The notes under the pieces: generated by a model
The model's input: the letters and a program-made list of their open reading frames with translations, nothing else
Told to the model about the DNA's origin: nothing
Database searches by the model: none
Source: Bacteroidales bacterium
GTDB taxonomy: Bacteria; Bacteroidota; Bacteroidia; Bacteroidales; P3
Length of the DNA stretch: 33,872 nucleotides
NCBI GenBank assembly: GCA_017480145.1
Contig: JAFVBF010000038.1
Coordinates: forward strand, 1 to 33,872
Reading direction: 5' to 3'
Made by a program: the position numbers and the translations under genes
Shown here: positions 1 to 33,872 of the stretch, piece after piece
Numbering within the stretch: the stretch's first letter is position 1
Layout of the letters: every line of letters begins with the position of its first letter

Positions 1-1019
1 CAGTCGGTATGCAGACTCGCGCTTTGGTGCACCACACCGCCTGCACCGCCTACGGCTCCACTCACCGCCGCCCCATAGGCATGCTCCTGACCGCTGACGG
101 AAAGACGCTCGTCCAAAAGAAGGGTACATAGCCAGTAGTTGCTGTCGTAGCGAGCATCTGGAGCTCGGTGCACCGTGATGCCCTCCTCTTCCCGAAACGC
201 CTCTTCGTAGAGCGACTGGATGTGCTTGTGATGGGCGATATGGTCGGCTGCGACGGTCATCTGTCCGCGGCCAATGCCGGCACAGATGTTCGACATACGA
301 TAGTTATAGCCTATGGCTTCATGCTGATAGTAGGGATAGGCTTCGCGTGCTTGGGTGGCCAGCCACATGATGTGTTGCCACCCCGCGTCGTCGGGACATA
401 TCAAGGCGCCACCTCCACTGGTGGTAATCATCTTATTGCCGTTGAACGACAACACGCCATACCGGCCAAACGTACCAAGGACCTGTCCGTCGAACCGGCT
501 TCCGAAGCCTTCGGCTGCATCCTCGATGACGGGAATGTCGTAGCGCTCGGCTACCTCCAGGATGCGTCTGATGTCGTACGGCATGCCATAGAGTGCCACC
601 GGCACGATGGCTTTCGGCTTCTTCCCCGTCTGGGCTATCCGGTCTCGGATGGCCTCTTCGAGCAGCACCGGGTCCATGTTCCATGTCTCGGGCTCGCTGT
701 CGACGAACACTGGTGTTGCTCCCAGGTAGGTTATCGGGTGGCTGGAGGCGCAGAACGTGAAGCTTTGCACCACCACCTCGTCGCCCGCCTGTACGCCACA
801 CCCCAGCAGCGCCAGGTGTACCGCCGCCGTGCCGGCTGACAACGCCACCACGCGCTTGTATTGGCCCACAAAGGCCTCCAGCTCTTTCTCAAATCCGTTC
901 ACGTTTGGCCCCAGCGGAACTACCCAGTTGCTGTCAAACGCCTCCTGTATGTATTTCTGTTCTATTCCAGCCTCACTCATGTGTGCCAGGCATAGGTAGA
1001 TGCGATTCTTGGTTGGCAT
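1..1019 (-). CDS. DegT/DnrJ/EryC1/StrS aminotransferase, 3' end cut by window edge
   Basis: PLP-dependent nucleotide-sugar aminotransferase that would convert a 4-keto or 3-keto NDP-sugar to an amino sugar in the cytoplasm. The reading frame is open from the ATG at 1019 to the window edge, about 339 residues, so roughly the last tenth is missing. Seen in it: the family start PTKNRIYLCLAHMSEAG, VVPLGPNVNGFE, SAGTAAVHLAL near residue 61, VIEDAAEGFGS with Asp167 (PLP ring nitrogen) and SFNGNKMITTSGGG with Lys196 (Schiff base). It is the last visible gene of minus-strand operon A, after the initiating sugar transferase. That pairing resembles PglC-PglE-type loci making 4-amino-6-deoxy sugars (inference). 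Its first ~160 bp are almost identical to the gene start at 33712 on the other strand. Confidence 0.92.
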   Translation of the reverse strand, partial: MPTKNRIYLCLAHMSEAGIEQKYIQEAFDSNWVVPLGPNVNGFEKELEAFVGQYKRVVALSAGTAAVHLALLGCGVQAGDEVVVQSFTFCASSHPITYLGATPVFVDSEPETWNMDPVLLEEAIRDRIAQTGKKPKAIVPVALYGMPYDIRRILEVAERYDIPVIEDAAEGFGSRFDGQVLGTFGRYGVLSFNGNKMITTSGGGALICPDDAGWQHIMWLATQAREAYPYYQHEAIGYNYRMSNICAGIGRGQMTVAADHIAHHKHIQSLYEEAFREEEGITVHRAPDARYDSNYWLCTLLLDERLSVSGQEHAYGAAVSGAVGGAGGVVHQSASLHTD

Positions 1020-1100
1020 GATATGGTCAGATGTGTTATTCTATAGATTTCTTTAGGCAATTCTCTCAAGTGGTCGCAAGGGCAACAGATAAACGACGCG

Positions 1101-1767
1101 TCATATCGTCTCATCGGCATAGGAGATTCGCCGACCGAGAACGGTGGCGAAGATGATTTTGATGTCGGTCCAAAAGGAATAGTGGTGCAGGTAGTAGCGA
1201 TTGAGACGAACCTTGTCGGGGAAGATGACGTTGTCGTTGTACCACAGGGCAAGTTGCTCGGCATTCATTTGCTTAAAGTCGGGATTATTCATTGTTGAGG
1301 TGTTTGTTTACAAATAGTGCAATTTGTTCTTCTTCGTCGCGATATTTGAGGGAAGCAGGGCCTGTGATGCCAGGACGAAGTTGCAGCACCTCGCGGTCGT
1401 CGCCTTGCAGTTGGTCGGCATAGCCAGGCACATCGGGCCTCGGCCCGACAAAGCTCATGTCGCCTCGGAGTACATTCCACAGTTCGGGTAGTTCGTCGAG
1501 CTTGTAGCGACGCAGTTTGGCCCCCAAGGGGGTGATACGGCTCTCGCCAGCCACGCTGACGCTACTTCCGCCATGCCCCACTGTCATGGAGCGGAACTTC
1601 ACCATAGTAAACAGCCGTCCGTCCTTACCTACGCGCTTCTGTTTGAAAAGGACCGGTCCTCCCGGCATCTTTATCTTGATGAGCAGAGCCACCACAAGCA
1701 TCACAGGCGACAGCACGATGAGGCCGAAAAAGGAGACCACACGGTCGAACAACCATTTGAGAAACAT
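1101..1767 (-). pseudogene. Initiating undecaprenyl-phosphate sugar transferase, split into two overlapping frames
   Basis: Bacterial sugar transferase (WcaJ/PglC-like phosphoglycosyl transferase), which would move the first sugar-1-phosphate to undecaprenyl phosphate at the inner membrane. The first frame (1767-1285, 160 aa) has an N-terminal membrane helix, KFRSM, KLDELPELWNVLRGDMS and VGPRP, then RPGITGPASLKYRDEEEQ. It stops at TAA 1287-1285. The usual C-terminal part (NVIFPDKVRLNRYYLHHYSF, then WTDIKI) continues in the +1 frame from ATG 1292 to 1101. Together the pieces span 667 nt, and removing one base gives one 221-aa protein of normal length. The join is not in a homopolymer, so I read it as a frameshift or as two translationally coupled pieces. 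The core catalytic motifs all lie in the first piece, which may retain activity. Sequencing error cannot be excluded. Confidence 0.75.
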
Positions 1768-1800
1768 ACGTGTATGTGATAATGTGTCTTTCCAGACAAG

Positions 1801-3309
1801 CTACTTCCTGAAGAAGGTTCTGAACACCCACCCCCTGAGACTATTGGGCATTGCCACCTGCACAGTCCATCGTGCCACTACATTGTAGAGATATTGCGGA
1901 TAGGTGAGCATGCCGTTTTCGTACATATATCGGGCAAGGGCTTTCTCGCTCTTGTAGTACAGGCGACCTCCACGACGGGCGTACATATCCTTACCCACCC
2001 GCACATTGACAAGAACACTCGAAAGGTTGCCCATCAAGCAGCCTCCCAACGCCATGCGAACCCAGAGATAGAGATCCTCATCGTAATGCCAGGGCTGATA
2101 GTTGCCCACACGAAGTACGGCCTCCTTACGAAACATGACCGTCATGTGGTTGAACGGGCATCGACGGCGCATGTATTGTTTTATATCCTGATCCAAACAG
2201 GGCACTTCGCGTCGGGCAACGATATGAGTCGCTTCGCCAATAAACTCCGTAATCTGTCCGCCTACAATGTCCACTTCTGGGTGCGCCTCCAAGAAGTGGA
2301 GCTGTTGCTCGAAGCGAGTAGGTTGGCAGATGTCGTCGCTGTCCATGCGTGCCACGAGGGCTTGCGAACAGTTCTCCACAGCCACACGAAGCGCCTCACC
2401 AAGTCCTTTATTTTCTAACAGTCTGATTATTACCCCCCCCGAGCAGATAGACATATATTTCTCTATCACGGCATCAATGGCCTCAGGTACGGGTCCATCG
2501 ACCACGAGCACCCACTCCGTGGGCTTCACGGTCTGATTGACCAACACGCTTTCCAGCGCCCAATCGAAGTATTCGGGATTGTCTTTTCCATAGACCGACA
2601 TCGCCAGCGAGAAGGGTGTGTCGGCAACATTGCTTGATGTATTCATAGCAGGTTCGTCTGTTACGATGGGTTCGTCGCGAAGCAGAGAAAAAAGATGTTT
2701 TCGCACACTTTGGGGTGCCAGGACTTCGCCGCCTAACCGCTTGGCGACATTCCACGCATAGCGCCCCACGCCGATGTCCCCTTGTCGAAGCATGTATCGT
2801 TGCAACTTTGCCTCGCTGCGGAAGTAGCGCCAACCGCCACGACGGCCGTACATCTCTTCTCCGACGCGGGCATCGACCAACACCTGCGGCAGGTTGCCCA
2901 TCGGCAAATGGGCTTCGGCCAAGCGAAGCCAGAGGTAGTAGTCCTCGTTGCAATACCATTCGCGAAAACCTCCGACCGCGGCAACCCTTGCCTTGTTGAG
3001 CATGGCAGTCATCATATTGATTGGACTTCGACTGCGAAGCGTACGGCAGATGCTTTCGTTGTCGGTGGGTACCCGTCGGGAACAGCGCGGATGCGCTGGG
3101 TCGGCTTCGAACTCGTTGATTTGTCCTCCGAACGCAGCCACTTCGGGATGGGCGGCGACATAGGCCATCTGCAAGGCAAACCGATTGCGGCGGGACACAT
3201 CGTCACTATCCATATATGCCACCCAAGGATAAGAGGCTGCTTCCAGCCCGGTCTGTCGTGCTTTGGCATGGCCTTGGTTGACAGACAAGCGTTCAACTTG
3301 TATATTCAT
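1801..3309 (-). CDS. Two-domain family 2 glycosyltransferase, first domain N-terminally short
   Basis: Cytoplasmic glycosyltransferase of 502 aa with two tandem GT2 (GT-A fold) modules. Module 1 covers about residues 1-215 and carries AYMDSDDVS as its DXD site. Module 2 starts near residue 230 (SLAMSVYGKDNPEYFDWALE) and carries ARMDSDDIC. Each ends in the same pattern (MYGRRGGWRYF / MYARRGGRLYY). Module 2 has ~93 residues before its DXD site and module 1 only ~37, so module 1 lacks its nucleotide-binding strand. The frame stays open upstream to a TAG near 3402 but has no better start and no recognisable GT2 start. An 8-bp G tract (C8 at 2433-2440 on the plus strand) lies in module 2 at SGGVII and is in frame here. 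A change of one base would truncate module 2. Sugar specificity cannot be told. Confidence 0.85.
   Translation of the reverse strand: MNIQVERLSVNQGHAKARQTGLEAASYPWVAYMDSDDVSRRNRFALQMAYVAAHPEVAAFGGQINEFEADPAHPRCSRRVPTDNESICRTLRSRSPINMMTAMLNKARVAAVGGFREWYCNEDYYLWLRLAEAHLPMGNLPQVLVDARVGEEMYGRRGGWRYFRSEAKLQRYMLRQGDIGVGRYAWNVAKRLGGEVLAPQSVRKHLFSLLRDEPIVTDEPAMNTSSNVADTPFSLAMSVYGKDNPEYFDWALESVLVNQTVKPTEWVLVVDGPVPEAIDAVIEKYMSICSGGVIIRLLENKGLGEALRVAVENCSQALVARMDSDDICQPTRFEQQLHFLEAHPEVDIVGGQITEFIGEATHIVARREVPCLDQDIKQYMRRRCPFNHMTVMFRKEAVLRVGNYQPWHYDEDLYLWVRMALGGCLMGNLSSVLVNVRVGKDMYARRGGRLYYKSEKALARYMYENGMLTYPQYLYNVVARWTVQVAMPNSLRGWVFRTFFRK
2433..2440 (-). repeat. Poly-G tract (8), in frame, inside GT2 gene
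   Basis: Eight G on the coding strand followed by TA, reading TCG GGG GGG GTA. The gene is open across it, so this is the ON length. It has the same G-run-then-TA shape as four other tracts in this window and is a candidate slipped-strand site. Confidence 0.6.
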
Positions 3310-3425
3310 TATATATAAGAGTTCGAAGTATGGTTTTTTGGGGGTGTTATGCTCGGCCGCTACCCTTTCACATGAAGGAAAAACTCGTATCGAATGTACC
3401 TAAGGATTCGTTGTTCCTGTGAAGT

Positions 3426-4254
3426 TTAGTCCTGCTTCCTCACAATCTCTTCCTGCATCAAAACGGTAGACAAATTGTACAACAGACGGTGACTCGAACT
3501 TCGCTTCTTTATTCCGTTGCGAAAGGGATAGAGCCCCTTGACCAGCGGCCATATCAACGGATGGTAGACCACGTGGAGTCGGCAATAGGCATAGCGAAAG
3601 TTGAGCACACGACATAGAAAGTCCTGATAACCGGTCTGATGGCGCAAGTTTCGCTCGCCATCGCATATGTAGCGGAAGTGGCGCTGGTTGAGGTAGTAGT
3701 CGCAGAGTTGGTAGGCCACGGCTGCGTTCACCTCCAGCTTCATGAACCGTTCGGGCACCTTCACCACCGAGAGGTGTACCATGTCTGCTTGTGGATGGCA
3801 GATGGCATAGCCGCAAAGCTGGCCTGTGGCCTTCTCGCGACACAGCCAGAAGTCGCCCTTCTCACTACAGACTGATTGTGTAAAGCGATCGTGCTCCAAC
3901 TGCGGCCGGTAGGACTCTGGATATTCGGCAAAGGCTTCGACGGCTATCAGATAGATCTCGTCGGCCAACTCGGGCGAGACAGCATCCACCTTGCACACCT
4001 CCACATTCTCCAAGCCGCGACGAACGCGGTAGCGCTGCTTGGCCTTCAACTCGTCGAGACTCACCGGTGTATCGCGGAGGCAATACCACCATTCTCGGCA
4101 GGCATCGTCGTCAAAATGAGAAGTGTAGCGTACGAAGTACCCCCCCCCTACGAATCAGATAGCCAGCAAGTTGCTTCTTGCTTACGGCGTCTCGGTTCTC
4201 GTCGGGCGTCCCGCTGGGTATCCAAGCCCCTTGGTATTTCTGAAGTGCTATCAT
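3426..4254 (-). pseudogene. GNAT-type acyltransferase, out of frame at a 9-bp poly-G tract (candidate phase-variable gene, OFF)
   Basis: The reading frame starts at ATG 4254, overlapping the TGA of the upstream polymerase (TGATG). It is interrupted at a run of nine G (4140-4148) and then stops at 4111. With eight G the frame continues as RRGGYFVRYTSHFDDD into LRDTPVSLDELKAKQRYRV and runs to TAA 3426, giving exactly 275 aa. The C-terminal part resembles the GNAT/FemAB-like acyltransferases common in Bacteroides capsule loci, which probably acylate an amino sugar (family inference). It sits between Wzy and the tandem GT2 of operon A, transcribed with them. The downstream ATG at 4064 could at most give an N-truncated product of 212 aa. 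I judge this to be a switchable gene caught OFF. A basecalling error in the homopolymer is the main alternative. Confidence 0.8.
4140..4148 (-). repeat. Poly-G tract (9), frame-breaking
   Basis: Nine G on the coding strand followed by TA, in the GNAT gene. Eight G would restore the 275-aa frame (CGT AGG GGG GGG TAC). It is one base longer than the ON length. Confidence 0.8.
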
Positions 4255-5528
4255 CACGTGTGAGAGTTCGTTGAACGGTTCAGATTCATTGTCATGGCAA
4301 TAATGATGATGAAAGGCAACACGGAAATCCATGTGATGCCCTTAAACTCGAATACAGCAAAGAGCAGGCTTATGGTCACGAAGAGAAAGCGGCGATGGCG
4401 GCTGATGTTCCAAATGCCAATAAGTACGCTGAGGTACACGATGAGGCAGGCCGGGAGTCCCCCAAAAAGCGAGAGGCGCATGAAGCCCAAGTCGGTACGC
4501 ATATAATATGAGTGGGTTACAGGGTCGGTGAAACGTCCGTCGCCGATGGCCAAGGTCTTTGCCGGTGGCATCCACAGCATGCGGTGCGTCATGGTTTCGA
4601 ACGAGCCGCTCTCGGTGGTACCCGTTGTCAGCAATTCTACGACGGGTCGTGTGGCCCATTCGTAGGTGGAGCTGAAATCCTGGTTGACCGCAAAGAGGAG
4701 ACGAATCAGCAACACAAGGAAGGCAACAATGATGAGAATGGTGAGCATCAGGCGCAGATTAATCTTTCGATACCACATCGCAGCCAAGGCGGTGATGACG
4801 ATGGACGTCACCAGACCGCTACGCCCATAGAAGAAGTTGCCGATGAGCATGACGGCCGCCAGCAGGGTGTAGAACGTCGACCGACGCTTCGAGCTGAGAT
4901 AGAAGCAGAAGATGATGCCCATCGAGCAGGCGATGGTCGACCGAAAGCCGGCAAAGCCATCGATGCTGACGCGGTTTTGGTAGCCGTAGCTCTCGAAGAG
5001 GTCTATTCGTTCGTTGTAGATGAAACTCAGCCAAAAACTCTTGAAAGAAGGGAAGATGGCCAGCAGGAGGGTGAAGCCGATGTAGTACACATTGGCCAAG
5101 ATGAAGTAGTGCATGAACCTCTCTTCGTAGGGAATGCTGCTGTTGGGGTACATCTTGAGTAGCACTACGACGAGAAACATGTACCGGATGAGGGTGCGGA
5201 ATGGGCCGGCGATGGTCCAGAAGAAGCTCCAGTCGTTGCTGTTGTTGAGAGCGATGGTAAGCACCGACCACACCATCAGCAGCAGGAAGCCCACCAGAAA
5301 CACCACTCCTTCTCGCCGCTGCAGCACGCCCAGGAGCTTCCGCAGATAGGAAGGGTTGGCGAGAAGATAGAGGATGGGGATGCCGTAGGTGACGGCATAG
5401 GAGAACGCCACGAAGCCATTCACCAGAAAGGGGTGGACAAAGTAGAAGAACAACAGCGAAATCCACAACCCTTTCCGATCACGGACGGTTGCGCTGGCCT
5501 TCACAGATGCAGTGGAAACCGGACTCAT
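4254..5528 (-). CDS. Wzy-like O-antigen/capsule repeat-unit polymerase
   Basis: Integral membrane protein of 424 aa with about ten to twelve hydrophobic segments, beginning after a short polar N-terminus (LWISLLFFYFVHPFLVNGF) and ending in LLFAVFEFKGITWISVLPF. The long, more polar loop around residues 275-340 (DFSSTYEWATRPVVELLTTG) fits the large periplasmic loop of O-antigen polymerases and O-antigen ligases. I name it Wzy by topology, length and position, because these proteins have little conserved sequence. It lies between the CDP-glycerol-transferase-like gene (3 bp gap) and the GNAT gene (1-bp TGATG overlap), so it is part of operon A. It would polymerise lipid-linked repeat units on the periplasmic side. 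A WaaL-type ligase is possible but less likely, since operon A has no other polymerase. Confidence 0.8.
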   Translation of the reverse strand: MSPVSTASVKASATVRDRKGLWISLLFFYFVHPFLVNGFVAFSYAVTYGIPILYLLANPSYLRKLLGVLQRREGVVFLVGFLLLMVWSVLTIALNNSNDWSFFWTIAGPFRTLIRYMFLVVVLLKMYPNSSIPYEERFMHYFILANVYYIGFTLLLAIFPSFKSFWLSFIYNERIDLFESYGYQNRVSIDGFAGFRSTIACSMGIIFCFYLSSKRRSTFYTLLAAVMLIGNFFYGRSGLVTSIVITALAAMWYRKINLRLMLTILIIVAFLVLLIRLLFAVNQDFSSTYEWATRPVVELLTTGTTESGSFETMTHRMLWMPPAKTLAIGDGRFTDPVTHSYYMRTDLGFMRLSLFGGLPACLIVYLSVLIGIWNISRHRRFLFVTISLLFAVFEFKGITWISVLPFIIIIAMTMNLNRSTNSHT

Positions 5529-5531
5529 GTC

Positions 5532-6731
5532 TTACACTCCAGCTTTGAGATCGTTGAATATGCGCTCGCTGTTATGGGTGTCGTAGAAGGGGAACAGGCG
5601 GCGGTGCTCGGCCAGGTAGGCCTCGTCGACGGCGCAGCGCTCCTGCACCATGCGCGCTATTTCCTGCACCACGTCGTCTTCCGCGTCAAAGGTCTTCCCA
5701 AAGGGATTGTTGTGGTAGTCAAAGTAGCCTTGTCCGTATTGGTACTGGCGATATTTCTCTTCGTCGAACTGATAGAAGACCACAGGCTTCTTCATGTAGA
5801 CCATGTCGAAGAACACGCTGCTGTAGTCGGTCACCATGAGGGCCGACGTCTTCAGGAGGTCCTGGATGTCGTAGTCGCGCCACGAGGCCACCTTGACATA
5901 GGACGGAAGGTCGGAAAAGTAATGGATATAGGGCTGCATGTTGTGGTGAGGATAAAAGAGCACCTCCAACTGCTCGCGTTCGGCCAAGGCTCGCAACTGC
6001 GGATGTTGCAGCAGCGAACGCCACCGTTCGAGGTATTCCGAATGCTCCACATCGCCATCGGCATCGCTGTGCCGCTTGCTGGGCAGGCGGAACCAATAGC
6101 GCCAGGTGGGCATCACCAACAATTGGCGGGGATGCACGTCAACCTCGTGCAACGCATCCATGCGCGGCATGCCCGTCAGCCTCACCGTTCCCTCGGGATA
6201 GCCAAACTGACGACGGATGAAGGCGGCCTCGTCCGTGGTGCTTGTCACAAAGTAGTCAATACGTGATACATTGGAATACAACCACTTAACATCATTGATT
6301 GTGATCCCGTGTTGCAGAAAAATGTTCTTCACCTGTACGAGACCTTGCAGCTCCAAAAACGCGCAAAAGGCCGCATTGGGCTTGCCCCCTTTGGCAGAAC
6401 TGATATTGTAGCGGCAGCAGAGGAACATCAACCAATGTCGCAACGAGCCGTATTCCACCACATCACCCAAATCGGCCACACGCCGGAACTCGGGCGAGCT
6501 CCGACGGATGGCATAGCGGCAGCGAATCTCGGGATGCGTCTGCCGCAGGTAACGGAAGAAGTGGTAGCCGTTGTCGTGCGCCTCCATAGGCTCCTCGCAC
6601 ACCAGCCACAGGTCGGCATACCGCCTACGACCCATCGGCCGTAGCACTTCGGCGAGCAGAAAAGGAAAGAGATGAAGCATGTCCCGCACCTTTACGTCGC
6701 GCAGGCGGTTGAAAAAATAGCTTAGATTCAT
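5532..6731 (-). CDS. CDP-glycerol glycerophosphotransferase family protein (TagB/TagF-like)
   Basis: A 399-aa protein of the CDP-glycerol:poly(glycerophosphate) transferase family, whose known members transfer glycerol phosphate, ribitol phosphate or similar units from a CDP donor to a lipid-linked glycan at the cytoplasmic membrane face. Seen: FLQHGITINDVKWLYSN near residue 150, TGMPRMD, a long middle stretch with LEVLFYPHHNMQPYI, and the C-terminal signature MVTDYSSVFFDMVYMKKPVV followed by YGQGYFDY. These include the His and Asp/Ser positions conserved in TagF. Start ATG 6731; the upstream GT2 gene ends 294 bp away. In Bacteroidetes such genes occur in capsule loci and may add phosphate-bridged or other substituents. 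The actual donor is unknown, and no CDP-glycerol synthesis gene is visible here. Confidence 0.85.
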   Translation of the reverse strand: MNLSYFFNRLRDVKVRDMLHLFPFLLAEVLRPMGRRRYADLWLVCEEPMEAHDNGYHFFRYLRQTHPEIRCRYAIRRSSPEFRRVADLGDVVEYGSLRHWLMFLCCRYNISSAKGGKPNAAFCAFLELQGLVQVKNIFLQHGITINDVKWLYSNVSRIDYFVTSTTDEAAFIRRQFGYPEGTVRLTGMPRMDALHEVDVHPRQLLVMPTWRYWFRLPSKRHSDADGDVEHSEYLERWRSLLQHPQLRALAEREQLEVLFYPHHNMQPYIHYFSDLPSYVKVASWRDYDIQDLLKTSALMVTDYSSVFFDMVYMKKPVVFYQFDEEKYRQYQYGQGYFDYHNNPFGKTFDAEDDVVQEIARMVQERCAVDEAYLAEHRRLFPFYDTHNSERIFNDLKAGV

Positions 6732-7025
6732 TGTCTTTTTACGTGAGAAGCCGTCGGCTTCGAAAAGAAAAAAAAATTGGAGCTGTTGCGACAGCGCTTT
6801 TCTGCAAGGCGGCAGGACGCCGAGGCTTCAAGGCTGTCGGTTCACCTTCTTTTGCAGGTGTGTGCCGACCCCGATTCCTCGCCCGCGCTCAAAGCGCAGC
6901 ATGAGGGTCATCTTGATGCTTCCTCGCACAGCATATTTCAGCCCCATTCGGCTTTCGCCTTGCAGGAGTGCACGCCGTCCGACGCCATCGAAAACCAAGG
7001 GAACGGAAGAAGCCGCCCCAAAGCG
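6732..7025. other. Gene-free gap between two operon A genes
   Basis: 294 bp between the GT2 stop and the TagF-like start. It has no convincing reading frame, no clear promoter and no strong hairpin. Several oligo-A runs lie close to the downstream start. An internal promoter cannot be excluded. Confidence 0.5.
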
Positions 7026-8018
7026 TCAAACCAAAGGCTGACGATAAGACGGAGAGAAGAAGGTCTTCACGATGGCGCGCACATCGACGAGGCTGAACCG
7101 AAACACATCGCCCGAAAGGAGAAAAAAAAGGAATGCCTGGGCATTGTAGTTCCTCAACGACCGATAGGCGTCAAGCAACAGCCAACGCAGTTCGCCTCGG
7201 CTGCCGACGATGCGTTTGAGGCTTTTGATCTGCTCCACATCGAACGGAGACTCGTGCATGAGCTTCACCACCGGCGAATCCTCTCCATAGAAAAGGGCAA
7301 AGTAGGCCTGTCGACAGCGGATGCTGTTTTGACGCAACGTGGCTCGGGTTTCGACGCTTTTCGTTATCTGAACCGGACTCAGGCGGTAGCGATGCAGCCG
7401 CTGAGGAATATTGTGGAACGCACCCTTCTGCGAGAGGTCGACCCAGAGGCGATAGTCCTCGGAGTGCTTAAAGTCTGGATTGTAGCGAAGGCCGCTTTGC
7501 TGCAAGGTGCTGCGACGCATCATCACCGTGGGGTGCGCAAAGCAGGAGGCCGACAAGAGCATCTGCTTGCAGGATTCGTCCTCGGTACACAGGTGGTGCG
7601 GCAAGAGGGAGATGAGCCAGTCCTTCACGCGACGCCCCGAAAAGTCGAGTTGCTGCGTTCCGCAGACGATGCACTCGGGATGCTCCTCCAGATATTGTAC
7701 CTGCTTCTCGAACCGGGAAGGCAAAGAGATATCGTCGGCATCCATGCGGGCGACATACTTGCCTTGTGCGGCCTCTAGGCCGCGGTTGAGGCTGTAGATG
7801 AGGCCTCGATTGCGGTCGTTCTCCAACACGCAGATGCGACTATCCAGAGCGGCATACTCATTGAGGATGCGACGATTCTCCTCTCGCTCCGGACAATCGT
7901 TGACAATCAAATACTCAAAGTCGCCATAGCTCTGCCCAAGAATGCTCTCTATCGACTGCCGCAACCACTCCTCCGGCTCCTTATAGGTGCTCATCACCAC
8001 TGTTATCATCGGGTTCAT
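7026..8018 (-). CDS. Family 2 glycosyltransferase
   Basis: Cytoplasmic GT-A glycosyltransferase of 330 aa. The GT2 domain covers about residues 1-230: ITVVMSTYKEPEEWLRQSIE, then FEYLIVNDCPE (nucleotide-binding Asp), GLIYSLNRGLEAAQGKYVAR, and the metal-binding MDADDIS. ASCFAHPTVMMRRSTL and HSEDYRLWVDLSQ (acceptor-side Glu-Asp) follow. The C-terminal ~90 residues are basic and probably membrane-associated (AFLFFLLSGDVFRFSLVDV). I choose ATG 8018 over a TTG 15 bp upstream because 8018 places the usual MITVV start at the N-terminus. The upstream pyruvyl transferase stops 11 bp before it, so the two are probably cotranscribed. Sugar specificity cannot be told from the sequence. Confidence 0.9.
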   Translation of the reverse strand: MNPMITVVMSTYKEPEEWLRQSIESILGQSYGDFEYLIVNDCPEREENRRILNEYAALDSRICVLENDRNRGLIYSLNRGLEAAQGKYVARMDADDISLPSRFEKQVQYLEEHPECIVCGTQQLDFSGRRVKDWLISLLPHHLCTEDESCKQMLLSASCFAHPTVMMRRSTLQQSGLRYNPDFKHSEDYRLWVDLSQKGAFHNIPQRLHRYRLSPVQITKSVETRATLRQNSIRCRQAYFALFYGEDSPVVKLMHESPFDVEQIKSLKRIVGSRGELRWLLLDAYRSLRNYNAQAFLFFLLSGDVFRFSLVDVRAIVKTFFSPSYRQPLV

Positions 8019-8029
8019 GTAGTGATTAT

Positions 8030-9115
8030 TCAATCATTTGTAAAATGGGTACAGGTTTTGATTAAGGCATCGGCAAGCACTTTCCATGTAGTGAGGTTTT
8101 CAAGTTTGCTCGGGACAATATTACCATCATTAAGAAATGATGCCACAATTGTGGAGTTCGTGTCAAGTCTGCGGTTGACACACGTCATCTGATGAAATAA
8201 GTCCATCAATCCTTGAAAACGACCGTTATAATTGACGTCATTTTCCAAGGAATTACTATTGACAAAAATGACAGGTGTTTCCAAACCAAGACAAGGTAAT
8301 CCGCAATGTATGCGAGAGGTAACAACTAAGCGAGCCTGGGCGTACGCTTTGACCAGTTCACGAGCCAAATCCATACGTTTCTCTTCTGTGTCGTAGACCT
8401 CTTTATCTATCATGTGTGTTACATATTCGGCATTAAAAAGAGTCTCATCGGAAAAGAGTGTGCTATATGTGCGATAGAATACATAGGTATCAAGCTTATG
8501 TGCAAACCGTTTTGACACTCTTTCTATCCTGCTTGGACAAATACAGTTCTCGAACTTTGGTAGCAGTTTGGCTATCGGTTTCCTATATTTAGGCATTGCA
8601 CAGCAGTCTATGAGCAGGTTCCACAGCTTTGCAATCTTACTCTTTCCTCGAAATCGCTCGAAGTAGGGGTCGACGAAATAGACTTTGTCTCCGTGCTCGG
8701 CTGAACGGTATTTGCGACCCAAAGTAAGCGTGAGACAGCCGGTGAAATAGGCTTTGATGCCGTGCTTCTCAAGTATCTCTCTGGTGCTCTCGTCGCGAGT
8801 GCCTATGGGTTCATGCTTCCTGAGGTATTCAATGCCTTCGGGCGAAAGCATCGTGTCGGCCGCTCCGGGATTGATGTGAAACGAAACAAACAGCGGGACG
8901 AGATTGTCCGACGGAGGCCAATGGGTTGGTTCGTGCATGAACCACGAGTTCATAATCACCTTGACAGGTTCATCGCTCTGGAACGTGTTCAACGACTCGC
9001 GTTGCACATAGCAGTCAATCTTATCGTAGTATTGTTCTTGTGCCAACGACTGAATATAGTCGCCGATATTCTTAAGCCTATTCGGCCCGCGATCTACCAA
9101 TAGTCCGTTTTTCAT
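8030..9115 (-). CDS. Polysaccharide pyruvyl transferase family protein
   Basis: A 361-aa protein of the polysaccharide pyruvyl transferase family (CsaB/WcaK-like), known to transfer pyruvate from phosphoenolpyruvate to glycan hydroxyls as a ketal. Seen: the N-terminal NGLLVDRGPNRLKNIGDYIQ, VIMNSWFMHEP, PLFVSFHIN, EPIGTRDESTREILEKHGI, AYFTGCLTLTLG, the DPYFERF stretch, then VVTSRIHCGLPCLGLETPVI, which holds the conserved Arg-His-Cys-Gly region near the C-terminus. The start at ATG 9115 overlaps the upstream flippase stop by ATGA, which decides the start; an open frame continues upstream but lies within the flippase gene. A pyruvylated acidic repeat unit for operon A is the inference. Confidence 0.87.
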   Translation of the reverse strand: MKNGLLVDRGPNRLKNIGDYIQSLAQEQYYDKIDCYVQRESLNTFQSDEPVKVIMNSWFMHEPTHWPPSDNLVPLFVSFHINPGAADTMLSPEGIEYLRKHEPIGTRDESTREILEKHGIKAYFTGCLTLTLGRKYRSAEHGDKVYFVDPYFERFRGKSKIAKLWNLLIDCCAMPKYRKPIAKLLPKFENCICPSRIERVSKRFAHKLDTYVFYRTYSTLFSDETLFNAEYVTHMIDKEVYDTEEKRMDLARELVKAYAQARLVVTSRIHCGLPCLGLETPVIFVNSNSLENDVNYNGRFQGLMDLFHQMTCVNRRLDTNSTIVASFLNDGNIVPSKLENLTTWKVLADALIKTCTHFTND

Positions 9116-10635
9116 CGATTCTTTGTTTTTATCATTAAACGAATGGCCGCCCTGTTCTCCTTGGTCAGTCCTACAAAGTAGGCCAGCAAGCAATAGGTTG
9201 GCAAAAACACAGCAAGCGAAACCAAGAAACGGCTCGCTCCAGATCTGTTCACAGCGAAAAGGCACGTTGCGCCACCGACAATAATGGATACGACCAGCAC
9301 GGGAAGCAATACCTTCTGAGCAAAAAGCCTGAGCCCAAGTCCGGTCAGCTTCCTGACAAAAAGCATGCGCACGACCATATAGTAGAAGCATAAGCATACC
9401 TTGATGAGGAGTACGCTGGTCGGCGGAGCCCCGCAACAAAGCGCCACGTAGGAGAAAATCACATTCAGAAACATGACGCAACTGATGGTGATTTGATATT
9501 TCTTGATGTTGCCTGTGGCCTGCACGGTCATCCACAGCGGCGCCGTCAACGATTCCACCAAACTATATATCAATATCAGAATGCAGAAGAAACTTGTGTA
9601 GGCTGGTACGTTTTTCAACCATATTGCCAGCACAAAGTCCATATTCAGCACCAACGGGAACACAATGGCAAAGAGCAGGAGATACGACAGTTTTGAGGTG
9701 GTGTAGATCAGATCATGCAATCGGGACACATCGTCGCCGGCATACGTCTTCACTATTTGTGGCCGAAAAGCTATTTGAAAATTCGAGACAAACTGGTTGA
9801 CGGCGGCACTTACCTGATGCGAGATGCCATAGGCTGCGTTCACCTTCACACCGTAAAAGAGATTGAGCAAGATGTTCAGCCCCTGGTCGGCCGCCATGGA
9901 CGAAGCGGCACCAAACAAACTCCAGCCCGAAAACGAGAGCAGCTGCTTGAACAAGCCCTTGTCTTGCACGCGGCGAATCTTGGACGCCTCGAAAGAACGG
10001 AAACAAAACGCGCAAAACAGCAGAAAAACAACGACGGAAATGATTAACCGGTTGACGGCATACACCTTCAACCTATCGCCGCCAAGCCAGACGAGCGAGA
10101 AGGCATTCAGCAACATCAGCAAGACCTCAGCTATGGCCAGCCAGGCAAAGAAGGACATCTTTTCATAGGCTACAACCATCGCCTCAAAGGGCGTTTTCAA
10201 CATGTTTATGGCCAAGGAAGCAACGGAGACCTGAAAGACAAACTGCACTACCCCCAGGCGACCCTCGGGCACCTGCATCTTCTCATTCACAAAATATATG
10301 CCTACGGCCTCAATCACTATCACCAGCAGCACTACCAGCAAGAGATAGATCTTCAGACTTAAATTGAAAACGGAGCCTACTCGCTCTGTTTCATTGCTCT
10401 TTCCTAACTCATAACTGATGAAACGTTGTGTTGCCGTGCCGAGAGGATTGCTTATAAAAGTGAAAGCAACAATGAAAGAAGCAACGACATTGTAGATACC
10501 GTAGTCGTCGTCCCCCAGCGCACCAAGCACAATACGCGACGTGTATAGCGACACAAGCATGGTAATGCCCATCCGCGCATACATATACAACGTATTCTTC
10601 GCAATGCGTTTATTTGAAGACTCAATAGCTGACAT
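9112..10635 (-). CDS. Wzx-type oligosaccharide flippase (operon A)
   Basis: A 507-aa membrane protein of the MOP/Wzx (polysaccharide biosynthesis protein) superfamily, which moves undecaprenyl-linked repeat units across the inner membrane. The N-terminus IAKNTLYMYARMGITMLVSL and YTSRIVLGALGDDDYGIYNV is typical of Bacteroides flippases. About twelve to fourteen hydrophobic segments follow, including SFSGWSLFGAASSMAADQGL mid-protein and the closing VSLAVFLPTYCLLAYFVGL. It is the first gene of operon A. Start ATG 10635 is followed by an acidic/polar start (SAIESSNKR). It stops in an ATGA overlap with the pyruvyl transferase. A second, unrelated-looking flippase of the plus-strand block begins at 12643, so the window holds two complete export sets. 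Confidence 0.92.
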   Translation of the reverse strand: MSAIESSNKRIAKNTLYMYARMGITMLVSLYTSRIVLGALGDDDYGIYNVVASFIVAFTFISNPLGTATQRFISYELGKSNETERVGSVFNLSLKIYLLLVVLLVIVIEAVGIYFVNEKMQVPEGRLGVVQFVFQVSVASLAINMLKTPFEAMVVAYEKMSFFAWLAIAEVLLMLLNAFSLVWLGGDRLKVYAVNRLIISVVVFLLFCAFCFRSFEASKIRRVQDKGLFKQLLSFSGWSLFGAASSMAADQGLNILLNLFYGVKVNAAYGISHQVSAAVNQFVSNFQIAFRPQIVKTYAGDDVSRLHDLIYTTSKLSYLLLFAIVFPLVLNMDFVLAIWLKNVPAYTSFFCILILIYSLVESLTAPLWMTVQATGNIKKYQITISCVMFLNVIFSYVALCCGAPPTSVLLIKVCLCFYYMVVRMLFVRKLTGLGLRLFAQKVLLPVLVVSIIVGGATCLFAVNRSGASRFLVSLAVFLPTYCLLAYFVGLTKENRAAIRLMIKTKNR

Positions 10636-10815
10636 ACAGGCTTCCTCTCATTTCGTCAACGACCTTCTCACGTTCTCGAACACCCTCTGCTGCCATTCAA
10701 AAGAACAGGAAAGTGCTGTCATTACTGCTAAAGAATTGATCACGAACACAAACCACAATTGAATTGCTCAAGCACCTTGCGGATATTATTTATGCCAACA
10801 ACAGAACTTAATTCA
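10636..10815. other. Leader region upstream of operon A
   Basis: 180 bp between the flippase start and the 23-bp repeat array. No gene is visible. This is where the operon A promoter should lie on the minus strand, but I find no exact Bacteroidetes TTTG / TAnnTTTG pair. An AT-rich stretch with a TTTG lies near 10747-10752. Confidence 0.35.
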
Positions 10816-11114
10816 GATGTACATCTGAATAGCATTGTGATGTACATCTGAATGGTATTGTGATGTACATCTGAATAGCATTGTGATGTACACCTGAATG
10901 GCATTGTGTCGTACATCTGAATGGCATTGTGATGTACATCTGAATGGCATTGTGTCGTACAACTGAAAAGTATTGAGTTGCCCAACTGAATGGCATTGTG
11001 TCGTACATCTGAAAAGTATTGTGTTACCCAACTGAAAGGCATTCAGATATACATTAGAGCCAGATTATGATGTATATCTGAATATGATTAAGATGTGCAT
11101 CTTTATGCAACCCA
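10816..11114. repeat. Array 1: 13 tandem 23-bp units with a palindromic core
   Basis: Unit starts occur exactly every 23 bp at 10816, 10839, 10862, 10885, 10908, 10931, 10954, 10977, 11000, 11023, 11046, 11069 and 11092. The best-conserved unit opens GATGTACATCTGAATGGCAT. Its first ten bases, GATGTACATC, are a perfect palindrome. Units are most alike at the left and decay rightward, and the last ends in ATGCAACCC, as does the last unit of array 2. The array lies between the divergent operons, so it is a candidate regulatory or recombination element. There are no spacers, so it is not a CRISPR. No function is known to me. Confidence 0.95.
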
Positions 11115-11221
11115 GATACAGGCTTTAACTATATAGAGTTGTATCCCGAAAAGAAATTCTAATCCTATACGCGGCCGACCTTAAGTGGAACCTGTCGCCA
11201 ACGTAAATGACATAACCTACG
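11115..11221. other. Short intergenic stretch between repeat array and inverted-end element
   Basis: About 107 bp with no reading frame or structure that I can support. Confidence 0.5.
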
Positions 11222-11589
11222 CCAATGCAACAGCCCTGCCACTCACATTCTGCAAGCGCATACTTAACTTTTGAAGTGCAAAAGTACAACTAATTTCAGG
11301 AATGACAAAATCAAACGACTTTACATGTTTGTTTGAAGTGTCTTTTGTTTGAATAAACATTTGTTTACATGCTTTTTCTGGTGTGACCATTTGATGAGTT
11401 CTTCTTGGTTTGGTGTAGCGGATATGAGTAGTAATGCAAAACCATCAACAAATCCGAACAAATTGAAATATAGATTTAACACATGGCTAAGATGTATTTG
11501 TACAGAGTCCTACATAAAGATTTAATGTTTGCACTTCAAAAGCAAACTCAAATGCCAATACAATGTGAGTGGCAGGGCTACTGCATTGG
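11222..11589. mobile_element. ~368-bp MITE-like element with imperfect terminal inverted repeats
   Basis: The left end 11222-11249 matches the reverse complement of 11562-11589 with two mismatches over 28 bp (shared core AGCCCTGCCACTCACATT). A second matching block, CTTTTGAAGTGCAAA, lies at 11268-11282, with its exact reverse complement at 11528-11542. The arms are thus ~61 bp, with near-equal spacing between blocks. The ~245-bp interior has no gene. I see no clear target-site duplication; the matched arms may even extend a few bases outward (AACC / GGTT). It could be a non-autonomous transposon remnant or an insertion footprint. The right arm ends 22 bp before the GT2 start, so it may supply the promoter. 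It also marks the switch to AT-rich DNA. Confidence 0.6.
11497..11531 (+). promoter_or_regulatory. Weak candidate Bacteroidetes promoter
   Basis: TTTG at 11497-11500 and TAATGTTTG at 11523-11531 resemble the Bacteroidetes -33 TTTG and -7 TAnnTTTG boxes. The spacer (22 nt) is slightly long and the -7 box has one extra base. It lies in the right arm of the inverted-end element, pointing at the GT2 gene 80 bp away. Confidence 0.25.
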
Positions 11590-11611
11590 TGGTTGAAATA
11601 GAATTAAGATT

Positions 11612-12595
11612 ATGGAAAAAGTATCTGTAATAGTACCTGTATATAAGGTTGAAAAATACATTAGACGGTGTGTGGATTCGATAGTGCTGCAAACATATAA
11701 GAATATTGAAGTTATACTCGTTGACGATGGCTCACCAGACCAATGTGGTGATATATGTGATGATTATGCAAATAAGTATTCATATATTAAAGTCATACAT
11801 CAAGAAAATAGAGGACAAGCTGCGGCGCGCAATACTGGAGTATCTTTCTCTACAGGAGATTATGTTACTTTTGTGGACTCTGATGATTTTATTACAAGTG
11901 ATTATGTCGAAACTCTTGTAGGTTTAGTTTCTCGTTATGGTACAGACGTGGCTATTGCTGGTTTTGTATATCAGTATGAAGATAAACCCATCAAACATTC
12001 ACTTTCCAATATTGATGAGGGCTTTATGTCAACAGAAGATGTACTGAGAAGTATGAACTATGGTAGCAGAGGAATGGGGTGCATTGCTTGTGTAAAATTG
12101 TATAGAAAAAAGTTGTTGGAACAATATCCTGAACCCGAAGGTAAGATCTATGAAGATCTTGCTACGACATATAAAATAATAGGAGCAGTAGACAAAGTTG
12201 CATGGAGTAGCAAAAAAATATATTATTGGATGCAGCGTAAGGGAAGCACAATGCATAGTATGTTTGATAGCAAACATCTGTATGGTTTGACAGCTGCTCA
12301 AGAACAAATAGAATACTTAAAGACATATTATCCAACGTGTGTGTTATCAGGGAAAGCAAGATATATGGGAAAGATTGCAGAGTTGATGTCTATTGTATTA
12401 CATAGCAGTAACGGCAGAGACAGAAAAGATAATTATTTTTTATTAAGAGATAGAATGATATATTATGATGATGTAATGACGGATCCATTAGTAAAAAGAA
12501 CTCAAAAAATTAGATTGATGAGCATAAAAAGTGGATATTGGTTATCAATGGCTGTTTTTTATATGCATGAATCCATAAAAAAAAGGCGGAATTAA
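11612..12595 (+). CDS. Family 2 glycosyltransferase (AT-rich block)
   Basis: A 327-aa GT-A glycosyltransferase acting on a lipid-linked sugar at the cytoplasmic membrane face. It has the standard start VSVIVPVYKVEKYIRRCVDS, the nucleotide-binding VILVDDGSPDQCG near residue 38, the acceptor-loop NRGQAAARNTGVSFSTGDYV, and the metal-binding FVDSDDF near residue 92. EPEGKIYEDLATTY follows as the catalytic acidic region. The tail is basic. It is the first gene of the plus-strand block, beginning 22 bp after the inverted-end element and 48 bp before the next start. Codon use is distinctly AT-rich compared with operon A, which suggests a different origin. Sugar specificity is unknown. Confidence 0.92.
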   Translation: MEKVSVIVPVYKVEKYIRRCVDSIVLQTYKNIEVILVDDGSPDQCGDICDDYANKYSYIKVIHQENRGQAAARNTGVSFSTGDYVTFVDSDDFITSDYVETLVGLVSRYGTDVAIAGFVYQYEDKPIKHSLSNIDEGFMSTEDVLRSMNYGSRGMGCIACVKLYRKKLLEQYPEPEGKIYEDLATTYKIIGAVDKVAWSSKKIYYWMQRKGSTMHSMFDSKHLYGLTAAQEQIEYLKTYYPTCVLSGKARYMGKIAELMSIVLHSSNGRDRKDNYFLLRDRMIYYDDVMTDPLVKRTQKIRLMSIKSGYWLSMAVFYMHESIKKRRN

Positions 12596-12642
12596 TAATT
12601 TTGATTGTTTTTATCTTCTAATATGTAGTTAGATGTTCAACC

Positions 12643-14208
12643 ATGCGAATTGATTCTACCAAAAGAACTACAAATGGCATCATATTTGGCTTGATAAATA
12701 AAGCCGTCGTTATTTTGATGCCTTTTGTCTTAAGAACTATTCTTATCCATAAAATAGGTGATGACTATGCGGGGTTAAGCAGTTTGTTTACCTCTATATT
12801 AAGAGTTCTCAATATGGCAGAGCTGGGGTTTGCTGCAGCGGCAGCCTTCAGCTTTTATAAACCTGTTGCGAATGATGACTCAGACAAAGTTTGTGCATTA
12901 TTGTCATTTTACAGAACGGTATATAGAATTGTAGGGGCATTTGTCTTAGTAGCAGGCCTATCTCTTTTTCCCTTTTTAGACAATCTTATAAATGGATCTT
13001 ACCCTGATGATATTAACTTAAGGGCCCTTTACATTATCTACCTTCTTGAATCTGCATCAAGTTATTTTTTATTCTCCTACAAAAATCTAATACTTAATGT
13101 ATACCAAAGAATCGATGTAATTAGCATCATAAGTACGCTGCTGCATTTGGTTGTATACGGTCTACAGGTTGTAGTATTAGTTTTGCTTAAGGACTATTAT
13201 CTCTTTGTTGTCTTGGATCTTGTCTATACTGTCTCTAACAATTTATTCGTAGCAGCATATGTTAGTCGACATTTTCCTCAGTATCGATGTAGAGGCATGA
13301 TAGACAAAGATGAGCGAAAGGAGAATGTGAAGAATATTTACGGAATGTTTCTTTTCAAAGTGTGCAGTGCTACACGTAGTTCGCTAAACACCGTTTTTAT
13401 TTCTGCCTTTATTGGATTGAAAGCTGCAACAATATATGGAAATTATTATCTAATTTTTGCTGGTGTTGCAAGTTTACAGGCTATTATCTGTGAAAGTATG
13501 AAGGGTGGTATTGGCAACAAAATTGCCCTTAAGAGTCCCGAACAAAATCATCAGGATATGCAGGTTTTAATGTTTCTATATGCATGGCTATCGGGTGTTT
13601 TGACAAGTTGTTTGTTATGTTTGTATCAGCCGTTTGTTGAATTGTGGGTTGGAAGTAGCTTAATGCTCAATGATAGCGAAATGGTACTACTTGTTGTATA
13701 TTACTACACATTATCAATGGGTACTATTCGATTCCTATATCATCAATCCGCAGGACTATTTTGGCCAAAGAGATATTGGACCTTAGCAGAAACGCTGACG
13801 ATAGCTATTTTAGATTACTTTTTGGTAGGATTCTGGGGAATTAAAGGTGTACTGATTGCAAATATTTTTGCAACATTGACGATTGATTTTTGTTATAGCA
13901 CAACTATTGTGTATGACTATTACTTTAAGAATAAAAAAATATCTATGTACTTTCAAAAGCATGTTATATATTTCCTTGTAACAGGTATTGGCTGTATTGT
14001 ATCATACTTCCTGTGCATGATAATACCTTTGTCTGGTGTGCTGGGGTTGGTGACGAAAGCTATTGTTTGTATTGTGGCCTGCAATGTTGTCTATTTCCCT
14101 ATTTACAAAAAGTTACCAGAATATTGTGAAGCAATACGAATTGTCTTTAGGATACTGAAATTAGATGAAGAAAAAGTTGCATATAGACTTAATTCTTTCA
14201 AAGATTAA
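12643..14208 (+). CDS. Wzx-type oligosaccharide flippase (plus-strand block)
   Basis: A 521-aa multi-pass membrane protein of the MOP/Wzx superfamily. Seen: TTNGIIFGLINKAVVILMPF and VLRTILIHKIGDDYAGLSSL at the N-terminus, then AELGFAAAAAFSFYKPVAND. Long hydrophobic segments run throughout (LHLVVYGLQVVVLVLLKDYY; HVIYFLVTGIGCIVSYFLC). Cytoplasmic loops are basic. It is predicted to flip a second, different lipid-linked repeat unit. It differs clearly from the operon A flippase. It lies 47 bp after the GT2 and 28 bp before the lipoprotein gene and is probably cotranscribed with both. AT-rich codon use matches its neighbours. Confidence 0.9.
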   Translation: MRIDSTKRTTNGIIFGLINKAVVILMPFVLRTILIHKIGDDYAGLSSLFTSILRVLNMAELGFAAAAAFSFYKPVANDDSDKVCALLSFYRTVYRIVGAFVLVAGLSLFPFLDNLINGSYPDDINLRALYIIYLLESASSYFLFSYKNLILNVYQRIDVISIISTLLHLVVYGLQVVVLVLLKDYYLFVVLDLVYTVSNNLFVAAYVSRHFPQYRCRGMIDKDERKENVKNIYGMFLFKVCSATRSSLNTVFISAFIGLKAATIYGNYYLIFAGVASLQAIICESMKGGIGNKIALKSPEQNHQDMQVLMFLYAWLSGVLTSCLLCLYQPFVELWVGSSLMLNDSEMVLLVVYYYTLSMGTIRFLYHQSAGLFWPKRYWTLAETLTIAILDYFLVGFWGIKGVLIANIFATLTIDFCYSTTIVYDYYFKNKKISMYFQKHVIYFLVTGIGCIVSYFLCMIIPLSGVLGLVTKAIVCIVACNVVYFPIYKKLPEYCEAIRIVFRILKLDEEKVAYRLNSFKD

Positions 14209-14236
14209 GTTTAAAATGCTTAATATATCATAACAT

Positions 14237-15568
14237 ATGAAACTATCCCTATTTAGGCATCATTTTTCTGTCATTGTTACAAGTTGTGTACCCCTTATAA
14301 TGATGGTATCTTGTGGGAAAGAGAATCTCAACCTCAATTTTAACACCATAAGTGTAGTCAATAGTGGAAATCCCACAATTACGTCTTACTACCATGACAT
14401 TACAGATGTTGAAGTTCTTAATCGTGCATGGAAGATGGCGTCTGTCGAATGGACTCCCATTCATGAAGTGCCACGAATCAAGGCACGTGTTTTTCCTGCC
14501 GAACAAAAATTATACGGTATACCTTATTCGTCTGTCAAAATAATGGGCAACTTTGTAGGGCAAGACGTCTCCTTTGAAACCTTTTTAACAGCTGCACATA
14601 ATCCGAAGAGTTATTTGTATACTGAAAACATTGCATTGCCACCATATAATGGTGAGAATTGTGGCTCATATTATGGAGCGGTATGTAGTTCTTCGGCACT
14701 GTTTGCTTTAGGAATTGAGATCCCATTCCAGTCAAAGTTTGTTCACTCTCTTCCTTTCATTGATAATGTGGCGGTGCAAGATGTACAATCATTGCAACTA
14801 TGTGACATAATAGCCACATCAGGACATACCTTTATGATATATGATTTGAATTACGAAGAGGATACCATCTCAAAAGTTACCGTTTTTGAGTCGACCAGTT
14901 CTACTATTCAGATCCTTAGTTATTCTGCTAATAAGTTTCGGCAACGATGGAAAGAGAATGGATATATTCTCTACCGACCGAACCACATTGTGCATACCCT
15001 TCCTAAGGGTGAGCATCCCAACCATAGCGGATCATACCTAATGCCCATTGACTACAATGATGACCTTTGTACTGCGAAAGGAGATAAGGCTGTGTTTTCT
15101 ACGTCAGACTCCGTAAGGATTGACATCTTTAATCTTGATTACCCATACGTGTCACTATATAGTGGTAGCATGTTGGTCAGCAAAGATACAAATCCCAGTA
15201 CTGGAGAAATGGTCTACAAAGAATTGCCGCATGGAGTCTATACTGCATTCTTAGAGGACGGAAATGGAAACAAGTCACGTCCTATAAATTTTGAGGTGAT
15301 AGAAGAGCATGTATCCGTTGATGTAGAAGGTTCCAATGTGAGAATATCATTCTCAAGTTCTGCAACACCTTTCTATGCCGTATTGACCTCAGAAAAAGGG
15401 GGTGTCTATGTGTATTACATTATGACAAATAGCGATGTCAATAGAGGGTATATAAATATAAAGAATCCAAATATGAACGACTGCCATTTCAAGGTAGTAT
15501 TCAAAGGATTATATGGTAATATTTCAAGTTCGTTAATGCCGTGCGTAACGAAAAAAACTGGTGCGTAG
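14237..15568 (+). CDS. Putative lipoprotein with a cysteine-peptidase-like (NlpC/P60 or CHAP-like) segment
   Basis: A 443-aa protein that I do not recognise as a named family. Residues 1-26 form a signal peptide ending in LIMMVSC with Cys27 as the likely lipidation site, followed by GKENLNLNFN. The segment near residues 140-195 reads NGENCGSYYGAVCSSSALFA, and later LCDIIATSGHTFMIYDLNYE. A Cys in a GxxxGxxCS context followed ~45 residues on by a DII..SGHTFM His motif resembles papain-fold NlpC/P60 or CHAP peptidases (inference from layout only). The C-terminal ~150 residues look beta-rich and may be an Ig-like domain. It lies between flippase and polymerase, an unusual place for a peptidase. 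Possible roles are cell-wall or glycan attachment, but this is a guess. Confidence 0.6.
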   Translation: MKLSLFRHHFSVIVTSCVPLIMMVSCGKENLNLNFNTISVVNSGNPTITSYYHDITDVEVLNRAWKMASVEWTPIHEVPRIKARVFPAEQKLYGIPYSSVKIMGNFVGQDVSFETFLTAAHNPKSYLYTENIALPPYNGENCGSYYGAVCSSSALFALGIEIPFQSKFVHSLPFIDNVAVQDVQSLQLCDIIATSGHTFMIYDLNYEEDTISKVTVFESTSSTIQILSYSANKFRQRWKENGYILYRPNHIVHTLPKGEHPNHSGSYLMPIDYNDDLCTAKGDKAVFSTSDSVRIDIFNLDYPYVSLYSGSMLVSKDTNPSTGEMVYKELPHGVYTAFLEDGNGNKSRPINFEVIEEHVSVDVEGSNVRISFSSSATPFYAVLTSEKGGVYVYYIMTNSDVNRGYINIKNPNMNDCHFKVVFKGLYGNISSSLMPCVTKKTGA

Positions 15569-15629
15569 ATATTATTTGTTTTCTATCATTAGTTCATAGT
15601 TTTTCACATAAGCACAACAGTAATTGGAA

Positions 15630-16847
15630 ATGGTTCATAGCCAACAATTGTTTCTTGGCAATACAAAAACAAGGTTCACAGACAAGATCTGTGCTTTTTG
15701 TTTTGCTGTGGCTCCAATTCTGCAACATTATCGTGGTATATATGAAAACATGGGATTTACGATATTGCTGTTGACCTCGCCTATATTACTTTTTCGAATG
15801 ATAGACGAATTACAACGAGACAGGATATATGTAAACAATCTTAAGGCACTAATCCCATTTTTCTTATTTGAAATCTACTCTGTGATAGTACGGGATTTTA
15901 GTAGTACTCGTATCTTTTATGCCATCTTTTTTGTTTGGGTCTATTTCTGTATAGCAAGTGGATGCTTAAATATATTCTACATATTGAAATACGCTGTTAC
16001 CATAGGTTTGCTTGGAACCATTCTGATTATTATCCAATATATCTCCCATTATATTTTTCACCATACCATAGACTTTCGCATGCTTAATCTTTTGGTGAGT
16101 CAAGATATGATTTGGATCAGGCATATGGATATGAATGAAGGAATGATTCGTTTATACAGACCTGCAGGGCTCTTTCTTGAACCCTCACATTTCTTTTTAT
16201 ATACCTTTCCTCTGATTACATTATTGCTAATTTCAAAATCATTAAGAGATATTCGAAAAGCATCGTTGTTATCTATCGGCATGCTATTAACCACCTCAGG
16301 GATGGGTATCGTCTTCTTAATTGGGATATGGGGAATATTTCTTCTTGTATATAGAAGTAGTCAAGATCGAGTCAGTCTTAGAAATATTGCTACGCCTCGG
16401 AATATAGGATATGTCCTAATCTTCATCACTGCATTTGCTATAATGTATGCAACAATACCTATTATAAATCAAAGCATAACAAGAATATTCTATTCAGAAA
16501 GCGGATCTAATACTGCCATTGATGGTAGAGTTATGCGTGCTCAAAACTATATAGAAACAATATCAGGAAAAGATGTGTGGTTTGGTAGAGCAGGTATTAC
16601 AAGTGAGCTTGACTTTAACCTGTCTGGATTTTATGCGACCTATATTAAATGGGGAATCATTGGATTGATTCTTACTTATTGGTTTTATGTTCAAGGCTTA
16701 TTTAAATTAAAAGACGCATACTTCTGGTTAAGCATTATTATTGTTAGCATATCTTTTTTTACTGCACATACGCATGGAACATTCTACATGCTATATTTTA
16801 GTCTTTTCCTTTTGAATGGGTATCATCAAAAGCAAATAAAAAACTGA
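15630..16847 (+). CDS. Wzy-like polysaccharide polymerase (plus-strand block)
   Basis: A 405-aa integral membrane protein with about ten hydrophobic segments: FTILLLTSPILLFRMIDEL, ALIPFFLFEIYSVIVRDF, IFYAIFFVWVYFCIASGCL, LKYAVTIGLLGTILIIIQYI, and later pairs closing with LSIIIVSISFFTAHTHGTFY. The mid-protein polar loop has DMNEGMIRLYRPAGLFLEPS, and the RPAGLFLEPSHF stretch is characteristic of O-antigen polymerase-like proteins. A second polar loop around residues 290-330 holds SGSNTAIDGRVMRAQ. ATG 15630 is preferred to a TTG 6 bp upstream. It follows the lipoprotein by 61 bp and belongs to the same AT-rich block. It would polymerise the repeat units moved by the second flippase. Confidence 0.82.
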   Translation: MVHSQQLFLGNTKTRFTDKICAFCFAVAPILQHYRGIYENMGFTILLLTSPILLFRMIDELQRDRIYVNNLKALIPFFLFEIYSVIVRDFSSTRIFYAIFFVWVYFCIASGCLNIFYILKYAVTIGLLGTILIIIQYISHYIFHHTIDFRMLNLLVSQDMIWIRHMDMNEGMIRLYRPAGLFLEPSHFFLYTFPLITLLLISKSLRDIRKASLLSIGMLLTTSGMGIVFLIGIWGIFLLVYRSSQDRVSLRNIATPRNIGYVLIFITAFAIMYATIPIINQSITRIFYSESGSNTAIDGRVMRAQNYIETISGKDVWFGRAGITSELDFNLSGFYATYIKWGIIGLILTYWFYVQGLFKLKDAYFWLSIIIVSISFFTAHTHGTFYMLYFSLFLLNGYHQKQIKN

Positions 16848-17063
16848 TTGGGACAGTGCAATGTTTTGCTCATTCTTATTCGTGTATTATTTTTGTCATC
16901 ATACCAGTATTCGATTCAGGAATCTATTGCTTATGAATCGGACAGACTACGTCAATTTCAAGAAAGTATTAGTTAAGAAATGAATTCATCAGGCGCGAAT
17001 AACAGTTTCACAAAATCAATGACAATTTGCAAGTAAAATCTTATTCATAACACATCTTTTACC
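16848..17063. other. Junction between AT-rich and GC-richer blocks
   Basis: 216 bp without a gene. Composition changes here from the AT-rich polymerase to the GC-richer ATP-grasp gene. I see no direct repeats or transposase remnant, though this is the natural boundary of a transferred block. Confidence 0.4.
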
Positions 17064-18281
17064 ATGACAAACTACGATTTATATCTTGAGAAAGTCCGTG
17101 CAATGGGCATGGATTACCGTTGGGCAGGAATGTTCGTAAAGAAGTTACGTGACGATGAAGCAGCATTTCATGTGAGTGATTGGGAACAAAAGCGCTGGGC
17201 GATGGAACGTGGATTCTATCCTGGCCGGATCGAACTATATGGGTTAACGGAGGACAACTACCATAATTATATGCCCGATTTTCAGTACTTCATGCTTCAT
17301 CCTTTGAACAACCATTTCCTAAAATGGTTGGATAAAACAACGTTAAAATATGTACTCAACAGCAATGGATGCGAGGCTTTGATGCCAGAATATTACGTCT
17401 ATGTTGAAAACGATCTCTGTGGTGGTCGCTTCACCTACCTTATGGATTGTCCGACAGACATTCCTAAAGATGAAGATTTTCTGTGGCATCTATTGGAACG
17501 GAAAGGGATGCTGGCTATGAAGCCCAATTCGGGAACTTCGGGTGGATTGGGGTTCATCAAGATGGAACTGCGGGATGACGGATTGTATGAGAATAACAAG
17601 CCCATTGATCGTGCACGTTTCAATGAGATTCGGGATACAATGCGGAACTACATTGTAACTGAATATTGCCCTCAACATCATGCCTTGCGTGCTATATGGC
17701 CCGATAGTGAATGTACCTTGCGTGTGATTATGTGCAAGGATGTACCTTCGAATCGCTATACCAAAACATCGTGGACATGTGCTGTCTCTTATGCCCGATT
17801 TGGTACGGCTATCAACGGCGGAGCCAGCAATCTCTCGGCTGGGGGTGTGGGCGTTGGTTTCGACTTTGAGACTGGCAAAATGGGAGACTTCTGTATCCGA
17901 TTCAAACGTTATACCCCGGACGGCCAGATACGCTTGTTGCATCATCCCGACTCTGGGTATGTCTGGAAAGACAACAGCCTTCCCAATTGGACATATGTAC
18001 GACAGCAAATCCTACATCTTTGCCAACATATCTCCTCGTTGGACTACCTGGGCCTTGACATCATCATTACGGAGGAGGGCTTGAAACTCTGCGAAATCAA
18101 TTCTCATCCGGCTTGCGACTATGAGCAGATTATGTGTGGGCCTATGTTGCAAAACAATAATGTGCGCAGATTCTTTGAAAACAAGGGACTACATAGATTT
18201 GATAGCCTTTGTAACGGGGGGGGTATCAGGCATTTACAGAGTCGCAAATTTAACCACAAGGTTCAATCTTTGGCAGCATGA
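17064..18281 (+). CDS. Sugar-transfer-associated ATP-grasp protein, poly-G tract near its C-terminus
   Basis: A 405-aa ATP-grasp protein of the sugar-transfer-associated type seen in many capsule loci. Seen: YGLTEDNYHNYMPDFQYFML, NSNGCEALMPEYYVYVEND, LAMKPNSGTSGGLGFIKME (ATP-binding Lys and Gly-rich loop, ~residue 155), IVTEYCPQHHALRAIWPDSE, TLRVIMCKD, GGVGVGFDFETGKMG, and GLKLCEINSHPACDYEQI (metal-binding Glu/Asn). Such proteins probably join a carboxylate to an amine, but substrates are mostly unknown. Near the end is a run of eight G (18216-18223). At eight the protein ends NGGGIRHLQSRKF... and its TGA overlaps the PIG-L start as ATGA. Seven or nine would change the C-terminus and break that coupling. 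Confidence 0.85.
   Translation: MTNYDLYLEKVRAMGMDYRWAGMFVKKLRDDEAAFHVSDWEQKRWAMERGFYPGRIELYGLTEDNYHNYMPDFQYFMLHPLNNHFLKWLDKTTLKYVLNSNGCEALMPEYYVYVENDLCGGRFTYLMDCPTDIPKDEDFLWHLLERKGMLAMKPNSGTSGGLGFIKMELRDDGLYENNKPIDRARFNEIRDTMRNYIVTEYCPQHHALRAIWPDSECTLRVIMCKDVPSNRYTKTSWTCAVSYARFGTAINGGASNLSAGGVGVGFDFETGKMGDFCIRFKRYTPDGQIRLLHHPDSGYVWKDNSLPNWTYVRQQILHLCQHISSLDYLGLDIIITEEGLKLCEINSHPACDYEQIMCGPMLQNNNVRRFFENKGLHRFDSLCNGGGIRHLQSRKFNHKVQSLAA
18216..18223 (+). repeat. Poly-G tract (8) at the 3' end of an ATP-grasp gene
   Basis: Eight G then TA, read AAC GGG GGG GGT ATC. The eight-G frame ends in ATGA overlap with the next gene. Nine G would stop near 18250. Seven G would run on to about 18351 inside the PIG-L gene. 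Confidence 0.65.
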
Positions 18282-18937
18282 ATATTTTGGTTTTTGCCCC
18301 CCACAGGGACGACGAGATTATTGGAGTCGGAGGCACACTGCTCAAGCGTAAAGCACAGGGCGATACCGTTACCATCTGCCTTGTTACGGCAAGGGAAGGC
18401 GAAGTTCTCCCCGAATGCACACAGCGCATCCACGAAGAGATGAAGCAATGCCATGCTTTTTGCAGATTCGACCACTATATCGGATTTCCATTTGGAGCCA
18501 ACAAATTGGAGCAAGTAAGCCGGGTAGCATTCAACCGTACTTTCACCGATGCGGTACAGGCTACGATGCCTGACGAGGTGTACATTCCTTTTTGGGGCGA
18601 TATGCAACGCGACCATCAGCTTACTGTCGATGGGGCCATGGTTGCCCTTCGTCAGAAGAGTAGTTATGCCCCACGCCGTATCTACGCCTACGAGACACTC
18701 TCCGAAACAGGCATCAATACACCGTCAGTAAACAATACGTTTGTGCCGACGGTATACGAGGACATCTCCAACTATCTTGACGACAAACTCCGCGCAATGA
18801 GCTTCTATCAGTCGCAGTTGCATCCTTTCCCCGACTTGCGAAGCCTCGAGTCGGTAAGGGCGCTGGCTCTGTTTCGTGGTGCGACGGTGAACGTTCGTGC
18901 AGCCGAAGCATTTATGCTGGTCAGAGAGGTGAAATAG
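18278..18937 (+). CDS. PIG-L/LmbE family deacetylase
   Basis: A 219-aa zinc-dependent N-deacetylase of the PIG-L family, whose members remove N-acetyl groups from GlcNAc-containing sugars. Seen: MNILVFAPHRDDEIIGVGGT, matching the family PHPDDE motif with Arg in place of Pro at residue 10 and His9, Asp12 as zinc ligands. GDTVTICLVTAREGE follows, and WGDMQRDHQLT supplies the third His region. The final stretch MSFYQSQLHPFPDLRSL is also typical of the family. It starts in an ATGA overlap with the ATP-grasp gene, so the pair are translationally coupled. Together they could unmask an amine and then acylate it with an acid (inference). The sugar transferase follows 19 bp later. Confidence 0.88.
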   Translation: MNILVFAPHRDDEIIGVGGTLLKRKAQGDTVTICLVTAREGEVLPECTQRIHEEMKQCHAFCRFDHYIGFPFGANKLEQVSRVAFNRTFTDAVQATMPDEVYIPFWGDMQRDHQLTVDGAMVALRQKSSYAPRRIYAYETLSETGINTPSVNNTFVPTVYEDISNYLDDKLRAMSFYQSQLHPFPDLRSLESVRALALFRGATVNVRAAEAFMLVREVK

Positions 18938-18956
18938 ATCGGAACTGTTCTATCTT

Positions 18957-19700
18957 ATGAGACATTTCTGCTACAACTTCCTTAAGCGTTTGTTCGACCT
19001 TATGGCGGCGATGGTGGCCCTTGTGGTCACCTCTCCGCTATGGTTGGTTATAGCCATAGGCATCAAACTATCCAGTTCTGGACCTGTGTTTTATCGAGCT
19101 GAACGTGTAGGACGTGGAAGGAAAGCGTTCACGCTCTATAAGTTTCGTTCGATGCATGTCTACCAACCAGAAGAGGGCAGCAATCGCAAGAGTGAAGGGG
19201 GATTCATTGCCAACGAGGCTCGCATCTTTCCCTTTGGCCAACTGCTACGCAAAAGCAAATTGGACGAGCTTCCGCAACTGCTCAACATCCTTCGAGGGCA
19301 GATGTCGGTCGTAGGACCAAGGCCTATCACGGTGGCGGGTGTGGAGAAACACTACGTGGGTCCTTATGCCAAGGTGACCGATGTGAGACCAGGATTGGCC
19401 TGCCTCGATAGCCTGTTCGATTACGCCCATGGAGAACTTTTTGTGAAGGATGAAGAGGAATTTGCCCGTACTGTTGTACCTGTACGAGACTGCTTGGCAG
19501 CCTTGTATGTGGAGCGTTGCAATGTGGGTGTAGATCTCTACTGTATCGGACGAACACTGCGACTGATGGTCGAAATTGCTTTGCTGCATCGCCGTGAATT
19601 TTGCTATACTAAATATGAAGAAGAAGCGCGAAAACGAGTAGCTTGCCAAGCCGAAAGCACCGAGTCTCAAACGGCGAAAGAATACGCTGAACAGTTTTGA
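18957..19700 (+). CDS. Initiating undecaprenyl-phosphate sugar phosphotransferase
   Basis: A 247-aa bacterial sugar transferase (phosphoglycosyl transferase, PglC/WcaJ-like) that attaches the first sugar-phosphate to undecaprenyl phosphate. Seen: N-terminal re-entrant/transmembrane helix LFDLMAAMVALVVTSPLWLV, PVFYRAERVGRGRKAFTLYK, KFRSMHVY, RKSKLDELPQLLNILRGQMS, and VVGPRPITVAGVEKHYVGP. The DVRPGLACLDSLF stretch replaces the more usual RPGITG. The last ~70 residues extend beyond the core (FCYTKYEEEARKRVACQAES) and are of unknown role. It is intact, unlike the split homologue at 1101-1767, so this copy could start synthesis for either pathway. Confidence 0.9.
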   Translation: MRHFCYNFLKRLFDLMAAMVALVVTSPLWLVIAIGIKLSSSGPVFYRAERVGRGRKAFTLYKFRSMHVYQPEEGSNRKSEGGFIANEARIFPFGQLLRKSKLDELPQLLNILRGQMSVVGPRPITVAGVEKHYVGPYAKVTDVRPGLACLDSLFDYAHGELFVKDEEEFARTVVPVRDCLAALYVERCNVGVDLYCIGRTLRLMVEIALLHRREFCYTKYEEEARKRVACQAESTESQTAKEYAEQF

Positions 19701-19750
19701 TATCATATTGCAGGAGACATACTCTTGATGCATAATCTGTCATAAGGAAC

Positions 19751-20908
19751 ATGGACTATTCAAGGATAAAGGTATTGGTGACTGACGGCGGTGCACGCCA
19801 AAGTTTGACCCTGTTGCACGGACTGAAAGACTTAGATTGCCATATTGCTGTACTTTGCTCATCGAAGCTTGATGTGTGCTATGCCAGCAATATTCCACAC
19901 GAGAAGATACTCCTTCCACATGCGGCAGGCTCAGATGCAGACTTCGAAGCAACTCTGTTGGAGCTGTTGCGGAAAGGGGACTACGATGTTCTGCTGCCTG
20001 TTGCCGAAATGACAACAAATAAGGTTACCTTACACGAGGATGAGTATCGCCAATATACGCGATTGGCATGTGCTCCGCGTGCAGCTTACATTCAAGCTGG
20101 CGACAAGCAATTGACTTTCGAACATGCAGCCAACATCGGTATGCCAGCCCCAAAAACACGCCGGTTAGGTCAGACGGTCGACGACTTTCTGTCCTTGGTG
20201 GAGTTCCCTTTGATTATCAAGCCACGCACGGGTATGGGGTCGATAGGATTTCATAAGTTTAAACGTCGTGAGGACTTCTATCCTTATGTGGAAGAGCATG
20301 GGATAGACCTTGACAAATATGTCTTACAGGAGTTTGTGAAGCACGAAAAACGGTTGGGGACCATACTCTTTGTCGATCGCGATGGGCAAGTGTGTATGCA
20401 ATATGCCGATGAGGTGCTGCGATGGTATCCGCTTGATGCAGGCACTGCATCGCTTATCCGAAGTATTGATGCGCCACAGTTGCTTGCCGACTCGTCACGG
20501 CTTTTGCAGGCCATGCAGTGGCAGGGAGTGGCCGCTCTGTCGTTCATGGTTGAGGAGGAGACAGGCACGGCCAAACTGCTTGAAATAAACGGTCGCATTC
20601 CGGCCAGCATCAAGCTCAGTTGGCAATGTGGATTCAATGTAGCCAAGCTCTTGGTGCAGATGGCAATGGAGGAAAAGGTGGATGCCTATCCCCCCAATAC
20701 GGTGTTCGGCCAGTGTACACGCCATTTTCTTGCCGAGATACCATGGGTATTCAAGTCGCCCGATCGGTTTCGTAGCCGTCCGTCGTGGTTCAGTTGGAAA
20801 AACACATCTGACGTGGTCTGTTGGTCGGGTGATCCTAAGCCTGCCATGGCCTATGCTGTGCGCAAGATGGTGGGATACAAGGAAAGCATGAACAAACGTC
20901 GTCATTGA
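19751..20908 (+). CDS. ATP-grasp ligase, paralogue of the gene at 22431
   Basis: A 385-aa CarB/PylC-type ATP-grasp protein. These activate a carboxylate as acyl phosphate and join it to an amine or other nucleophile. Seen: N-terminal Rossmann-like IKVLVTDGGARQSLTLLHGL and HIAVLCSSKLDVCYAS, VLLPVAEMTTNKVT, PLIIKPRTGMGSIGFHKFKR (ATP lysine and Gly loop, ~residue 155), YVLQEFVKHEKR (adenine-side residues), and AKLLEINGRIPASIK (Mg-binding Glu and Asn, ~residue 280). A clear start site AAGGAAC lies 5 bp before ATG 19751. It shares close family resemblance, including SWFSWKNT near the end, with the protein at 22431. The two flank an MmgE/PrpD gene. The substrate is unknown; a lipid-linked or nucleotide sugar amine is possible. 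Confidence 0.85.
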   Translation: MDYSRIKVLVTDGGARQSLTLLHGLKDLDCHIAVLCSSKLDVCYASNIPHEKILLPHAAGSDADFEATLLELLRKGDYDVLLPVAEMTTNKVTLHEDEYRQYTRLACAPRAAYIQAGDKQLTFEHAANIGMPAPKTRRLGQTVDDFLSLVEFPLIIKPRTGMGSIGFHKFKRREDFYPYVEEHGIDLDKYVLQEFVKHEKRLGTILFVDRDGQVCMQYADEVLRWYPLDAGTASLIRSIDAPQLLADSSRLLQAMQWQGVAALSFMVEEETGTAKLLEINGRIPASIKLSWQCGFNVAKLLVQMAMEEKVDAYPPNTVFGQCTRHFLAEIPWVFKSPDRFRSRPSWFSWKNTSDVVCWSGDPKPAMAYAVRKMVGYKESMNKRRH

Positions 20909-20925
20909 TCTGACAAGGGTAAACC

Positions 20926-22359
20926 ATGGGACTCACAACGCAACTGTCGGCCGAACTGGTCGCCATCGACCAGCTGACCGACCGAGACCGGGAACGGCTA
21001 CAAGTGCTGGTGCTCGACTTCATTGCTGCGGCTTATGCAGGCTATCGGGTGAACTACGAGTTCAACCGTGTTGTGGCGAATGTGATGCTGGGGCAAGGTG
21101 GACGAACCGAATCTGCAGTGTTCCTGTCGGAGGTACGCTTGCCGGCCGAGAGGGCTGCTTTCTTGAATGCCCTTTATGGTCACGGAGCCGACCTCGACGA
21201 CGGACACAAGCGGGCCATGGGCCATTGTGGTGTGCATGTGATACCGGCCGTGTTTGCCCTGGCAGAGGCAACGGAAGCGCGAAACGAAGAGGTTCTGCGG
21301 GCCCTTGCAGTGGGATATGAGGCCTATGTTCGTCTGTCGTCGGCGGCACAGCCGGGCATGGTTGAGCGGGGATTTCACTCCACCGGTATGGCCGGCACTT
21401 TGGCTTGTGCAGCGGCATGTGGCCGACTGCTGGGCTTGGACGTCGAAGGCATGGAGAATGCCATAGCAGTGGCGACCACATTGTCGGGAGGCTTGCTGTC
21501 GTACGGCGATTCGCGACCAGCCGTGAAGCCGTTGAATCCAGCGCATGCTGCCGCCAATGGATTGTTTGCCGCGCGGTTGGCAGCCGACGGAATACGTGGG
21601 CCAGAGGCTGCCTTGGAAGGCCCAAACGGTTGGTTCCATGCAGTGACCGAACGCTACAATGCCGGCTTGCTGAGAGGCAAAGATCACCTGCTTCTGCACG
21701 ACTGCTATCTGAAATTATGGCCTTCGTGTCGGCACACGCATTGCTGCATCGATGCCGCTCTTCGGCTGCGCCGACGGCTTGGAGACGGGGTTCTGACGGC
21801 CGAAGCCGTGGACTCAATTCGCGTCTGCATCTATCCCAATGCCATCAAACTGGCCGGACAGATACGGTATCCTCAGGAGGCGGACCAGACTAAGTTTTCC
21901 ATCCACTACACCCTGGCAACGGCACTGCTGCGCGGCAACTACGGCATCGAAGACCTGCATGCTCTGGTGCGGGGAAGCGATGTGGAACGACTGATAGACA
22001 AGATAAGGCTCGAACCCGACGTCGAGATGGAGGATAGTGCTCGCGGCATTCGAGGCGCTCGGGTGGAGCTGACGATGGCCGACGGACGGAGAATGGAGGA
22101 GACGGTGCTCTCGCCCAAGGGCGACCCAGAGGTGCCGCTGAACTACAGTGATGTGGTGGAAAAGTTGAAGGCTTGTTCCCAGGGAATAGCCGGGCCCAAG
22201 GCATTGCAACGCCACATAGACCGTGTAGAGCGGCTGGCTCTGTCGGCCCGGTTTTGCAACCCATTGGGGATTGCGACGGACAAAGAAATACGGACAGAAA
22301 AGCACAATGATATGAATGTAAACATTTTACCCCCCCAGTTTACAGATGTAAACAACTAA
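20926..22359 (+). CDS. MmgE/PrpD family protein (first copy)
   Basis: A 477-aa member of the MmgE/PrpD superfamily, which includes 2-methylcitrate dehydratase, cis-aconitate decarboxylase and iminodisuccinate epimerase. These act on small tri- or dicarboxylic acids in the cytoplasm. Seen: LVLDFIAAAYAGYRVNYEF, LYGHGADLDDGHKRAMGHCG (catalytic Asp-Asp/His region, ~residue 88), EVLRALAVGYEAYVRLSSAA, MVERGFHSTGMAGTLACAAA, KPLNPAHAAANGLFAARLAA, LKLWPSCRHTHCCIDAALRL and TKFSIHYTLATALLRGNYGI. Between two paralogous ATP-grasp genes, with spacing of 17 bp upstream. Its C-terminal end (after ~residue 455) looks foreign to the family and contains a 7-bp C tract at 22330-22336. One extra C would lengthen the frame to a TAG at 22425, three bases before the next ATG. 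Confidence 0.88.
   Translation: MGLTTQLSAELVAIDQLTDRDRERLQVLVLDFIAAAYAGYRVNYEFNRVVANVMLGQGGRTESAVFLSEVRLPAERAAFLNALYGHGADLDDGHKRAMGHCGVHVIPAVFALAEATEARNEEVLRALAVGYEAYVRLSSAAQPGMVERGFHSTGMAGTLACAAACGRLLGLDVEGMENAIAVATTLSGGLLSYGDSRPAVKPLNPAHAAANGLFAARLAADGIRGPEAALEGPNGWFHAVTERYNAGLLRGKDHLLLHDCYLKLWPSCRHTHCCIDAALRLRRRLGDGVLTAEAVDSIRVCIYPNAIKLAGQIRYPQEADQTKFSIHYTLATALLRGNYGIEDLHALVRGSDVERLIDKIRLEPDVEMEDSARGIRGARVELTMADGRRMEETVLSPKGDPEVPLNYSDVVEKLKACSQGIAGPKALQRHIDRVERLALSARFCNPLGIATDKEIRTEKHNDMNVNILPPQFTDVNN
22330..22336 (+). repeat. Poly-C tract (7) at the 3' end of the first MmgE/PrpD gene
   Basis: Seven C on the coding strand preceded by TA, so G7TA on the other strand. It lies in the opposite orientation to the other tracts relative to the gene. 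Eight C would extend the frame to TAG 22425-22427. A short inverted repeat GTTTAC-AGAT-GTAAAC follows directly at 22338-22353. Confidence 0.45.
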
Positions 22360-22430
22360 GAATAAGCCGTTTGGCTGCGGCCAAACGCACCGCATTGTTG
22401 TCCCACCCAACCCTCAAAGCGGCATAGGTC

Positions 22431-23618
22431 ATGGAACAACAAGCAAGAACGACGTCGCCGTTGGACTTCGCGCAACTGCGTGTCCTTGTGATGGACGGTG
22501 GTGGCAAACAGACGCTGGCCATGGTGCGAGGGTTGAAGGAATTGGGCTGCCATGTGACCGTGCTTTGCAGCACCCGATACGACACCTGCTATGTGAGCAA
22601 CAAGCCCGACGAAAAACTGCTCAATCCGAACCTCGTGGAGCGCAACGAGGAGACCCTTCGCTACCTGCTTTCGCTGGTCGAAGGGGGCTCATACGACGTG
22701 TTGATGCCTATTGGGGAGCTGAGTACGAACTTCGTTACCTCACACGAGAACGAGTTGCTGCCCCACGTCAGGTTGGCCTGCGCTCCCCGAGAGGTCTACA
22801 TTCGCGCCTTCAACAAGCAGACCACGTTTGACCAGGCCATGGCGTCAGGCATACCCTGCCCCTATACGCGCCACAGCTCGCAACCCATAGAGGACTTTCT
22901 GGCAAAGGCCACGTTTCCCATCATCGTCAAGCCTCGACAGGGGTTGGGCTCCATCGGCTTCCACAAGTTCGAGACCGAAGCCGAGTTCCGCACACGGATG
23001 GCCGCCCCCGACTTTGATGTGGACGACTATGTGGTGCAGGAGTTTGTGCGGTTCGAGAACCGAATTGGCACCAATCTGTTTGTCGACCGACAGGGACGCA
23101 TCTGCACTTCATACGCGGTCGACGTCACCCGTTGGTTTCCCATCGACGCCGGCGCCGGTGTGCTCATCCAGACGGTCGACGCCCACGAGGTGTTGGCCTA
23201 TGCCGGCCGCCTGCTGCAGGATCTCGGTTGGCAAGGCTTCGCCAATGTAGCCTTCATGATAGACTGTCAAACGGGCGAACCTCGCCTGCTGGAAATCAAC
23301 GGACGCATCCCGGCCAGCGTCAAGATGGCCTACCTTTGTGGTTGCAACGTGTCGCGGCAATTTCTGGAGATGATATTCGACCAAGAGGTGACAGCCTATC
23401 CCGAAAACCAGAGCTTTGGCATGTACATCCGTCACTTCGACACCGACCTTGCGTGGTTTCTTCATTCCAAGGACCGCTTTCGTGCCCATCCTTCGTGGTT
23501 CAGTTGGAAAAACACGCAAGAGATTCTCTTCAGCCGCGACGACCAGCGTCCCTTTTGGTCGCATCTCATGCTGAAAGTGTTCCACTACCGAGAGACCATG
23601 CAGCGCAAAAAGCACTGA
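22431..23618 (+). CDS. ATP-grasp ligase, paralogue of the gene at 19751
   Basis: A 395-aa ATP-grasp protein clearly related to the one at 19751: both share DGGGKQTLAMVRGLKELG-like starts, VLCSTRYDTCYVSN, an MPIGELSTNFVTSHENE equivalent, and PRQGLGSIGFHKFETE (ATP loop). They also share YVVQEFVRFENRIGTNLFVD, LLEINGRIPASVKMAYLCGC (metal site) and HPSWFSWKNTQEIL. By eye about half of residues match. It begins about 70 bp after the stop of the MmgE/PrpD gene and only 3 bp after the stop its longer frame would use. The duplication around a PrpD gene suggests two related ligation steps or two related acceptors. Its end is followed by the second 23-bp repeat array. Confidence 0.85.
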   Translation: MEQQARTTSPLDFAQLRVLVMDGGGKQTLAMVRGLKELGCHVTVLCSTRYDTCYVSNKPDEKLLNPNLVERNEETLRYLLSLVEGGSYDVLMPIGELSTNFVTSHENELLPHVRLACAPREVYIRAFNKQTTFDQAMASGIPCPYTRHSSQPIEDFLAKATFPIIVKPRQGLGSIGFHKFETEAEFRTRMAAPDFDVDDYVVQEFVRFENRIGTNLFVDRQGRICTSYAVDVTRWFPIDAGAGVLIQTVDAHEVLAYAGRLLQDLGWQGFANVAFMIDCQTGEPRLLEINGRIPASVKMAYLCGCNVSRQFLEMIFDQEVTAYPENQSFGMYIRHFDTDLAWFLHSKDRFRAHPSWFSWKNTQEILFSRDDQRPFWSHLMLKVFHYRETMQRKKH

Positions 23619-23733
23619 ACCGTTCGTGTTGTCGACCCGTGCACAGGCAGAGGACAAGGCGGCGAAAAGCCTTCTTGTCGTTACCATCGACCAATACGCA
23701 ATAAGACAGACAAATAGGGCTCAATGCAACTCA
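23619..23733. other. Gap before repeat array 2
   Basis: 115 bp without a gene or a structure I can support. Confidence 0.4.
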
Positions 23734-23917
23734 GATGCCCAACGGAAGCGAACCGAGATGTACACCAGAATAGCATTGAGATGTACATCAGAATGGCATT
23801 GAGATGTACATCAGAGTAGTATTGAGATGTACATCTGAATGGCATTGAGATGTACATCAGAGTAGCATTGAGATGTACATCAGAGTAGCATTGAGATGCA
23901 CATCTCGATGCAACCCC
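23734..23917. repeat. Array 2: eight tandem 23-bp units, same family as array 1
   Basis: Clear units start at 23757, 23780, 23803, 23826, 23849, 23872 and 23895, preceded by a degenerate one at 23734. Most open with the palindrome GATGTACATC then AGA or TGA and end with ATTGA (array 1 units mostly end ATTGT). The last unit is changed and ends GATGCAACCC, as does the last unit of array 1. Same period, same polarity, same terminal sequence as array 1, nearly 13 kb away. It lies 55 bp upstream of the HU-like gene. Confidence 0.95.
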
Positions 23918-23971
23918 TCTCCGCAACCTCGCAACCCAAACCAATAAAACATTATAAAACAGAGACACAGT

Positions 23972-24523
23972 TTGGCTTATTATCGCAAGCGCGCCATCGT
24001 CATCAACCGTGGCGAAGAGAAAGAAAAACAGAAGTGGATGCCAGCCGTGGCGTCCGTGAGTTCCGTCAGCACTCGCAAGCTGGCCTCAGACATCGAGAAA
24101 GAGAGCACCGTCAGCATCGCCGACATCATGGCAGTACTCTACGCACTGCCGGGCGTAGTGCGTCGTTACCTGGCCGAAGGCCACACCGTCAAGCTGGACG
24201 GCATGGGCACTTTCCGCCTCAGCATCCAATGCCAAGGCACGTTGGTGGATAGCGAGGAGGCCGTCACACCCGACCAGATTACGAACATAAAGGTGCAGTT
24301 TGTGCCCGAAATGCAGACGCCGGCCACCGGACGGAAAGGGAAGCGAGTGAACACACTCATAGCCTCAGACATGGAGTGGCACGAGCTGCCGCCCAAAGCC
24401 AAGAAGGCTTCAGCCGAGACCGACGGCACGTCGAGTACCCCCTCGGGGTCGACTGGCGGCTCCACGGGAAGCGGCTCGGGCTCTGGCAACGGAGGCGGAA
24501 ACAACGACAACGGTTTCTCCTAA
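23972..24523 (+). CDS. HU-like DNA-binding protein with Gly/Ser-rich tail
   Basis: A 183-aa Bacteroidetes HU-family protein. The first ~125 residues follow the family layout: MAYYRKRAIVINRGEEKEKQ, SVSTRKLASDIEKESTVSIA, DIMAVLYALPGVVRRYLAEG (helices), HTVKLDGMGTFRLSIQCQG (beta arm), and PDQITNIKVQFVPEM. A disordered tail rich in Ser, Gly, Thr and Asn follows (TGSGSGSGNGGGNNDNGFS). The start appears to be TTG at 23972, because the MAYY start of relatives aligns there and no ATG is near. Such HU-like genes are common next to capsule loci in Bacteroidetes and may act on local DNA. Array 2 lies 55 bp upstream, so this protein is a candidate partner of the repeats (inference). Confidence 0.85.
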   Translation: MAYYRKRAIVINRGEEKEKQKWMPAVASVSSVSTRKLASDIEKESTVSIADIMAVLYALPGVVRRYLAEGHTVKLDGMGTFRLSIQCQGTLVDSEEAVTPDQITNIKVQFVPEMQTPATGRKGKRVNTLIASDMEWHELPPKAKKASAETDGTSSTPSGSTGGSTGSGSGSGNGGGNNDNGFS

Positions 24524-24602
24524 AAAGCCCCAACGGCGACGCTCCGATGCGGACTCAAAACCACTCTTCCTCTGAAGCCGCCCCCATCGGCACGGCCATT
24601 GT

Positions 24603-24635
24603 CCCCACGCTTTTGCCCTCGGCAAAAGCGTGGGG
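24603..24635. terminator. Perfect 15-bp hairpin, terminator-like without a T-tract
   Basis: 24603-24617 (CCCCACGCTTTTGCC) pairs perfectly with 24621-24635 around a 3-base loop CTC. It is placed 80 bp after the HU-like stop and ~50 bp before the acetyltransferase start. It has no run of T on either side, so it may be a Rho-assisted or attenuating structure, or a remnant of a small repeated element. Confidence 0.6.
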
Positions 24636-24683
24636 CAACGCCCGACATCATCTCCCTTCTACCCTCAAACCTACACACGTTCC

Positions 24684-25264
24684 ATGGACATTAAACGATA
24701 CTATTATTCATTGGTGCTGCATCTTTTGCCGAGTGCAAGCAAGCGCACCGAATATGTGAGACGCAAACAGCTCTTCGGCCAATTGGGCGAACGCTGCCAC
24801 CTCCAGTCACGCAAACTCCCCCTCTATGCCAACCTCATCCACCTTCACAACAACGTGAAGTTGGCCTCCAATGTAGGCTTTGTAACGCATGACATTATTC
24901 ATAAAATGCTGAATGATATTGATTTGCAAAACCGGGGGGGTATTTAGAAAAGATAGGATGTATTGAGATAATGGACAACGTGTTCATCGGCTCTGGAACT
25001 CGAATCCTGTATGGCGTACGCATAGGGTCGAACGTCATCGTCGGGTCAGGCAGTCTGGTGAACAAAGATGTGCCCGACAACTCGGTCGTAGCAGGAGTGC
25101 CGGCCCGACGCATCTGCAGCTTCGACGAATACCTGGCCAAGGCAACGGCCTACAGCGAAGACTTCAGACAGCGCTATGGAATCAGCCGACTACACGGAGT
25201 GAGCGACGCTCTGGCTCAGCAACTCTATGCAGACTTCTGCGCTGCAAAGGAGAAAAGCGAATAG
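24684..25264 (+). pseudogene. Hexapeptide-repeat acetyltransferase, out of frame at a 7-bp poly-G tract (candidate phase-variable gene, OFF)
   Basis: The reading frame starts at ATG 24684 (MDIKRYYYSLVLHLLPSASK), runs through LHNNVKLASNVGFVTHDIIH (catalytic His) and stops at TAG 24947 just after a seven-G tract (24934-24940). With eight G it reads QNRGGYLEKIGCIEIMDNVF into FIGSGTRILYGVRIGSNVIV and SVVAGVPARRI, ending at 25264: exactly 193 aa, a normal length for left-handed beta-helix acyltransferases of capsule loci. These use acetyl-CoA (or another acyl-CoA) to O- or N-acylate sugars. The split products are each incomplete: the N-terminal part holds the catalytic His, the C-terminal part the helix coils. 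A basecalling error in the homopolymer is the alternative. Confidence 0.85.
24934..24940 (+). repeat. Poly-G tract (7), frame-breaking
   Basis: Seven G then TA in the acetyltransferase gene. Eight G would restore CGG GGG GGG TAT and the full 193-aa frame. It is one base shorter than the ON length. Confidence 0.8.
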
Positions 25265-25288
25265 ACAAAGCAAAGATATTTCACCCCC

Positions 25289-25331
25289 GTGTTGCACACC
25301 TTATTATATATAGCATAAGGCCGTGCAGCAC
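25289..25331. terminator. Imperfect hairpin between acetyltransferase and ATP-grasp genes
   Basis: GTGTTGCACACCTTAT pairs with ATAAGGCCGTGCAGCAC with small mismatches around a TA-rich loop. It lies 25 bp after the acetyltransferase stop. No clear T-tract follows. It may be a terminator, attenuator or processing site. Confidence 0.45.
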
Positions 25332-25376
25332 CACAGGAGGGCAAAGCCCCTCGGCCCAAGAAGGACAAAAAATAGA

Positions 25377-26603
25377 ATGAAAGCATTAGTGATTGCCGGC
25401 GGATTGCCACAAATAGAACTCATCCAACAACTGAAACAACGGGGCTACCAGACCGTTTTGGCCGACGGTAGCCCCCAAGCCGTGGCACGACCCTATGCCG
25501 ACACGTTTTACCACGTCGACGTATTCGATACGGATGCCATTCGGCAGATTGCCGAGCGCGAAAAGGTCGACTTCCTCATCACCGTCTGTGCCGACCAGGT
25601 ACTGCTGGTGGTAGCAGAAGTGTCGCAACAGCTGGGCTTGCCCTGCTACATCGACAACGAAACGGCACAAAACGTGTCGGACAAATTGCGTATGAAGCGC
25701 ATCTTCTCCGAGCACGGAGTGCCCACGACACACTATGTAGAGATGCATCGACTCGACTGGGATCGCCTGAAAGCCTTGCGGTACCCTCTGGTGGTGAAGC
25801 CAGTGGATGCCTACAGCAGCAAAGGCGTCCGAAGAGTAGACCATCCCGAACAACTGCAGCAGTATTACGAAGAAGCACACAACATCAGCCGCAGTGGAGG
25901 CGTGATTGTGGAAGAATATTTCGAAGGCGAAGAGGTGAGTGTGGACGCATTTGTGGTGAACGGCCAAGCCAAAATATTAGCCATAACCAACAGCGATAAG
26001 GTGAAGGACCGTGACCGCTTCGTCATCTTCCGAGGACGCTACCCTGCGGCTATTCCCAATGCCGTTCGGATGCAGATTGAAACCGTGGCACAGCAGATAG
26101 CCGAGGCATTCCAACTCAACAACGCCCCATTACTCATCCAACTTCTGCACAACGGCAAGGACATCTCAGTGCTCGAGTTCTGCGCCCGAACAGGCGGCAA
26201 CATGAAATATCTGCTCATCAAGTACTCCTGCGGAGTCGATGTGATAGGAGCCACCATCGACATTACCACGGGTCAGGCCCCACAACTTGCCCCCGTATGT
26301 ACGACATACCCCATAGTAGTCAACGACTTTGTCTACTGCCGTCCAGGCGTGTTCGACCACTTTGAAGGCTTCGACACCATGGAACAGGAAGGCCTCATCA
26401 ACGAGTTCCATGCCGTTCGCCTGCCAGGCACCGAGATGCGCGGCGTGACCAGTAGCAGCGACCGTGTAGCCGGCATGAACATCGTGGCTCAAACCGTAGA
26501 CGAATACAATCAAAAACTGAACAAGATAAACCAAAACGTGAGAGTGGTCTCTCGCGAAGGCCTCGACATCATGCGACACGACCTTCTGCCCACCTTGGCA
26601 TAA
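25377..26603 (+). CDS. ATP-grasp ligase (CarB/PurK-like)
   Basis: A 408-aa ATP-grasp protein: N-terminal Rossmann-like MKALVIAGGLPQIELIQQLK, ADTFYHVDVFDTDAIRQIAE, FLITVCADQVLLVVAEVSQQ. The ATP-binding part has YPLVVKPVDAYSSKGVRRVD (Lys and Gly loop, ~residue 140), GGVIVEEYFEGEEVSVDAFV and LEFCARTGGNMKYLLIKYS (metal-binding Glu and Arg). The C-terminal domain includes LPGTEMRGVTSSSDRVAGMN. Start ATG 25377 has AAGGA upstream; an open frame before it lacks these features. It is not a close relative of the two paralogous ATP-grasps upstream. It starts the 25-33 kb metabolic cassette and is probably cotranscribed with the U32-like gene 70 bp downstream. Likely role: condensing a carboxylic acid with an amine. 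Substrates are unknown. Confidence 0.87.
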   Translation: MKALVIAGGLPQIELIQQLKQRGYQTVLADGSPQAVARPYADTFYHVDVFDTDAIRQIAEREKVDFLITVCADQVLLVVAEVSQQLGLPCYIDNETAQNVSDKLRMKRIFSEHGVPTTHYVEMHRLDWDRLKALRYPLVVKPVDAYSSKGVRRVDHPEQLQQYYEEAHNISRSGGVIVEEYFEGEEVSVDAFVVNGQAKILAITNSDKVKDRDRFVIFRGRYPAAIPNAVRMQIETVAQQIAEAFQLNNAPLLIQLLHNGKDISVLEFCARTGGNMKYLLIKYSCGVDVIGATIDITTGQAPQLAPVCTTYPIVVNDFVYCRPGVFDHFEGFDTMEQEGLINEFHAVRLPGTEMRGVTSSSDRVAGMNIVAQTVDEYNQKLNKINQNVRVVSREGLDIMRHDLLPTLA

Positions 26604-26673
26604 AGCCGTCTGCATAGGAAAGATACCCACGAATAAAAAAGAAACTAACACAAAATAAAAGGAAAGAACAACC

Positions 26674-27570
26674 ATGAAGTACTACACAATGAAAGAGACA
26701 CGCTCCTTTTTAGAGAGCATTGGCATGCCAGGAGGAGACCTGTACGACCTGCCCACATCAGAAAAACGCTTTGCCGATGGCGGACAATACCGGTTCGAAG
26801 TACCGGGTATACAAGGCCCCGGTCCCATGAAAGCACTGTTGGACGCCCTGGACGAGTACGGCATAGCCATACACCGCGTGACACAAACCAAAGGCATCAT
26901 GTTCCTAACCGACGACGAAATCAGCCAAATGGTAGACTATGCACGAAAGTGGAAAGTAGAGTTGGTTTTGGCCTGTGGTCCCCGTGCTACCACCGACACC
27001 TCAGCCTCAGTGAAGACCGAAGAAGGACAACGCATGGGCTATCGCCTGCGCGGAGAAGAGCAGTTGGCTCGTGGCATAGAGGAAATACGTCGAGCCTCCA
27101 GTTTGGGCGTCCGCGGATTCCTGATTTACGATGAGGGACTGTTATGGGCCTTGGGTGAAGCACGAAAGAAAGGCTTCATACCTGCCGACTGTCATTTTAA
27201 AGTAAGTGCCCACAGCGGACATGGTAACCCCTGCTCGGCACACGTCTTGGAGACACTGGGCGCCGACAGCATCAACCCTGTACGCGACATTCAAGTGCAA
27301 ATGTTGGCCAGCATGAGGGCTGCCATCAACGTGCCCATTGACCTGCATACAGAAAATCCCAAAAGTAGCGGAGGTTTCATACGTCACTACGAAGTACCCG
27401 ACTTTATCCGTGTGGCCGCCCCAGTTTACTTGAAGACCGGAGGTAGCGTAGCCGCAAACCATAGCTATGATACCACCGAGAAAGAAGCCCGCCAGCGCGC
27501 CAAGCAAATTCGATTGGTGAAGCGAGTGATAGACACCTACTACCCAGAAGCCATTGTTTCCCCAAAATAA
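26674..27570 (+). CDS. U32-peptidase-like TIM-barrel protein
   Basis: A 298-aa protein that I recognise as resembling a set often annotated as peptidase U32-like, although none has a firmly known reaction to my knowledge. Seen: MKYYTMKETRSFLESIGMPG, LYDLPTSEKRFADGGQYRFE, GIAIHRVTQTKGIMFLTDDE, LVLACGPRATTDTSASVKTE, GVRGFLIYDEGLLWALGEAR, FKVSAHSGHGNPCSAHVLET, LGADSINPVRDIQVQMLASM, PIDLHTENPKSSGGFIRHYE and VYLKTGGSVAANHSYDTTEK. The repeating beta-alpha pattern with conserved Glu, His and Asn at strand ends fits a TIM barrel binding a small acid or metal. AAGGAAAGAACAACC precedes ATG 26674. It is 12 bp upstream of the C-C lyase gene, so the two probably act in one pathway. Confidence 0.75.
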   Translation: MKYYTMKETRSFLESIGMPGGDLYDLPTSEKRFADGGQYRFEVPGIQGPGPMKALLDALDEYGIAIHRVTQTKGIMFLTDDEISQMVDYARKWKVELVLACGPRATTDTSASVKTEEGQRMGYRLRGEEQLARGIEEIRRASSLGVRGFLIYDEGLLWALGEARKKGFIPADCHFKVSAHSGHGNPCSAHVLETLGADSINPVRDIQVQMLASMRAAINVPIDLHTENPKSSGGFIRHYEVPDFIRVAAPVYLKTGGSVAANHSYDTTEKEARQRAKQIRLVKRVIDTYYPEAIVSPK

Positions 27571-27582
27571 AAAAGTGTTGCT

Positions 27583-28728
27583 GTGAGACATCATAGTTAC
27601 AATCCGAATTTCAATTACGTCAAGGCTCCGGAGCCATTTACCAAATACACCCCACGCGAAGTCCTGCAGTACTGCCTCGGCGCGACCCTTTATATGCCCG
27701 GGACAAAGGATATACGGTCGAAAGTTGTAGGACATGAGTTGGATGTAACGTCGCTTGTGATGTGCTGCGAAGATGCCATTCGTGCAGAAGATTTGCCCTT
27801 GGCCGAGCAAAACATATTGGATCACTTGGACTACTTTGCCGGCCTAATTGAGGAAGGTAAATTGACGCAGGATGACATCCCTCTCATCTTTGTGCGTGTT
27901 CGAAACCCCGAGCAGTTTGTCTCATTCTCTGAGCGCATGACTGCTCGGCAGGCTTCGGTGCTGACAGGATTCAACTTTCCAAAGTTTTGTAGTCGCAATG
28001 CATTGCAAATCTTACAGACCTTGGTCCGTGTGAATAATCGTTTGGGAGTGGTACTCTATGGCATGCCCATCCTCGAAGGTTACGAAATTGCTTTTCGAGA
28101 AATGCGAAGTCAAGAATTACTCCTGCTACGCAACATATTGGAGCCCTACCGAGAACTGATTCTGAACATTCGCGTGGGTGGTACCGACATGTCATCGCTT
28201 TTTGGGGTACGAAGAGGAATCAACTCGACGGTATATGACATCATGCCAGTGCGCGACGCATTGAGCGACGTAGTAAATTTCTTCAACCGCTATTGCGACT
28301 ATTGCGTTTCGGCAGCCGTATGGGAATATTTCAGAGCCTACAAGGATGACGACATCGACGAGGTAATCAAACGAAATTTTCATAATGCCCTAATAAAAGG
28401 GCAAGAAATTGTGAATCCCGCCATAGACGGCCTGCTCAAAGAGGTCCTCATCGACAGGGCCAACGGATTTGTAGGTAAAACCATCATCCATCCTACACAT
28501 GCCAAATTCGTCAATGCCATGTTTACCGTTGTAGAAGAAGAATACAACGACGCGGTGCAGATTCTCAACACTTCCGGAGGTGTAGTCAAAAGCATTCGTG
28601 GCGACAAGATGAACGAGATAGGACCTCATCGTCGTTGGGCAGAGAAGATTGTCCGGAGAGCCTCCGTATATGGTGTAGTGCGCAACGAGGACTCCGTCAT
28701 CAGTCTTGTTGTCGGCGATTGCGAATAG
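27583..28728 (+). CDS. HpcH/HpaI aldolase / CitE-like C-C bond lyase
   Basis: A 381-aa TIM-barrel lyase related to citrate-lyase beta / HpcH-type enzymes, of the longer C-C bond lyase kind that also occurs next to tellurium-resistance type genes. Seen: GATLYMPGTKDIRSKVVGHE (barrel strand 1), TSLVMCCEDAIRAEDLPLAE (acidic metal site), LIFVRVRNPEQFVSF, LTGFNFPKFCSRNALQIL, LGVVLYGMPILEGYEIAFRE, ILNIRVGGTDMSSLFGVRRG, and GFVGKTIIHPTHAKFVNAMF (the CitE IHP motif). Such enzymes cleave or form carbon-carbon bonds next to a carboxylate, usually with Mg. The start is taken as GTG 27583, 12 bp after the U32-like stop, because the family N-terminus (RHHSYNP...PEPFTKYT) begins there. It may produce the acid used by the following dehydratases (inference). 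Confidence 0.85.
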   Translation: MRHHSYNPNFNYVKAPEPFTKYTPREVLQYCLGATLYMPGTKDIRSKVVGHELDVTSLVMCCEDAIRAEDLPLAEQNILDHLDYFAGLIEEGKLTQDDIPLIFVRVRNPEQFVSFSERMTARQASVLTGFNFPKFCSRNALQILQTLVRVNNRLGVVLYGMPILEGYEIAFREMRSQELLLLRNILEPYRELILNIRVGGTDMSSLFGVRRGINSTVYDIMPVRDALSDVVNFFNRYCDYCVSAAVWEYFRAYKDDDIDEVIKRNFHNALIKGQEIVNPAIDGLLKEVLIDRANGFVGKTIIHPTHAKFVNAMFTVVEEEYNDAVQILNTSGGVVKSIRGDKMNEIGPHRRWAEKIVRRASVYGVVRNEDSVISLVVGDCE

Positions 28729-28921
28729 AGGTCCCAATCCATCCAAGATGTGAACCCAGAATCAACCACCAAAGGAAGCAATGGGTAAACTGAAGTTTAG
28801 CGAGGTTTTCATTGCATGATACAATCTCATTTTACGCATCATAAAGCCCTTTATTACGCTAAACGAAAATGGAAACGACAGGAGAAAAGCCAAAGGAGAA
28901 TAAACTAAAAAATAAGCCTAT

Positions 28922-29863
28922 ATGAAGATTATACTTGGAACAATGAATTTCGGTCCTCAACTTGATGCGATACAAAGTCGGACAATGATCGAAACTTTCT
29001 TGGCCAACGGTTATTGTGAGATAGATACAGCCTATGTCTATAACAACGGTGACACTGAAAACATATTGGGAGGTATTTTGCCCTCATTGGACAGTAACAC
29101 CTATGAGATAGCAACCAAGGTACATCCTCGCATTACAGGACGATTAGACCGTGACACCATTCTAATGGAATTTAACGAGTCCCTTCGCCGCATGAAACGA
29201 GAATCGGTCGATCTCCTATACTTCCACTTTCCTGATGCAAACACCTCCATAGATGAAGCATTGGAGACTGTAGCCGAACTGCATCAGAAAGGTTGCATAC
29301 GTGCTTTAGGGTTAAGTAACTTCCCTGCTTGGATGGTGATGGATGTTGCTTATAGATGTGATCGCATTGGTTGCCCTCGACCTGTAGTGTATCAAGGCAT
29401 GTACAACGCACTTTGTCGAAATGTGGAATCCGAACTTTTTCCTGCCCTCCGTTCATTGGGTATGCGTTTCTATGCTTTTAATCCTCTTGCAGGTGGGTTG
29501 CTAACAGGCAAACATCATCATTTTGAAGACGAACCCGAACCAGGGCGTTTTGCACGACTAAAAAGTTACCGAGAGCGCTACTGGAAGCAGTCCTACTTCA
29601 ATGCCATTGAAGAGATAAAGCAAGCCTGTGAAGTCGCCTCCATTCCAATGGCAGAGGCCGCCTATCGCTGGTTGGTACATCATTCTTGTATGGACGAAGC
29701 CTATGGCGATGGCATTCTTTTGGGAGCCTCAAGACAAGAACAACTTCTGCAAAATCTACAGGCTTCCAATAAGGGTGTACTTCCAACTGCTATTATCAAC
29801 GCCATGGATGCTGCATGGGAGATAGCCAAACCTGACAGTCCTGCTTACTTCAAATTCATTTGA
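28922..29863 (+). CDS. Aldo/keto reductase
   Basis: A 313-aa NADPH-dependent aldo/keto reductase with the full catalytic tetrad: Asp35 and Tyr40 in EIDTAYVYNNG, Lys66 in IATKVHP, His102 in LLYFHFPD. The typical SLRRMKRESVDLLY, IRALGLSNFPAW, YQGMYNALCRNVESELFPAL (substrate loop), FYAFNPLAGGLLTGKHH and ILLGASRQEQLLQNL (cofactor phosphate-binding region) follow. The closest type is AKR7 or similar, which reduces aldehydes and ketones. It follows a 193-bp gap with a composition change. ATG 28922 lies 2 bp before the stop-overlap-free start context (no strong Shine-Dalgarno). Its stop lies 2 bp before the PrpD ATG. It could reduce the aldehyde made by the TPP decarboxylase (inference). Confidence 0.92.
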   Translation: MKIILGTMNFGPQLDAIQSRTMIETFLANGYCEIDTAYVYNNGDTENILGGILPSLDSNTYEIATKVHPRITGRLDRDTILMEFNESLRRMKRESVDLLYFHFPDANTSIDEALETVAELHQKGCIRALGLSNFPAWMVMDVAYRCDRIGCPRPVVYQGMYNALCRNVESELFPALRSLGMRFYAFNPLAGGLLTGKHHHFEDEPEPGRFARLKSYRERYWKQSYFNAIEEIKQACEVASIPMAEAAYRWLVHHSCMDEAYGDGILLGASRQEQLLQNLQASNKGVLPTAIINAMDAAWEIAKPDSPAYFKFI

Positions 29864-29865
29864 CC

Positions 29866-31221
29866 ATGATTACTGTCCCAGTCAATACGACAAACAACTT
29901 CTTGAAAGATATTGTTAATCTAGTCTCTTTGCCATTCGACGAAAAACTGATCCATCAAACTAAACGATGTTTGATGGATTATCTTGGTTCGACAGTAGCA
30001 GGGGCTACAATGTTAGGCCATAGGAGTAAAACCATGATTGACGAATTGCATAGTGGTGATGATTGTACTCTTATCGGGTTTGGGCAGCAAGCCGACATGT
30101 ATACAGCGGCTTTTATCAACGGTTTTAGTTCCCATATCGCCGAACTCGACGATGGTGTTATTTCTGGCATTATTCATCCTGGTGCACCAATCCTTAGTGC
30201 ATTACTACCAGTAGCGGAGAAATACAGTTGCTCTTTTGAAAAACTTTTACAGGGTATTGTTGCTGGGTATGAAACCAGCGTACGTCTTGCCAATACTATT
30301 CAACCCTCACATAAGAAACGCGGTTATCATGCAACTGCAACCTGTGGACTGATTGGTGCAGCCGTAGCCATCGGTGTGATGCGAGACTTCAGTTTTCCAG
30401 AATTAAAAGCAACATTTGCTGTCGCATCAGCTTCATCACATGGGACGTTGAAAGTATTAGAAGACAACTCTGAACTGAAACCATTCAACGTTGCAACAGC
30501 TGCAGCCAATGCGCTCACGGCCTCTATTGTTGGGAAAGCAGGTTTTAATGTGCCCAATGACCCTCTTTCTGGCGATTCAGGTTTCTTCGCTCAAAACACC
30601 GATGATTTTGATTTAAATCAATTATTTCGACACAAGAATACCGAGCCACTGATATTTGATGTTTACGTTAAACCTTACGCTGCATGCCGTTATTGTCATC
30701 CCTCCATAGACAATGCTCTCAAGTTGGGTCAAACACACTCCTTGAACGCAAACGAAATTAAATCTATTCTCATTCGGACCTATAGTTTAGCTGTAAACAA
30801 ACATGACCATACTGATGTTCAAAATGTAACATCAGCCAAGATGAGCATCCCCTTTGCCACAGCTGTATCGCTTCTTCACGGTAAATCTGGAATCGAAGAC
30901 TATACCGATGAGACCATCAAGGACAGTGCTATAGTGGGGCTCATGAAAAAGATTCGTGTCGAGTCTAATCCATCCTATTCTGAGGTATTCCCGAACAAAA
31001 GCATTGCAGACATGGAGGTAGAAATGATTGATGGAACCAAATTCTATGAATACACCGATTTGCCCAAAGGAGAGTCTATGGCCCCCTTAAGTGATAAAGA
31101 AATGGAAGAGAAATTTCTTTCTCTGGCTCGCTATGCTGGTGTAGTAAATCCTCAAGACATTGTAGACAAAATCAATTCGGACCATCCAAATATAAAACAA
31201 ATATTAAAATTATTATCCTAA
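29866..31221 (+). CDS. MmgE/PrpD family protein (second copy)
   Basis: A 451-aa MmgE/PrpD protein, distantly related to the copy at 20926. Seen: RCLMDYLGSTVAGATMLGHR, NGFSSHIAELDDGVISGIIH (catalytic Asp-Asp), YETSVRLANTIQPSHKKRGY, HATATCGLIGAAVAIGVMRD, ELKPFNVATAAANALTASIV, YAACRYCHPSIDNALKLGQT, and TSAKMSIPFATAVSLLHGKS. Family reactions include dehydration, decarboxylation and epimerisation of small di- and tricarboxylic acids. ATG 29866 is preferred to a TTG six bases upstream that overlaps the reductase stop. The TPP enzyme starts 2 bp after its stop, so they form one operon. Unlike the first copy, it has no poly-C tract and a normal C-terminus. Confidence 0.88.
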   Translation: MITVPVNTTNNFLKDIVNLVSLPFDEKLIHQTKRCLMDYLGSTVAGATMLGHRSKTMIDELHSGDDCTLIGFGQQADMYTAAFINGFSSHIAELDDGVISGIIHPGAPILSALLPVAEKYSCSFEKLLQGIVAGYETSVRLANTIQPSHKKRGYHATATCGLIGAAVAIGVMRDFSFPELKATFAVASASSHGTLKVLEDNSELKPFNVATAAANALTASIVGKAGFNVPNDPLSGDSGFFAQNTDDFDLNQLFRHKNTEPLIFDVYVKPYAACRYCHPSIDNALKLGQTHSLNANEIKSILIRTYSLAVNKHDHTDVQNVTSAKMSIPFATAVSLLHGKSGIEDYTDETIKDSAIVGLMKKIRVESNPSYSEVFPNKSIADMEVEMIDGTKFYEYTDLPKGESMAPLSDKEMEEKFLSLARYAGVVNPQDIVDKINSDHPNIKQILKLLS

Positions 31222-31223
31222 TT

Positions 31224-32360
31224 ATGGTAGACATTCAAGAACTATTTGATTCTTTGAGTCAGCAAGGCGTTCATTTTTTTTCTGGCGTTCCAGACTCCCT
31301 ACTAAATGATTTCTGTCTGTTTTTGACACAACACGTATCTGCGTATCATCATGTTATGGCAGCAAATGAAGGTAATGCAGTAGCTATTGCTGCTGGTAAT
31401 TATTTGGCTACGGGAGATATTCCGATAGTTTATATGCAGAATTCAGGGATTGGTAATGCTACAAATCCTTTACTGTCTTTAACACACAATTGTGTATATG
31501 GTATCCCGATGGTATTGGTAATTGGATGGAGGGGTGATCCTGCTGAAAACGACCATGCTCAGCATAAGAGACAGGGAGAATTAACCCCAATATTGATGCA
31601 TGACATGGACATTCCTTTTAAAGTGCTTGATAAGGAAGAGACTGTTATTGATCACTTTACATGGGCAATTAAAACTGCACGAGAATCATCGACTCCTGTG
31701 GCACTTATAGCAAAGAAGGGTATTTTGTCCCAAAAAGAGAAAAAACAATTCTATACAGAAAGTTCATTAATGAGCAGAGAGGAGGCTATCGGTGTTGTAC
31801 TGGATACAATAGGTTGTGACGCAGTATATCTCAGCACAACAGGTCGTGCTACACGTGAATTACACGAACAGTTAGCCTTAAAAGGATTTCCTCAAGGTAG
31901 AGAGTTTGCCAACGTAGGTTCCATGGGGCATCTTTCGTCTATTGGTTTGGGGGTTGCTTTGGCTTGTCCGCAACAACGTGTTGTTGTATTTGATGGTGAT
32001 GCTGCCGTTGTAATGCACATGGGAAGTTTGGCTACAAATTGTCGTTACATGGCACCAAATCTCTTGCATATTGTGCTTAACAACGGTGTGAATGAGTCCG
32101 TCGGAGGACAGCCATCAGCTGGTTATGTTGTTGACTTAACAGGTATAGCATCGGCTTGTGGATACAAGACCTGCGGACGTGCAGTGAAAGATGCTCACGA
32201 ATTGCAATTGGTTCTTCAGGGCTTATATAGTGAAACACATCCAATTTTCATTGATGTTCACGTCCGACAAGGAATTCGTAGTAATATGCCCAAACTTTCA
32301 ATTGATCACAAGGTTCAGAAAGAATTTTTAATGAGTCATCTACATTCTTCCCTATCATGA
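31224..32360 (+). CDS. Phosphonopyruvate/sulfopyruvate-decarboxylase-like TPP enzyme
   Basis: A 378-aa thiamine-diphosphate enzyme of the phosphonopyruvate decarboxylase family. Known members turn phosphonopyruvate into phosphonoacetaldehyde, or sulfopyruvate into sulfoacetaldehyde, in the cytoplasm. Seen: VHFFSGVPDSLLNDFCLFL, AANEGNAVAIAAGNYLATGD (catalytic Glu), YMQNSGIGNATNPLLSLTHN, VLVIGWRGDPAENDHAQHKR, GSMGHLSSIGLGVALACPQQ and the TPP-binding VVVFDGDAAVVMHMGSLATN with LNNGVNESVGGQPSAGYVV. GDA replaces the more usual GDG. It stops in an ATGA overlap with the fumarase-beta gene. No PEP mutase gene is visible in the window, so the natural substrate need not be a phosphonate; another 2-oxo-dicarboxylate is possible. 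Confidence 0.88.
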   Translation: MVDIQELFDSLSQQGVHFFSGVPDSLLNDFCLFLTQHVSAYHHVMAANEGNAVAIAAGNYLATGDIPIVYMQNSGIGNATNPLLSLTHNCVYGIPMVLVIGWRGDPAENDHAQHKRQGELTPILMHDMDIPFKVLDKEETVIDHFTWAIKTARESSTPVALIAKKGILSQKEKKQFYTESSLMSREEAIGVVLDTIGCDAVYLSTTGRATRELHEQLALKGFPQGREFANVGSMGHLSSIGLGVALACPQQRVVVFDGDAAVVMHMGSLATNCRYMAPNLLHIVLNNGVNESVGGQPSAGYVVDLTGIASACGYKTCGRAVKDAHELQLVLQGLYSETHPIFIDVHVRQGIRSNMPKLSIDHKVQKEFLMSHLHSSLS

Positions 32361-32863
32361 TAGATCTGACTACACCTCTGACAGAGGAGTCTATTGCCAG
32401 TTTGCATGTGGGCGATGTTGTAACCCTTACGGGTTATATCTATACAGGCCGGGATGCAGTTCTTCCTCGTATTGTTAACGCAATTCATCATGGAACACTT
32501 GCCTCACTGAATATAAACCTTCATGGAGCAGTAATCTTTCATACTGCCGTCAGCCCTGCAGGTATTGGCCCAACTTCAAGCAATAAAGTAGAGATTGAGC
32601 AGTCATTTGCTCCACTCTCCCAAGCTGGAGTTAAAATGCACTTGGGGAAAGGTGCCATATCCAAGGAAACAGTCCTTTCCTTGAAGGCATGCAATGCTGT
32701 GTTTGCTGTTATTCCTCCTGTTACAGCATTATTGAATAGTCGGACCGAGGAACAATCTTTGGTTGCCTTCCCAGAGTTAGGCATGGAAGCCTGCTACAAA
32801 CTCAAGATAAACAAATTTCAAGCAATTATTGCAGCTGCACATGGAGAGTCTATTTATGAATGA
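32357..32863 (+). CDS. Class-I fumarase / tartrate dehydratase beta-subunit-like protein
   Basis: A 168-aa protein matching the C-terminal (beta) half of iron-sulfur-dependent fumarases and tartrate dehydratases. Seen: LTTPLTEESIASLHVGDVVT, LTGYIYTGRDAVLPRIVNAI, VIFHTAVSPAGIGPTSSNKV, VKMHLGKGAISKETVLSLKA and FPELGMEACYKLKINKFQAI. It works with the alpha subunit, which follows with an 8-bp overlap, so the two genes are translationally coupled. Known family members usually have alpha first, so the beta-alpha order is unusual. Reaction: reversible hydration/dehydration of a small dicarboxylic acid (family knowledge). The actual substrate here is unknown. Confidence 0.87.
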   Translation: MIDLTTPLTEESIASLHVGDVVTLTGYIYTGRDAVLPRIVNAIHHGTLASLNINLHGAVIFHTAVSPAGIGPTSSNKVEIEQSFAPLSQAGVKMHLGKGAISKETVLSLKACNAVFAVIPPVTALLNSRTEEQSLVAFPELGMEACYKLKINKFQAIIAAAHGESIYE

Positions 32864-33701
32864 TATTAGAGAAAAGGTTGCACAGTGTTTGATTCAGGCT
32901 GCCTCAACATTTCGTGAAGACCAAAAAGAGGCCTATCGAAAAGCTATAGCAGAAGAATGCGTAGAACAATCTTGTTGGGTAATGCAGCAGGTACTGCAAA
33001 ATGCTTTGGTTGCAGAAGAGAGCCATTCTCCATTGTGTGACGACACGGGAATACCTCATTTGTTTCTTGAAATAGGACCTCACGACAATGTTGATGGTCC
33101 TATGTTGAGAAGTATTCATGAAGGTATAGCATTGGGTTTGCGGCGTTTGCCGGGAAGACCAATGTCCATAAAAGGGAACGATGCAGAGCGACTAGACCAA
33201 AGCGGTGGTTTGGATGAAGATTCTGGGGCATTGCTACCATCTCCCATTCTACTGAAACCTGTAGAGCATGCGGGGGTACGTCTTACTATTATGATGTTGG
33301 GTGGCGGTCCTGCTATACGTGGTATCACTCAACGTGTGTTTCATAAACATAGTGTAGATGTAGTAATTAACGAGATTGTTAGTCGTGCAAAAGAAGGAGT
33401 GTCCAAGTTAGGTTGTAGTCCTTGTGTTTTAGCCGTTGGTATTGGTCGTTCTCAGTTTGAGGCCATAAGTTTAATGTTAGAGGCTATGGCTTATGGCGAT
33501 TTTGGTATTCAAAGTGAATTTGAAAAACGCATTACAGAAGGTGTGAACACTTCACAGGTTGGGGCTTTGGGACTTGGCGGAAAACATAGTGTTCTGGCCA
33601 CTTTTGCCAAAATTGGACCGCAGAGAGCCAGCGGTGTTCGAATTGTTGCTTTGCGACCTTGTTGCTGTTTCGAACCTCGCCGAGCTAGTATTAACTTATA
33701 A
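32856..33701 (+). CDS. Class-I fumarase / tartrate dehydratase alpha-subunit-like protein
   Basis: A 281-aa protein matching the iron-sulfur-binding (alpha) half of class-I fumarases. Candidate cluster ligands are the Cys in SPLCDDTGIPHLF (~residue 64), the Cys pair in LGCSPCVLAVGIGRS, and RPCCCFEPRRAS near the C-terminus. Also seen: GLRRLPGRPMSIKGNDAERL, GGLDEDSGALLPSPILL, LTIMMLGGGPAIRGITQRVF, and VGALGLGGKHSVLATFAKIG. ATG 32856 is chosen over an in-frame ATG at 32829 because it overlaps the beta-gene stop by 8 bp and starts the usual MNDIREKVAQ. A DegT aminotransferase gene follows after 10 bp. The substrate is unknown. Confidence 0.88.
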   Translation: MNDIREKVAQCLIQAASTFREDQKEAYRKAIAEECVEQSCWVMQQVLQNALVAEESHSPLCDDTGIPHLFLEIGPHDNVDGPMLRSIHEGIALGLRRLPGRPMSIKGNDAERLDQSGGLDEDSGALLPSPILLKPVEHAGVRLTIMMLGGGPAIRGITQRVFHKHSVDVVINEIVSRAKEGVSKLGCSPCVLAVGIGRSQFEAISLMLEAMAYGDFGIQSEFEKRITEGVNTSQVGALGLGGKHSVLATFAKIGPQRASGVRIVALRPCCCFEPRRASINL

Positions 33702-33711
33702 GAAAACAATC

Positions 33712-33872
33712 ATGCCAACCAAGAATCGCATCTACCTATGTCTGGCACACATGAGTGAGGCTGGGATAGAACAGAAATACATACAGGAGGCGTTTGACAG
33801 CAACTGGGTAGTTCCGTTGGGGCCAAACGTGAACGGATTTGAGAAAGAGCTGGAGGCCTTTGTGGGTCAAGA
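33712..33872 (+). CDS. Start of a second DegT aminotransferase gene, cut by window edge
   Basis: Only the first ~53 codons are visible. They encode the same PTKNRIYLCLAHMSEAGIEQ and NWVVPLGPNVNGFEKELEAF as the gene starting at 1019 on the minus strand. I count about five base differences over the shared ~160 bp; the first four are synonymous and the last lies at the very edge. Similarity starts at the ATG; upstream sequences differ. It would be the last gene of the plus-strand cassette, 10 bp after the fumarase-alpha gene, suggesting transcriptional read-through. Confidence 0.9.
   Translation, partial: MPTKNRIYLCLAHMSEAGIEQKYIQEAFDSNWVVPLGPNVNGFEKELEAFVGQ

Follow-up and report, generated by a model that had tools for sequence, protein, structure and literature searches.

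Slipped-strand mispairing operates at the poly-G and poly-C contingency loci of Campylobacter, Helicobacter and Neisseria, and a TTTG element is part of Bacteroidales promoters. A poly-G tract of 7 nt is given as phase variable in Helicobacter pylori pldA (PMC2831843), and in Akkermansia muciniphila two capsule genes, one with a (G)8 repeat and the other an acyltransferase gene carrying (C)10, have been proposed, from their sequence, to be phase variable (PMC3048395). For the Bacteroidales, published sources ascribe surface variation mostly to DNA inversion (PMC3090145, PMC11868660), describe a TAnnTTTG promoter element in polysaccharide loci (PMC3090145), and report that in the acetyltransferase of Bacteroides fragilis PS locus I/9 an additional C in a four-C run shifts the frame, for which the authors suggested slippage (PMC3090145).

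Here we analyzed a window, meaning the whole stretch of 33,872 nt, from an uncultured Bacteroidota known as a metagenome-assembled genome in 86 contigs that is 80.7% complete (G000 in the comparisons). Domain matches and ORF reading indicate a surface-glycan region with glycosyltransferases and acyl- and acetyltransferases, and flippase- and polymerase-like membrane proteins are weakly recognised among its ORFs. A left-hand and a right-hand operon diverge from a candidate promoter element between them. At the left end, an aminotransferase ORF has apparently changed frame near the contig end, as read by eye, at a place free of any tract. The poly-G runs of the cluster look like a known type of genetic on/off switch, and the window is, judging by its sequence, a candidate poly-G phase-variation locus in which switching is presumed. 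Among the matches listed from the open-access literature, at the level of titles and abstract openings, none described phase variation at poly-G for this lineage. The features concerned are as follows.

1801-3309, minus strand: GT2 ORF with a full GT2 domain and a preceding GT2 domain that seems N-terminally truncated (truncation judged by eye)
2433-2440, minus strand: G8 tract, in frame, in this GT2-type glycosyltransferase ORF (PF00535)
3426-4139, minus strand: C-terminal piece, open over 237 aa, of the GNAT-like gene that is broken at 4140-4148
4140-4148, minus strand: G9 tract where a GNAT/FemX-like transferase (family assigned by eye) has its Gly-Gly site, with a change of frame across the tract
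4149-4340, minus strand: region with the N-terminal piece of the GNAT-like gene, in a different frame (from homologue alignment)
11222-11249: left arm of a 28-nt inverted repeat, 26/28 complementary
11279-11309, minus strand: promoter motif TTTG-N19-TAnnTTTG within the repeat, facing the left-hand operon in the assembly
11562-11589: right arm of the repeat, 22 nt upstream of the right-hand operon start
17064-18281, plus strand: sugar-transfer-associated ATP-grasp gene (PF14397)
18216-18223, plus strand: G8 tract in this ATP-grasp gene, within a C-terminal tail that is not conserved
22330-22336, minus strand: G7 tract antisense to an MmgE/PrpD gene, at its last codons
24630-24933, plus strand: N-terminal piece of a hexapeptide acetyltransferase (from homologue alignment)
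24934-24940, plus strand: G7 tract, with a change of the acetyltransferase coding frame across it
24941-25264, plus strand: C-terminal hexapeptide-repeat piece of the acetyltransferase (PF00132)

The initial annotation was right that five tracts are present (C8, C9, G8, C7 and G7, in order, on the forward strand) and that all five read as a G run followed by TA on the G strand. It had placed four of them on the coding strand, and the GT2, GNAT, ATP-grasp and acetyltransferase tracts do sit in a coding frame; the one at 22330-22336 is antisense, and no coding frame was recognised on its G strand. Its rule that eight G give the intact gene and other lengths do not agrees with the open GT2 and ATP-grasp frames at G8 and with the frame changes in the GNAT gene (G9) and the acetyltransferase gene (G7); the natural frame of the ATP-grasp tract, which ends 55 nt upstream of a PIG-L deacetylase start, cannot be told because the C-terminal tail that carries it is absent from two orthologues. 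Across the genome, eight did not hold up as the common ON length, as 15 sense coding tracts of at least 8 comprise six in frame at 8, six in frame at 9, one in frame at 10 near the gene end, and two that are broken. In-frame G9 also occurs in two genes of cytosolic type, one for an amino-acid kinase (L042) and one for a RapZ-C/kinase (L089). The TA flank fared no better, following 19 of the 93 tracts of at least 7; it is found at 5/5 tracts in the window and 14/88 elsewhere (p = 2e-4, for a motif chosen after sight and with one of the five antisense). Neither a length rule nor a flank is shared across the 93, and a family of like tracts and up to 2^4 combinatorial states are not supported. Enrichment in surface genes, also proposed, appears at most as a tendency: hosts labelled envelope or glycan by our own reading of Pfam matches and N termini make up 12/15 at G8 or longer and 12/23 at G7 (p = 0.10), and of the 23 genes that have G7 on the sense strand, 11 seem to be cytosolic by the same labels (one gene unscanned), which goes part of the way towards the equal frequency in housekeeping genes that would speak against the proposal. 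What stands is that glycan genes contain coding poly-G and that in two of them the break falls exactly on the tract, while the pieces on either side remain open.

The GNAT-like and acetyltransferase genes are broken exactly at their tracts. For the GNAT gene, the two pieces match residues 5-36 and 46-278 of a single intact homologue (L225), the short N-terminal piece at an E value of 3e-4 only and in a search against just ten homologues. The acetyltransferase pieces align to residues 4-80 and 93-171 of another (L224), which has one TGA in the wider match and none in the 580-aa stretch aligned. The GNAT/FemX-like protein had no Pfam match, its family label resting on reading by eye, and searches of solved structures with it and with the acetyltransferase N-terminal piece gave no match. 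A third break lies elsewhere in the genome at a G8 tract (L044), with 423 aa open before it and 496 aa after it in another frame. As read by eye, the N terminus of the gene concerned is signal-like, and its product has adhesin-like repeats.

Assembly or sequencing error at homopolymers could produce such breaks, and the many contigs of the source together with the frame change at the left-end aminotransferase, which has no tract, lend it some weight. We nevertheless give it little credence, because coding A/T runs of at least 7 with coding on both sides keep their frame in 23 of 23 cases and the spectrum of G runs shows a surplus at 8-9 (6:199, 7:47, 8:22, 9:20, 10:3, 11:1). The contrast between G tracts and A/T runs is itself not significant, at 3/16 breaks for sense G tracts against 0/23 (p = 0.06), or 3/40 against 0/23 once sense G7 tracts are counted (p = 0.29); at random positions, the frame changed in 14 of 3124.

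In the window, called genes hold two sense runs of G8 or longer where 0.09-0.14 are expected from codons (p 0.004-0.009), or three against the same expectation when the GNAT gene read by eye is included, in a window that was picked after the fact. The genome as a whole has 12 in called genes where 5.2 are expected (estimated on long stretches totalling 649 kb; p 0.007), and 15 with three genes read by eye (about 5 expected). By a codon-shuffle estimate from DNA sampled around tracts, which is biased upward, 8.9 are expected and the 12 seen are no excess (p 0.18). By its ratio of G8-or-longer runs to G6 runs, this genome comes 3rd among 71 sampled from the genus. Slipped-strand phase variation is plausible for the GNAT and acetyltransferase genes, given the breaks at the tracts and the excess in the window. 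The poly-G runs in these two genes, and possibly in the GT2 gene, would be contingency sites at which replication slippage alters tract length, shifts the reading frame and so turns the enzyme on or off, which would change the glycan. We place this reading close to an even balance, leaning slightly towards doubt. Within it, we infer that tract length shifts frequently and reversibly, under selection, and that the glycan is altered.

A one-off loss of genes is a lesser but real possibility: poly-G would drift up by mutation, mostly in non-coding DNA, and frameshifts would become fixed in dispensable glycan genes with no selected switching. It agrees with the 31 of 46 runs of at least 8 that lie outside called genes (at least three of these, in the GNAT gene, L069 and L105, read as coding) and with the long stretches taken alone, where sense runs of at least 8 match the expected number (2 against 1.8). 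Of the runs of at least 9, those with strong coding on both flanks by one automatic threshold were 2/24 here, 1/23 in G016 and 0/23 in G003; in this genome as in its relatives, most long runs are thus non-coding. Relatives with non-homopolymer codons at these sites, which the initial annotation had named as counting against its idea, are found in part: the homologous sites that could be read have no homopolymer. None of 29 GNAT homologue loci has a G/C run above 6; the site itself was displayed in 11, with Gly-Gly kept in 8, and the other 18 were covered by their longest G/C run only. No GT2, ATP-grasp or acetyltransferase homologue examined bears a tract, the acetyltransferase site having been displayed for one of 29 loci. 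Gene loss fits less well with the surplus of tracts in the window, with that elsewhere in the genome (10 sense runs of at least 8 in called genes against 3.4 expected), and with downstream pieces that have stayed free of further stops over 711 nt (GNAT), 321 nt (acetyltransferase) and 1488 nt (L044).

Loss of mismatch repair was rejected as a general cause of the tracts, as tract-rich relatives keep mutS1: the eight genus relatives with the highest ratio of G8-or-longer to G6 runs (G003, G013, G016, G029, G041, G050, G060 and G062) all score above the cut-off for it; G021 and G054 do not, and neither is tract-rich. The present genome, 80.7% complete, is the sole one of 118 with no MutS-family match at E 1e-20. 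Since rplI and rpsF, neighbours of mutS in relatives as judged by eye, also have no match in its scanned part, loss of the gene and missing DNA are indistinguishable there.

An unexpected feature, absent from the initial annotation, is the element at 11222-11589 in mid-window, which its anatomy makes a strong candidate for an invertible promoter, the usual type of switch in Bacteroidales; its inversion would probably also switch transcription. In 682 kb scanned for arms 100-700 nt apart, the 28-nt repeat is the only inverted repeat to score at least 20, one order-1 Markov control gave none of that score, and 1.057 Mb of the genome scanned holds no further copy of an arm within 7 mismatches. 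That inversion is the sole functional switch of the cluster and the poly-G tracts are incidental is rather unlikely in our view. The uniqueness of the repeat, and the Bacteroidales-type promoter motif that it encloses beside the right-hand operon, suit this explanation; it leaves the coding breaks and the local tract excess unaccounted for, and inversion is itself proposed from sequence, with no invertase recognised by eye among the window ORFs. Two layers, in which the invertible promoter picks the operon and poly-G tracts on both sides independently toggle acetyl or acyl decorations for a combinatorial surface, seem to us unlikely as a complete scheme.

If the slipped-strand reading is true, poly-G slippage in glycan-decorating genes would be a second layer of variation, independent of inversion, in an uncultured lineage, with tract lengths in metagenome reads as a simple read-out. 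The mid-window element shares with Bacteroidales invertible promoters a TTTG/TAnnTTTG promoter that is flanked by inverted repeats and adjoins a glycan operon, and differs in that its motif lies between divergent operons, faces the left one and is known from anatomy. B. fragilis PS locus I/9 is likewise a Bacteroidales polysaccharide locus with an acetyltransferase-related gene, whereas its run is very short and the difference is one between strains. A. muciniphila is likewise a gut commensal that carries poly-G/C in both a capsule gene and a gene for an acyltransferase; it belongs to another phylum, and its phase variation is likewise a sequence-based proposal. Compared with the Campylobacter, Helicobacter and Neisseria loci, the runs here are mostly 7-9 long and mostly non-coding genome-wide, with switching presumed, and they have in common with those loci coding poly-G, a frame change at the tract and surface genes as hosts.

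The five poly-G tracts that the initial annotation had located in the window are all present, and each is followed by TA on its G strand:

2433-2440, G8, GT2 gene
4140-4148, G9, GNAT-like gene
18216-18223, G8, ATP-grasp gene
22330-22336, G7, antisense, in the final codons of an MmgE/PrpD gene
24934-24940, G7, acetyltransferase gene

As had also been claimed, the frames on either side of the GNAT-like and acetyltransferase tracts lie one base apart. In the GNAT-like gene, the stretch upstream of the tract matches residues 5-36 of a homologue, L225 (E 3e-4 when compared with just ten homologues), and the downstream stretch matches residues 46-278, so that nine residues remain to accommodate tract and flank. 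The tract position corresponds to a Gly-Gly. Of the 11 homologue loci with the site displayed, eight conserve it, encoded by GGC GGC in six, GGT GGG GGA in one and GGT GGA in one, and none of 29 GNAT homologue loci has a G/C run longer than 6. The acetyltransferase pieces align with residues 4-80 and 93-171 of a single homologue, L224, and the tract falls where L224 carries a different loop. Judged from these alignments, the breaks at poly-G in both genes are convincing and real.

As a control for homopolymer error, we compared G runs with A/T runs of at least 7 that have coding on both sides. The frame changed at 0 of 23 A/T runs; under the same thresholds, 10 G runs continued in the same frame and one (the acetyltransferase) changed, three C runs stayed in frame, and random positions showed a change in 14 of 3124. 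The GNAT-like gene and L044, a locus elsewhere in the source MAG, do not reach these thresholds; for them visual inspection and alignment served instead. Counting sense G runs (on the coding strand) of at least 8 plus the acetyltransferase, 3 of 16 were broken versus 0 of 23 A/T runs (p 0.06), and including also the 24 G7 runs in sense orientation within called genes gave 3 of 40 versus 0 of 23 (p 0.29), so that the contrast is suggestive only.

The coding tracts of the window exceed chance. Codon shuffling over 33 long stretches (648,564 bases) gave 1.8 expected sense runs of at least 8 against 2 observed; scaled up to the MAG, 5.2 were expected versus 12 in called genes (p 0.007; 15 with genes recognized by eye), and for the window 0.09 versus 2 (p 0.004; 3 with the by-eye GNAT-like gene). 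An upward-biased estimate from the DNA around the tracts gave 8.9 expected versus 12, with no excess (p 0.18). When the listed ORFs of the window, which hold two of its three observed runs (the GNAT tract lies outside them), were codon-shuffled, at least two such runs arose in 13 of 2000 trials and three in none.

The MAG has 93 G/C runs of at least 7 (47 of 7, 22 of 8, 20 of 9, three of 10 and one of 11). TA, proposed as a shared signature, follows only 19 of the 93, and 14 of the 88 outside the window, which does not support that proposal. Its 15 sense runs of at least 8, 12 in called genes and three by eye (GNAT, L069, L105), divide as follows:

In frame at 8: GT2, ATP-grasp, L050, L065, L073, L105 (six)
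In frame at 9: L039, L042, L043, L047, L069, L089 (six)
In frame at 10: L080, near the gene end (one)
Broken: GNAT, L044 (two)

With six in frame at each of 8 and 9, eight is therefore not a common ON length, contrary to what had been suggested, and the number of switch states derived for the region finds no support. By eye, the L044 gene combines an N terminus resembling a signal sequence with repeats like those of adhesins, and its frame changes at a G8 (L044:2499-2506). At L052:2524-2532, a G9 directly adjoins what looks by eye like the GTG start codon of a gene for a membrane protein resembling acyltransferases.

The GT2 and ATP-grasp genes are open through their G8 tracts. ATP-grasp orthologues (69% and 61% identical) end in other short C-terminal tails and thus give no guide to the natural frame there. 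Both relatives found in genome_contigs lie in Clostridia MAGs, from water-buffalo rumen and sheep rectum, and in one a PIG-L-like gene also lies 3′ of the ATP-grasp gene (by eye); transfer of this gene (17064-18281) is likely. On the G strand of the 22330 tract, no coding frame was recognized.

Several results speak against a special surface role. By our own reading, envelope or glycan genes make up 12 of the 15 hosts of runs of at least 8 and 12 of the 23 sense-G7 genes (p 0.10), all but one of the G7 genes having been scanned. Two kinase genes, L042 (amino-acid kinase) and L089 (RapZ-C/kinase), also carry a G9 in frame. By one automatic threshold, strong coding flanked both sides of runs of at least 9 in 2 of 24 in the MAG. 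In the relative G016 it did so for one of the 23 runs examined (24 in all), while two more there (L183, L194) stay open across the run when judged by extent; in G003 it did so for none of 23 examined out of 29. Dividing the number of runs of at least 8 by that of runs exactly 6 long gives 0.231 for the MAG, which ranks third among the 71 genomes of the genus sample; the median is 0.084 for the remaining 70 and 0.060 for 47 genomes from other families. Long poly-G thus characterizes some species and lies mostly outside genes. In two relatives (L183-L222), poly-G of at least 9 mostly lacks coding on both sides and sometimes follows a T run. In another, G060, 8 of 16 such runs sit 66-118 bases from a contig start (contigs 3, 16, 17, 38, 39, 49, 55 and 80), and these are probably assembly breaks or artefacts at poly-G.

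A candidate invertible promoter, built like those of Bacteroidales, lies between a left-going operon (start 10635) and a right-going one (11612):

11222-11589, 28-nt inverted repeat (26/28 complementary) with a 312-nt loop, ending 22 nt before the right-hand operon
11279-11309, minus strand, TTTG-N19-TAnnTTTG motif inside the repeat

It is the only inverted repeat scoring at least 20 with arms spaced 100-700 nt apart across the 682 kb scanned, and one order-1 Markov control gave none. The motif, whose TTTG part is the other element of such promoters, points to the left operon in the present assembly; it occurs twice in the window versus 0.55 expected (at least two in 9 of 100 shuffles). The TAnnTTTG element is named in PMC3090145. 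Related 23-nt tandem repeat units occupy two intergenic sites (10741-11153 and 23682-23979).

The window is a glycan region, encoding GT2 enzymes, an ATP-grasp protein, a PIG-L deacetylase, a hexapeptide acetyltransferase and a sugar-phosphate transferase; its flippase-like and polymerase-like proteins match weakly, far below cut-off. A phosphonopyruvate decarboxylase gene within it (31224-32360; TIGR03297, above cut-off) hints at a possible phosphonate decoration. A 162-nt, 98% inverted repeat (861-1022/33709-33870) consists of the 5′-terminal parts of two copies of an aminotransferase gene, one close to each contig end. Composition fits the genome, as the tetranucleotide correlation of 0.918 is within the range of the long stretches (minimum 0.869, median 0.947). 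The MAG (1,908,897 bases, 86 contigs, the window being one complete contig) matches a PorZ domain above cut-off and Por_Secre_tail just below it, both of which indicate the Bacteroidota. Alone among 118 genomes, it has no MutS-family match at E 1e-20, which may reflect its incompleteness (80.7% complete).

Taken together, slipped-strand switching of the GNAT-like and acetyltransferase decorating enzymes is the most likely single reading, with a chance that falls just short of even because the genome-wide contrasts are weak and tract lengths were read from a single assembly. The matches listed from the open-access literature, in the text available, include no report of poly-G phase variation in this lineage. 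Slippage has been proposed for two capsule-related Akkermansia genes with poly-G/C (PMC3048395) and suggested at a B. fragilis locus in which an acetyltransferase is frameshifted (PMC3090145).
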